Shown here in pieces: positions 1-64,000 of a stretch of 64,000 nucleotides of DNA. The stretch's first letter is position 1. Every line of letters starts with the position of its first letter. The translations under genes and the position numbers were made by a program. Under the pieces are notes generated by a model. That model did no database searches, was not told the DNA's origin, and was given only the letters and a program-made list of their open reading frames with translations. Source of the stretch: Loxodes magnus (Eukaryota; Ciliophora; Karyorelictea; Loxodida; Loxodidae); the NCBI GenBank assembly GCA_946699065.1, contig CAMPDV010000023.1:682001-746000 (forward strand), in the 5' to 3' direction.

Positions 1-1466
1 GTTTTGATATTTATATTAATATTCTAATTTTTAGATTTGATTATTAAATAGTAGAATCTTTATGGGCTACTTTTAGGTAATACATGCCTTTTGTATAATA
101 AATCCCTTTTCTTTATGAAGGCTAGTATAAAATAAAGAATATTTACGAAAAATATTTTTAAATATTACTAGTAGCCAGAGTTTTCTTGCATATACTAAAG
201 CTAAAATTTAATCTTCACTATTACGTTCTTTAATCACTCTATCTTTAGCACTTACATTACTATAAAGTATTATTGTTTCTTAAGATTTATCTGAATTTAT
301 CAATTATTATTCCTTTTATGCTGTTTTTATTCTCTCTTTATTATAGAATGTAAATAAGAAAGAATAAATAAAATGTTTACCTTTTCAACTAAGAGGAATA
401 TTATTTTTAGTAGCACCACTTTTTATAAAGGATTGCAAATAGCTTATAAAAAGCTACTAATGATAATCATAAAAGATAATTAAATAAATACTTAAGCAAT
501 TACTTATAAATGCCCCCTACTATTCGAACATAAAATAAATATTAAGTATTTTGAATAAAATATCTATACTACATTTCTTTAAAATTAGTTTTATAGTAAT
601 TGAAGAAAATTAATTTTATATGAAAAGAATAAGAGAGGGCTTTCTTTCTTAATTTATACATTAAATCACTATAAATAAAAAGATTGCTTTAAATCTTAAT
701 TGAGAGAAATAATTCTTTAAATATAATATAAATAAATTATTGGAGATGGATTCTTAATTAAAAATTGCTAGTTGATTTATAGCTTTAAATTTCATTAAAG
801 TAAATTAAATCTTCTCATTTTTCTAAATTTTAGAAAAAGAAATCTAACTTTTATTAAGTTCGAATTAAAGTATAATTTACTAAATTATAACCTTATATCT
901 AAATAAGATAATTAACCTTAGTTTCATATAACCTGTTATTTCTATCTTTTCTACTTGCTTTATATTTTAAGATTTTTATCTCTTATTAGAGGCTTTATAA
1001 TAATTATTTTAAATAAATTGGAGCTAATATCTAAAAGATACTTATTTTTGTGCTATCAAAATCCTTTAAAGAATTTAATAGCAGCCATTTTATTTTTTCG
1101 ATGTTTATAAAATAGGGATAATCTTTTTCTTATAAAAGCATCTTAATTTAAAAAATAATATATATGACTTATATGTTAATAACTTACCTAAAATTATCTT
1201 TCGTATTTAATTATAAACCTATTTATAATTAGCCTATATCTTTACCTTCCTTACAATCTTTCATACTTTTAAGCTTCTGTATAAATTTAATAAAATATTT
1301 AAATTTGTTAATTAAAAAAAACAACATGACTATTTAAAATCTTATTAAAGCAAAGGCCTTAGCAAGAATATTAAAAGCCTTAAAAGAGGAAATGGTTATA
1401 TTATTAAAATAGATTTGGATTGTAAATTATTAGTAAGATACTTTTGCTTAAAGCTTATTAAAAAAA
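1..1466. other. AT-rich spacer
   Basis: The stretch is very AT-rich and has no conserved reading frame I can support. A weak plus-strand frame begins at an ATG near 1326 and reads as an amphipathic Leu/Lys peptide. It then runs antisense into the PX gene without a convincing stop, so I do not call it. No tRNA or other structured RNA was recognised. Confidence 0.6.
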
Positions 1467-3665
1467 TCAAATAAGGCTATTATGTTTGTACATATAATAT
1501 TCGCTAGGAATGTTGTAAAGGAACTTTTTTAGAACATTTTTATTTTTTAGGTGCTTTACTATTTTTTCTCCTTGATTGTTGTATAACTCTATTCAATCCT
1601 CGCATGAACTTAATTTAAGAAATAGCTTTTAAGGAGTAGGACATTCCTTGAAGACATCCATATTAATGTTAAGAGCTAATTTATTCCTAATAGCCTCAAC
1701 TATTTTTCTCTGGATTTATTTATCGTTTTTCACTTCTTTAGGTCATTAGTTTGAACTTAAATAATGGATATTAAACTAAGGAAGATATTCCTCAAAAATT
1801 TCCTTTAGGAACTTCTGAGTATGATATCAATTATGTTTCATTTTTAGCTCAGCTTTCTTCTTGCAACGGTAAAATCTTCTAAGGAAATAGCAGAGTAATA
1901 AAAATCTATAAGGTATAATAGTAATAAGAACAAGGAAAAGTGTTAGACTAGCAATGAAGATAACAGTTTTTTCATGATCTTATCAAGTTATTAAGACATG
2001 GATTTTTTCACTATAGTCTGCTAGCCTTTTAAAGAATTTTATTGCATCATTTAATCCTTTTTTAAATTACCTTCATTTTGTTCCAAGCCCTTCTTACTCT
2101 TCAGGCTTTAACTTCTTGCTAGTTCATGAGAAATCGATTATTTAATCTTGCTTTCATCTCTTTAAATTTATCACATCAGGCTAAAATCCTTTTCTCATTT
2201 AATCAGCGAAAAAGTAATGCGTGAATTTTTTATATATTCTACTAGTCTATACCTTAGGACAGTTTAGCATAATAATAAGAAGCAAAATCATAATATAAAG
2301 ATGAACTATATAATTAGCATCTCAAAATAGTACTAGCAGAACTATTATCACGAGGCATAATTTAGAAAACCTAGGATAGATAAAATTAAAGCAATAGTCT
2401 ATTTTAGCTTTGCTGCGCTTGAATAAATATATCATCCTTTTTACTCTTTTAAACTCTAGTTTAATATTGCTCATAGCTTGCCATTCTGAAACTGGATGAT
2501 AGATTTCTTTCACATCAGCTATATGCTTTGTAAAGGCAGATAAATCTCTTATTTAAAGTTCAAGAGTAGGAATTTATTCTAAATTACCAGATGAAGCAAT
2601 AAGGGGAAATTAAATAGGTTTTTACTAATATTAAGTCCAATTTAAGTATGATACCGGAATTTAAACTTCAAATAATTACTTTAGATTGTCTTTTTTGGAA
2701 AAAAACCCCTCTGATGTCTTTTGAACCAATTAGATTTTAATTTCACAAAATCTTCTAGGTACAGGAATAATAAAAGTCTAATTTCAAACGCTTAATTTAC
2801 TAAAGCTGGTTTGATGTTCTTGATTATCAAGAACTATTTTTATCTAAAATAGAGAATCTTTTTTTAAGTGTTCAGGAGGTATATTTACTACTTATATTAA
2901 CTAAATTCAAAGCAGTCCCACTGAAGACCCATCTCCACTTATCTCTTATAGTAGGTCATTTCAATCTTGAAAATTACTCAATGGAGACATTCGAAATGAA
3001 TGTTTAGCGAACAGATATTTGCATATAAAAGCTTAATTATTAAGAAAGGCTCCTTAACGTAATATGCAATTTTCTACATAAATATAATAAATGAAATCTA
3101 TTTCATTTTCAGCAGGGTATAGGTAAATTGCCCCGTTTTTTAAGACAGCATAAAATTATCTTCAAATTTACTCATGAGGCATTTTAACTTCGACTAAAGA
3201 TTTTATCATAGATTATTTATCGCTCAGTTAAGAAATGACTGATGATTTTCTAGCCGCTTAATTAATATTCAAAAATTCAGCTAACTTAATTTTGATGGTC
3301 TATCCTATATCTTCAAAAGCTTTTTGATTGGAAATTTCAATTAATTTGTTAAAATAGCTACTCAGCTTTTCTTTTCTAGTTTCCACTCTATTAATAACTC
3401 TAAACTTACTAGGAAAGTATGGAAGTTAAACTTAAGGAAGCATTCCTGCTAAACTTTGATTAAATTCATAGATATCGTTAAATTTTCTATATATAAATCT
3501 TTCTAAATTTCCTATACGTACTATGATTTCATAATCTACATTCCCATTAATCTCTTAAGTTCTGTCGATATTAAATTCTATATTTTATGAATTTAAAAAT
3601 AACTCATGACTCAATTTAGACATTTCTTTATAATAATTCCTAAGCTAATTATTTATTTAAAGCAT
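1467..3665 (-). CDS. PX-PH-C2 protein with MCTP-like C-terminal membrane domain
   Basis: Likely a membrane-anchored lipid-binding protein acting at membrane contacts or in endosomal trafficking. The N-terminal ~120 residues match a PX domain, with a basic YRKF motif and a VETRKEKL helix typical of phosphoinositide pockets. A PH-like segment follows (about residues 150-220, WRQFYAVLKNG), then a C2-like β region (about 260-400). The C-terminal part carries paired hydrophobic hairpins near residues 425-460 and 550-580. The second ends in the pattern ITWQDHEKT..IPYRFLLLCYFLRRFYR, close to the PRT_C domain that ends MCTP/ferlin-like C2 proteins. There is no intron. Twelve internal TGA codons fall at plausible Trp sites (two Trp use TGG), and the stop is TGA at 1467-1469. 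Starts at 3695 or 3623 are also possible; 3665 lies just after the upstream gene's stop. Domain order is inferred from sequence pattern only. Confidence 0.8.
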
Positions 3666-3666
3666 T

Positions 3667-4237
3667 TCAAATACTATAAGTTTACTTTAAGTCATAGTAA
3701 TAATATGTATTTATATTTTAATTCCATACTTAATTTAGCCTTCTTTTAATAAAATATTAGACAGATTCCCTATATTTTTTCTTTTTAGCTTCATGCTGTT
3801 TAGCATAACTAACTTTATCCTTCAAGCTTTTTCTCAAATAAATAGCTCTATTTAATAATTAATTATCTAGGATGTTTCCTTTTGTTCCATATGGTTTATT
3901 AAAGAAGCTGTTTACCTAAGTATAAATAGTTGAATTTAATTAATTAGATTTAAAGGATATTTATACTTTTAAATAAATATTTAATTTAATATTATGATAT
4001 TATAGTTAGAGTTTAAATCTCTTAGATCTTTATAAGAACTAACCTAACTCTAATTTATTTACACCTTCCAGAATCCTACTATTTTATTAAATAAATTAAA
4101 GTCAAATTTACTCTATATTACCTGCTTTTATCTACAGTTTTAGCAAAGGAAAATCATCTTGATTAATTGGGATCGAATTTAGATAAAGAAGAATTGCAAG
4201 GTAAATAAAGAAAGAGAAATTATATGTTTAATGACAT
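3667..4237 (-). CDS. Small uncharacterised protein, probably spliced
   Basis: I do not recognise this protein. A clearly coding-like frame runs from about 4060 to its TGA at 3667. It is Lys/Gln-rich, with a basic amphipathic C-terminal helix around RAIYLRKSLKDK and YFIKRRLNQ. The most sensible start is the ATG at 4237 in another frame, giving SRWFSFAKTVDKS (TGA read as Trp). The frames join if about 43-46 nt beginning GTAATATAGAG and ending TAG are removed near 4100. A second in-phase GT-AG segment of 51 nt near 3930 may also be an intron. It sits tightly between the methyltransferase gene and the PX gene on the same strand. The exon structure is inference; the coding character of the 3' part is the firmer point. 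Confidence 0.4.
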
Positions 4238-4338
4238 TATTGGGTAAATGACTTGCAAAGTAAAGATAAATAATTTAATTAAAATGTACTTAATAGAAAG
4301 TTTATTAGTTCTTGAATAAATTGTTAATATCTATCTCC

Positions 4339-5066
4339 TCAGTTTGCTCTATAGTTGATTTTGTTTTTTTCTTTTTAATATTTTATTATAATTCCTCACT
4401 ACGATGTTGCCATAATTATTGCTGTGTTGTACTTATTTAAAATTTTTCTCCTTCTATGGGTGATTCTTTAAAATTAGCTCAAACAGCGAATCATTAAAAC
4501 ACAATGCTTCCCTCAACTTCAACATTTATATTACGCTATTCCTAGCAATATTAGTCTACATAAACAAAATAATCGCAAAAATCTCTTTACTCTGCATTCA
4601 ATCCTTTTTCTTAATTTCCAATAATAAAAGCAGTTGATCCATTGAAGGGCATTGTATGTACTGGTTTTGCACTATTATATTTTTCAATTCCACAAACTTA
4701 AATTTAATTTTACTTGCAAAACTACTTTATTTCATCCAAGCTCTCAAAATTAAGAGTTTCTATTTTATTAAGTGTTCCATGATTTCCTCATGAGTGTAGC
4801 TTTTTTTGAGCCATTAGAATAGCATTAACTCCAAAAGCACCTGCTGATCTTATAAGAGTTCCAATATTGCTGCGTTTAGAAACATCATGAACTATTAAGT
4901 AACTTCTAATATCTTACATTAAAGCTAATTAATACTATATATTAAAATTTAAATCTAGTCTTTATTCTTTAACTCCTACTTAAAGTTATCTTAAGCCCTT
5001 AGTTTCTATTTCTTTAGTAGTATTACTAAGTTCTATTTAATATACTTATTTAAACCCTTTTAGCAT
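4339..5066 (-). CDS. SpoU/TrmH-family RNA 2'-O-methyltransferase
   Basis: Predicted AdoMet-dependent 2'-O-ribose methyltransferase of rRNA or tRNA with the SPOUT trefoil-knot fold. Motif 1 is clear (VSKRSNIGTLIRSAGAFG). Motif 2 (STAFIIGNQEKGL) contains the usual GN.E.GL loop. Motif 3 is present in degenerate form (NINVEVEGSIVF). The product is about 232 residues, close to a bare catalytic domain with a short N-terminal lead. The frame is open back to an ATG at 5066, and the conserved part begins just after a second ATG at 4919. The C-terminal frame has no nearby TGA unless a 29-nt intron (4371-4399, GTGAGG...AAAAAG) is removed. Removal brings in TGA at 4339 and makes the length divisible by three. 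Family membership is firm; the C-terminal splice is inference. Confidence 0.75.
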
Positions 5067-5210
5067 TTAGTTTCAATTGAGCAATATTTGCTATGTGGAT
5101 ATGCTCAAAAATAGTTTTTAATCTATTTAAATTTACAGAGAAATGAATAGAGATGAACTGTTGTAAATATCATTCAATTATATTTATTAAGATCATACAA
5201 GTTTTTAACC

Positions 5211-6239
5211 TCACTTAAGTTTAAATTGTCATAATTCTGACCAAGTTATTTCCTTTACAAGCTGACATTCTTTAGTAATTTTAAATAGCTGATATTTTGT
5301 TGAAATTCACAAGAATCCTTCTGAATCTCAGTTTAGAATGGGCCAAGAATTTACTTCACATGTGAATTTATAACTTGATCTCTATAAAGTTCCAATCAGA
5401 AATCCTAACATATATGAATTATTAGCTTCAACATCAAGAAGAAAAACGTGTATCGAAGCTCTGTCATCACTCGAAACTGCTAAGCACATATTATTTTATG
5501 AAAAAGCTAAACTTGATATCTTGGCATGCATAGAACCTCTTCTTAATTCTTTTTGCATTTCAATAGGTTTCAATTACTCGCATTAGTTAGATAGTTTTTT
5601 TATTTATGTTTCGCTTTATTGAGTTTAAATAAAGTTATCTAAAAGTTGATCATTTTCTTTGGTATTTTATTTTCAAATTCGAATAACAGTTCCTTTAATA
5701 CTAGCAGTTGCAATTAAATCACCTTCCTAATTAACAGTAATTTATGCAATATCTCCTTAATGAGCTTATACTATTTCAACTGTTACTTCTCCTCACCAAT
5801 TAAAATTAATTACTTGAATTTATCCTAATTTTGATCCTAAGCATACTATAACGCTACCATCTCTGTTCATTCCAATTATTCCAAGTTAATTAAGTAAAGT
5901 AGGTACAATTTCAATAACTTCCATTTTAGGAAAATGTAAGATTTGAGTTTCGTTTTCACATACAATAATTATTTTTCTCTGAACTATCTGAATATTAGAA
6001 ATTCTGCTAATAAATTATTCTTTGTATATAAATTCTTGCTCAATTCCATCTCAAATATATAAGATTTAATTCTAACTAAAAGCAATTATTTAAGTGTTAA
6101 AGTATATAGCAATAGCGTCTATTTTAAATCCACTAATACATGATACTAGCTGGCAGTTTTTTAAGTCAAGAGTTCTTAAGACACTGTTAGTATTTTGAAG
6201 AAGACTGGATTTATCCTAATTGAATGAAGTATGCTACAT
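5211..6239 (-). CDS. PROPPIN (Atg18/WIPI/WDR45 family) phosphoinositide-binding β-propeller
   Basis: A seven-bladed WD40-type propeller of about 342 residues that binds PI3P and PI(3,5)P2 and acts in autophagosome formation and endolysosomal trafficking. The diagnostic LRRG motif is present (QKELRRGS, about residue 220), as are the blade-1 start FNQDKSS, the blade with AHQGDIAQITVNQEGDLIATAS, and FSQNNMCLAVSSDDRASIHVF. The start at 6239 (MQHTSFNQD) matches the usual PROPPIN N-terminus. The frame is also open and coding-like upstream to an ATG at 6536, so a ~99-residue N-terminal extension is possible. There is no intron. TGA fills several Trp sites. Three in-frame TGAs lie at 5229, 5211 and 5193; I take the middle one as stop, but the first could terminate. 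Confidence 0.88.
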
Positions 6240-7192
6240 TTTTAAATTACTTATAGCTTGCTTTAAAGATTAATAATTATCTTTAATTTCTAAATTTAAA
6301 GTTAATATTTAATTCCTCCTTCTATTTCTCTTATTCCCAACATTGCTTAGATACCTAATATTATACTTCAATTTTATTCACCTTTTATATCCATAATGTA
6401 AAGAGTAGTTCTATCTTAAAAATTATTTGCTTTGGCAATACAGTTTACTGTTTTCTTCAATAGATTTATGCGTTTGATTTAAAAGACTATATATAGTTAG
6501 TTGGATAATATAAGTTCTTAAGTAATTTTATAACATTTAGCTTAAATATTATAAGCTCTTTATCAGATGAGGCTATTAATAAGACTTTTAAGCAAGATAT
6601 TACATTTAGCTACCTGTTTATTTTAAGGCTTATAGAATTAACTTATTATGCATATTAATTATTGAGTGATATTCAGCCTATTTAAAGGTTATAGATATGC
6701 TTTATTATCTCTTATCTTATAAATTTAGTATTTTAATTTTATTTATCTGATTTAAGATTTAGTAGCAATGGAAATATAATAAGCTAAATAAATGAAAGTG
6801 CTGCTAAAATGACACTATTATAATGGAGCTTTTTATTTTGTATATGTAAGTTTTACTAAATATATTTTCTATTTTCTCATATTACAGGAATAGCATTTGA
6901 AAGTTAACATTTACATACTAGGAAAATAATTTCTTTTATAAGTCTATGAATTTATTAAATACTACATAATATAAAATTATATCATTTCTAAGGTTTGCTT
7001 ATTTCTGCTTAGAGCAGTGCTTTATTGAATAAATATAAAGATAGTTATGCTTTAGATGTTTAAATGATGGAATTAATAAATTACAATATCAAGACTTTAA
7101 ATTATAGTAAGGCTTATTGAAGAGCTTTAATAAAAGAACAGAGATTTAGGAATTTAGAATTTGAAGTTGTTCTAATGATTTAAGCCTTTTTC
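6240..7192. other. Spacer with possible PROPPIN N-terminal extension
   Basis: Positions 6240-6536 stay open in the PROPPIN frame and look coding (TGA at Trp in YKRWIKLK). From about 6540 to 7190 the sequence is AT-rich and I see no gene. Confidence 0.4.
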
Positions 7193-7922
7193 TCATTGTG
7201 AATGCTCTTTTGGAAACTATAGCTCACTTCCAACATTCTTCTAGTTACTTAAGTTAACTTTGAAAAATTAATCTGCGATATCTACAAAATATTTTTCAGA
7301 AAGCATCATAGAATAATGTGCTATCAAAATACCAAGCACAATGTCGACAAAGAAATGAGCCCTTAGAAAGATCATGATTAGGATTTCTCCAATAGCTACA
7401 AAAATACTGTAAAATACCATAGGTTTAACTCTTTAATATGCAAATTCTTGTAAAAGGACAAAACAAATTCCAACATGTCCAGAAAATATAAAATCTTAGC
7501 TAGGATTATAACTAATCATTATAGAAGGAATACCAGGATCATGCCAAATATACCCTTTTGGCCATTGAACCATAAAGATACACTAAACTATAAGAACTTA
7601 CGCAACAAATAGTTCTAAAAAGATAGAAAAAGAAAGAAGCTATTATCAGCTGAGTTCGTTCTCCTCATCTAATATAATAATAAGCAGTAAGGATTGCTAG
7701 TGAATCAATAAGTACTGAACTAGCTATCAATAAGTAATTGGTTGCTTATTTATCACTATGCAAATATTTATTAATTTATTCTGTCAACTCAAACGCGTAA
7801 TCCCATGAACAATTACCTCCTTCTATCTATGCACTTCAACGTTAAGTATTATTCACCCAAGTCATAACTCCGAAGAATGCGGATATGATAGAAATAATCT
7901 TAAACTGCTAGAAGGTAATCAT
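7193..7922 (-). CDS. Sphingomyelin-synthase-like PAP2 membrane phosphotransferase
   Basis: A polytopic membrane enzyme of about 236 residues resembling the PAP2_C/sphingomyelin synthase family, which moves a phosphocholine or phosphoethanolamine head group onto ceramide-type lipids. The catalytic His-His-Asp set is visible. SGHVGICF supplies the first His, and RAHFFVDIVLG supplies His and Asp at four residues' spacing. Five to six hydrophobic helices surround them. A 19-nt intron (7583-7601, GTAAGT...TTTAG) is required to join TICC to the IFMVQWPKG exon, and with it the coding length is 711. TGA codes Trp at QRWSAQ and IRWGER, and the stop is TGA at 7193. A short upstream frame starting MPPKEE (about 8076 down to 7990) could be an extra 5' exon joined by a ~60-nt intron; this is uncertain. 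Substrate is inferred from family only. Confidence 0.8.
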
Positions 7923-9651
7923 TCCTTAAAAATTATTTTAAATTTGCTATTAAGATTAAATTTAAATGCAAGGGTTTGAAATTTACCTTAATATAGATCT
8001 AAATATATTATCTTTATTTAATAATCATCATCTTTCTATTTATTATATTATTATTCTTCTTTTGGAGGCATATCAATAAAAAAAAACGTTCACTACATTT
8101 TTTGCTAGTTCTTATGTGAATATAGTCTAATAACGTTATACAATATTTTGTCTCATAAAAATTTGCTAGCATTTTTTCTTTTTATAAAATTTTGCTTTTA
8201 GCTAATTAAATTAAAGATTAATTTATGAAAAATTTCTAGAAAGCATAAATAATTATGATTATTTATCTAAAATTAACTAAAAAAATCATATTTATAAAGT
8301 TTATAATAAAGTTACTAAAGCTCTCTATTTTAATTGTTGGATATGAATTTATGTTCTTAGCGATTTAAAATGAATATCTGATAAAGAAAAAATATAGCTT
8401 TTCTTGAATACAACATTAACTTTAGATAGATAAATTTGATAATAAATATGTTAATTCATTTAAAGTTAAATCAATCCAGAAATTTTGCTATGTAAGTTGT
8501 TAGTATTTTATGCTTAAAGTTTCTTTAATTCTCTTACACTTAATTTTTAGCTAATTATCTTGAAAATGAACTATAGAAGTATATTGAACTAAATTTGTAT
8601 TTTTGTGTTCTAATATGATAGATTTGTTGATTTAATTTAATTTACATATTTAATTAGAATCACTACTATTCATTAGATAGCTACTGTTTAAAATAGATAA
8701 ACATCATTTACTAAATCTTTTTTCAAATTATATTCATTTAATTTTAATGCAGAATTAACTATTTAAGTTTTAGTAAAAATTGTTTTATAAGATATCTTAA
8801 GAGTATAAGATGTTATGATACTATAACTAATTTATATTTGTGTAATTAAAATTTTGATTAAATTTTGACAACTAGCTTAGTTTAGTCTTCTATCATAATA
8901 TCTTCTATAAAGGATTTTAAAGTTAGTTATAATCCATAAACTATTTATTATCTATTTAATTTAAATTTCCTATGTTTATATTTATATAACTATTAGCTAC
9001 TTTGCAATATTCTAATAAATAGATATTTATTTAGTTATTTAATAAGAGAGATATGAAGATTATTAATATATTTAAACTTTATTATTTAGTAAAATATACA
9101 AGGAAAGTCTTTTACCTTCTAGAGTAATTTTAAGAAAGTATACATAAATCTTTCTAGACTTTTAATACCTAAGATATAAATTAAGCTAAAGCAATAATAA
9201 TTTATTGCTTGCTAGATAATTAAAATTATCTTTAGGCAATAACTTATATAATCAAGGTATAATTCTATAAATTAATACAAGCCACTCTATTATACTACCC
9301 TTATTCTTTCTCCTTTTTATTTATACCCTTCTTTTGCTTTACAGTTAATCCTTTTTTTTGTTGTTAAAATCTGGGTGAAAATATTCTATAACTAATATAA
9401 ATAATTAAACAAGAATATCTAAAATAAGTAGTTTATAAATAGAGTATGATATCTTAACGTGAATAGAGTTTAGTTATCATAATATTTAATAGCGAATAAT
9501 AATAAATAGTTGCTTAAATGTATATAAAGCAAAGTATATCTAATTTATAGTTTACTATATAGCTTAATTATATAATTAATATAATTAAACATCACACTCT
9601 TTTCTTATCTTATTCATTTTTTATTTTTGCTCATCTTATATTTATGATATA
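7923..9651. other. AT-rich spacer
   Basis: I see no conserved gene. A short charged frame (MPPKEE..., about 7990-8076 on the minus strand) may be an upstream exon of the PAP2 gene. The rest is homopolymer-rich AT sequence, with a pyrimidine-rich patch near 9300-9360. Confidence 0.5.
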
Positions 9652-10200
9652 TCATTTTAATTCAACAGCTAAATTCTCTGTCTAGATATCAAGAATCGCT
9701 TGAAAATAAAAGCATTTAGCAAAAATTTGTATCATTGAGACTAAACTGGAAAGTTTGCTATAATGAATCAAAGATTTTAATTATTCTAAGATTTAAAATT
9801 TGCTAAATCAAATATGATTACTTTATATAGATGAGCTTATCTTAAAAATAAATTCATATTTCTATATGGCTCATAAAAATATAATGGAAATAATACCTTA
9901 CTAAAAGGAATTATATATAAATATTTAGTTTATTTTTGCTCTATTTAATAATATTAAGTAACATCGCTAGGAAGTAATTATAATAAAATACTTACTTTTA
10001 GATTTAATAGCTTAAATTAAACATTCTAGTTTTATCTCAGTCCTCAACTTAGGCATCTCTTTTATCTAATAATTTGATTCTAAATGTCTTTTATAACCAT
10101 CTTTAGGATATAAAAATTGTTTTTTGCTTGGATATTTTGATGAGAAAGCATAATATAATAAAATTGATATGGTATATTTATAAGAATCCTTATATAGCAT
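9652..10200 (-). CDS. Hypothetical 182-residue protein
   Basis: I do not recognise this protein. An uninterrupted frame from ATG 10200 to TGA 9652 encodes a Lys/Ser/Ile-rich protein. The more coding-like ends are YPSKKQFLYPKDGYKRHLE near residue 20 and FYFQAILDIQTENLAVELK at the C-terminus. Two internal TGAs would be Trp. Base composition is lower in GC than neighbouring genes and the middle is very AT-rich. This may therefore be a fast-evolving small gene, a spliced gene read through its introns, or a chance frame. Confidence 0.3.
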
Positions 10201-10471
10201 TTTGAATAATCTTAACTACTATTAAAGTAATTAATTATTTGAACTGAAATATTTGAACTATTTATTTAAACTTAGATATCAACTCACCCACTTTGAAGGA
10301 GATAATTAAAAAATATTGAAAACAAATAATTTAAACTATTATGGCAAATGTAAATTTAGACTTTTTTAAAGTAAAATGAAGAAGCTAAATCTATATAAGT
10401 AAATAAGAAATATAGAGTATGCTAATAAAGATAAATAATAATAGGAAGTAAATTAAATAGATATTATTTTA

Positions 10472-11902
10472 TCATACTTTTTTGCATCCTAAGCACTATT
10501 TATTTGTTTGGCAGCATGACCAGCAACTTCTTTTCAGGTTTATATCGTATTTCCATTTTCCAGGATGAATTAATTTCTCTTGCTTTTTGAAAGAACCTGA
10601 AGTTTAGTATTTTTAATCTAGGCTATATTACTAAATTTTTTCCTCTTATTCGTCTTCGTTTACTTCTTAAATCGGTTATAAGAAATTGAAATCTGTTTAG
10701 TTAGAGTAATTAACTTTATTTTATATTTCTTAAGTTTATTCCTAATATTCATCTTTAGCTTCCTCTTGAACTTAAAGAATCTCTTTAGCATTTTGCATTT
10801 CATCCCTCAACTTCAAAATTTCATTTTCGTATTATTTGAAGTTTTAAAGGATAGAAGGATCTTATTAAAACTAAGTTTAATTATTAGCTTGAATATTTTA
10901 CAGGAGTTCCTTGATACCTTCTATTTCATTTTACAAATATGATACTTATTGCTTAATCAAAGTTTATGCTTAGGTATGACTATCAAGAATTAATATTCCT
11001 TATGTTTATATTGCTTATTCTGGCTAACTTTGCTTCATCTTCTGGCTTTCTTCACTTTGTGATGATTGACTTAATAATTTCTCATCAATACTTTTGTTAA
11101 TTTATAACTGATCAATTTCAAGCTTATTAAGTCTTTAAATAATGTCAGATTTTGGTGATTTTTACAAAGCTTCTTCCTCAGACTTTTTTACTATCTCACT
11201 GATTCTAGAAGAAGTTTCTGAATTTTGTTTTTGCAGCTACTCTATATTTTACACCAAGCTAACTAAGTTTTCCTTGATGTCTCTTAAGTTTTAGTTTTCT
11301 TCGATTTAAAACTAATTAAGGTTCTAAGAATGTTCCTCTAAGCTTTGCTAAACATTGTCAAGCAGTAATTTTTATTATGCTTATTCAGCTTGTATTTCTT
11401 TAATTAAATTGTCTCATTTACTTTGATTGCTTTCCAATACAACTAATCTTTACATCAAATCCTAGAAGTTAATTTCTTAAGGCTTTGGAGCAGATTCTTC
11501 TTATACTGATCTTCTTAACTCTTATACTTCATAATTTACAGAGTTCTGCATATTTTTAATCACATCCAGCTCTTTTTCCAATGCAGACAATCGTTCTGTT
11601 GCTTACTTCATGCAATCTTCTTATAGTTCATGTCTTTAAAACTCTTACCTGACGCTATCTAGAAATATGTTTTATGGATTATCAGGCTCAATTAAGGATA
11701 GCAGTTTAGCTATAATTATTTGTTTATCTTAAGGTTATTCAATGAGGCAATTAGACTGACAAACTGAATGCTTGAGAATCTCAATGGTTTGGCATATTTT
11801 ACAAAGGTGCTGGAGACATAGCAAGCTTTACTGGAAAGGCATGTTGCTTTGTTTCTGTTAAATCAATCGTTCCCATTCTGCTTTACATTGTTAGAAATCC
11901 AT
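10472..11902 (-). CDS. Coiled-coil protein with C-terminal Cys/His (WSCC) zinc-like motif
   Basis: A 476-residue intronless protein, mostly Glu/Gln/Lys coiled coil from about residue 110 to 430. The N-terminal 100 residues hold a small Cys/His cluster (CLQHLCKICQT...HSVCQSNC). The last ~30 residues read HPGKWKYD...CWSCC...CLGCKK, a compact His/Cys module of a kind I have met at the end of many coiled-coil proteins in ciliates and other eukaryotes; it probably binds zinc. Function is unknown, and a cytoskeletal or basal-body role is only a guess. It is transcribed away from the 11971 gene across a 68-bp gap, so the two probably share a promoter. One internal TGA (SKWDN) is read as Trp, and the stop is TGA at 10472. 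Confidence 0.75.
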
Positions 11903-11970
11903 TTTTTGTTAAATCAATTGTTTTCTTTTGAAAGGCTAATTGTTTACTTTAATACTTTGTTTAATACAAA
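11903..11970. promoter_or_regulatory. 68-bp divergent intergenic gap, putative bidirectional promoter
   Basis: It separates the start codons of two divergent coiled-coil genes. Any core promoters and 5' leaders must fit here. The sequence is T/A-rich with no TATA element I can defend. Confidence 0.45.
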
Positions 11971-14900
11971 ATGGACAAGTCTTCAGTTCATAACAGGAGA
12001 ATGACTCTTAGAGACATTAACCTGAAAGGGAAGTAATAAGATGAAACACTATAGTAGCTTGAAGATTAAATAAGCAGGAAAAATTAACATAATTTGAAAC
12101 TAATATTTCAGTATCAGCAAAAGATGCGCTAATAGTCAAATTTTCCTGATTAGCAAGATTCAGATCATGAATCTCTTAGTTAATCAACTCAAGTTGAGCT
12201 TAGAGAAGTGTTCATAAGGGAGTAAGAAAGTAAAATTAAAGAATTTCAAGACCAAGAATTTTAGTAGTCACTTAAAAATCACTATAAGCTAATAGTAAAA
12301 GGACTTAAGAAAAATGAGTCTTTCTAAATTAAATAGAATATTATCAAGAGACGCCATACAGTTTTTGACCAGTAATAAGAATAAACCAAGGAAGAAAAGT
12401 AAAAATATCTAAAGTCTCTTACTAAATAAAAAAGATAAAGCAAGATAAATAGCAAAAAGATGTTTTAGTGTGTCGAGTAACTAAAAAGTAGCTAAGCTAA
12501 AATATGTGAATTACAATGCTAAATAGATCATGAAAAAGTTAATTCTTTTCTATGGTAAATACTTATGCAAATTAAATAGGACTATAATTGATAAATGTCC
12601 TAAGAAATGCTAGATTCTATCTAGAACTCGCTTAATTTAGATTATCTTTAAATAATTCAACAGCAATAAAATCAGCAAAATTCAGATATTATGACAGAAG
12701 AAGAAAAGATATAACAATTTGAAGATGGTAAAATTGAGAAAAATGAGTAAGACTATGAAGAATAAGTTTAGTTAGAAGTAGAATAAGAATCTAAATAAGA
12801 ATTAGAAAAATAACTATAGTCACAACAAATTGAAAAGGAATAATTATAATCAAATTTAAAGCCAGAGTAAGAGTCAAAAGAAGAGGCTAATAAAAACCAG
12901 AACTAAGAAGAAAAGATAGAACTATTAAAAGAATAAGATTAAATATTAGAGTAAGAAAATTAAGAAAAATCAATAAAAGATTAAAAGAAAGAAATATAAT
13001 AAGAATCAATTATTAATTAAAATCAAAGCTAGCAGAAAATTTAAAATTAAGAAGTCAACCAGGATTAAATCTAAAAAGCAAAATAAATATTAATAGAGGA
13101 GTAAAATTATATAATTGAGCAAGAATCAAAGAAAGAAACAAAGTAAGATCTGAAATTAGAATAACTTAAGGAAGAATCTAAAAATCAATAAAAGTAAAAG
13201 CCAGAATAAGAATCTAAAGAATTAAAATAAATTTAGAAATAAGAGCAAAAGAAAGAATAGATAAAAGAGAAAAAATAGGAGTTGAAAAAGGAGCTAAAGC
13301 AAGATACAATCAAATAAATAAAGAAGTTGCCAAAGTTAAATTTAAAATAAGATTTCTTATATGAATCTAAATAATAAAATGAGCAAAAGTAAAAAGAAAA
13401 AAAAAAGAATTAATTAGAAATCTAGTAAAATTTAGAAGTAAGGTAGAAATCAATTGAGCAATAAATTGAAAATAACTTAAGCAACTCTTGACAAGAAAAT
13501 TAGCATTAATAGCAATAAAAATAGGAAGAAATTTCTTAAGTTAATCATAAATAAGAAGAAATTACTTAAGTTGAACATAAATAGGAAGGAATTTCTTAAG
13601 TTGAACATAAATAGGAAGAAATTTCTTAAGTTGAACATAAATAGGAAGGAATTTCTTAAGTTGAACATAAATAGGAAGAAATTTCTTAAGTTAATCATAA
13701 ATAAGAAGAAATTACTTAAGTTGAACATAAATAGGAAGAACTTTAATAAATATCTGAGCAATACTCTTTAGAATAATCCATAGAAAATTTTAGAGACACT
13801 TTCGATGATTAAAGTCAATAGATTTGTGAGACATAGCGAGATATTATAAATCTCAATATTGATGTTGATCTAAACGATGAATTTCTTAGCTAGTAAAGTC
13901 TATAAAATATAAGCATAGTTGAAGATTACGAAGAAAAAGTTAATTAAGAAGCTCTAACTATCAATTAGATTTTTTAAGATAACACTCCCCTAAAAATGAT
14001 TTAAGAAACTAAAGTAAAAAATGAGAAGGGCAAGAAAAAAAATGATTTAGATAATCCTCAATCTCCAGGATCTTAACAATATTTTTTTAACCCCAATAAA
14101 TTTTTGCATAGGAAAACTTTTAGTTAATAGCAAAACAAAATTAAAAGCAAAAGCTTACAAAAAATATTAACAAATAATAAGTAGTAAGAGGAAAACAAAG
14201 AGGATAAATAAAAAAAGCGTTTAATTACTTAAACATTAAATACAAACAGTACTAAAAGCTTGAAGCAAATTAATAAATGCTCATTGAAGGAAAAGAAATC
14301 CTTTGCAGAATTATTAAATAAATTTGATGTTGAAAAGTTAGATTTTGAATAATTTACTGAGAACGATGTATAAATAATATCAGACACTTTAACTTATTAT
14401 ACATAAAATATATCCAAGTAATAGATTGAAAGATTCCTAGATGTTCAGTCTCCAAATTTGCTTTAACTTAACATATCTATAGGAATTTTGTCTATTTTAA
14501 GTGCAGATAAAAATATTCAAATAAGCAAAAATCGCGATTGAGATGATGTCTAAAAGAATTTCGGAAACGGAACATTCTGATACACTTTTTCAAATATTTA
14601 GTCTCTGATAAAAAATGGTCACATAAAGCAGCAGCAAATTAAGCAGGCATCAAGTTAATTACGATTTGTAGAGAATCATCTGAAATAGAAAGTTGGCATC
14701 GATTAAATAAAATTAGATAAAATTACAAAAAGTCTTTTAGTTTATCTAAAAGCTTCCATTTTGTTTTCTATTCTTTACTAAAAGTACATTGAAGTAAAAT
14801 AACCATAGAAAACTTCTATTATTAGTAATTAGAGTCAATTTTATAAGGCATTAAAAAGGAATCTTCCAGTATGAGATCACCTTTATAAAATAGGAATGGA

Positions 14901-15404
14901 GTAAAAATAAAATCATGAAACTAAATATTTAGAAAATATCCAAACAAAAACCTTTGGCTAGCAAAACTTGGTAAAAAATACTTAACGTAATAGTCGCTAG
15001 AATATTCATAAAATACTTTAGAATAAACTCAAAGTGAGAAGACAGCTTTTCTAAAGTTTGCCTAAGCTCAATATCAAAAAGCGAAGAAAAGAATTAGAAA
15101 AAAAATTAGCTTAGAAAAGTTAAGATTTGAATTAATTAGTTTAGAAAATGATTCTAAAGAACGAATAGTATAATATATCCAGATCTTCATCCGAAAACAC
15201 TTCGAGACATAGAAAATGTAAGTTTATTTAAGTACTTATTATTCAGAATTGTCTTCAAAAGAATTCAATACTTTACTTTATAAACATTAAGAGCAGAATT
15301 AATGCATATTATCATTTGCTTTCCAAATGCTTCATCTTTTAAGCTTAATATTCTTTATTTCTTAAAATATTAAATTTCTCTTTAATTTAACTTTCAATTT
15401 TTGA
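11971..15404 (+). CDS. Large Gln/Lys/Glu-rich coiled-coil protein with dynein-stalk-like C-terminal segment
   Basis: About 1,134 residues. Residues 1-250 are basic and Gln-rich, and residues 250-520 are an extreme Glu/Lys/Gln coiled-coil tract. Seven 10-residue repeats (EEISQVEHKQ type) follow at 13525-13734. Near residues 790-960 a globular helical region resembles the microtubule-binding stalk region of dynein heavy chains: RDWDDVQKNFGNG..W, then F.NIQSLIKNGHIKQQQI, and later SLLVYLKASILF. There is no AAA ATPase motif, so this would be a stand-alone stalk-like module, not a dynein motor. A 29-nt intron (15218-15246, GTAAGT...TTCAG) is needed to continue as RHRKQLSSKEFNTLLYKHQEQ. TGA is Trp at NSWQEN, RDWDDV, GTFWYT and LPVWDH. 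The last ~40 residues are hydrophobic and less certain. Function is unknown; cytoskeletal by inference. Confidence 0.7.
13525..13734 (+). repeat. Seven tandem 30-bp units (10-aa repeat)
   Basis: Perfectly phased units encode EEISQVNHKQ, EEITQVEHKQ, EGISQVEHKQ, EEISQVEHKQ, EGISQVEHKQ, EEISQVNHKQ and EEITQVEHKQ. Units 6-7 repeat units 1-2 at the base level, which suggests a higher-order duplication. An eighth partial unit starts at 13735. Confidence 0.95.
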
Positions 15405-16914
15405 ATAATCCTCATTCCAATTAATAGACCAATCCATTTATATAGTAATCTATCCTCCTTTAATAAACTAAAATAGTTCGTAATAGCTTAAAAGAATAGA
15501 TTAGTAGATATAAAGAGCATAATATTGCTTATATAATAGAGGAAGATATTTATTAACTTCATATAGCAGTTGCTTTTATATTAACTTAGCATTACTAATG
15601 ACACCACTACTAGATTGATAGCCTTATACTATATGTTTGAGATAAATCTAATTAAAAATAAACAATTTTACATATTTAGCTTTATAAACATTAGAGAATA
15701 CAGAACGACGCTTACTTTGTTATTACTTTCCTAAATAGATTTCTTTAATGTCTACATATTTAATCCTTTAATAGCAAAATAGTTTAGGAAGCTTTAAGAT
15801 AAATTTATTAAAATAAAATTAGGAAATGCTCTAATTCATCTAGCTAAATAAGCAAGCTAGATTATATTAATTTTTATATATAAAAGGATGTTTAAACTAA
15901 AGACTTTAATTAAAGTCTAAAGATAGAGATATATAAGGAATATTAATTTGAGTTAGAATTTGGAAGCAAACTAAATTAGTAAATATAGTTAGATAATAAG
16001 AGATTAAATAATTTAGGTATTCACTAGTTTAAATGTATAAGTATTTCTTAAATTGATAGTATAATTGCTATATTAAATAAATCTTAGCTTTAAACTTATT
16101 TATTTAAGACATATTAGCCACTTATTTAGTTAAAGATAAGCTTAAAGTTAGAAAGAAATAATAATTTAGCTTATAACTACTTAAGTTAGCATTAAATATA
16201 TTTTATAGCTATGTAGAATGGAAAGAAGGTAGCTGTAGTACTTTTGATAAATAAAAATGATAAAGTAGAGCATTGATAAGTATTGTGGCTTAACAGATCT
16301 ATAAGTAATTCTTTAATACTTTATTATATTTACCTATTTAATATTTATTTTAACTTAAAGCACTATCTTAATTTACATTATCTGAATACATCATTCTCTA
16401 ATATCTCAAAATTAGTTTACCATAGATAAATAAAGATGAATAAAAGAATATAAATAGGAAAGTAAGAAGCTTTAAATGAATAACAATTAACTCTAATTTA
16501 ATTAATAAAGAGCAGTTTCCTTTAAATTTGAGATAGATAAATAATACCTATTAGAACATTTATTAAGTACTTAGTACTTATATGTCTATTTTAATAATAG
16601 TGGTATAATATTTCAAATGCTTTATAATTTAAATTAAGCAATAAAAATTCCTAAAGAATATTAGCTTCTAATCTTTATTTATTTGTTAAACTTTACTCAA
16701 AAAAGTAAATAAAAGAACATAAGAGTAAAGAATTTTTAAGGCATTTACAAATAGAGAAATTAATTAACTTATATTCTAATCCTAAAAGGGAAATATTATG
16801 AAATTACTAGCATATAATGAGTAAGGATAGATTGAAGGAGACAAGTAAAATAAGTTAAGGAATTGATTTTAAATAATCGTTAAAATTTAAAATTCTTTTT
16901 TATTATTTAATAAA
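15405..16914. other. AT-rich spacer
   Basis: No supported gene. The first ~250 bases still have open frames but no family resemblance. The remainder is low-complexity AT sequence up to the HD-domain gene. Confidence 0.55.
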
Positions 16915-18213
16915 ATGCAGAATTTGCTCAACTATGAAGATCCTTTCTATGGACAAATTTAAATTCCTTATAAAATTGCCTAGGTAATTCATACTCCAGC
17001 CTTCTAAAGGCTACATAATATTCTTTAATTAGGTGCATAGAATTTAATTTATCCAAATATAGTTCATACTAGATACTAGCATTGTATTGGAACATGATAC
17101 TAATCTAAAATTTTATTAGATCATCTTAAAGGTTAGAAAAATATTAGTATGCTAGAGCAAAACCAAGAAATTAACGTTTAAATAGCAGCATTAGTCCATG
17201 ACATTGGACATGGACCACATAGCCATTTATGGTAGAGTTTCGTTGAAGCAAAATATCCAGAATGGTAGCATGAAAGTGCTTCAATAGAAATATTCAAGTA
17301 CTTAATTTAAAACTTAAGTGATAATTTTTTTGAGGAAGTTGATACTGAACAAATTTGTAACTTAATAACTGGAAATAAAAACTATGGATGGATTTCAGAT
17401 ATTGTTAACAATACTAGAAATTAATTAGATGTAGATAAATTTGACTACTTAATAAGAGATGCAGGAACAGCTAGCATAAAGCATGACTTCAACTATAACC
17501 TACTAATTAAAAATGCTGTTATTTATGAAGACTAGCAAATAGCTTTTTGGAATAGAAATGAATCTTTCTAATAAGTTTATAATGTATTTAATACTAGATA
17601 TAATATGTATAAAAACCTATATTGAAATCCATTAAAGCTTTCATATGATATCATGCTACTTGAGGTTCTGGATTTAGCTGACCCTTATTTAAAATTAAGA
17701 TAAAAATCAGCAGAGCTTTTAAGTACTGACTCAATTAATAGTCGAATGGAATACTTAGAGTTGAGTGACAATATTTTTGACAAAATTTACATGCTTTCAT
17801 AATCTAAGAATTAACTTAAATAATGCTAATAGCTTCTTTAAAAAATTAGGAATAAATAACCCTATAAATGCTTAGGACAAGTAAATATGAGAAGCAAGGC
17901 TATTATGAACTTGATAAATGAGCAAGAGTTTATTAAAATCTCTAGAAATAAGCAGTTAAATGAAAATGACTTCAAAATTTTGAAACTTTGCAACTATGCT
18001 AATAAAGGAAAGCAGAATCCGTTTTAAGATGTTCTCTTTATAAATGAAGAAACTAATTAAGAAATAAGCAAAACAGAATTTGATTCTTAGATAAAACAAT
18101 TTACAAAAAATACTGATACGTTTGACATATGCGTTTTTCTTGCTAACGAAGAAAAACAAAGTCAAGCTGAAAATGCATTTGAAAGTTTCGTAAAAGCAGT
18201 CAATAATTTCTGA
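16915..18213 (+). CDS. SAMHD1-type HD-domain dNTP triphosphohydrolase
   Basis: A 432-residue intronless protein matching the HD core of SAMHD1: it begins DPFYGQI, then TPAFQRLHNILQLG. The metal-binding set is intact: His in RYQHCIGT, His-Asp in ALVHDIGHGPHSH, and the distal Asp in LDVDKFDYLIRDAG. These enzymes hydrolyse dNTPs to nucleosides and triphosphate and set nucleotide pools. No SAM domain precedes the HD core, and the start ATG at 16915 falls right at the domain, so this is the catalytic part alone. Two TGAs are Trp (GTWYQS, NLYWNPLK), the second in a region conserved in the family. The stop is TGA at 18211. The allosteric nucleotide sites cannot be judged by eye. Confidence 0.92.
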
Positions 18214-18511
18214 CACTCACTTTGAGTTTAATTAAATAATTATTTGTTTTCATTAACATTTCATACATGGCCCCTATATAAAGAGTATTTATATTTTGCA
18301 TATATAACTCTATTATTAAATTGATTACTAATGCGAGTTTAATGCTTCAAAATTTTTTCCAGGTTAAATAGATTTAAAGCAACGTTAGATTTTTATTATC
18401 TAAAGAGATTTACTAATTATTGATAATGAGAAAGCAGTTAACTATATTTAATTTGCTATGTAATAAAATATTTAATATAAATAACTAAATTTAAATAAAT
18501 CAAAGACTGTA

Positions 18512-19174
18512 TCATTTGTATTGTAAAGCAGAAGCAACACCTGAAGAATCATAAATCTGCTAGATTCGTGCACATTTTATAATAGCTATCTCTTTTTAGC
18601 CTGGATTTTTGAAATTTTATAATCTACCGTCATTTTATTTTAAAATATTATGTCCTAGTATTCCCTCTGTACTCTAAGGATATAATATTTTCTTTCCAGA
18701 TACATAAAATCTATGCTCATTTTCATTATTTGACTATATTTAGCTAACATAAGACTAAGGAAGTATTTTCCTTACATTTCTGAAAAATCTAACATTATCA
18801 TATTCCAAAGGCATCTTTTTTCTTTCTATATGAAATTAATTTAAAAATGTCTATGAAATCTTTTTACCTTATATCTTTTCATTTCTAGCATCAAAAGTGA
18901 ATCAGTCGTTAGGAGTATATAGGTGAACATTGTTTCTATCACATTTTCTAAATTTATAGTTATCTCCAAATTAAGCTTTTGGCTCTCCATGTGAAAATAT
19001 TGTATCTCTTGATCTAGGATGACTTGAACTAGGCCTAGTACTATTAAACTAGTAGTTTTATCATGTTGGCTATTTATTATTTTGTAAAATACGATCGATA
19101 GAAGAGAGGCTTTAATTTCTTTTAATAGGAAGTTTTACTTCTTTGGAGAAGGAATTTCTTCTTTATTGTCTCAT
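18512..19174 (-). CDS. Uncharacterised basic 220-residue protein
   Basis: I do not recognise this protein. A continuous frame from ATG 19174 (MRQQRRNSFSKEV) to TGA 18512 encodes a basic, Asn/Gln/Ser-rich, apparently soluble protein. The first ~65 residues look disordered (RPSSSHPRSRD). The second half is more structured, with aromatic positions, and ends ARIQQIYDSSGVASALQYK. Two TGAs read as Trp (PTWQNY, NDWFTF). There are no membrane segments or catalytic motifs. Short basic proteins of this style are common among ciliary microtubule-associated proteins, but that is only a guess. It faces away from the small gene at 19331 across 156 bp. Confidence 0.65.
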
Positions 19175-19330
19175 TTAATGGTTTCAGATTTATTTAAAGG
19201 TATTACTTTAATTTTATTTCAAACCTACCAACTCTCTATTTTCATAACTATTGCTTTTCTAACTTTCAAATCACTTTTATCTTAAATATTCAACTTTCTC
19301 TTTTCTCACTTTTTATTTATTCAAGCACTA

Positions 19331-19524
19331 ATGACTGAAGCCGGAAGGAATAAATTAGAAGTGTAGAAAGAGAATTATGAAAAGATAATGAGGCTTGTAA
19401 CAATGGTAAGCGTTTCAATATTAAGAGCTAATTAAACAGCCTTTATCTTCATCCAAATTAGAATTTCTAGGAAATAATAAAATATAAATCTAAAAGAGAT
19501 TCTAATATTTAACTTTTAAGCTGA
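19331..19524 (+). CDS. Small 57-residue protein with a 20-nt intron
   Basis: Exon 1 begins MTEAGRNKLEVQKENYEKI. Removing a 20-nt GT-AG intron (19406-19425, GTAAGC...TTAAG) joins it to SQLNSLYLHPNQNFQEII, ending at TGA 19522. Spliced length is 174 nt. The composition of both exons is more coding-like than the flanks, and the intron matches the size class seen elsewhere in the window. It is an unknown family with no motifs. Confidence 0.5.
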
Positions 19525-19931
19525 TTTCTTTCTAAGATATTACTAAAATTAAATAAATAAAAATGCTTGGAAATATTTAGTTTAAACAATTTGAAGTTAA
19601 ATTAATTACTCTTAACTATAAAAAAGTATAAGTAACTAAGTAACTAAGTAATTAAGTAAAAGTACAGTACTACATATCTTTTATACAATTCAAAGAAAAG
19701 CTTTGATTAAATGTACTAAAGTTAGATTAATTAATATAAAATCAGTTTAGTTTTAATAGTTTAAATTACCTCTTTAAAATAGCTTAAGGATAATATAAAT
19801 AGTTATATATTCAAAGGAAAATTAAATAATTATATTAAAGTTTTAAATAAAAGGGATATTTAGATAGGGCTAAATTATATATAATTAGAAGAAATTAAAA
19901 TAATACACTAAATTAAAGCAATTTAAATTTT
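19525..19931. other. AT-rich spacer with short tandem repeat
   Basis: No gene seen. It contains the 8-bp repeat patch listed separately. Confidence 0.6.
19631..19662 (+). repeat. Short tandem repeat, 8-bp unit
   Basis: About four imperfect copies of AGTAACTA / AGTAATTA in a non-coding spacer. Confidence 0.8.
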
Positions 19932-20909
19932 TCAATCATTTTGTATTCTGCTATAGTAACTCTAAATAATTGCATTATCTTCTTATTGCATTCTACTTAT
20001 AAAATAGTCACAATTTATCAAGCAAATAAAGCAAAAAGAAAAAGCTAAAATCAGATAAATTGCTTATAAGATTCAAGTATCTTAAATTTCATAATTTACT
20101 TAGTTCAAAGCATAAAAATCTGAAAAGTTTTATAAACAAGGCAATTGCCCTTAATGATTTTAGACTGCAGAAATAAAGTTTCCTATTTCAAGAATAACAT
20201 AATAGGCACAAGTATCTATATTTCAATGAATTTCTGTAAATTTTTATGTGCAAACATGATGAAAAAACTAGCTATATAAATTACTTTCATCATAGATACT
20301 CGTTTTGCATCTTCCTTTACTATTAACACTTGGAGTGCATTCGCATTTTTTAGATGAGCATTGACTATGCTAATCGCATTCTCCTCAATTTTTTATTCCT
20401 TCTTGACTGTGATTGTATTCAGTTTTAAAATTCAATCAACTGCATTAAGATTAAAATAGAGAAGTATATGGGTTTAAATGATTTTTACAGTACTTATCGC
20501 ACTATAATAATTACTTTCAGTCCTTTTCCAAACAAAATTGCCTTTCAATAGCATCGGAAATTCAATTTACTAAATTAAGTTTTAAGTTTTGCTTATTTTT
20601 TACTGAAAGGTTTTGCTTTAAATTAGGTGTAAGCATTATAGATTAATTTTCATTGCACTTCAATTTCTTCTTTCCTTTGTAAAAATCTAATAAATTACAA
20701 TTTCAGTTTTCATTTTTGCAATTAGGTCCTACCAACAAACTATTGTTTTGTTACATATTATAGCAGAAATCAGAAGGTAAATTTTCAGAACATTTTCAAA
20801 TTGGGCACTAAATCTACTAGCATTCGATAGCAATAAGCATAAAGCAAAAAAACTTCAAAGATATTAATTAGTTTGTAGGTTTTACCCATGACAGCACATT
20901 TTTGCACAT
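19932..20909 (-). CDS. Cys-rich type I membrane protein
   Basis: A 325-residue intronless protein. An N-terminal hydrophobic stretch (LISLKFFCFMLIAIEC, about residues 17-32) looks like a signal peptide. The ectodomain is rich in Cys (CPIWKC, CKNENWNC, CDKYCKN, GECDQHSQCSSKKCECTPS), with disulphide-type spacing near residues 175-200. A single hydrophobic helix near residues 275-292 (AIYLILAFSFCFICLI) is followed by a ~25-residue cytoplasmic tail. Eight Trp codons are TGA and one is TGG. It stops at TGA 19932. Likely a secretory-pathway or cell-surface protein; no named family is recognised, and the Cys cluster is only loosely like EGF/laminin-type repeats. Confidence 0.7.
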
Positions 20910-22557
20910 TTAATAATCCTCTATTATTATAATAAGTTTAATTAATCATTAATCTATACTCTTATTTTTCTATTTATGATACTAAAACATTCAAACATTT
21001 AACTATTTTCTAAGAAAGATTCTTTTGCTTTTCGAAGCAATGATTATCTATCTAGTCTAGTGATTCTACTTATATTCTATTATTCAGTTCTCTTTTTTAT
21101 ATAGTTCTTTCTATAATTAAGCAATTAGAGTATTTACTAAAAGTTTCTTATATTCAGCATTACTGCTATAATCAGTGAAATTATACTACTATACAAATGA
21201 ATTATTAAATAGCAAGCATAAATAATAAATAAGTAGTTCATTTCTATCAGTTCACCTTAACTGTTTAAATAATTTATTTTAAGTTTGCTTTACAAGCCAA
21301 TCAAATTCATAAAGTGATAACAAATAAAATTTATGATTCTAATTCTCTAAAGTTAAGTTTATCCTATCTATTAAAAATGTATACTATGCGATATATTTAT
21401 AACCAACTTTAATATAAATTTTGGTATTAAAATAATTTAAGAAGGTATTACTATAACTATAACTTTTAATGCATGATATTAGTTTTTTATCCTACTATTA
21501 CTTATATTTTATTAATGAGACGCTTTAATTTTATCTACATTAGAATAAGCCTTTCTATTAATATCTACTTCTATCCTAGTTACTATGAATATTACAGAGC
21601 TAGATAAACTATAACTAATAGCAAAATGTTAATGTAAAAGTTTAGATTTATATAGTAAATGGCTATATGATTATTAATATTATAGAGATTAGATCTTATT
21701 GCATGTAAAATAGCTTTGCATTAAATTTAAAAGTATCAATTATAGTAAATGTCTAGAAAGCAAAAGAGTCTTATTTAATGTAATCTTAAATAAGAACATA
21801 TTAATTATATGCCATTCATTTGCAAGGCAATAAGCTTGCTATTTTATTGATAGATTGCTTTAGTTATAAAGATATATCACTAGTCTATTTTATTTATTAT
21901 CTATTAATAAATCATCCTAACTTATACTACTAACAAATATATCTTTAATAGTATAATTTTAATAAGTTTCTATTGCTTCGAATAAAATTTAAATAACTAA
22001 AAAGATTTCTCAAAAATGCAAACATAAAGCAGAAAGAATGAAGTTTGCTTAATTTAATTCTAAAGATATTTTTCTAACCTTTCAACAATATTGAAATTAA
22101 TTCTTAACATCCTGTTATTAAAAGATATGCAATCATTAATAAAAGTTCTTTAAATTAATTTGTGCTTTAAAAGCGATGTAATAAACCTTTAATTTAATAA
22201 CTTAAATAATGGATAACTAAATTATTCTAAATGCATCTATAATTATAAATAACTAAAGGTTTCATAAGGCAGCATTTATATTTATATTTCTACTTTAATT
22301 AACTTTAGTCTTTAAGGGAATTATTAAAGTCAAACAGATATAAACATCAAATGTACTATATTTTTATGAAAGCATTTCCTTTTATAAATAAACAAATGAT
22401 TAAGGTATTTATAATATTGCAAGCTTCTATATGCTATTATTATATTTTATTATTTAAATTCTTTCAATATTACTATAGATAAGCCAAGTGTTGAAACTAT
22501 AAAGTACTAAGCAAAACTTATTGCTTCCAATATCTTTTAAACATAAATATTTAAGAA
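20910..22557. other. AT-rich spacer
   Basis: About 1.6 kb of very AT-rich sequence in which I see no gene, RNA or repeat. Confidence 0.6.
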
Positions 22558-22715
22558 ATGCTGTCAAAGAGCTTTCTCTTTTGTCTATTTTATGGTAAAT
22601 AAATAAAGCTTATGATTTACTTAAGCTAAGAAGAATGGAATTAAAGATAGATTTGATAAAGAGTAAGTTGAAAGATAGCCAATAGAATTAGATGACTTAT
22701 ATTAAAACTATATGA
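22558..22715 (+). CDS. Possible small spliced protein (~44-47 residues)
   Basis: It begins MLSKSFLF and continues DLLKLRRMELKIDLIKSKLKD to a TGA at 22713 if a GT-AG intron of 14 or 26 nt ending at the AAAG before CTTATG is removed. It would end 36 bp short of the convergent membrane-protein gene. A longer alternative reading (KNGIKDRFDKEQ...) uses a 31-nt intron but runs antisense into that gene. No family is recognised and the structure is tentative. Confidence 0.3.
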
Positions 22716-22751
22716 GATAATGTTTAAATATTAGTCTACTTATCCAGGGAA

Positions 22752-23791
22752 AGTTCATTTGCAATCTATTGAATTTCTTTTTATCTTATATTTTCTTATT
22801 AAACCATCTTCTACCTGTGCAAAATTCTCTTTTTCCTAAAATATTAGAAAAAAGATAATACTAAATAGTAGATAAAAAAGGAAAACTCTACGTAAATTAA
22901 AATAGGGCCTTCTTTAAATTGAGCAAAAATGAAGACAAGAGCCACAATGTCAATTATAAAGAAGAAGATCATATTAAAGATAAATACTAATCTTATGAAC
23001 TACTTGCTCTTCCTAAGTTGATTCTTTGTTTAAGCTTTTCTTATTTTATAAATACAAGTTGATAGAATACCTGCTGACAAAAGTAGCCAAAAGCAAAGTA
23101 GTACAATGGTCCATACACTTGAAAAATTTCCTTCATCATCTATTTTGTTCCTAAACTTGCAATCTTCATAATGATAAATTATTGCAGGAAGTAGATGAGA
23201 TGTATAAAATAAACTAGCTATCAAATTGAGAATTGTTTTACTGAGTATGCTTATGTTATTTTAGCGCCTTACCAGTCAAGGAGAGAGCAGAATTATAACT
23301 CTTATTATGATAATAAAGACAAAAGCTATAATTAGTGCAGGGCCTATATCAGCAATAAAGTCTTATTCTCAGATATAGTCCTCACTTCCTATCTCTTAAT
23401 CTAATTAGTTTTGATATTATTCTTCTTAATTATCTTAATTCTAATCAATTTCTTCTTCCACTTTCTTCTTAATATCATTTTCATCTTATATGCAAGCGCT
23501 TTGCTAATATTCAAATACTCTGACTCCTGCAAATAGGGAAGAAACTATAAGCATCAAAACATCAATCAGACTAAAAAATCCTCCTAATCAATCTTTCTTG
23601 TCTTCTTTTTATTTAAGTTATATTTGATTAAAATTATCAGAAGCTTCTGCAAAAGTTCTCTTTTTACCCAACTAAACATGCTTAGAAATAGATATGGGCG
23701 TAAGAGGTTCTTATTGATACTGCTATTTAGAATTTTAATAAGGTACTTTTTGATATTATTCCATTTTACTTTTATTATTAGATATTTCCAT
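22752..23791 (-). CDS. Uncharacterised multi-span membrane protein
   Basis: About 339 residues. A Gln-rich, Ser/Pro-containing cytosolic N-terminus (about 75 residues) leads into roughly six membrane helices, starting at SLIDVLMLIVSSLFAG, ALIIAFVFIIIIRVIILL and the Trp-rich TIVLLCFWLLLSAGIL. An acidic Glu/Gln loop separates helices 1 and 2 and may be lumenal or extracellular. A 20-nt intron (22785-22804, GTTTAA...TATAAG) near the end changes the tail to KMIKRNSIDCK and brings in TGA 22752. With it the coding length is 1,020. TGA is read as Trp at KDWLGG, YIWEQD and SPWLVR. No transporter or channel signature is visible. Confidence 0.65.
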
Positions 23792-25087
23792 TATTCCTCA
23801 ATTATTGTTTCCTTTCTATTCTACTCACTTATTCTCTATATTTCAAGATAAAGCATCTTATAATCAGAGGAATTTGGAAAGTGATTGCTTATTTGATTGG
23901 AAGAATAAGAAATTTAATTAAATTATCTTAAAGAATGCTCACACTAGCTACTCCCAAGTATAAGCACAGTGCATATAACTAAGATTCTTAATACTTGTAT
24001 AATAGGTAAGTATAAAGCTAAATGTAAGTTATAGATATAAGGATGTACCTGTAGCTAAAATAAAAATAAGATATGATATTGTAATTTCTTATTCCAGCTA
24101 ATAATTATATAATTAAAAGTATAAGAGTCTAGATAACTTAGCTATATTTCTTATACACACTTACAATCTTTACTTATTCTAAATCCAAAAAAGATAAGCA
24201 GATAAAATTAAATACTTTATGTGAAGGATTTTTGTAGTAGACATTTAATCAAAACTAATCCTTTCTAACTTATTTATAAATCCTACTTTAAGCATTGCTA
24301 AAATTACTTTTTAGAGTTAAAACTAAAAGGAAAAACTAGTTCAGTAAATATTTCTCCAAAGACATTTTAGCTAAATAATAAGCGTTTTCAATATGATTTC
24401 TATATCCTCTATCTTAAGGATGTCTAGTAGAAAATAGCTATTGCTCGACTAAATAATTTCTAATTCTATTTTTAATCTAGTAAATAGAAAAGAGCAATAA
24501 TATTAATATTCATAGCCTGCATTGCTGTAGATAAATGCTGATAGAAAAAATAAAGCTAAAACAAAGGAAGCAGATACGGTAAAGTTATAAATTATACAGT
24601 CATTGTTTAATGTATTCTTTTAAGAGCTTAATAAATTAGATAAATTACAGATTAAAATAAGTAGAACTTCTAAAAGCAAAAGCTACGATTAATAGATACA
24701 TTTTAAACGGCTGTATAGTCAAAATTTACTCTGCTTGAAAGAAAAAGCATTAAACTTTAAAATATTCTTTGAAAAATAAACAGTATGAAAGTGTAAATTA
24801 TGATATTTTTATATTCAAAGAGTAAAGTTGATAAATATGAGCAAAGTTTCTAAAATAAATTATTTATAGGAATAAGAAGAATTAAATTGATCAGTATAAT
24901 CTAATTATCAAATTATATTTTATAAAATTAGCAAAGACTTTGAAAAATGAATAGAAGCACTAAGATCCGTTACTTTTTTAATTTACAAACGACATACCTA
25001 TTCTTAATATATCTAATTTAAAAAGAAGCAGTATTGCTCTATTAAAATGATTAAAAAATTATAAATCTAAACTCTATTAAGTTTTTG
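23792..25087. other. AT-rich spacer
   Basis: The frame upstream of the membrane-protein start stays open for about 80 bases but lacks an ATG. Beyond that I see no gene. Confidence 0.55.
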
Positions 25088-25984
25088 TCATCTTTGGCTA
25101 TAATATCCATTCATCTAAAAAGGGTAATAGTTGCAATAAGGATGGTAAGGAGGTGGCAAATAGGGATTCTAAAATTCTTAGTACTACATGTTGATTTAAT
25201 TACAAGTTTGAAATTACTAGTCATTATGATAAAATTACTGATTAACCTTCTAAAATCCTCCTACCTGATTTTCAGGATAAACCTCAACTTGGTTAGAAAT
25301 ATTCTTCAATTCAGTTTCTTAAGCGCATTAAAAGTTTTGTTCCTATTATACGAGATTTTAAGGAATCTCAAAAATCTATTTTTCCTATTCTTTAGGTTTT
25401 TCAATTTCTGCAGATTCAGTTTTTACAATGGCCTAGCTTTTATCGGCATTTCTTCTCTTTTTCATAAAATTAGTCAAGGTTTTCTTCAATCGCTTATCTT
25501 TGCACTAGGAGTATTAAGTGGCAAAATCAATTTTTTTACTAATATTCAGGACTTTTTAAAATGTTGCTTTCGCTTCTTTGTCGCTCTTTAGGAAAAGGTT
25601 GACTAATTGGTAAAACCTATTCTTTACTTAATGATTATTCCTTCCTTGAAGCTTTCTACTAATCTCGCTCCAGTCTTTGTTCAAGATAAATTTCTTTCTA
25701 AGTATGATCTCATCTTCATTCTGGGTCCAATTTCCTTTCTTTAGATGTGGATTCAAGTGATTATTGAATCGTTCTCTAATCTTATGACAATTACGTACTT
25801 TTCTATTGCTATGCAGTATTTCGTTAATAGTGTTGGCGATTTTTTGCCAAGGCAACTTTTATTTTACACTATAGGACTTTTCGTTGAAAAACTGCAAAAT
25901 AATTTTATCTTCTTCACTGCTCCAAGTAGCATCTTGATAAAGTTGCAAGTATTTAGGCTCATTACTTATAGGTTTATTTGACAT
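25088..25984 (-). CDS. R2R3-type Myb/SANT DNA-binding protein
   Basis: A 298-residue intronless nuclear DNA-binding protein. Two consecutive Myb repeats occupy residues ~14-135. R2 runs from ATWSSEEDKIIL through LPWQKIANTIN, with a longer than usual loop, to KIRERFNNHL. R3 runs from KGNWTQNEDEIIL through DWSEISRKLQGRNNHQVKNRFYQL, which has the usual recognition-helix pattern NxxQVKNRF. Regularly spaced Trp are all TGG here. A basic patch (FMKKRRNADKS) follows, then a Gln/Asn-rich tail ending in a Pro/Tyr-rich stretch (PYLPPPYHPYCNYYPF), probably an interaction or activation region. The stop is TGA at 25088. This is a probable transcription factor of the c-Myb/CDC5-like class; target genes are unknown. 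Confidence 0.9.
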
Positions 25985-27398
25985 CTTGAAAATTGTAACT
26001 AGTACTTAATTTCTAACTTAAATTTAATTTGTTTTAAACAATTCACTCTAAACTATTTATTTCATTTACGATGCGTTTATTATCACTATCTCCTTCCAGT
26101 CTCCATATTTAATACTTCCTCTGTACTTCTTTTACTAGATTTTATTCATCGATGTAACTTATTAAGAAGAAGTTTAATTAATAGACTAAGCTAAAAGAAA
26201 CTAAATTAGATTACATCAATAGTGAGAAATAAAGCCTATTCTGGTAATAAGTATACAATAATATTTATTTATAAGAACATTTATATTTTAAAAGTATAAT
26301 CAAGTAATTAAGGCTCTAAATTAACCATTATTTAAATTTTAAACAGTTAACTTCTCCTATTTTTATTCTTATGAGTAGAATTTACCCTACAATATAGAAC
26401 ACTTTTTAATTAGTGCTGTAGATAAATTGTATGAAACGGTAGTTTTCATTAAATAAAAGAAAATTCTAATAAATTTTAAAGAGCTTGATATTCTTTATTA
26501 TTCAAAGCTATTGCAAGTAAAATTTTGAGTCAATTCAATGTATTAGTTTATCTAAATTGAACGATTACTCAAATTATATCATTAATAGCTAAGGAATTAA
26601 ATTATTACTTCTTTTGCTAGAAGATTTGATTCTGTTTAAAAATATCAAAGCAGATGTTATCTTTAGAAGTATTTCTTAATAAAATGCCATCAAATAATCG
26701 TTTATTTTTTATTGAATATATAAGGTTACTTGAAAGTAAAGTATCTAGACTTATTTTATAATAAAATTTTTCTTTTGCTGTTAAGTTTAGTCACTAGCAT
26801 TGTTTTAGAGCTTTAAAACTAAGCAAAAAGCTTTCAGGGATGAAATTAGCAAATATTTAAAATTATAGTAAAATTGTAATTTGATAAAAGACTAAAGTGA
26901 CATTATTAAGATATTATTTTGAAAAGAGAAATTTGCTTAGTAAAAATGATAAATCACATTTGCTTTATTAAGTTCCAAATAAAAACTAACTGTTTACTCA
27001 TTTAGTATGCTACTATTTGATGCTCATGATTATAATCATTAGTTATGTTGATTTCATAATTCTGATTTTAACATGTAAGTTAATTAACTTCAATTAAACG
27101 CTTAGTAATGCAAATTAAGGTTTTAACTCGCCTGGGGTTAACTTTGAGAGTTTATTTAATAATAATATATCTTAGTAATTTAAATCTTAAAATCAAAGCT
27201 TTTAATTAATGTACTTTAAGCATACCATTTTAATTAATCCTTTAGTAGCTCTGACTTTCTTAAGAAATCTTATAAATTAAAAGTTATATTTGATTTAATA
27301 GCATTGATTATAACTATAATTTAGCTTGCTTTTATGATTAAATACATTTTATTTGAAAATGTTAAAGATAAAATAAAGGTAAGAATCTTTTCTTTCAA
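25985..27398. other. AT-rich spacer
   Basis: About 1.4 kb with no supported gene, RNA or repeat. Confidence 0.6.
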
Positions 27399-28259
27399 TC
27401 AGTTATTTCCATTGTTAGGTGGTCTTACTTCGCCTTGCTATAATCCTTACTACTGGTTTTAAACATTTGGCTAATATTATTAAGGTAGGTTCTGCTGGTA
27501 GGGTATTTATTACTACTGAGGTTATATATACGTATATGGCTAAACTTAGGGGTATAGATTCTGAGGCTACTAAAACTGAAGACCTTATTGTGGCTAAATT
27601 TATTACCCATATTACTACTAATATATGATGTTTCCAGGAACAACGGAACCTTGTACAGGAATTCCCTAGTGAATAGGAATTTAGGTTTAATTTTATACAA
27701 GTGGTTATTGCATTTAATATTATGGTGATAATCTATTTATGACTAATATGATGACTGGGTATAATAAACATTAAAACACTGCAGTGGCTAAAATGAAACC
27801 TGATCCAACAAAGGCTATATATGTATTAGTCTCACTAAGTTCGCATTCATCCCATTCCTCATCGTCATCATCTCAGCAAATATGATCACCATTGATATCT
27901 TAGCATTAAGAATCGTCACTATAGCATATATCATAGTAATCTATTAAAACAGCTAAAAAGCCTATTGACATAATAAGTAAATAAACGCTATAAATTATTT
28001 GCCCAATCACTGTTATAGTTAAAAGTGTTCTAGTATTTTAGTGTTTCTTAAATCCTAAGTAAAAGCAAGCTACATATGACATAGGAACCAGGCACAAAGC
28101 GAAAGCTATTCCGTATAAAGTAGAAATCATAAAGATAATAAAGGCGATAAAGCTTAGTGAACTAATAAGAATTGAAAAGATAAGTGTAGTCTTAGCAAGA
28201 TTTTTGTAGTTATTTTGTACTTCCACACAACCAAACGCAGATATAACTTGAGTATCCAT
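27399..28259 (-). CDS. Tetraspan membrane protein with Gln/Pro/Tyr-rich tail
   Basis: A 286-residue intronless protein. Four membrane helices are visible at about residues 23-45 (LIFSILISSLSFIAFIIF), 50-68, 78-105 and 152-178. Between helices 3 and 4 a ~45-residue acidic loop carries Cys residues (ICYSDDSQCQDINGDHICWDDDD) and could be an extracellular disulphide-bonded or Ca2+-binding loop. The last ~110 residues are low-complexity Gln/Pro/Tyr (QIQPQQGLQFQQPQNLYPQV), mostly from TAA/TAG/CAA codons, and probably lie in the cytosol. Topology is like small tetraspan families, but no named family fits. The single internal TGA is Trp in ICWDDDD; stop TGA 27399. Confidence 0.7.
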
Positions 28260-28691
28260 TTAATTTATAAAACTTTGTAAAATTTATTTCCTAATTTAAA
28301 GCTTTAAACGTTAATTAATTAATCAGAATAAAGCATTCCTTTTAAGTCTTTATATCGCTTTCCTAGCTTGCTAAATTAATTAACTACTAATAGTTATAAA
28401 TATACTTATGGTTATTTAAGTTAAATATAGGCTTATTTTAAATTATCTTAGAATGATAACTTTGCTTGACTAAAGTATTTGCAATATTTCATAGACTAAT
28501 TAAAAAATTAACGAAATCTAAACTAAGTAAGGTTGAATTATAGATGCAAGTTATTTAAAAGCATAAATGATCCTAAAGCATAAATGATTCTAAAGCATTG
28601 GAGCTGTATGCAATGAATAAAAGCTTAATATTAAAATAAGCTAATAGCTTAGGAAATATTCTTCATATAATTCGTTAATAAACTTATTTAA
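28260..28691. other. Divergent intergenic spacer
   Basis: This 432-bp gap lies between the tetraspan and POC5-like genes, which face away from each other. It holds a short direct repeat near 28559-28600 (GCATAAATGAT.CTAAA, two to three copies). Promoters for both genes presumably lie here. Confidence 0.5.
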
Positions 28692-29626
28692 ATGGCTTAG
28701 TAAGATATTGACTTCTAAACTAATTTATCAACTTAGTTAGAAAAAGTAAAAAGATTGGTTCTTGATCATTACAAGTAAGACCAAGCTAACTTGAAATTTG
28801 GTTTGGAAATGAAGGCAAATGATTAGGAGGATAAATTTAAATCAGTGCTTCAAAGTAAAAAAGAGGAAGCTCAATAGTTAAAAGATAAAGTCTAAAAATT
28901 AAAAAAGAAGCTTAAAAAATAGAAGAAGTGCAAAAAGAAGAGTGTTAACAAGCTGTGGCTACAAAAAATCCTACAAATTTATTTCTAAGCTTGGCTTAAA
29001 TTTTTAAAAGAGAAAAAACATAGAAATAAGGTAATTTTAATCCAATTAGATGTATGATTATTGTAGAAATTTCTACAAGAGAGGAGTACTTAGAAGCAAT
29101 TTCCAAGATTGAAAATCAAATGCAAGACTTTTACTTAAAGAATAGCTGCAGTTAACAGCAAATGAAAAAGTTGAATAAGCGAAAGTGAAAATTCACTGTG
29201 GTATGTTCTATTTTAGTTTAATATGTAGATTATGCATCTGAACTTGAAAGGTTGAATAAAATAGTGCAACGGTTAAGTGAGGATATAAGAGCTGAAAAAT
29301 TGGAAAAAGAAACTTTAAAATATTAGTTCGATTAAGCATTTTAGAGAGGTCAATACGCCTTGCAAATGGAAAGAAGTATACTAAGTTAGAAGAAACTATA
29401 CGAATAGATGTAGGATTGAAAACAAAATTTCATTAAAATTATTCTATTATCATAAAGTGATTTATTAAGTTATCATTCTATCTTTGACCAAAAATACTAA
29501 TTTTTCCAAAGCAAAGCCACTATCAAAGTTAGATTAAAATGCAACTTAAACTCTTTAAAATTTAATGATGTCTTAATTTACTCTTAGGTAATACATTCTT
29601 CATGTAGGTTTTTATTTATGAATTGA
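28692..29626 (+). CDS. POC5-like centrin-binding centriole/basal-body protein
   Basis: About 295 residues after removing two introns (29031-29049, 19 nt; 29201-29228, 28 nt); the spliced length divides by three. The N-terminal 90 residues form a charged coiled coil. Two Sfi1/POC5-type centrin-binding patterns follow: KILQIYFQAWLKFLKEK and YKRGVLRSNFQDWKSNA. Then comes a coiled coil ending in FDQAFQRGQYALQMERS, which closely resembles the AF.RG..AL..E motif I recall from animal POC5. POC5 binds centrin in the distal lumen of centrioles, and ciliates have many basal bodies. TGA is Trp in NFQDWK and MQDWKQ; stop TGA 29624. The last ~60 residues are less conserved and the end could differ. Confidence 0.7.
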
Positions 29627-32039
29627 ATATGATATATTAAATAAATTTATTATCTATTTTAATTTACAAATCACTTAGATGCTGCTTTATCATTTATAGA
29701 TTATATTAATAAAATTAGACATAATAACTTATTAAGTAAAGCAGATGTATTAATAAATTTAGAATTAGCTTTAAAAATATTTGGAAATGCTTAGTTTAAT
29801 AATTAAGGGTTAAGGTAAATGATAAACTTTTTACTATAATAGAATTATTAAGCAATCATATTAGCTTTTAGGCATTCAAAAGCAATTAATTACTTTAGTT
29901 AAAGCAAATCTTCTAAATCTTGAATTTAAGATTAAAAAATTAATAAAAGCTATAAAATCTATTATTTAAAGGCAATATTCATAAATCTACTTATAAAGCT
30001 TTCAAATAAATAATAGTTTTAGGTATCTATTTTTATTAAATTAAGCTACTTATTTAGTAAATAATCCTTAATAATATAAATTTAAATTATTTAAGTTTCA
30101 GTTTTTCTAATTAAAAGAATAATTTGCTTAAAGATAATTTAAAATAGTTTAATTGGTTAAGAAGAGAATATTGTAGTCAAAATCATTTAATAAATATAAT
30201 TAGCTTATTATTAAGATAGAAAGACTTAACAAATAAGCTTGGCTTTAATTTCTATTTAAGACAGTTCTATCATTTATAATAATATGCATATGGAAATCAG
30301 ATAGAATAGCTATGATAGCATCTGTTTAGATAATATTTTCGTTTATCTAAATAAGATAGCATTCTTTCAAATATATTCTTAATGTTAGAATAGATAAATA
30401 GCAATTCGCAAATAATAGCCTAATTATATAATCTAAACTTTTCAGTTTAATTAAATATAAGTATGCATATCTTTTAGGATTAAGTAGATATGTTTTATCT
30501 TTAAAATGAAAATTAATAATAGCAATGAAATAATACTTATGAGAGTATCTAGTATAATACTTCTTATTTAGAATTTCATAGTAAGTTTATCTATATTTTA
30601 AATTTAATATTTCTTTAAAGGAATGCTAAATATCTACGTTTATTAGATGCATATATTTAATATTTTTATGAAAGATACATGAAATCATAAAATTTGCTTC
30701 TATATAAATATCTATCTTTAGCTGACTAACCAATAAACATTATAAAGGATAAGTCATATGAGATATATCTTTTACATTTGAGGGACATTTTAATGCTCAA
30801 ATGCCAAATAGCTAAATATAATAATTATTAATTTAATTTAAGCTGATATTTTTATTATAGTTTAAGATATTTAGCAAGAAAAATAAAAGCAAAGCATATT
30901 TTATATTCAATTAAACTGTTAATATCAACTCTTAAAATTATAACTTTAATATCTATCTAATTATTTATCAAATCTATGTGCTAAGAAATTCAAATAGAGA
31001 AACTTTTTCCAATTTACCTAAATCCTTTCATGAGATTTTAATTTATGAATACAAAAAATTATTTGGATTCTTTAATTTATAATAATTTTAGCTTCAGCAA
31101 TGTAAAGCTAAATATTATAGTAAAGTTTGTATTTTTAATGAGAGTGTTTTTTGATTTTTAATAACTCTTATTTATGGAAATAATAATTTAAAGTACTTAA
31201 ATGAAGAAAGCTTGCTTTTTTTATTTTAACATTTATTTCTCCTTTATTTGTAATAGATAAAAACAATACTAAATCAATAATTTTAACATTCTAAAAATTA
31301 AAATATTTAAAATCTATTTGTCTATTGCTAAAAAGCTAATTTATAATAAGTAACTAAATACGAAATTAATAGAGGAAAGCATTACATAAAGCTATTAACT
31401 TTTATTATTTATTTTTTACGAAATGTTACCTAAGATATTTGATAAAATAACTAGTTTTAAAACTTAGTTCATTTGCTTGCTTTCAATGTATTAAATAGCT
31501 GAATGTGAAGATAAATTTAAATAAATAAAAAATTAATAAAAATATAGTATAATTAGGAAATAAAATCCCTTATTGTATATGGCATGTCCCATATAAATAA
31601 TAGCATTCATTTATTTAGTCAGATAACTTATTAATTTATGCTAAAATAATAATCTCTTTCATTTAGTCACAAAAAGTAAGTTAAATAAAGCATAAATACT
31701 TAAATTATATGCTTTAAAGAGGTATAGAATGATAATTATTTATACTAACTTGTTCTCTTACAATTTTGTAATACCTTTTAATATACCTCCATACTTTCAT
31801 CTATTATTTTGTCAATTCAACCAGGTTTTTTAAATTTGATTTGAGCAATTAGCAAGCAAAGGTAAATGATTTAAACACAACATCTTATGTAAATAACAAG
31901 ATAAATAGCTTAAGTTATTTGAGTTTAATAATAAGCTAAATAAATAGAATAAAGAGGTCTTTGAATTAAGTTTAATGAAGGATTTAAATTAGATAAACTA
32001 AATTGCGTTATTTTAAAATAAACTTACCTATTTATAAAT
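29627..32039. other. Long AT-rich spacer
   Basis: About 2.4 kb, strongly AT-rich. No supported reading frame, structured RNA or mobile element is seen before the channel gene. Confidence 0.6.
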
Positions 32040-35000
32040 ATGAGTTAGATTCACCAACTTAACGTTTTTCACGGTGATTTCGTTCTTCTCAACTACGATT
32101 CTAAAGGTGCTTTTGGTTATCTTGGAGTCAGAGATTAAACTATGGCTTCACTAGATTAGTCCATAATTATTAACTAGGCAATTTTATATCAAAACAAGGA
32201 AAAGTAAAATTTGTTCAATAACTGTGTTTTTCAAATTTTACTCGAGGATGATGAAGCTCCTAAAAATACTCCAATAAAGTTTGGAAGTATCGTTAAATTT
32301 AAGCATGCTTCCAGTGGCAATTACTTAACAACAAAAGAAGAATTTTTCTCTTAAACCCACTATTTTATAGTGTCTGTGAGTGAAAAGTAATAGCAAAATT
32401 AGTGTTTTATAATTCACTCAAAGTTTAAAATTAAAAAAGAAGCAGAACATATCCAAAGTGGTGATTCAATTTGCATTTAATCTTTCGTTACCGAGGTTTA
32501 TGTTTCTATTCAAAATTTGTAAACAAATACATAAGTAAAATAAACTCTCTTTTAGGAAAACTTATAAAGTGTTGTTGCAATGAACAAAAAGCAGGGATGG
32601 AAAATCTTTATAAGTAACAGACCAAGTTTAGAAAAGTTTTTCATCAATGGAGGAGATTTTATTAGACTTTTCCATATAGAAGTTGGAGGAAACATCTCAG
32701 CTAGATGAGACGACTTTGAATACAGATATAAAAATAACTGTCTAGAGAATATCTTTAATAAGATAGGAAGAAATTTAATAAAAAATCAACGAATTGTATT
32801 AAGGTAAAGCTCTGAAATTTCAAAATCAGATTAAAGTTACAACATTTAATCTCTATTTCAAGTGGAAAAGTAAAAATCAGATGATTGTATGCCAATTTAA
32901 TATGGTGAAATAGTTAAATTCAGACATTTTACAACAGGTGGATATTTGGCAATTGAAGAAGGAAGTTTCATACTATTAGATCAAGTGACATCTGCTACTA
33001 ACTTCAAAATAATAAACTTTTAGTACGAAAACTAGAAATTTGTTAAATTAAAAAACTGTCGAATTCTAATTATTTAAGAGAAAAATAATAAATAGAGAGG
33101 AAAATAGGAAATATCAATAATTTCAGGTTCTAAATACAATAAGGAACTTATAGGAGTTATTCAAAATTATTAATCAGAATCGGAGTCAGAAAATGAACAG
33201 GAATCTATTTCAAGTAGTCAAATTATAACAAAAAAAGCTGATAATTCACTGAGATGATTAAACTAAAATTAAAAATTTTACTTTTAAGAAAAATGAAAGA
33301 AATATTTACACTTGATAATGGAAGCCATCCATAAAAGATAAGAAGGAGAACTTCTTATAGAAATATACAAGAAAGAAAAATCCTTGATAGTTCAAAAGAA
33401 TCAACAAGGTCAATAAGTATTTTAAATAAATCCCTATCGAAATAACTTCAATTAATCTTACTTAGTCTTTTAGAAATCATTGATTTAATTCATAGACAAG
33501 CTGAATGAATTTAGATAACAAATAAATATAAGGTAAGAAAATATTTCTCAAAAGAGAGAGCAAATAATCTAAAACAGTTTAAAAGAAAATGATTTACTCT
33601 TTGTATAAGAAATCTTTAAAAAGTTGATTAGTAAAGTAGGGAACATAGACTGGATAGACTCTAAATTATTACAACTGGAAGATTTTAGATAAATCTTCAA
33701 AGATAAATAATACTTCTTAAGTTATTAAATCTAGAAATACTTTAGATAAATTTATCTCATTGAAGTCAGCTTATATATTCTAGAAAGAATTAAGACCGAT
33801 TACCTTGTGGAAATCTAATTTAATGAATTAAAGAGTGAAGCTTATTAGAATAAAATAACAAATCAACTAAAAACAATTTGCCTATTAATTCATCTATTTC
33901 TAAATCTGATGCTAGAAAATAATACCAAAAATGTTGACGTCTTATAATAAGTGTGCTCAGTGTAAATTCTGCTGGATAATATTTTAGTCGATTGGGAATG
34001 AACTTGCATACGCCACATTTTAAAATATTAGAAAAGTAATGAGTGAATGAAATAAAGCCTTAACTAGTAATTCATTTAAGAAAGTATAATAATACCTATG
34101 GAATCTAATTTAAAATAAGGGAATACTGAGTTTTCAATCAAATGTCTTTAAATTTTGAGGAGATTTTGTTAACCAGGTAGTTTTGGTGATAGCTAATTAT
34201 AAAGGTTAATTTGCGAGCTATTATTTGGCAGAGAAAACTAAAACTGATCAATAATATAGTCTAGTTTAATATATCATTTTAAAATTAAGGATTAAGTTTG
34301 GTACATAACAACGAATTTAGAGCAGAAAAGTCTGCCTAAAAATGATTATGCCTAAGAATAGAGCATCTAAAATTACTAATAGAGATGAAATAAAATAAAC
34401 GAGTAAATAAAAGGTTGAACAAGCGTTGAAGAATTTCTTAATGATAAAAACAAATAATTCAAAGACCAAAAAAAATTCTTATTGGAACAAATAAGACTCT
34501 TCGCTTCCTTATGTTTAGACTGCTTTTAATACGGCTAAGAAATAATATAGAAATTAATACCAATAGACTTAATTTTATATATAGTTGATAATGATTCTAT
34601 AGCATAAGTTGATAAAAGATTATTTGTAGTTCTTCTAAAAAACTTGTATATTAATCATTATACAAGCGGAAAAGTTAGTAACAATGTGCAATAAATATGA
34701 ATATGCTGGGAAGATTGATTCGATGCAATACAATACCTGAACTAGTAAGAGCAATTCAAATTATTCATGCACGAAAGAATTGATTATAGTATTCTAATTC
34801 TAAAAGATAATAAATAAGAAAACCTTTCTAAAAAATAGGATCTATTATAAAAACTAAAGGAAATTTATGTGCAAAGATCCAAGCTTAAATATTGAATTAT
34901 AAAAGAGATTTACACGATGAATATTTAGAACATTAATGAAGCATCTCTAAAATATTATCAGGAGATATTCCAAATCTTCAATACTTTATAGCTCTTAAAA

Positions 35001-38000
35001 TTCTTCCGAAATTAATATAATAAATATTTAAAATTTTTGTTTGAAAAAAATGAATTAAAATTTTTATGGGAATTCAACGATGGTTAAAAAGCTCTTATTT
35101 AGAATAATGAAATAATTATATAGGACTAAAATGGATAGAAGCTTAGCAAAATTTAAGATGAAAATTTAATAAAAGTTCCAAAATTTAAATATAACTTTAT
35201 CCAAGCGCAAGATCACTCGTTATTTAAAAGTAAAATCAGCAAAAATTAAAGAAATTAATTTGTCTAAATTCTCTAATAAATTGACGGGTAACTGAAAACC
35301 TTTGCTTAATCTTCTCAAACCTCCCGTTCCGAAAGTAAATCTTTTAAAGAATAAGAACTAATTAAATTAAAATCCTTCGCACTCGAAATTTTAATTAATA
35401 TGTACCAGCTTTAATGCAACGAAATGGCTTTAGGAGTGTGGGATAGCATTGTGTTTGAAGTAAAATAAATTTTATAAAACCCAAAGAGTATAAAAAATCA
35501 TTGAGGATGAAGTTAGAAGCTAGAAAAGGAAGTAAGCTAAGAATAAGATACAGATAAAAAATTAACAGATATGAATTATTTAATCATCTATAAAGATGAA
35601 ATTAACTAAAAAGATATTGAAATCTTAGAAAAAAAATTCGAACATTAATTTTTTAAGTACAAAGACGAAATAAAATAAGAATATTTTGAAATTTGGTAGT
35701 AATATTCTTAACCAGGTTTTGATCACATTATACCTGTATTAATTGAATCAGTCTTATAAAATGATGAGTAACTTATAATAAACAGCATGGATTTGCTTGC
35801 AATGCACTTTAGTTAGTCTTACAATATTGGTAGTACTCTAAATAATGCTACTATAACTTTCAAGCAAGAGGATTTATACACTCATTTATAAATTGTTAAT
35901 ATGAAGAAGTAGTTTTTGTTTTTAGCTAATTAATTATAGGATAGCGATGATGAAGTCCTTTGTGAGAAGATCTTAGAGTGTTTTAGAGGAAAATAAAGCC
36001 TAGGATTTATAAATTTGTGTTTAGGTCATTCAGAGGACAAAATTTAAAATGTAGAAAATATTGAAGACATTTGGGATATCTAAATCTTAAAGGAAAACTA
36101 AACTTGGTTAGCTTTTGAAAATATAAATGTCATAGTGATATCATTCCTATTATAGAAAAGTACGACTAAGAATTTTGAGCAAAAGTATTTAGTAGATGTC
36201 AATAGCAAGAAATTTTAACTAATTAAAGTTTGCTACGATTTCCTTTACCTATCTTGTAAAGATAAATATTCAGCTAAAAATCAGATAACTACTAAGTAAA
36301 ATTTAGATTTCTTTTGGTAACAATTAAACTATAAAAACTTGCAGAAATATGTAATCTAATTACTAGTATAACTAGCTTATTAAAATGATGATATTATAAG
36401 TAAAGTTTCTGAAAAAAAAATTAAATATCTTGTTTAATAATTAGATCCCAACCAAGACCATACTTTAAAATTCTAAAGTAAAATAATCAGATTGCTTAAC
36501 TTCCTTACTAGTACAAACATAGGTGAGAAAAGAGATATCCAAAAAATTATAATGTAGTAGTTATAAGAAAATTAGGAACTTTGAAATTTCATTGTAAGCT
36601 AAATTAATTTTAATGAAGATTTAAGTACTAGTCCCTAAGTCCTTTCTTTAATTGGACCTAAATTAACATACTGAAATGATCTTATTACTTTAATTGCATG
36701 CTGCTCAAGAAGAGATGATCTTTTAAGCTATAAGCTATTTGAAGAGCATATAATTTCCTTAGATAAGATCATTCAAATTCTAAGTAATCCAAATATTTAA
36801 GACCAATTTACCTACTTCACTTTCGTCAAAGCCTTCACTTAAGTCTAATGTAAGTTCGACGAAGCATAAAATGCTTAAGATACAGGATTATAAAAACTAT
36901 CTAATAGTTAAGGTCTACAAGTAATTTTAAAGAATAGCTCTTTAATAGTAGATAAATTACTAAAAAATCTAAAGGAAATAGACGATTTTCTTAAGAAAAC
37001 TCTAATTTCCAAAAGATAAATTTAGTAATAAAACTAATGGAAATACTTCAAAATCAAAGAATTTAAAAAGAACTAAGACAAAAATTAAAACTAAAATTAA
37101 GTAAATATTTTAAAATTGTTTGTAAAAGGAAAGACAATAGAATAGCAATAATAAATAGATATCTAAAATGAATAATAAAAAATACTAAATGAAAAGGCAG
37201 TTTAAGAAAGACTAAGAAGAGAACTGAATTTTAATCTATATATAACAATGAAATTTATTATTCCTTTAGTAAATCAAATAATCGAATATGATTAAATTGC
37301 AGTGTTTTTTGAGATAATAAAGACAGAATACTTATTTTCCAATATTTAAAAGCTGATTCAAATTCAAAGACATATTTAAGCTAATCAAACCATTTAATAC
37401 CGTACAATTTGGTTTTAGTTTCTCTAAAGCTTGCTAAATTCTCAAAATTAGTAAATTAGAATTTTTATGAAGCAAAAAGACGAGTATAACTAAACTATTG
37501 GAAAGGATAGAGAACAATTTATCTTAAAAATTGTAGAAGATCTAAGATATTTAGGAATAAGCGACAATGGAGTTATTACTTCAAATAGTTACAACTTCTT
37601 CAGCTCTAATTATTTACATTAAAACGAAATTAACTAAATTAGTTGGATCTAGAAATTCATTTTGCCTAAAATTAAAAAAGTTTGATATAATACTTACGTG
37701 AAAATTACTAACTAGATGCTTGAAAAAAATCAAGAAATAAAAATGAATTTTAAAGATATATCTGAACAGTTAGATATAGTAGAATCTATAGAAGTGAAAT
37801 AGTTAATATTCCTTTTAAATAGTTCTTACAATTCCTTTTTCAGCTATGATTAGAATCAAATTTATTAAAAGATATTTAGATAGATAATCCATAGTAAAGA
37901 AAATTTAATCTTATTTAACTAGAGAATTAGCAGTATAATGCAGAAAAATAAGCTAGCACTTAGAACTTAAATTTACCTTTTAATTTCGCTGTAAGGATGT

Positions 38001-41000
38001 CTTGTTAACAGTGGTGCTTTATTAAAGTAATCAAATACTACAAAACCAGTTAATGACTAGCAATATTAAAATAAAATACAAAAATCTTAGATGTTGTAAG
38101 ATTTTTTGGTGGAATGTAATTTTGTAAAGAATTGAATTCAATATATTTCAAGTGCGAATCTTAATTGGAGTGTTATGAGTTTTAAAGAAAAGAAAATCAT
38201 CTATCATAAGTTTAAATTGCTTGCTCTCCTAACTTCCTATGGTAATCTCAAGGTACAGCAAGAAATAAGGCAATATTATGCAGAAACATATCAAAAAAGA
38301 CTGAATGGATAGTTTTTCTTATTAAAAATTAGAAATTTGTTATAGCAACAAAGAAACTTAATGAAGTAGTAATCATTGAAATAAAGTTATCATCTTTAAA
38401 ATAAAGCAAAGAGTGATGATATATAGATAAGTCTGTAAAATACTATTTTTAACATTCTTTGCTTCCTTAAAAATTTTTGTGAAGTTGGATATTCATTAGA
38501 ATCCAAAATATGGCTTCATGATCAAACAGAATGTTCTTCAGATATTGATATTATATCGGAAGTATGTCTTTTAGCTAAAACTTACAGTAACTGTTTCTTA
38601 AACTATTTTGAAAGACTCGAAGCAGAAGATTTTTCAAAATAAATAAATTTAGTGCATGAAACAGATAATAGCAAAACTAAATATATAATTGACTGACAAA
38701 AAATGAAGTTTTAAATGCCATCAAATGAATTTTTAGAAACATATCGCCTTATTTGAAGAACACTTACGGAATTTGTTCAAGGTCCTTGCATTTCGAACTA
38801 AGAATTATGCTCTAAAAATTAGGTGATTGGAAATATAAGTTAAATTCTTAGTATTCTAGGAGCTACTTAGCTTAAGACTGTAATCAATATAGACTCTACT
38901 TAAATAAAAAAATTGGCAGATCTTTCCATTTAAACCTATTTTACCAAGAGAAAATTATCTTATACCCAAGAATAAAGGTATTAGGAAATAGAAAGTATTA
39001 AGCAATGATAGAAAGAGAATTCTAATATTCATAAAAAACAAATTTATGAATATAATGCTAACTCAAAGTAAGGTCTTGATATCCTAGCTAAAAAAAGGAA
39101 TGAACTTGGATTATTTGAGTTTTTGCATATTAAAGAAGATAGTACTCTTGCGAACGAAGGAGAGTGCATTATATAAGACGAGGAAAAGTTTTTTTAGCTT
39201 GAGCTCGCTTTGATGGAATTTCTTATTTCCCTAACTGAAGGTTTTACAGATGAAAAATGACTAAAAATGATGGAATATTTTAAAGGGATTATAGACTTCG
39301 ATATTCTTATTACAAACTTGATATAGCATTACTAATCAGTAGCCAAAATAGAAGATAATCTAAGCATACAACAGGATGAGCAGTAGTAAAAAAGACTTGG
39401 AATTCATTATGAATTGATCTATTTTTATTATTCGTTTCTTATGGTATATAAATATAGTATAGAGTAATCTCAGGATAACGATGGAAATTAATTGATTTAA
39501 AAAATACTATAATGTGACCAGTATTGCATTAAAAACATTAATAGACACTTAAACGATCTTGTATGCAAAGTCGAAGTAGTTGATTAAGGAGATTAGCTAA
39601 GACATTTGTATTTTCCAAAGCCAGAAAAAGTGAAACAATTTTGGAAAGTTGATTATGTCAAAGAAATGTTTAAGCAAAAACTTGATTAAATTCCTAGAGA
39701 TAATCCAGAAGTCAAAAAACAGAAGTTCGATGAATTGATTGATGAAATAAATGACCTTCTAGATCATCTAGTTTAGTTAAAAACTTGGGGCAATATAGGA
39801 TTCAAAAAGTTCATTTACAAATACATTATAGTGCCTAAAAGAGCTATTTACTATGTTATGCTTATCTTAAGTTTTACTTTAAATTGCATAATACTCTCAA
39901 TCTATATAACAAAGGTAGATGAAAACGGAGAAGTACATGTAATTATGCAAAATAAAGCAACAATGCTAGCAATTATCCAAGTTTAAAGTTTGCTCATGTT
40001 TATCCTTTCAGTAGCATTTTTATTTAATCATATTGCAATCATAACTTAGAAAAAATTAGCTTTAATTTGGAAAGGTGAATCCTAAAATTAAAAATAAGTC
40101 AGTTATTTAAATCAAATACTAAAATATTTCTAAACTATTTTTAGAGATATAGAACTATGCTATAAAATCTTTTTAATATTAATTTGCTTTATAGGAATTT
40201 TTAAGCATTCAGTCTTATGCTTTACTTTAATCCTATTGGTGTGGGAGAATGCTATAATGAGAAGTGTGATTCAATCAGTAATTTAGTCATGGGATAAAGT
40301 ATTGATGACTATTGTCTTATTTTTAATTTTTGTTTATTGGTTTTCGGTCTGCGGCTATTTTTCAGAAAGTATAAGAGGTTAATATGCGTTTGAAGATAAA
40401 ATAGACGTTAGTTCTTTATGGATGTTCTTTAGAGTTCATGTCGACTATGGATTTACTAATCCACCGATCTGGGAATCCTAAGGATCAATTCCATATCCTG
40501 AATCTCTAATGAACTTTCTATATATAATCCTAATAAACTTGATTACTACTGCTATTATTTCTGGTATTATCATTGATAATTTCGCTGAAATGAGATCATA
40601 GAAGGAAATTGTTGATAATGATAGCAAGAACTTTTGCTTCATTTGTAATATCAGCAACGAAGAGTTTGAAAAAAACTAGATTAATTTTAAGAAGCATATA
40701 TGTAATGAGCATGCCTTAGAATAATACTGCTGGCTTAAAATTTATATTAAAAACAAAGAAAAAACTGAACTTAATGGTATAGAAAGCTTTATTAGAGATA
40801 AAATAGAGAAAGAAGATTTTACTTATATTCCCTTACTCAAATCTTTATCTATATAAACTAAAATAAAGATAGATGCTTCCAATGATTAGCAAATACTAAC
40901 TTTACTATTAAGCATAGCTAACGATCAAATTTATTTAAAAGAATAAGTAGACAATATAATTTCGTAATTTTAGGATTAAAACTAAAGTTAATCGTTCACA

Positions 41001-41252
41001 AGATTAAAAACTTCTATTAATCGTCTTTAAACCAAAACATTTGTTAGCTAAAATAATAAAAATCCATCTCTAGCAAAAGCCTTAATGATATTAGAAGAAA
41101 ATTAACTCTAGGATACGTAATTTTTGTAATGTTCTTTATAAACTAGTTAAAATTTTTTAGAGGAAGGATTTTCTATTAAAAGTGGATCTTAATAGCTTAA
41201 TATGGAGAAGATAGTGGAAAGCTTAGAAGTGAGTGACTAGGAATAGAATTGA
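32040..41252 (+). CDS. IP3-receptor/ryanodine-receptor-family Ca2+ release channel
   Basis: A single intronless frame of 3,070 residues. The N-terminus (MSQIHQLNVFHGDFV) and residues ~70-370 fit the IP3R suppressor and MIR β-trefoils (PIKFGSIVKFKHASSGNYL). A RIH/armadillo-type region follows (LRRFCQPGSFGDSQLQRLICELL near residue 705), then long α-solenoid sequence. Membrane helices occupy about residues 2,600-2,860. The last helix, IISGIIIDNFAEMRSQK, matches the IP3R S6 pattern G.IID.FA.LR. After it comes the zinc-linker CFIC...HICNEH and a helical tail, as in animal IP3Rs. The pore loop reads HVDYGFTNPPIW where animal channels have the GGGVGD filter, so selectivity may differ. Ciliates use such channels in alveolar sacs, ER and the contractile vacuole. 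Many TGAs are internal Trp; stop TGA at 41250. Confidence 0.9.
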
Positions 41253-44200
41253 AGAAACTCTTTAAACTATTAAAATTACAAGCTATCTATATTAAATCTT
41301 CCAGTCTATCTATAAATCATTTATTCGATTTTTTTAGTTTTTAAAGCTTAATTAAATCGTTTCTAATAGCTTCATTTAATGCCAATTTATAAGTTTAAAA
41401 TATAAGCAAGCAAAAATTTCTAAATCTAAGGAAATTCATTAAGAACATCTAGATTAATTTCTATTAAATTTAACCTAAAGTCTTTAAATGATTAGACTTG
41501 GCTGATATATTTAATGTAAATGCTTAAATTTAATTTAGAGTTTAGAATTGAATTTAAAGGAATTAGATACATAGATATTTCTTGCTATAGAGTTTAGTTA
41601 ATAACTTTGTTCAAATTATTATAGTATGAACATCAAATGTCTATAATTTAATAATTATTTAAGGACATTTCTACTCAATAAGAAAATGAAGTGCGAAGCT
41701 AGCATACAATCAAAATAATAAAAAATTTATTAAAGCTGTATTGCAAAAACGTTAAATAATCCAAAGGTTATCAAAATTTAAAAAGGAAGATTAATAAATT
41801 ATTTAAGTACTTTAATTATAAAAATACTAATTAAAAAATAATTCATTATAACCAAGGCTTAGCAAGGAAATATCTATATTTAAAATTTTATAAATTGCTA
41901 TTAAAGCCTAGAAGTAAAATTATTAAGCAAAGGTTTAATTTTACGCAATAAAACTTTTTCTTTAATAGCATCTAATATTTAATTTTCTTACTTTTTTGCC
42001 TTTATTTTAATAATTTTAGCTGTAGTTACATAAGAAGGTTCTAGAATGAGAAATAAAAGTAGAATGTCTCCTTTCCTTTCTGTTATTAATTATATAGTAT
42101 AATCCTTATTAATAAAGAATCTTATTGTCTTCTTTTTATTTCAATCTTTATTTTCCTTCTTATTATTATATAGGAATCTTAATTTAAATGCCCTCTACGT
42201 TTATTTATTATATAGCAAGTTGAAATAGTTCTGGGTAAATTACTAGATTATATATAGATATAAATAGGAAGCAATATATCTAGATAATTGAAATAGTTAA
42301 TAAAGAGAAAAATAGCTTAAGATATTTCAGTAGCTTCCATTAGACTTAAATATAATTAAGCTATCATAGCAGATACTTTCTAAGTTTTAATAACTTGCAC
42401 AAATAAAAGATTATAATTTGCAACTCATAATAAAAGGGAAAGCCAAGCTTAAAGCAAATTAATAATGCAAGTAAAATATTTAAATCAACTTATTGTAATT
42501 AAATGAGGAAAAACGTTATTGTTTTATTAGCTAGCTAAAGTATTTTAAATTGCTATTTATAATTTAGATATAAGATTATATGCTAAGCTTCTTATATTTC
42601 TTTAATTAAATTAATTTAAGAGAAACACAATTTCTACTTTATAGTATGAGCTATTCAGTCACAAATTATATATCTAATCTTTTCAAATAAAATTACCTTG
42701 AATCATTCAGAATTATTAATAAGAGAATACAATCTCAAAGTAGAAGGATTCAGAAATTTACTTACCATAAAAAATTAGTCATAATCAAAGATATTCTACA
42801 ATGGTATAATTTAATATCTCATGCATTAATAGGAACTACACAGATATAAATTATAAATCTATAAATAAAAACTAAAATATATAACTATTAAGTACTTCTT
42901 TATTTAAGCAATGCTTATCCCATAATCCAAGCCAAGCATAAAAATACTAATGCTTAATATTTTCTATCGTAGCCTATTTCAGGCTTTTATTAATTTTAAA
43001 TAATTTAATAGAAAGTTAAAATTAAGAGCGACAAGCAATAGCATTACTGATTGATGATTTTAATTACTAAGCAAATAACTAATATTAAATTAGTAATATA
43101 GCTTGCTTCCTAATTAATAATTAAAGGATTTGTAAAAGATTATTTTCATATAGTTGCCTTAATTTTATAAAGTCTTAGTTATATATTATCGAGCTTTAAA
43201 TTATAGAAGTAAGGTATTAATAAATCATTCAAAAATGACGGATATATCAATAATGCATAAAATATAAACTTTTATGAAAAATACAAAACTAAATAAGTTC
43301 TTAGACTGAGAGAAATAAAATTATTTGAAAAATTAGATAAAGAAACTTAGCTCTAACTTTTATAATCTTAAATAAATATTAAATTTATATTTATTAAAAT
43401 AAAGCTAATTGATAAAGCAATTCTTAATATTCTAAAAGTAATCTAATATAATCTTAAAAGCATTTTATAACTAATAAATTTAAAATTAATATCTTAACTG
43501 CTTAAAGTTTATTTTTAATAGAAATAACTAAGCTTATTTTAAGAAAATATTAAAAGCTCTTTATTTACAGTATTTAATAAATAGGTAGATATTTAAATAA
43601 ATAAAGCATACCTAGTATATTTATAGTAAAATTAATAAGGATATTCATCTAATCAAAATTAATTGTATAATTATACTTTAAATCCACATCTTAATTCATA
43701 CACTTTTATAGTAATTATATATTTTAATGTTGGCTTGGGTCTGTTTGGAGTTTTATTTTTCTATCCATATTGTATATCTAATAAATAAATTTATGTTTTA
43801 TTAATTTTGAATAAAAGAGAAAATGAAGATATATTAAGTTAGTTAATAATAGATGAAGAAACATATAGATGTAATTTATAGAACTATACTTAGTTTTTAT
43901 TTTTATAATACAATTATTTATAATTTATATTTCCATCTACATTTCTTAATTTAATTCCTTCTGGTTAATTTTTCATCTAACTTCTAAAATAAAAATATAT
44001 TAAACATAAGCATTTACTCTTATAAACGCTATAATGAACTTAGAAAGATAAGAATTATGCAAATGTAGTGACTAGTCTTTACCCTTTAGATTTATTTCTA
44101 GACATTAAAAGCAACTAAATATCTAAAGCATTTTATTAAAATTAAATAATAAGCTTACTTTTTCTAATTTTTTTATATACTTTTGAAACTAAATTTTGTA

Positions 44201-44319
44201 AATAAAGCTTTGCATTATGTTTTATGATATATTAAATCAATTATGTAATAACATTTATATTTTTCTTATATCTTCTGAACATACTAAATTTTAAGTAGAT
44301 TTAAAGCAAGAATATAAAA
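41253..44319. other. Long AT-rich spacer
   Basis: The longest gene-free stretch in the window (about 3.1 kb). It is low-complexity AT sequence with no supported gene, RNA or element. Confidence 0.6.
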
Positions 44320-45333
44320 ATGCAATAGAACTTTGTAGATGGAAAGCTACTTGCCTAGAAACTAAAACATAAAATAAAAGAAGAACTAGATGGCTTAGTA
44401 TAGAGGTACTAACTAAAGTATCCTACTATTGGATATGTTTAGATTGGAAATAGCAATGAATCTTTAAAATACAAAAAGAATAAAGAGATAGTAGCTAGCT
44501 AATTAGGCATTAGCTTTAAGAATGTTACATTAGATTAGGATGTAATTTAATAAGAAATCGCCTAAAAGATTAATGATCTAGACAAAGATCCGCTCGTTAA
44601 TGGAATTTTTGTTACATTTCCTTTACCTTCTTAGCTTATTCATGGAAATGTTATTTAATGCATTTCTCCAATTAAGGATATAGATGGCTTGCATCCCCTA
44701 AATTAAGGGATGCTCCATTAAAAGCATTTCTAGCCATTTTTAATCCCAGCTACAGTATCTGCCTGCATTAAAATTCTATAGAATATATTTACTGAAGATG
44801 AAATAGATTGCAATTAAGATTTTCCACCTATTCCACAACTGAAAGGAAAGCACGCTGTTATTGTAGGCAGAAGTACAATTGTAGGTTCTCCTTTAGTGGG
44901 AGTGCTTACACATTATGATGCTACAGTAACGTTTTGTCATAGACATACTAAGGATTTGCAATATTTTACAAAGCAAGCAGATATTTTGCTAACAGCAACA
45001 GGAATTCCAAAAATAATTAAAAGTGATATGATTAAGGAAGGATGCATTGTAGTTGATATTGGAATCAAGCAAATCACCAATTAAAATAATTAAGTACTCA
45101 TATTAGGTGACGTTGATTAATAGGCTTATAATATTTGCGGAAAAGTTACTCCAGTTCCAGGAGGTGTAGGACCTTTAACGGTAGCTTGCTTAATGAATAA
45201 CGTAGTAAAGGCTTGGAAAATGTAAAACTCCAGCAAATTTTAGAAAATTCAACGTCTAGAGAACTTATAATTCAAGGAAGAATAGGATGTAAAGGATGAG
45301 GGAAGAGATAGTGTTAATTAAGCACACTATTGA
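44320..45333 (+). CDS. folD: Methylenetetrahydrofolate dehydrogenase/cyclohydrolase (FolD type)
   Basis: A 337-residue intronless enzyme that interconverts 5,10-methylene-THF and 10-formyl-THF with NAD(P). The catalytic Tyr-x3-Lys is in KYKKNKEI (about residues 55-60). The second signature [10 protein letters not shown] and the cofactor-binding loop [14 protein letters not shown] are intact, and so is the terminal [12 protein letters not shown] motif. In the folate-site segment GIFVTFPLP, a Thr replaces the Gln found in most homologues (GxLVQLPLP). A ~15-residue insertion precedes GRSTIVG. After the core (ending near VKAWKM) there is a ~40-residue charged tail to TGA 45331. The N-terminus starts directly at the core, so no mitochondrial presequence is evident; probably cytosolic. 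It lacks the formyl-THF synthetase domain of animal C1-THF synthase. Confidence 0.93.
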
Positions 45334-46664
45334 CGAAATTAGTAAAGATTTCTTTATTTTTGTTTTCTTTAGATTCATTTCTCAATCAAGCTATTTATAA
45401 TCTTATTTAACTAAAAATATTTTTATTTTATTTTCATTTATTTATCTAAGCCAGAGCCTATCTTTATAGTATGGCTATTTAATTTTTACTTTCATTCATT
45501 TTAGCATTTAATTAATTAGCTGATTTAAAATATTGTTAAAAAGCAGCATGAACTAAATGTTAATGACAAATGATAGTTAAAAAGTTAAATTTAAATAATA
45601 AACTAAATAGTTACTTTAGTAAATCACTAAAGCAATATAATAAAGTTAATAATAACTAAATAGTTGACTAGTATATTTAATATAGCTTGCTATTTTAAGA
45701 GTTTTAACTATGATATTAATTATAAAGAACTTTAATTTAAATTCTAAAGAATCAAATTAAAGCACTTATAGAGTTAATATATCTACATGCTATATATTAA
45801 ATAGCACTTTTTCTACATAGCTAGTATATTTCATTTATTTATTCTTCTAAATTAATTTATAAATTTGATATTCTTCTACCTAATTTACTTTATTAATTTG
45901 ATAATATAATTGATTGAGATCTATTTAAATCTAATTTTCTTTTAAAGTTATAAAAACTAGCAAAATAGTAATTAAATAGATGAAATATATTAATAGAAAC
46001 TAAATATTTAGTTAGCAATATAAATAAAGTCTAGTATTAGATAAAAGAGATAAGATAAGAGCTGTATGAATACTATTACTTTCTGAAATTTCTTATAAAT
46101 AATAATTAACTAATTATTATATTTGCAAAATCTGCATTTCATAATTATGCCATTTGTAAATTATCGACTTCTGAAGCAGCAAAATATATGAGTCAGATAA
46201 TTTTATTAAATATTTAGATAAAAAACTAAAGAATTTTTTAATAGTTAGTTATAAATAAACGAAAGTATATTAATCTAAAGGTTTCTAGTTAGCTAAAATT
46301 ATCTCTCTTATAATAAGTAAATCTATAATTATTTAACTTTAATTATCATTATCATATTTTATCTATATTAATCTTTTCTATTTAAATTTAAGGAAATAGT
46401 ATAATTTTTTCTTTATAAACTTTATTCTATTAATAGAATTTAAAAAACTTTAAGAAATTATTTGAGCGTTGTAAATTAACTATAGAGCATTTCTTAGAAA
46501 GATATTAATAAAGCTTAGATTAGACTAATTAAGTCATTGACTTTATAAGTTTATTTGAAAAATATAACATCAATAAAAGAAAGCTTAATTATTAATGATT
46601 GCAGCAATAATTTAAAGATTGATAATAAATAAATAAATAATTAAATTAATATGTACATAGTATT
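45334..46664. other. AT-rich spacer
   Basis: No supported feature in about 1.3 kb. Confidence 0.6.
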
Positions 46665-48092
46665 TCAAGTCCAAATATTCCCTGTTTTAAATATCTCTTA
46701 TTTACGAATTTCACTTTTAAATTCTTCATCTTCAGTTTTGTTTTTCTCAACGACTTTTTTTAAGTTTTAAGTATGCGAAGGTTTTGTGTAACAACTTGAG
46801 GCTCTTGTACTTCCAAGTAATGATTCTACAGATTAGTTGTCATCTAATAGTTTAGGAAATTCTTCACTTTTAGATTTTTATTTTCTAAGTATAAAGATAT
46901 CTTCTTACACTGTCTTAATTTGCGCTTTCTGCAATTAAACTTGTAGAGTTTTCTAAGAAGATATTTTCTAAACAATGCAAAACATATTGTTAAAATTCTC
47001 CAGTTTTTTGAGTTTAAGTTTCTTGCATTCTATTTTATATTTACTTGATACAGTGTTAGAAACCTAATCTCAAGAGACTCAATTAAGCTATCAAATTTCT
47101 TAAAAATCATTTTCCTTGCAAGCTGAACAATCAATACAAGTCTCAGAGTTTTAAGACAAGCAGGAGTTTTCGTCTTTATCTTCTATTCCTGATGGCTATT
47201 AGCCAGTAAAGAGTTCTAAAAGAACTTAGTTTTTAGTTTTAAATCTAGATTTATTAATTGCAAACTAAGGACTATCTAGCTTAATGAAGCAAAGAGGGCA
47301 TCTATTTTAATTCTTTGTAATTTCTTTAAGTAAATTGAATTTTCCAAATCCTTTGTTCATATAAATTTAATGCTAGAACTGAATGCAATTTGGATTCTAG
47401 CAGACGTATCTTATCACAAATCCAGTTTTAATAAAGTTACAAGGAGGCCAATAAATGTTGCTTGCAATATCTTTATTTATCTACTTTAAGCTTTCTCTAT
47501 TATTAAAGTCGATATGCTAGATTTTTTATGCTAAGATATAATCTCCGTTTACTATTCCATAATTGGCCAAACAATAGTAATTTTCAAGTTCTTATCCTTT
47601 ATAGGTTAACATAATATTAGGCACTTTAAGTAAGTTGTTTATTTTCTAACTTTCCAAATTTTATTTTTGTTATGACTGGTTATCGGAAATGCATTCCATT
47701 ATTTTGGCTACTCTTTCTTTAAGATCAATTACCTCATCGCTTTCATTTATAAGAAGTTCAACGATTTTTCCTTTTTAATAGTTTTAGTTTTTAAGTATGA
47801 GCCTAATAAATCATTTATCATTATAAAATGTCACTAATCTTAACTTGTGATTTGGCAATACTTATTAATCTCTTAAACTAACAACAGGTTATAAGCTGCG
47901 CTAGCCTAGTCTTAAATCAAGTTTTAATTCCTTATCTTTAAAATTGGAGCGCAAGCAATGTTTTTTTAATTTATCCATAATTTCTTATGGATTGGTTTCA
48001 CGTCTAATTGTTATATTAGCTGCTTTTTTTGTAAAATATTTAATATCAAGTTTTACCTGAATCTGATAGCTTATTGAAGTCTCATTACCCAT
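46665..48092 (-). CDS. Ubiquitin-like-fold protein with Cys4 zinc-like module
   Basis: A 475-residue intronless protein. Residues ~10-95 and ~100-195 each resemble a ubiquitin-like β-grasp; the second ends NIMLTYKGQELENYYCLANYGIVNGDYI, the usual UBL pattern of K-G-x-L...LADYGI..G. A compact Cys module follows (about residues 230-275): VCQNPNC, then NKGFGKFNLLKEI, then CPLC. This spacing recurs beside UBL domains in ciliate and oomycete proteins as I recall. The C-terminal ~190 residues are Lys/Ser-rich coiled coil, with a second Cys cluster (CIDCSAC). Trp-rich IWQLNWVSWDQ uses TGA three times. It may act in ubiquitin-related protein turnover, but no catalytic RING is obvious. Stop TGA 46665. 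Confidence 0.7.
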
Positions 48093-49722
48093 TTATAATT
48101 AAATTTAAACAAGATCATTTGATTTTATATAAATACCGGTATTTTTAAGTTTAGTCCATTATTCAGCTATTATCTTAAATAAAATATAGAAAATCAAGAA
48201 AGTAGCATTATGATAATATCTACTCTTTTAATTCTTTTACTTTTATCTTCTAAAATTAATACTTTTTATTTTTATATATCTTCTTTATCTCGCTTTGTCT
48301 ATATTTAACTAAAAGATAGATAATAAAATTTGTATTTGCTTTGAGTTATTTAAACTAAAAATAATTATAAGCATTTCATAAATTTATTCATGTAACAATG
48401 GAAAGAGCTAATTTTTCTAAAGCATATCATATTAGTTTGCTTAATTATTTAACTATTACTTGGAATGCTTAAGGAAATTAAGCTACTGTAATGCTTACTC
48501 AAACTAACTCTTAATGAATACATCAGTATATTCGATTATTAATTTCTATAAGCAGAATAAAAATAAAAAATTATTGTGAAATTTTATAATCATAAACTTC
48601 AAGTGCCTATCAAACCAAATAAGCGTTGTAATGCGACCCTTTCCAGATTTGGTTCTAAAAAAATATTATTTTTAAGTTTAGGTTAATAATTAAAAATATT
48701 GTTCCCGCCTCTCTTTTGATAATTCAAAATAAATATTTTTATTAATTTTATAAGCTTATAAAATCTTAATAGGCAAGCTAAGTTTTATTTATTGAGTTAT
48801 ACTCTCTTAGTTATTTATCTTTTTAATTTTAACTATTTTTAATTTAAATTTTAAACAAAACAAAGTAATATATTCTTAATATTTTTAAATCTTCTAACTT
48901 TAATACTTGAATACATAATATAAACTTATTTAGCTTCCCTTTAATTTTTAATAAGCTTTATAAAATAAATATTAAAGATATCTATTACCTTACTAAGAGC
49001 TATTTACTTTAATTATTTGCTATAAAACAAATAGAAAGCATAGTAACAATAATATAATCACCATAACTTTATTTTTTATTCTTTTAAATTGCTATTCATA
49101 AATTAAAAATATCGTATAGCTAATATTTCAGTTCTAAATTTATATTTTTAAATTATATTAGATAAGGTAGTTTATTAATTTAGAGGAAAAGTAAATAAAG
49201 AAAAGGATAAAGTAAAATAAGAAAATTAGAATGATTAATAAAAAGATAAAAGTTTATAACTTGATAATAAACTAATATTTTCTTCTTATATTTAACTAGC
49301 AGTAGTAATAAGGTATTTAATTTATTATTTCTAAGCTTTTCATCTTTAGATAATGATAAATTTATATTATTTTATTTGATTTTTATATTTATACATATCA
49401 AGAAAGCATAATCAACTATAATATGCTTTTTTAAACTAATAATTTTATAATGCATAAAATTAAGCAGAATAGATAGATTTTTAGTTAAACTTAAATGAAT
49501 ATTTTAAATAAAATATTAATAAATATTGAGATTTTTAAATTAAATATACTTTTATCTTATACAAAATTAAATTAGCCTCAATTCATCTATATTTATTTTA
49601 TTCTTAGCAAATTTTATTAATAGATTACTTTAAGAAATAAAATACACAATTTAAAATATATTTATAATCAACAAATTTTTTAAATTTATATCTATTATCG
49701 TAGAAATGTTTTTAAATGTTTT
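48093..49722. other. AT-rich spacer with a weak small frame
   Basis: Apart from the weak frame at 48398, I see only AT-rich sequence. A less AT-rich patch near 48600-48650 might be a small RNA or part of that frame; I cannot assign it. Confidence 0.45.
48398..48517 (+). CDS. Doubtful 39-residue reading frame
   Basis: It begins MERANFSKAYHISLLNYL and reaches TGA at 48515. If that TGA is Trp, the frame continues past 48,700. Composition is modestly coding-like but no family is recognised. Confidence 0.2.
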
Positions 49723-50945
49723 TCACTTGTAATAAAAAAATGCGTTACTTATGTCTTGCTAATTACATAATCCTGAATGCTTTTATTTATTACATTAAAT
49801 TAAAATACTTTATTAATGTTCCTAACATAAAGGTATATTTCCACTAATGTGATCTGGTATTGGTTATTAACACTTTTAATAGGATAATATAGTAAATTGG
49901 TGAAAGCTATTAACTTAAGGAAAAAAAATTGATATTATTGCCAATTAAACTGAAGTTGGTTTTATTAACCATAAGTGAATAAAGTCTAAGAAATAGGGAT
50001 TTAAGGATTCTAAGTTAATTGTTAAATGCTGGAATAAGTATTTGTTAATTTTGATGCGTTTGAATCTTAAAAATTAAAGCTAGTACTCTATAATGAATTA
50101 ACTTCAATAGAAGTTTTTGGATTATTTACTTATAAACTTTATATCTATGATTTAAAAAATTAATTATTCATTGGAGTAATATTAAGTTAATTAGAGTATT
50201 TTTAGTATTGCATTTCATCAATAAGTTAAGCTAAACTTGAAAGTTCTTATTACTTTATTTTAAGCTTATTTTCACTGTTCTTAAGCATAATTAAATTTTT
50301 AAAATAAATCATTGTTTTAAACCTAAATTTCTTGTTTTGATTAATTGCAATAGTCTAAACTTGAAGTGAGTTCTTATTACTTTATTTTAAGCTTTTAATT
50401 TTAATCCTATAAGTCTTTAATAAATTATTAAGCTTGAATATTTTATTGTTATTTATAATTTTAAATGTTTTCATTATCTTATTATAGTTTTTAGATTTCA
50501 TATGTCTTTTAGTAATCTAAGTTCTTATTACTTTATTTTTTTTAATACTCTTATTGCAGTTTTTAGATTTCTTATTATAGTTTTTAGATTTTATGTCTTT
50601 TAGTAATCTAAGTTTTTATATACTCTTATTATAGTTTTTATACTCATATTGCAGTTTTTAGATTTCTAAAGTCTTTAACTAAGATAAATTTTCTTTTTCT
50701 TGTTTTAAGTTGCTAAAGTTAATTAAATGTTGTTAATTTTTTTGTTTTTAAGATTCAAGTTCTTATCTTAAATTTGTAATAGTCTAAGATAATTCATTAA
50801 TTTTTTATTCAGATTAAGTTTAGATATTTTTTATTTGATCTTACTGAGATTTTACAGTTTAATCTAATTTTAAGTTTAATTGGTTCATTTAATCCTTTTC
50901 TTTTTAAAGCATTTTTTGCTAATTTTCCAAATTTTACTTGTGTTC
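49723..50945 (-). repeat. Duplicated segment, copy 1 (paralogous with 53184-54330)
   Basis: About 1.2 kb closely matches the second copy from the AAATTTGGAAAATT junction to just beyond the stop codon. Similarity fades within a few dozen bases after the stop. It is a direct tandem duplication of a gene's 3' portion. Confidence 0.85.
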
Positions 50946-51683
50946 TTATACTAACTCTAAATTTTCTTAAGGTAATATTTTATTAAGATTAACTTTCTTC
51001 TCTTAATTTTCAGATACATTTTCATATTAGATTAATTTATTTTCTATTTAGCTTTAACTATTTTATTTGTTTTAATTTCATTCTTTTTAAATTGTTGCTA
51101 TAATAAAATTAAAATTTTCTTCGATTCTATTTTGTTCTAAGATTTACTTTTATTGCAAGATATTTAGTTCTTCTTAGCAAGGAACATAGTATTCATTTTC
51201 TGATTAAATTTTTAATAAATATGGATTCTCTTAGTTTTCTAACTATTTAAATATTAAAAGCTATTTATTTCTATTGCAAAGCAGTTTTTGAAGCTCTTTA
51301 TGGATTAATTAAAGGCTATTGAACAGACTTTTTCTAAATGTAAAATGAATTTATTTATACATACGATTTTACTATTCAATTATCTTGTTAATTGATTCTT
51401 TTATTGCTTCCTTCTAATTTTTTATTAGTTCTACATCCTTGTTTAGTTATCATTAATTTTCCTTTTTTAGAATTTTTTAAACTATTTTTTCATTTTTAAT
51501 TAAGTTAATTGGTTTTTGCTTAGAAATCTTGAAGCAGTTAGGACACTTAAAACTTTTTTTCTTTTCATATTCTTCTAAAATACAATTTTAGCAAGCATTG
51601 TGGTCACAACTTAGCACTAAAGGAATGCATCGTACTTTATCGAAATCTTTTTTACAGACTAAGCAATTTTCAATCTCCTACAT
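49723..51683 (-). pseudogene. RING-finger coiled-coil paralogue, apparently decaying
   Basis: The N-terminus is an intact C3HC4 RING (Cys7, Cys10, Cys26, His28, Cys31, Cys34, Cys47, Cys50; CPNC at the end), typical of E3 ubiquitin ligases, followed by a Gln/Lys-rich coiled coil. From about 50945 downward the DNA closely matches the 3' part of the gene ending at 53184. Relative to that copy the frame is lost near 50,600 (Gln-rich heptads become Lys/Asn-rich), is regained near 50,230 (QLIDEMQYQKYS), and is lost again at the A/T homopolymer near 49,920. The C-terminal zinc motif has lost its first Cys (SYQKC for SCQKC) and the second Cys pair is changed. The total length does not divide by three. 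It may still make a shortened RING protein. Sequencing error at homopolymers is an alternative for part of this. Confidence 0.65.
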
Positions 51684-53183
51684 TTACTTGCTAAATAATT
51701 ATTAAACTAAAATATAAAATTCTTAAATCATAATAGTTTAAAGAAATTAAATACCTTAAGAATCTAAAATTTAATAAATTCAATCATAATTAATATTTTT
51801 GATTACTATAAACATAACTTATACATCTTTGTTAGATATCTAAATCAAAATCTAAAACAATTTATTAATTTTTATTTCTAAAATAATTTTTGCTAATAAT
51901 TAAAGTTTTGTTAATAATGTGATTATGATTAACTGAATACATCATTTTTAAATAAGAGGCTTTAAGTCTCGCATTTTAAATAAATTGTTTTCTAATTATT
52001 AATTCTTTTTATTTTAGTCTTTTCTTATAAATTATTTATTTAATTTCATAAAACATTTTTCTAAGAAAGTAAAGAGAAATAATAAGATTTATTAATAAAA
52101 TTGTTTCTTTTTTTAAATCATTTATCAATTTAAAACCTAGATATCATTTAAATTTTTTTAGTTTCTTAAAAATGTTCTTTGATTTAACAATTTTAAAATA
52201 ATCTAGTTTTTCAACTTTTAGTAGAATTATAATTATTATATCCATGGTATTTTCTGCTAAGAAGCTTGAATATTCAAAAGGTATAAATATCTATTTAGAT
52301 CAAGAACAATTTTATTTTATAAAATCATGAAATAAGCTTAAATTTCTTATCTTCTTGCAAAAATACTTTAGCAACTGACAGAGTTAGCCTTAAATAATTC
52401 TATGAGTAGAATTTCAAATTTAATTATCTAAGCAAATTCTCTAAACTTTTAAAAAACATATTATTATATTATTAAATATTTAGCTATTTTATTAGCTCTT
52501 CTTCAATAGATGGAAAAGAAATTAACTTTATGTAGTTTATTACTCTAAAATCTTTTAAATTCAAAAAATGTTTCTTTAAGTAACATTTAACTTAAGCAAG
52601 TTAATTTTAGATTAAAACATAGCTAAAAAGATATATGAAAATAAAAGTTAATTATATATAAAAAATATCTAAATAAACTTAAATTAAGAATATTCTAGTT
52701 TGATAAGAAAGTTATTCCTTATTAAATAATTAAAAAATATATGGCGTCTAAATTCTGCAATTATATTTCATATGGTTGTTCTTTTATTAGTTTCTCTCAT
52801 TTTATATGAAAATTCTATGAAATTTACTTTAGTTTTCGAAAAAAGAGTTTATTTCTATATAAAATTGCAATTGCTAAAATAGAGGATGAAAATTACTTTA
52901 AATTAAACTCAAAAAACAAAACTTTCTTTTAAACCAGCTAAATGGCCGAATGAATCAATTTACTAAAGCATCATTGTTTATAAAATAATTATATTTTAAA
53001 AATTTATTTATTAGATATCAATTTACTTAAAGCTCATAAATAACTAAGATTTTATGATATATTTCCGACAAGTTATTTATAATGTTTTTATAATAAGACT
53101 TAAAAATATATATGCAATAAACCTATTTATTTATTTATCGTTTTTAAAAATTTGAATGTTATTATTATGTCTTTTAATGTTTT
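51684..53183. other. AT-rich spacer between tandem paralogues
   Basis: No supported gene. It lies between the 5' end of the decaying copy and the 3' end of the intact copy. Confidence 0.6.
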
Positions 53184-54330
53184 TCATTTATAAAAAGATT
53201 TTGCGATACTTATGTCTTGCGGATTACATGATCCTTCATGCTTCTCTTTATTACATTTACTACATTAACTTTATTAATGTTCCTAACATAAAGGTATATT
53301 TCCACTAATGTGACCTGGTATTGGTTATTAACACTTTTAACAGGATATCATAGTAAATTGTTGAAAACTATTAACTTAAGGAACAAAAGTTTATTACTAT
53401 TGTCAATTATACTAAGGTTGATTTTATTAACTATAAGTGAATTAAGTCTAAGAAAGAGGGATTTAAGGATTTTAAGTTGATTGTTAAATGCTGGAATAAG
53501 TATTTGTTAATTTTGATACGTTTGAATCTTAAAAATTAAAGCTAGTGCTCTATAATGAATTAACTTCAATAGAAGCTTTTGGATTATTTACCTACAAACT
53601 TTATATCTATTAATTAAAAAATTAATTATTCATTGGAGTAATATTAAGTTAATTAGAGTATTTTTAGTATTGCATTTCATCAATAATGCCTTGCAATTAA
53701 TCCGCTCTAAGTTAAGCTTATTTTCACTGTTCTTAAGCATAATTAAATTTTTAAAATAAATCATTGTTTTAAACCTAAATTTCTTGTTTTGATTAATTCA
53801 AATACTCTAATTTCGAAGTGAGGTCTTATTACTTTAATTAAAGTTTTTAATATTAATCCTATAAGTCTTTAATATATTATTAAGCTTGAATATTTTATTG
53901 TTATTTATAATTTTAAATTTTTTCATTATCTTATTATAGTTTTTAGATTTCTTATGTCTTTTAGTAAGATAAATTTTGATACTCTTATTGCAGTTTTTAG
54001 ATTTCTTATGTCTTTTAGTAAGAAAAATTATGATACTCTTATTATAAATTTAAGATTTCTTATTATTTTAACTAAGATAAATTTTCTTTTTCTTGTTTTA
54101 AGTTGGTAAAGTTATTTAAATGTTGTTAATTTTTTTGTTTTTAAGATTCAAGTTCTTATCTTAAATTTGTAATAGTCTAAGATAATTCATTAATTTTTTA
54201 TTCAGATTAAGTTTAGATATTTTTTATTTGATCTTACTGAGATTTTACAGTTTAATCTAATTTTAAGTTTAATTGGTTCATTTAATCCTTTTCTTTTTAA
54301 AGCATTTTTTACAAATTTTCCAAATTTTCT
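53184..54330 (-). repeat. Duplicated segment, copy 2 (intact)
   Basis: Partner of 49723-50945. It encodes the distal coiled coil, the Ser/Asn linker and the C-terminal zinc module in an open frame. Confidence 0.85.
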
Positions 54331-57059
54331 ATTTTTATTATTTATTAAAGAATTAAAGTATTCAAATTTTCGTCTTTTTATTCAAGCTATTTCTTTCTTT
54401 TTTTGCATTCTTTTTTCAAGTTTACGTATTATTCTTAAATTTTGTTTACAACTTCCACAGATTTTAATTCTTCATTCAAGTTTTATTGTTAATCTCCTTA
54501 AGCTTATTATAATTCCATGTTATCTATCAAGTTTTATTCTTATTGATTTTGAGACAAATAATTATAAAATTGATTATAATTTTACTATTACTATAGCTGC
54601 TGATTATTTAGTTACTCTATTTATTAGTAGTTATTTTTAATATATTCTTACAAATCTTTAATTTTTTAAATATAGCTTTAAAGTTACTATTGATTATTGC
54701 CTTATCTTTAATTAGTGTTTGATTAAAAAATGTTGTAAAGTTCTTACAATTCTTAAGTTATCTTATTAAAATCTTATAATTGATTTTATAAGTTAGCAAC
54801 TTGCCTTTCATATTATTAAACTTCTATAATTTTTTAGTCTCTTTCGTTTTACAATTAACTAATTATATTTTGCAAATCATTACATTCATTTTAAGCTTCC
54901 AATATTTTTTTTTCCTTATCATTTAAATCATTTTATCTCTTAAATTAAACACTTGTAATATTTTTAATTAATTCATCTTTGTTTTTATTTTCATTTTCTA
55001 ATTTTCTAATTTATACTTCTAATTAATTCTTTCATTTTGTATAACTTTGCTCCTTCTCTTAAGTTTAAATCACCAAAATTTACCACTATTTCTAGAAATT
55101 CCTTTAAATTTAACTAGTATTTTGTTAAAGTTATTTATTATCTCTAGATAATTGATTTACTTCTTATTCATAGCTTTAAATTTATTTTAAGTACATTTAG
55201 GTTTTACTTTCTAATTCCTTGTTAGCATACTATAAATGATTTGCTTCGTTTTCCTTTACAGCTAATTAATTTGACAGTTGACTAATTTTTTGTTCAACTT
55301 CTTAGTTGCTTTATTCTATCTTAAATTATAAAATAGTATTTTATTTATTGATTTCCTCGATTTAGTTATTTTTATTAGAAAATTAAAGATGATATTAATT
55401 TAGACGGTTATTGCTTGCCGATAAATTTTCATACTAGTTTTAACTCTAAGCTTAAGCTTTTTAGAAACCCTCTATTTAATTCTAAATTTATAAAATACTT
55501 TATTCTAATTTTTATTTCTGATTTATATACTATCTAATTTCTTCTTATTATTGATCATTCTATTTCGTATATTAATCTTTTACTTCTTTAACAGTTTATT
55601 CTATCATCTAGTTCTCTATTTTTTAATTTTATATTTCATTTTCAGATTAAGATATTTTTTCCTTCAATTCTATTAATGATTTTTAACACTCAACATATTT
55701 AGTATTTTTCTCTTTGAATTCTTACTCTAACTTTTAGATATAGCCAGCTTTGCTTTAAATTATTTACTTTTATACTACGATTTTATATTCTAGGTCCTTT
55801 ATTTATCTTTACTGTAGCTTAGAAGTTTAATCTTTTTAATATATTTATTCTATTAATATCTTTTTTTCCTAAGAATAATTATTATTTTATTCCTGCAATT
55901 ATGATTCTAATTTTTAGATATAATCAGATTTGCTTTAAATTATTTACTTTTATTCTACGATCTCACCTTCTAGGTCCTTTATTTATCTTTACTGTAGCTT
56001 AGAAGTTTAATCTTTTTAATATATTTATTCTATTAATATCTTTTTTTCCTAAGAATAATTATTATTTTATTCCTGCAATTATGATTCTAATTTTTAGATA
56101 TAATCAGATTTGCTTTAAATTATTTACTTTTATTCTACGATCTCACCTTCTAGGTCCTTTATTTATCTTTACTGTAGCTTAGAAGTTTAATCTTTTTAAT
56201 ATATTTATTCTATTAATATCTTCTTTTCCTAAGAATAATTATTATTTTATTCCTGCAATTATGATTCTAATTTTTAGATATAATCAGATTTGCTTTAAAT
56301 TATTTACTTTTATTCTACGATCTCACCTTCTAGGTCCTTTATTTATCTTTACTGTTGATTTTTTTGATTCTATAAATTATTAATTTCAGTTTACTATTAA
56401 GAGATCTAATCGATTGCCTTTTATATATCTTATTCTTTTTATTAGTTTTTTTAAGTAATATCCTAGTTATTTCGCTGTAACGTTTTTATTTATTCTTATT
56501 ATTCACTTATAGAAAAGTTTAATTAAATAATAGTTTCTTATTAGTTCTTTATTTCTTTTTTTTATTCATCTATTTTCTGCAGTTATTCTCCAATTGCTCC
56601 ATTTTGTGATTCATATGCTTAAATTAACTTTTATAATTTTTCAATATGTTCTTACTGTTTGCATAAATTTTCGCTAAAAGATTCTTCACTTTCTTTTCAT
56701 AAGTTGTATTATAATAATTATGCTTATCATTTTTTATAGCTACTTTCATCTACAGGTTGATGATATTAATTTTATTAGTAATTTTAAATATCTTAAATCC
56801 ATTGGATATTATTTGCTTGAGCAATAAATTGATTATTTTTTTCATTTTAGTACTTTTCATCAAAAATCGTAAAATGATCCAAAGAGCAGTATAATTAAAA
56901 TTTTTTCTCAGGTTAAAAATGTTTGCTAATAAATTAGCTTTTCCATAACGGACTCAAGTGTTAATCGCAAAAAGAATGACCACATTTCAACTTGAATTCC
57001 TCATTCGCTTTCTTCTTACAATTTTCAAAAGAGCATTGCAAATATGTATTGCCTTGCAT
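53184..57059 (-). CDS. Long coiled-coil protein with N- and C-terminal zinc modules
   Basis: A 1,291-residue intronless protein, intact in frame. The N-terminal zinc module has Cys9, Cys14, Cys26, His28, Cys31 and His34 (KCGHSFCDQH), followed by a second YCSLDH patch, RING/B-box-like. Residues ~150-1,190 are Gln/Lys/Glu coiled coil, including three and a half near-identical 60-residue repeats (IKDLEGEIVEQKQIIQSK). A Ser/Asn/Gln linker follows. The last ~50 residues form a second zinc module: SCQKCQQPIPGH, LCQEH, QCSKCNKEKHEGSC. Paired Cys/His modules at both ends of a long rod suggest a scaffold or E3-type adaptor, but this is inference. TGA is Trp at several sites (EQWKQAQ, YNWQQQ); stop TGA at 53184. 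The 3' part is duplicated in the neighbouring gene. Confidence 0.78.
55715..56355 (-). repeat. 180-bp tandem repeat, about 3.5 copies
   Basis: Units at 55741-55920, 55921-56100 and 56101-56280, plus a 75-bp partial to 56355. The central units are almost identical (one T/C difference noted near 56223). They encode a 60-residue coiled-coil unit in frame within the zinc/coiled-coil gene. The near identity suggests recent expansion or homogenisation. Confidence 0.93.
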
Positions 57060-58973
57060 TTTTAAAATTGAATTTAGGAAAGCTTTAAAAAAATGTTTAT
57101 ATTATAAATTCATAAATTTATGATTTCCTAAAAATTTATCTTGTAATATTCTAACTTAAGCATGCTTAATTAAGCAAAAATTTACTTATAAGTTATGAAT
57201 ATAATATAAAAATGTTGAAGATAAATTATTACAATCATTTAATGTCTATAATTAAAAAAGACAATCATAATATTTTTCTTCTTTATTAATTAATAAAAAC
57301 TAAAACTCTATAAGGTTAAATTAGTGAATATATATCTTAGTATTTTCTATTTATTTAAATCATATTATATATCATTTATGCTCTTTATTTGAATACATTT
57401 ATCATTAAATTTGCAGATTCATATCCAAACAAATACAAATTCAGCAATAACTTTACAGTTTCTTATACATTAATCTTATTTTAAAATTAATTAGCACTAA
57501 GAAGCAAATCTCTATTTAATTAAAATATTATTTTATTAAATCGTTTATTTAAGCTTTGCAATTAATAAAAGACTACTTTATTATTAAAATTTATACCTTA
57601 AATTCTCTAGTTTAATTAATTTTGTTAGTTGATTATAATTTATATATAGCTACTTTTATTCTTTCATTTTTTAAACAGTTTTTTATAATTTTAAATTGCT
57701 TTCTTTTAAGGGACTATTTTTATTTAATTTTTTCTTTTATAATTATTTTATTTTAGAAGTTTTTATTTCGTTAGTAAAAGACAGTATTTGATCTAAAGAG
57801 TTTAAGAAAAATGTATTTATTCTGCGAAATAAATAAAAATAGCTATTGAAAATACAATGGAATTTTAGACCAAACTAATTTACACTAGCTTTAACAATTT
57901 TTACATATGGATTTAAATAGCCATTTATCTAAATAAGGTTAAGCATATCATTAAGAGCTTCAACTTATTTATATATAATATCTCTTTATATAAATTACTA
58001 GCAATCGTTGTTTAATTAAGCTTAAATATTTTAAATAAATCTTAATAAGGAACTATCTACATAACTTATTCTGATTATTTTCATTAATTTTCAATTCTTA
58101 AATAACAAAATTAAATTGAAGGACTTAAAATCTTAACTAAACAATTCTTTAAATAACTAACATAAATAAAATTGTGCTTTATCTATATTAAGGCTTATAA
58201 ATATTATAAACTTAAAGCATATGAACTACTTATTTAACTTCTTTAAATTGAACTTCAATTGAGATTTTGAACTCTATTATTTGATAACTGAACAATTGTA
58301 CTTAGACTTAAGTTTAGTTTCTTAGTTCTTACTTATAAATAATTGAGTTAAACTGTAAAATTATTTTAATAAAATATAATAATACACTCAATTAAATAGT
58401 TTAGAGTTGCATATGATGAACTTCTTATAATTAATTATCTGCTAATCTAAGATTAGAATAATAGCCTATATCTAAATTATAGAAAGAAGCTTTATTATTT
58501 ATATCTCATAAAGAGTACTAAGTGGCTAAATTTATTTTGTTTGCAAGAGAGAAATTATAAACTAGAAGCCAAGTTAATAGTTTAAATAAAGGTATCCTAT
58601 CTATCTTGAAATTTAAAAATAATAAAAGTTAATTTGAAGATTCTCTAAAGTAAAATCTATCTTAGCAAATCTAAAAAGCTAATACTCTTAATTAAAAGAT
58701 TAAATTTTTGAATCTTCTATCTTTAATTATATATAATCTATTTTAACTCAAGAAAGCAACTAAAATTACAGTAATAACGAAATGATTTGTAGGTATTAAG
58801 ATAGTAAGTTGGTTTATTAAAAGGAAAAATAATAAAACTACTAAATAATAGAGCAGATAATTATACATATAAGTATTAGATATCTAATAAGAGTATATCT
58901 TCTAAATTTAAATATTTACAGCTATGAAATTACTAATTTAATTTGATTCAACATTTAAATTTCCAGACTTAAA
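57060..58973. other. AT-rich spacer
   Basis: About 1.9 kb between divergent genes. There is a small AT palindrome near 57105-57125 (AAATTCATAAATTTATGA) but no gene or RNA that I can support. Confidence 0.55.
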
Positions 58974-61900
58974 ATGATCTAAGAAGATAATTAAGAGAAG
59001 CAAGTGAATAAACTACGTTAAAGTTCTTAGTTAGAAATTTTAAAACTAAGTGCTAAATAGAGAATAGAACATTTTAGCAAGGGCAAAAATAGAGAAAAAA
59101 AAGTAAGATATCTATAATTCAACTAAAATATTTTCCCATATGAATAATTGGAACAAAAACCATCCTTTAAAAAAATTCAGAGTAAATTCTAAGAAATTAA
59201 GGAATTCTCAAAGTAACTTTTCAAAGAAAAAATTAAAGAATTTTAAAGACTTTAGGAGTTAAACAAAGTATAAAGTGGAGATTTTGAGAATTTTGTTGAA
59301 GCTTAACTATAAAGATGACTTTAATAAAACTAGGAATGGAAAGAATTACATTAGCATTTCACTAAATTAACAGGTACTCAATATGTAAAATCTTAAGAGC
59401 AATTTAAATAAATTATTTGTAGAGCTTTAAAAAAATTATATTTTAAAAGAATTAAGAAGAAAGAAGCTATTGAAAACCTTAAGTAAATTTTCATTTTATA
59501 GCATCTTTTAAAGACCAAGCAGAGCAGAAATTAAATCGGAAAAGAAAGCAATTAGTAATGTTTAGCAAATGTATAAAAAGCTAAAAAAGGAAATGGGGTA
59601 TGATTTAATTACTTTTTGGATTGAAACTTCAGCTGAAAAGACTAAAATTATGAACTATGTGTAGAGTCTAATACATCATTAAGGGCATTTTGTAAGAATA
59701 TTATAAAAAATTACCAAAAAGACTTAAGTTTTTCTTCCTATTCCAAACTAAATTATTATGGGATATGGACTTGAAAATCCTTTATATATCTTTCTTGACT
59801 AAAATGGTTAAGTATAATATCAGAAAAATTTGGATCTTAATCAAATCAAGTAGTGTTATGAACATATGTGCTAGACTGAAAATCCAAGTTTCAAACTCAA
59901 ACAGAATAATTATTATCCAAAGGTAATTCTAAAGGATGAAAATTATTTTGCAACAGGGAGAAAAAATTTGGAGTAAAGAAAAACTGAAATGGAGATAGTA
60001 AGAAATCATGCTATTTATCCTAAAGAAGGAGACGAAGCATTGAAATATATAAAATAAGAAATATCATTAATTTAGTCTTAAAAAAACTGAATCCTATAGC
60101 AATTCATATTTCCTAAGGGAAAAAAGGCTTGCAAATTAAGAGTAATTTGAAATGAAGATAAAATTAACTAATTTAAATGCTTCATAATAACTAACAAAAA
60201 CAGAATGGATGGGTTAACTGAATATGATGCAAATAAAAATTACAAGGTATAGGAATAATAAGAAGAAAAGTTACTCCAATAGGAAAGTATCTGAGAGTTA
60301 GCGAAATAGCTTGATGCTGAACTAATTCACTAGTTTGAATATTCTCATCCTGAATTAGTAAAAATATTGCAGTAAAAAAAAGCTGATGAAACTATATTTA
60401 ATATGTATAAGTATTTGAAACATTTACAAGTTGAATTAAATAGAGAAATTGATACTCTTGAGTTTATAGGAAAAATTATTCATACTGATGAGCAGTTAAG
60501 TTAGTCAGTTATCTGCCAAAATTTTATTAAATCATATACAATATAACAGAGCAAGGGAAATATCCAATTCATGAAGATGAATAAGTTGATGAAAAGTGAT
60601 ACATTAAATATGATTGAAGAGTTTGATTCTAATGAATGATATAAATAATAGTAGAACAAATAAAGTATAGAAGTAAATCAATAAATCTTAAAATAGGAGT
60701 AAAAATAGAGGCAAGTAAAGTTAATAGAAAATAATTAAGCTAATAACTAAAAAACGCCTAGAATTGAAGTAAAATATTATAAGAAAATATATTCAGCAAA
60801 CTCACAAGACTTAGAAAGCTGCACTATTGATTAATTAATTAACTAGGAATTCGTAAATGAACCAAAAAAAATTTTGCTTAAAGTTAAAAACACTTTAGAT
60901 ATTAATTTTTTCTTATGTAAGTAAAAGAGAATTACAAAATTAGTATGCGATTTTATTTAAGATTTTAACAAGAAATGATGACTTATAAACGTAAGGATGA
61001 TAAACTGACAATATTTATAAGAAAAGAATCAATTAAATAATTCTTTAATCCGAAAGCAAAACAAACTGAAAAAAATAAGTTTGAGTTCTAGTACATTTGA
61101 GAATACAGCTGGCGGAAATAAAAAAGAGATAATATGTTGTGGAGATTTTTGTGATATAATGGAAGGCTTAAATGACGAAAATGATTTGAAAGTTTAGATC
61201 TTTTTAGCACTTGAAGGTTAATATACTTAGTCTATAGTAGATATTTTTAACTACTTGGAATAAGATTAGCACTCATTTAATTTATTCGAAGATTAGTAAA
61301 AAAGTTAATTTACTATGGAAGATGCTCCGTTTGACAAGAAAATTCAGTATAAAATGATGAGAAAAACTATTGTTGAGCAAAGGTAAGACACAAATTCGAT
61401 TTATTTAAAATTAAAGAATCTTCCTAAGGAAAATTTAAAGGAGATGTGAGAATAGTTGTAAAACTACTTCAAAATCAGTAAAACTAGAGAAGAAGTTCAG
61501 TAAAAGCTGAGAAGATATATCTAGAGGATTGAATGTAAAAAGATAGATGTTTTGAATAATGATTTAAATAGAATTTTCGATAGAGTTCCTATTTGTGCAA
61601 TCTGCTACAAAATTTACAAAGATTATGAAAAAAGAAAAATATTGAGTAACATGTCCAAGATTCAACTTAATACAACGTCTGATGCTATCAAAGATGATTC
61701 ATTTAACGGATAATTATTAAACAAAGAAATGAGTACTACTTGTACAATGGAAACATTACCATCTCATTAAAAAAATAAATCGGCAGATGCTTCTTCTCTC
61801 TTCAATAATAGCAGCAATAAGAAATCAGATCATGCAGCTATTTTAAATTTTATTAACAATGGAGTGATTACAAAAAATCTTAATTTCATATAATTTGAAC

Positions 61901-62690
61901 TGGATAAAAAATTAAGACAAAAAGAAATGATGGAGAACAAAAACAATAAAAGAAAAGCGATAAGTCATAGCATTATTCAATAAAATAAATAGATTGATCA
62001 AAAAATACATTCAATGCAAAATTTTATGACTAATGAAAGTGACTGAAGCAAGCTTTCAAAGGTTCAAAATGATTTCTTAAACTTTTATACTCAACATTAT
62101 GAAAGAATAAAAGAGGATAATTACAGTAAAATAGTAAAGACTGAAAATTCTGAGAATAATGAATTTAACTAATAGCATCCAGAGTTGAAAAGAATCTTAG
62201 AGCTATATAATAAGTTTAATAACAAAAGACAAAAAAAGACAGTTACTTTTTCTAATTTAAATGACTAAAATAAAAGCTAGATTTAATATTTTCCATGTTT
62301 TCCTACAAACAAATCAAATGACTATTCATTTGAAGAGAGAAACTCAAATAATCAAAGCCTAAATAAAACTTTTATAGATGAAGTGGTATAAAATTATGAA
62401 AATCAACGTGTTAAAGCAAAAATATCCAAACAGAAATGACAAGAATAATAAAAAATAAAATAAAGATAGCAAAACGAAAAATATTAGAAGTTTGTATTGG
62501 ACATTCAGTTTAAGAGATTTTAATAATTCAACAAAAATTCAAATTAAAGTGGTTGCAAAACACCATAGTACTTAAAGGAAAAATCAATAACTTAAAGCTT
62601 CACAAGCACTTAATCAATAAAAGACAGTAAGCTTCAAAAGAGCAAAAAAATGATAAAATAGAAAAGCCTTTATTATTCACAAATAGTTGA
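58974..62690 (+). CDS. Large Lys/Asn/Gln-rich protein of unknown function
   Basis: About 1,230 residues; I do not recognise the family. A 19-nt intron (59483-59501, GTAAAT...TATAG) joins KEAIENL to IFQRPSRAEIKSEKK; both sides are clearly coding. The best-structured part is residues ~200-800, for example GYDLITFWIETS, YKYLKHLQVELNREID, KTPRIEVKYYKKIYSAN, LDINFFLCKQKRITKLVCDF and EGQYTQSIVDIFNYL. A VPICAICYKIYKDYEKRK segment near residue 865 has a Cys-x2-Cys pair. The rest is low-complexity and probably disordered. About ten internal TGAs fit Trp. The 3' end is unsure: without a further small intron near 62,630 (14-16 nt GTAAGC...) there is no nearby TGA; with it, TGA at 62651 or 62688 terminates. 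Confidence 0.65.
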
Positions 62691-63542
62691 TATATAATTT
62701 TAATGTATTACTTATAATAACAATCATAAACTAAACATTGCTCAATATATAAATAATTATATTTTATTTAATTTTTATGGATAATTCTAATTTATTACAA
62801 ATCAAGAATAAGTGATATTTAGCAAGATATTATAAATAACTTCACTAAATGTTCATCACTATTAAAAGAAGAGATACAGAATGATCATTTTTAATTAAAA
62901 TAAGCAAAAATAATAATTATCTTAAATTAATTTATCAGAGATCTAGCTATTGAGGCTTATTTAAAGATTTTAATGACTAGGTAATTAATTATTTTAAACT
63001 ATTGGAAACTTAATTTTTAATAAACTTACAATCTATATAAAGAAATGTTGCAAGTTTAAAATACCTTAATATTAAGAAAGGTTTTATAGCTTACTAAAAT
63101 TAAAAAAATTATTTTAAAATTCATTTTTAACTTCTACTTGAATAGTTCTCGATTTTCTATTATTCAAATTCTGCATTAAAATATCTAATTTTAAAACCAT
63201 TCAGACATTTAATTTATTACAATGTCCTTTATAAGTTCATTGCTAAAGCTCTATTAAAAGGTTCTCGTTTAATCTTAATTTAGTGTGAAATATTGGTAAA
63301 TGAAAAATAAGAAAGAATACTGAATTGAGTATAAAATTAAAAAATATTAATAAAATAATATTTGATTAATTAATAAAAGCTTAAATATAACTGTAAGACA
63401 CTTTCTATTTAGAGATTAAAATAAACATTATGTAAATTATTAGTCTTATAAGAGAAATGCAAGGTATATTTTAAAATCTTTGTTTAATGCTTAGTTAATT
63501 TTATATATTATGTATTGATTAGAGAATTCGAGTGATTAAAAA
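62691..63542. other. AT-rich spacer
   Basis: No supported feature. The frame of the upstream gene remains open for some distance but loses coding character. Confidence 0.5.
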
Positions 63543-64000
63543 ATGAAGGAATAACCACTTTTGAAAAAATAAAATTTTTTAGAAACTGGGGAATCAGGAG
63601 AAATTGAAGTTGCAATAAAAGACACAGATTAGAGCTTATCTATGCATATTTATTTACTTTTGAATAAGCCAGAATCTTCTCTTTCAGCCAAAATAGTATG
63701 CAACTTTATTATATTTTCGATAATGCTATCAATTTTGCTTATAATAATAGAATCAGTGAAGGAAATAAGAGACTCAGTACATAAGAATATTTGAATGAGC
63801 TTAGATTTTTTTCTCACTTCATTATTCACAGTAGAATATTTTATGAGACTCTTCGTATGCAAAAAGGGAGGAGAAACTGCTTTCTAATTTCTAAAAAATT
63901 TTATTAACATATGCGATCTGCTTACAATCCTTCCTTTTTATATAGAGCTTTTTTTCGAGTGAGAAACTAAGGATACTAGAGCTTTTAGAATTTTAAGGCT
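63543..64000 (+). CDS. Voltage-gated K+ channel (Kv type), 5' part, cut by window end
   Basis: The first 152 residues of a six-helix channel subunit. S1 is near residues 50-72 (NFIIFSIMLSILLIIIESV). S2 carries the classic acidic motif (LDFFLTSLFTVEYFMRLFVC), and S3 the conserved Asn/Asp (FINICDLLTILPFYIELFF). The window ends at the start of S4 (TRAFRILR), where gating arginines begin. The pattern is closest to Shaker-type and related Kv channels. There is no T1 domain, because only ~45 residues precede S1. Such channels shape membrane potential and ciliary behaviour in ciliates. Two TGAs are Trp (KNIWMS, FFEWET). The pore and filter lie outside the window, so K+ selectivity is inferred. Confidence 0.85.

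Follow-up and report, generated by a model that had tools for sequence, protein, structure and literature searches.

The window, the 64-kb stretch of DNA analysed here, contains only four stop-to-stop frames of at least 100 amino acids under the standard code. An unsupervised codon model, by which coding segments were delimited, finds long segments rich in in-frame TAA, TAG and TGA codons. The genes discussed below, with their codons of interest, are the following.

4302..6218, minus strand: WD40/PROPPIN-like plus SpoU methylase gene, with a coding segment that has 41 TAA, 9 TAG and 12 TGA
10472..11950, minus strand: coiled-coil-like protein without a Pfam match; composition boundary at TGA 10472-10474
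17131..18213, plus strand: SAMHD1-like HD hydrolase (the part of the gene found by the codon model); one sense TGA 17623-17625, stop TGA 18211-18213
25088..26155, minus strand: Myb-domain protein; stop TGA 25088-25090
31932..41252, plus strand: IP3 receptor-type channel (IP3R) gene in several segments; TGA 41250-41252
44326..45333, plus strand: FolD (methylene-THF dehydrogenase/cyclohydrolase), with a segment that has 15 TAA and 11 TAG
46665..48167, minus strand: ubiquitin-like (UBL) protein whose Pfam match falls short of the curated cut-off; four TGA are sense, and TGA 46665-46667 is the stop
53184..57029, minus strand: long coiled-coil-like protein that contains internal repeats; composition boundary at TGA 53184-53186

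Domain matches to FolD, HD, Myb, IP3R and WD40/SpoU extend across in-frame TAA, TAG or TGA codons. When eight short or repetitive segments are omitted, the remaining 18 of 26 (8,284 codons) contain 487 TAA, 202 TAG, 199 CAA and 60 CAG as Gln-type codons, and 79 TGA and 44 TGG as Trp-type codons. For a residue-level check, window proteins were aligned to PDB structures with X at each canonical stop. In the WIPI alignments TGA 6051-6053 faces Trp, while one other TGA faces Phe and one Thr, and SAMHD1-like structures have Asn or Gln, not Trp, opposite TGA 17623-17625. A first-pass annotation of this DNA had taken the latter codon (in NLYWNPLK) and a TGA in IRWGER of a 'PAP2' protein for conserved Trp positions. 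Neither example is supported as such; no Pfam match is obtained in the frame of IRWGER, and the PAP2 call was not reproduced. The window alone is a weak test of the Trp meaning because few of its TGA codons lie in conserved columns; in-window support is thin, and the strong evidence that UGA is read as Trp comes from the genome-wide tally of Rab genes given below.

As for gene ends in the window, the codon model, started from uniform values, arrives at TGA as the top end codon (0.39) and ATG as the top start codon (0.26). Taken as the single end codon, TGA is the best of 64 (-2.1 lnL; TAA -20.8, TAG -22.2), with no single codon beating the uniform reference, and this likelihood cannot settle the role of TAA because TAA is common in both coding and noncoding DNA. 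All of the HD, Myb, UBL, IP3R and FolD genes had been said to end at TGA. This stands for the first four, where TGA lies at the coding-composition boundary, but the end of FolD is ambiguous because TAA 45319-45321 precedes TGA 45331-45333 by four codons. In the WD40-SpoU gene coding composition stops at AAC TAA TAA (TAA 4305-4307 and 4302-4304), past which there is no in-frame TGA for 157 codons, and it appears to be a candidate UAA-terminated gene.

Codon meanings in Rab genes and the cognate tRNAs

The Rab motif W-D-T-A-G-Q-E was searched genome-wide as TGN GAY ACN GCN GGN NAR GAR, which matches 144 genomic places (reversed control, 0). Among the 100 places listed of these 144, the invariant Trp codon is TGA in 64, TGG in 36 and TGC or TGT in none. 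At the Gln position of the same 100 listed places there are 59 TAA, 23 TAG, 15 CAA and 3 CAG, that is, 82 TAA/TAG versus 18 CAA/CAG, and no AAR or GAR. As in NCBI table 27, UAA and UAG are read as Gln and UGA as Trp within genes, and the first-pass annotation was right in assigning Trp to UGA.

Genes for tRNA-Trp(CCA) occur in long tandem arrays, and their nucleotides 27 and 43 are unpaired, which leaves a 4-bp anticodon stem: the combination is A-C in the C67 copies examined and T-C in the four C148 copies examined. The pair 27-43 is thus open, as in UGA-decoding tRNAs with a 4-bp stem. A pattern for tRNA-Trp(UCA) with one tRNA geometry only gave three matches genome-wide, at none of which a tRNA was called. 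Two-spacing patterns for tRNA-Gln(UUA/CUA) found none among the matches listed (100 of 438 places, with letters for 5 of 36), and nothing readable as a Gln tRNA came from a BLAST search started with a Tetrahymena sequence.

Gene ends and codon avoidance before them

The ends of Rab proteins are marked by prenylation motifs (CC or CXC). The first 60 Rab/Ran loci in the list of 100 (of 144 places) were fetched, and their ends were chosen by eye from three-frame translations and afterwards located by script; in 24 of the 38 TGA-ended loci the motif alone, within about 230 nt, decided the frame. Excluded were two frameshifted loci (L101, L139), five with no end within the stretch (L127, L128, L145, L155, L160) and seven ambiguous loci (L106, L114, L124, L129, L141, L151, L157), in which TAA or TAG stands 0-1 codon ahead of TGA and is compatible with either reading. 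The 46 unambiguous ends comprise 38 TGA, 8 TAA and no TAG, so that the TAA share is 8/46 (95% interval 8-31%), although, Rab genes being paralogues, these counts are not independent (L136 and L143 have the same ending).

All eight TAA-ended loci (L111, L118, L119, L125, L133, L134, L136, L143) have a Pfam Ras match well above the cut-off. The terminal TAA lies 0-2 codons past CC or CXC in each of them, and the next in-frame TGA is 36 to 79 codons off or absent from the sequence examined. In six of the eight a single open frame connects the G3 motif with the prenylation motif, and short introns or frame changes upstream are needed for a continuous frame in L119 and L134. Sense TAA codons, 20 in all, occur in six of the eight genes, none of them closer than 24 codons to the terminal TAA. 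Over the 35 codons that follow the terminal TAA, the coding log-odds sum to values from 0.1 to -8.0 in the eight genes, versus a mean of +5.2 and a minimum of -1.1 past 49 internal TAA codons taken as control. Six of the eight values fall below this minimum, and the smallest drops, in L111 (0.1) and L119 (-1.1), lie inside the control range.

Codon usage changes ahead of these ends. The last 15 codons of 46 Rab/Ran genes (626 codons) contain 3 TAA, 23 TAG, 16 CAA, 6 CAG and no TGA, and upstream codons of 17 Rab loci (2,047 codons) contain 69 TAA, 26 TAG, 36 CAA, 6 CAG and 23 TGA. TAA thus makes up 3/48 of Gln codons in the last 15 versus 69/137 upstream. TAG, with 23/48 Gln codons, is not avoided near ends, and it is even enriched there (23/626 versus 26/2,047 upstream). 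The absence of TGA is weak evidence in itself because TGG is also absent from the last 15 codons. Double-meaning codons are avoided ahead of the true stop, as in context-dependent termination, and L. magnus transcripts have been reported to be depleted of UGA and UAA, not UAG, before stops (PMC11441545).

Among other genes, histone H4 ends at TGA in nine of nine and at UAA in none (ten pattern matches, the tenth not being H4), and the two eRF1 genes (L070, L071) both end at TGA. A further locus first considered as eRF1 (L069) was rejected, being Pelota/Dom34; its apparent end is ...AFMI TAA, with the next TGA at codon 170. Pelota and the SpoU gene of the window are apparently further UAA-ended genes. 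UGA ends genes as in NCBI table 27, but very probably not as the only stop, since 8/46 Rab ends are TAA, and no gene end at UAG, such as table 28 calls for, is seen among the 46. The first-pass annotation had equated the code with NCBI code 27, TGA being the sole gene end. Its UAR = Gln and its UGA as both Trp and stop are borne out by the Rab tally, but the equation is too strict, as clear TAA ends, which it had itself named as evidence against its view, occur in 8/46 Rab genes and apparently in Dom34/Pelota and one window gene. Its placement of the DNA in a karyorelict such as Loxodes is supported by UAR = Gln, by UGA as Trp plus stop and by a 17-nt candidate intron.

Rival readings and a proposed mechanism

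The DNA is very probably nuclear, from Loxodes magnus or one of its very close relatives, and uses a code with two double-meaning codons in which UAG is read only as Gln. Strict NCBI table 27, in which UGA is the sole stop and UAA-ended genes are explained as pseudogenes, by C-terminal extensions or by an intron leading to UGA, accords with the statement that UGA is 'the only stop codon' of L. magnus (PMC11441545), with TGA at 38/46 Rab and 9/9 H4 ends, and with two Rab copies (L101, L139) that look frameshifted. It is nevertheless unlikely, since six of eight UAA-ended Rab genes (all but L119 and L134) stay in one open frame between the G3 and prenylation motifs, TAA follows this motif within 0-2 codons in 8/8, coding composition is lost downstream of TAA in most, and the avoidance before stops hits UAA, not UAG.

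The last point weighs also on a Condylostoma-type code (table 28), in which UAA, UAG and UGA would all be sense and stop. UAA does have both roles, and one Rab locus (L106) reads CCK TAG TGA, but with 0/46 unambiguous TAG ends, TAG enriched rather than avoided in the last 15 codons (23/626 versus 26/2,047 upstream) and an IP3R gene with two TAG within its last four codons ahead of the stop, this code is most improbable. The chance of an ordinary ciliate code (table 6; UAR = Gln, UGA a stop only) is practically negligible: it suits UGA as the commonest gene end, but is refuted by the Rab tally, where TGA stands at the invariant Trp in 64 of the 100 listed copies of 144, and also faces 79 in-frame TGA within 18 window coding segments.

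For the code with double-meaning UGA and UAA, the analysis established the codon meanings, the terminal codons, the 4-bp-stem tRNA-Trp genes and the fact that TGA and TAA, unlike TAG, are avoided before stops; a competition between tRNA and eRF1 is inferred. UGA is read as Trp and UAA as Gln in the coding region, and either one would stop translation near the mRNA 3' end, whereas UAG would be Gln only. About five in six of the scored Rab genes end at UGA, the main terminator, and about one in six at UAA, the minor one. In this switch at the transcript end, an eRF1 selective for UGA and UAA, not UAG, would win only near that end.

Comparison with known codes

A 2022 study of karyorelicts reportedly suggested a rare stop-UAA for this group. 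The core of the code, stop codons used as sense within genes, is already published; the genes analysed here indicate that UAA, besides UGA, can end genes, while UAG seems to be sense only. NCBI table 27 has been reported for L. magnus with UGA as its only stop, the gene predictor used for L. magnus gene models treats UGA as the stop, and 17 nt, the length of the candidate intron, is the published intron mode (available portion of PMC11441545). The DNA resembles table 27 (Parduczia, Loxodes) in UAA/UAG = Gln, in UGA as Trp inside and stop at ends, and in the lack of sense UGA directly before stops, but differs in that UAA ends 8/46 scored genes. The code of Loxodes magnus probably lies between tables 27 and 28, with a shared 3'-proximity switch for UGA and UAA and with UAG fully Gln. 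If so, its release factor would separate UAA from UAG yet still read UGA, and roughly one gene in six would be UAA-ended and over-extended by UGA-only gene prediction, so that many annotated L. magnus C-termini may be overlong. A UAA stop would also explain the UAA depletion before stops, which is given without explanation in the available portion of PMC11441545. Such a code would offer a natural test of how eRF1 discriminates between UAA and UAG, and of whether a single positional switch controls two different tRNA competitions.

The code of Condylostoma magnum is NCBI table 28. As in that ciliate, stops are context-dependent and double-meaning codons are depleted before the true stop, and a transcript-end switch has been published for it; however, its eRF1 was inferred to recognise all three stops (Swart 2016, PMC4967479), whereas here there is no UAG end among the 46 scored and UAG is not avoided near ends. 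Loxodes has already been listed with a 4-bp-stem tRNA-Trp(CCA) as UGA reader; the tandem arrays found here go without mention in the available portion of that paper (PMC13092985). Blastocrithidia shares such a tRNA-Trp(CCA) (available portion of PMC13092985) as well as UGA = Trp and UAA as both sense and stop, but there UAR is Glu and UAA is the sole termination signal (available portion of PMC12153298).

Codon meaning in the window and in Rab genes

Under the standard code, the whole window contains only four stop-to-stop frames of at least 100 amino acids. A codon HMM that was given no start or stop information in training found 26 coding segments, in which Pfam domains extend across in-frame TAA, TAG and TGA (PX, WD40/PROPPIN, SpoU, HD, Myb, FolD, RING, and MIR, Ins145 and RIH_assoc of IP3R/RyR); a ubiquitin-like match was below the cut-off. 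In 18 of these segments (8,284 codons, eight short or repetitive ones being excluded), the Gln-type codons are TAA 487, TAG 202, CAA 199 and CAG 60, and TGA and TGG occur 79 and 44 times, respectively. By eye, two coiled-coil-like genes share a near-identical block, and the longer one has internal tandem repeats:

53184-57029 (-), longer coiled-coil-like gene
50278-51692 (-), shorter coiled-coil-like gene

The first-pass annotation had illustrated UGA as Trp by NLYWNPLK in the HD hydrolase and IRWGER in a 'PAP2' protein. The former TGA is aligned with Asn or Gln, not with Trp, and the latter protein has no Pfam match. TGA columns in WIPI alignments are mixed, with Trp at 6051-6053 but Phe and Thr at one column each. 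Therefore, evidence for Trp from the window itself is weak. The assembly (705,730,643 bases in 7,843 contigs, the window being G000:C23:682001-746000) was searched for the Rab W-D-T-A-G-Q-E motif, allowing any nucleotide (N) at Trp base 3 and Gln base 1; it occurs at 144 places, and at none in the reversed control. Among the 100 listed places, the Trp codon is TGA in 64 and TGG in 36, never TGC or TGT, and the Gln codon is TAA in 59, TAG in 23, CAA in 15 and CAG in 3, never AAR or GAR. Both sense assignments, UGA as Trp and UAR as Gln, are thus upheld.

Termination at UGA and probably at UAA

When gene ends and starts in the window were learnt from a uniform distribution, TGA (0.39) and ATG (0.26) became the commonest. 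TGA is the best single end codon, about 19-20 lnL units over TAA and TAG, although none of the 64 is better than the uniform reference. The HD, Myb, UBL and IP3R genes have TGA where coding composition falls, as had been annotated, but the end of FolD is ambiguous, with TAA four codons upstream of its TGA. Outside the Rab family, the WD40-SpoU gene of the window appears to end with TAA TAA, the next TGA being at codon 157, and the Pelota/Dom34 gene (L069) has an apparent end of NPEAFMI TAA, with the next TGA at codon 170. Both seem to agree with UAA ends, their C-termini being less sharp and an unseen intron being possible.

Ends fixed by a protein motif are sharper. Rab proteins end with CC, CCX, CXC or similar. 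Of the 100 listed Rab/Ran places, the first 60 were read at their 3' parts, with more upstream sequence for six; L107, which is Ran-like, was scored by its acidic end. Unambiguous ends were obtained in 46 of the 60 (TGA 38, TAA 8, TAG 0); seven are ambiguous, with TAA or TAG 0-1 codon before TGA, and the other seven gave no scorable end. Ten matches to a histone H4 C-terminal pattern were also read; one is not H4, and TGA directly follows YGFGG in all nine others. UGA as the stop thus holds for 38/46 Rab/Ran and 9/9 H4 genes, but not for the 8/46 ending at UAA.

In all eight of these Rab genes, TAA lies 0-2 codons past the prenylation motif. Six of them have their next in-frame TGA 36 to 79 codons downstream, and the other two have none within 54 and 73 codons. 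Over the 35 codons past the terminal TAA, the coding score lies between 0.1 and -8.0, whereas past 49 internal TAA codons it averages +5.2, with -1.1 as the lowest value. Six genes score below this lowest value, the exceptions being L111 (0.1) and L119 (-1.1). The Pfam Ras score is far over the cut-off at all eight loci, and L118 matches Rab structures, with Rab-10 along its whole length. Six are a single open frame from the motif to TAA, containing 20 sense TAA, the nearest 24 codons from the end; L119 requires a 17-nt GT-AG intron near the end and a second, upstream frame change, and L134 an early frame change. Foreign DNA is a poor explanation for the TAA ends, because the eight genes lie on large contigs (1.58-2.80 Mb) and have sense TAA or TGA of their own.

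Codon usage before the stop points in the same direction. In the 46 unambiguous genes, the final 15 codons (626 in total) contain TAA 3, TAG 23, CAA 16, CAG 6, TGA 0 and TGG 0, and the upstream set (17 loci, 2,047 codons, introns left in, L106 and L114 of the ambiguous class included) contains TAA 69, TAG 26, CAA 36, CAG 6, TGA 23 and TGG 14. The TAA share of Gln codons is 3/48 near the end versus 69/137 upstream (Fisher p ~1e-8; 0-13% near the end by bootstrap over genes), p values that overstate the evidence because the genes are paralogues. Avoidance of UAA but not UAG is as expected if UAA, unlike UAG, acts as a stop near the end. The lack of TGA near the ends counts for less than that of TAA, since TGG is absent there too.

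eRF1 and tRNA genes

eRF1 is present in two copies (L070 and L071), both ending at TGA. Compared with human eRF1, L070 has AHGRAQNIKS for EFGTASNIKS and FFLCENTF for LYLCDNKF; the residue preceding NIKS, in the stop-recognition region, is TAA-encoded in both copies and is Gln in L070. These changes might contribute to the codon selectivity. Swart 2016 (PMC4967479) found no simple eRF1 rule.

A UCA-anticodon pattern gave three genomic matches, none a recognisable tRNA. In tRNA-Trp(CCA), 27-43 is unpaired, leaving a 4-bp anticodon stem, as already in print for Loxodes according to a citation in PMC13092985. Its pattern occurs at 138 genomic places versus 38 in the reversed control, with two tandem arrays (loci L045-L068, L089 and L090):

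G000:C67:482323-491201, 48 among the 100 listed places, ~187-bp unit
G000:C148:155464-166967, 42 among the 100 listed places, mostly 241-bp unit

The copies read carry A at position 27 in the C67 array and T in the C148 array. Another tRNA-Trp(CCA) gene, solitary and divergent, lies at G000:C110:470077-470148 (L088) and has an anticodon stem of 5 bp. A Gln(UAR)-anticodon pattern has matches on contigs C274 (12) and C388 (3), mostly at intervals of ~12-31 kb and on strands that alternate; these may represent the missing Gln tRNAs, carried in large repeats. On G000:C78, C103 and C158 (e.g. L026-L030), tRNA-Lys(UUU), often paired with tRNA-Ala(UGC), forms tandem units of ~1,753 and 527 bp.

Relation to the published Loxodes code

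Seah 2022 is said to have held that stop-UAA is possibly used by a small minority of karyorelict transcripts. UGA as stop with UAR as Gln is stated for karyorelicts (PMC6935857). For the 706-Mbp macronuclear assembly of L. magnus, PMC11441545 states NCBI table 27, UGA as Trp and also the only stop, a median 3' UTR of 41 nt, an intron mode of 17 nt, and depletion of coding UGA and UAA, but not UAG, over the ~20 codons before the stop. Therefore, the core of the finding is already published, and that transcript result on UAA and UAG matches the avoidance described here. The passages seen of PMC11441545, PMC12005148, PMC6935857 and PMC11687900 make no mention of UAA-ended L. magnus genes. What is new is the motif-anchored count of ends in genomic DNA, together with the contrast between TAA and TAG, and the result refines a code already known and does not amount to a new kind of code.
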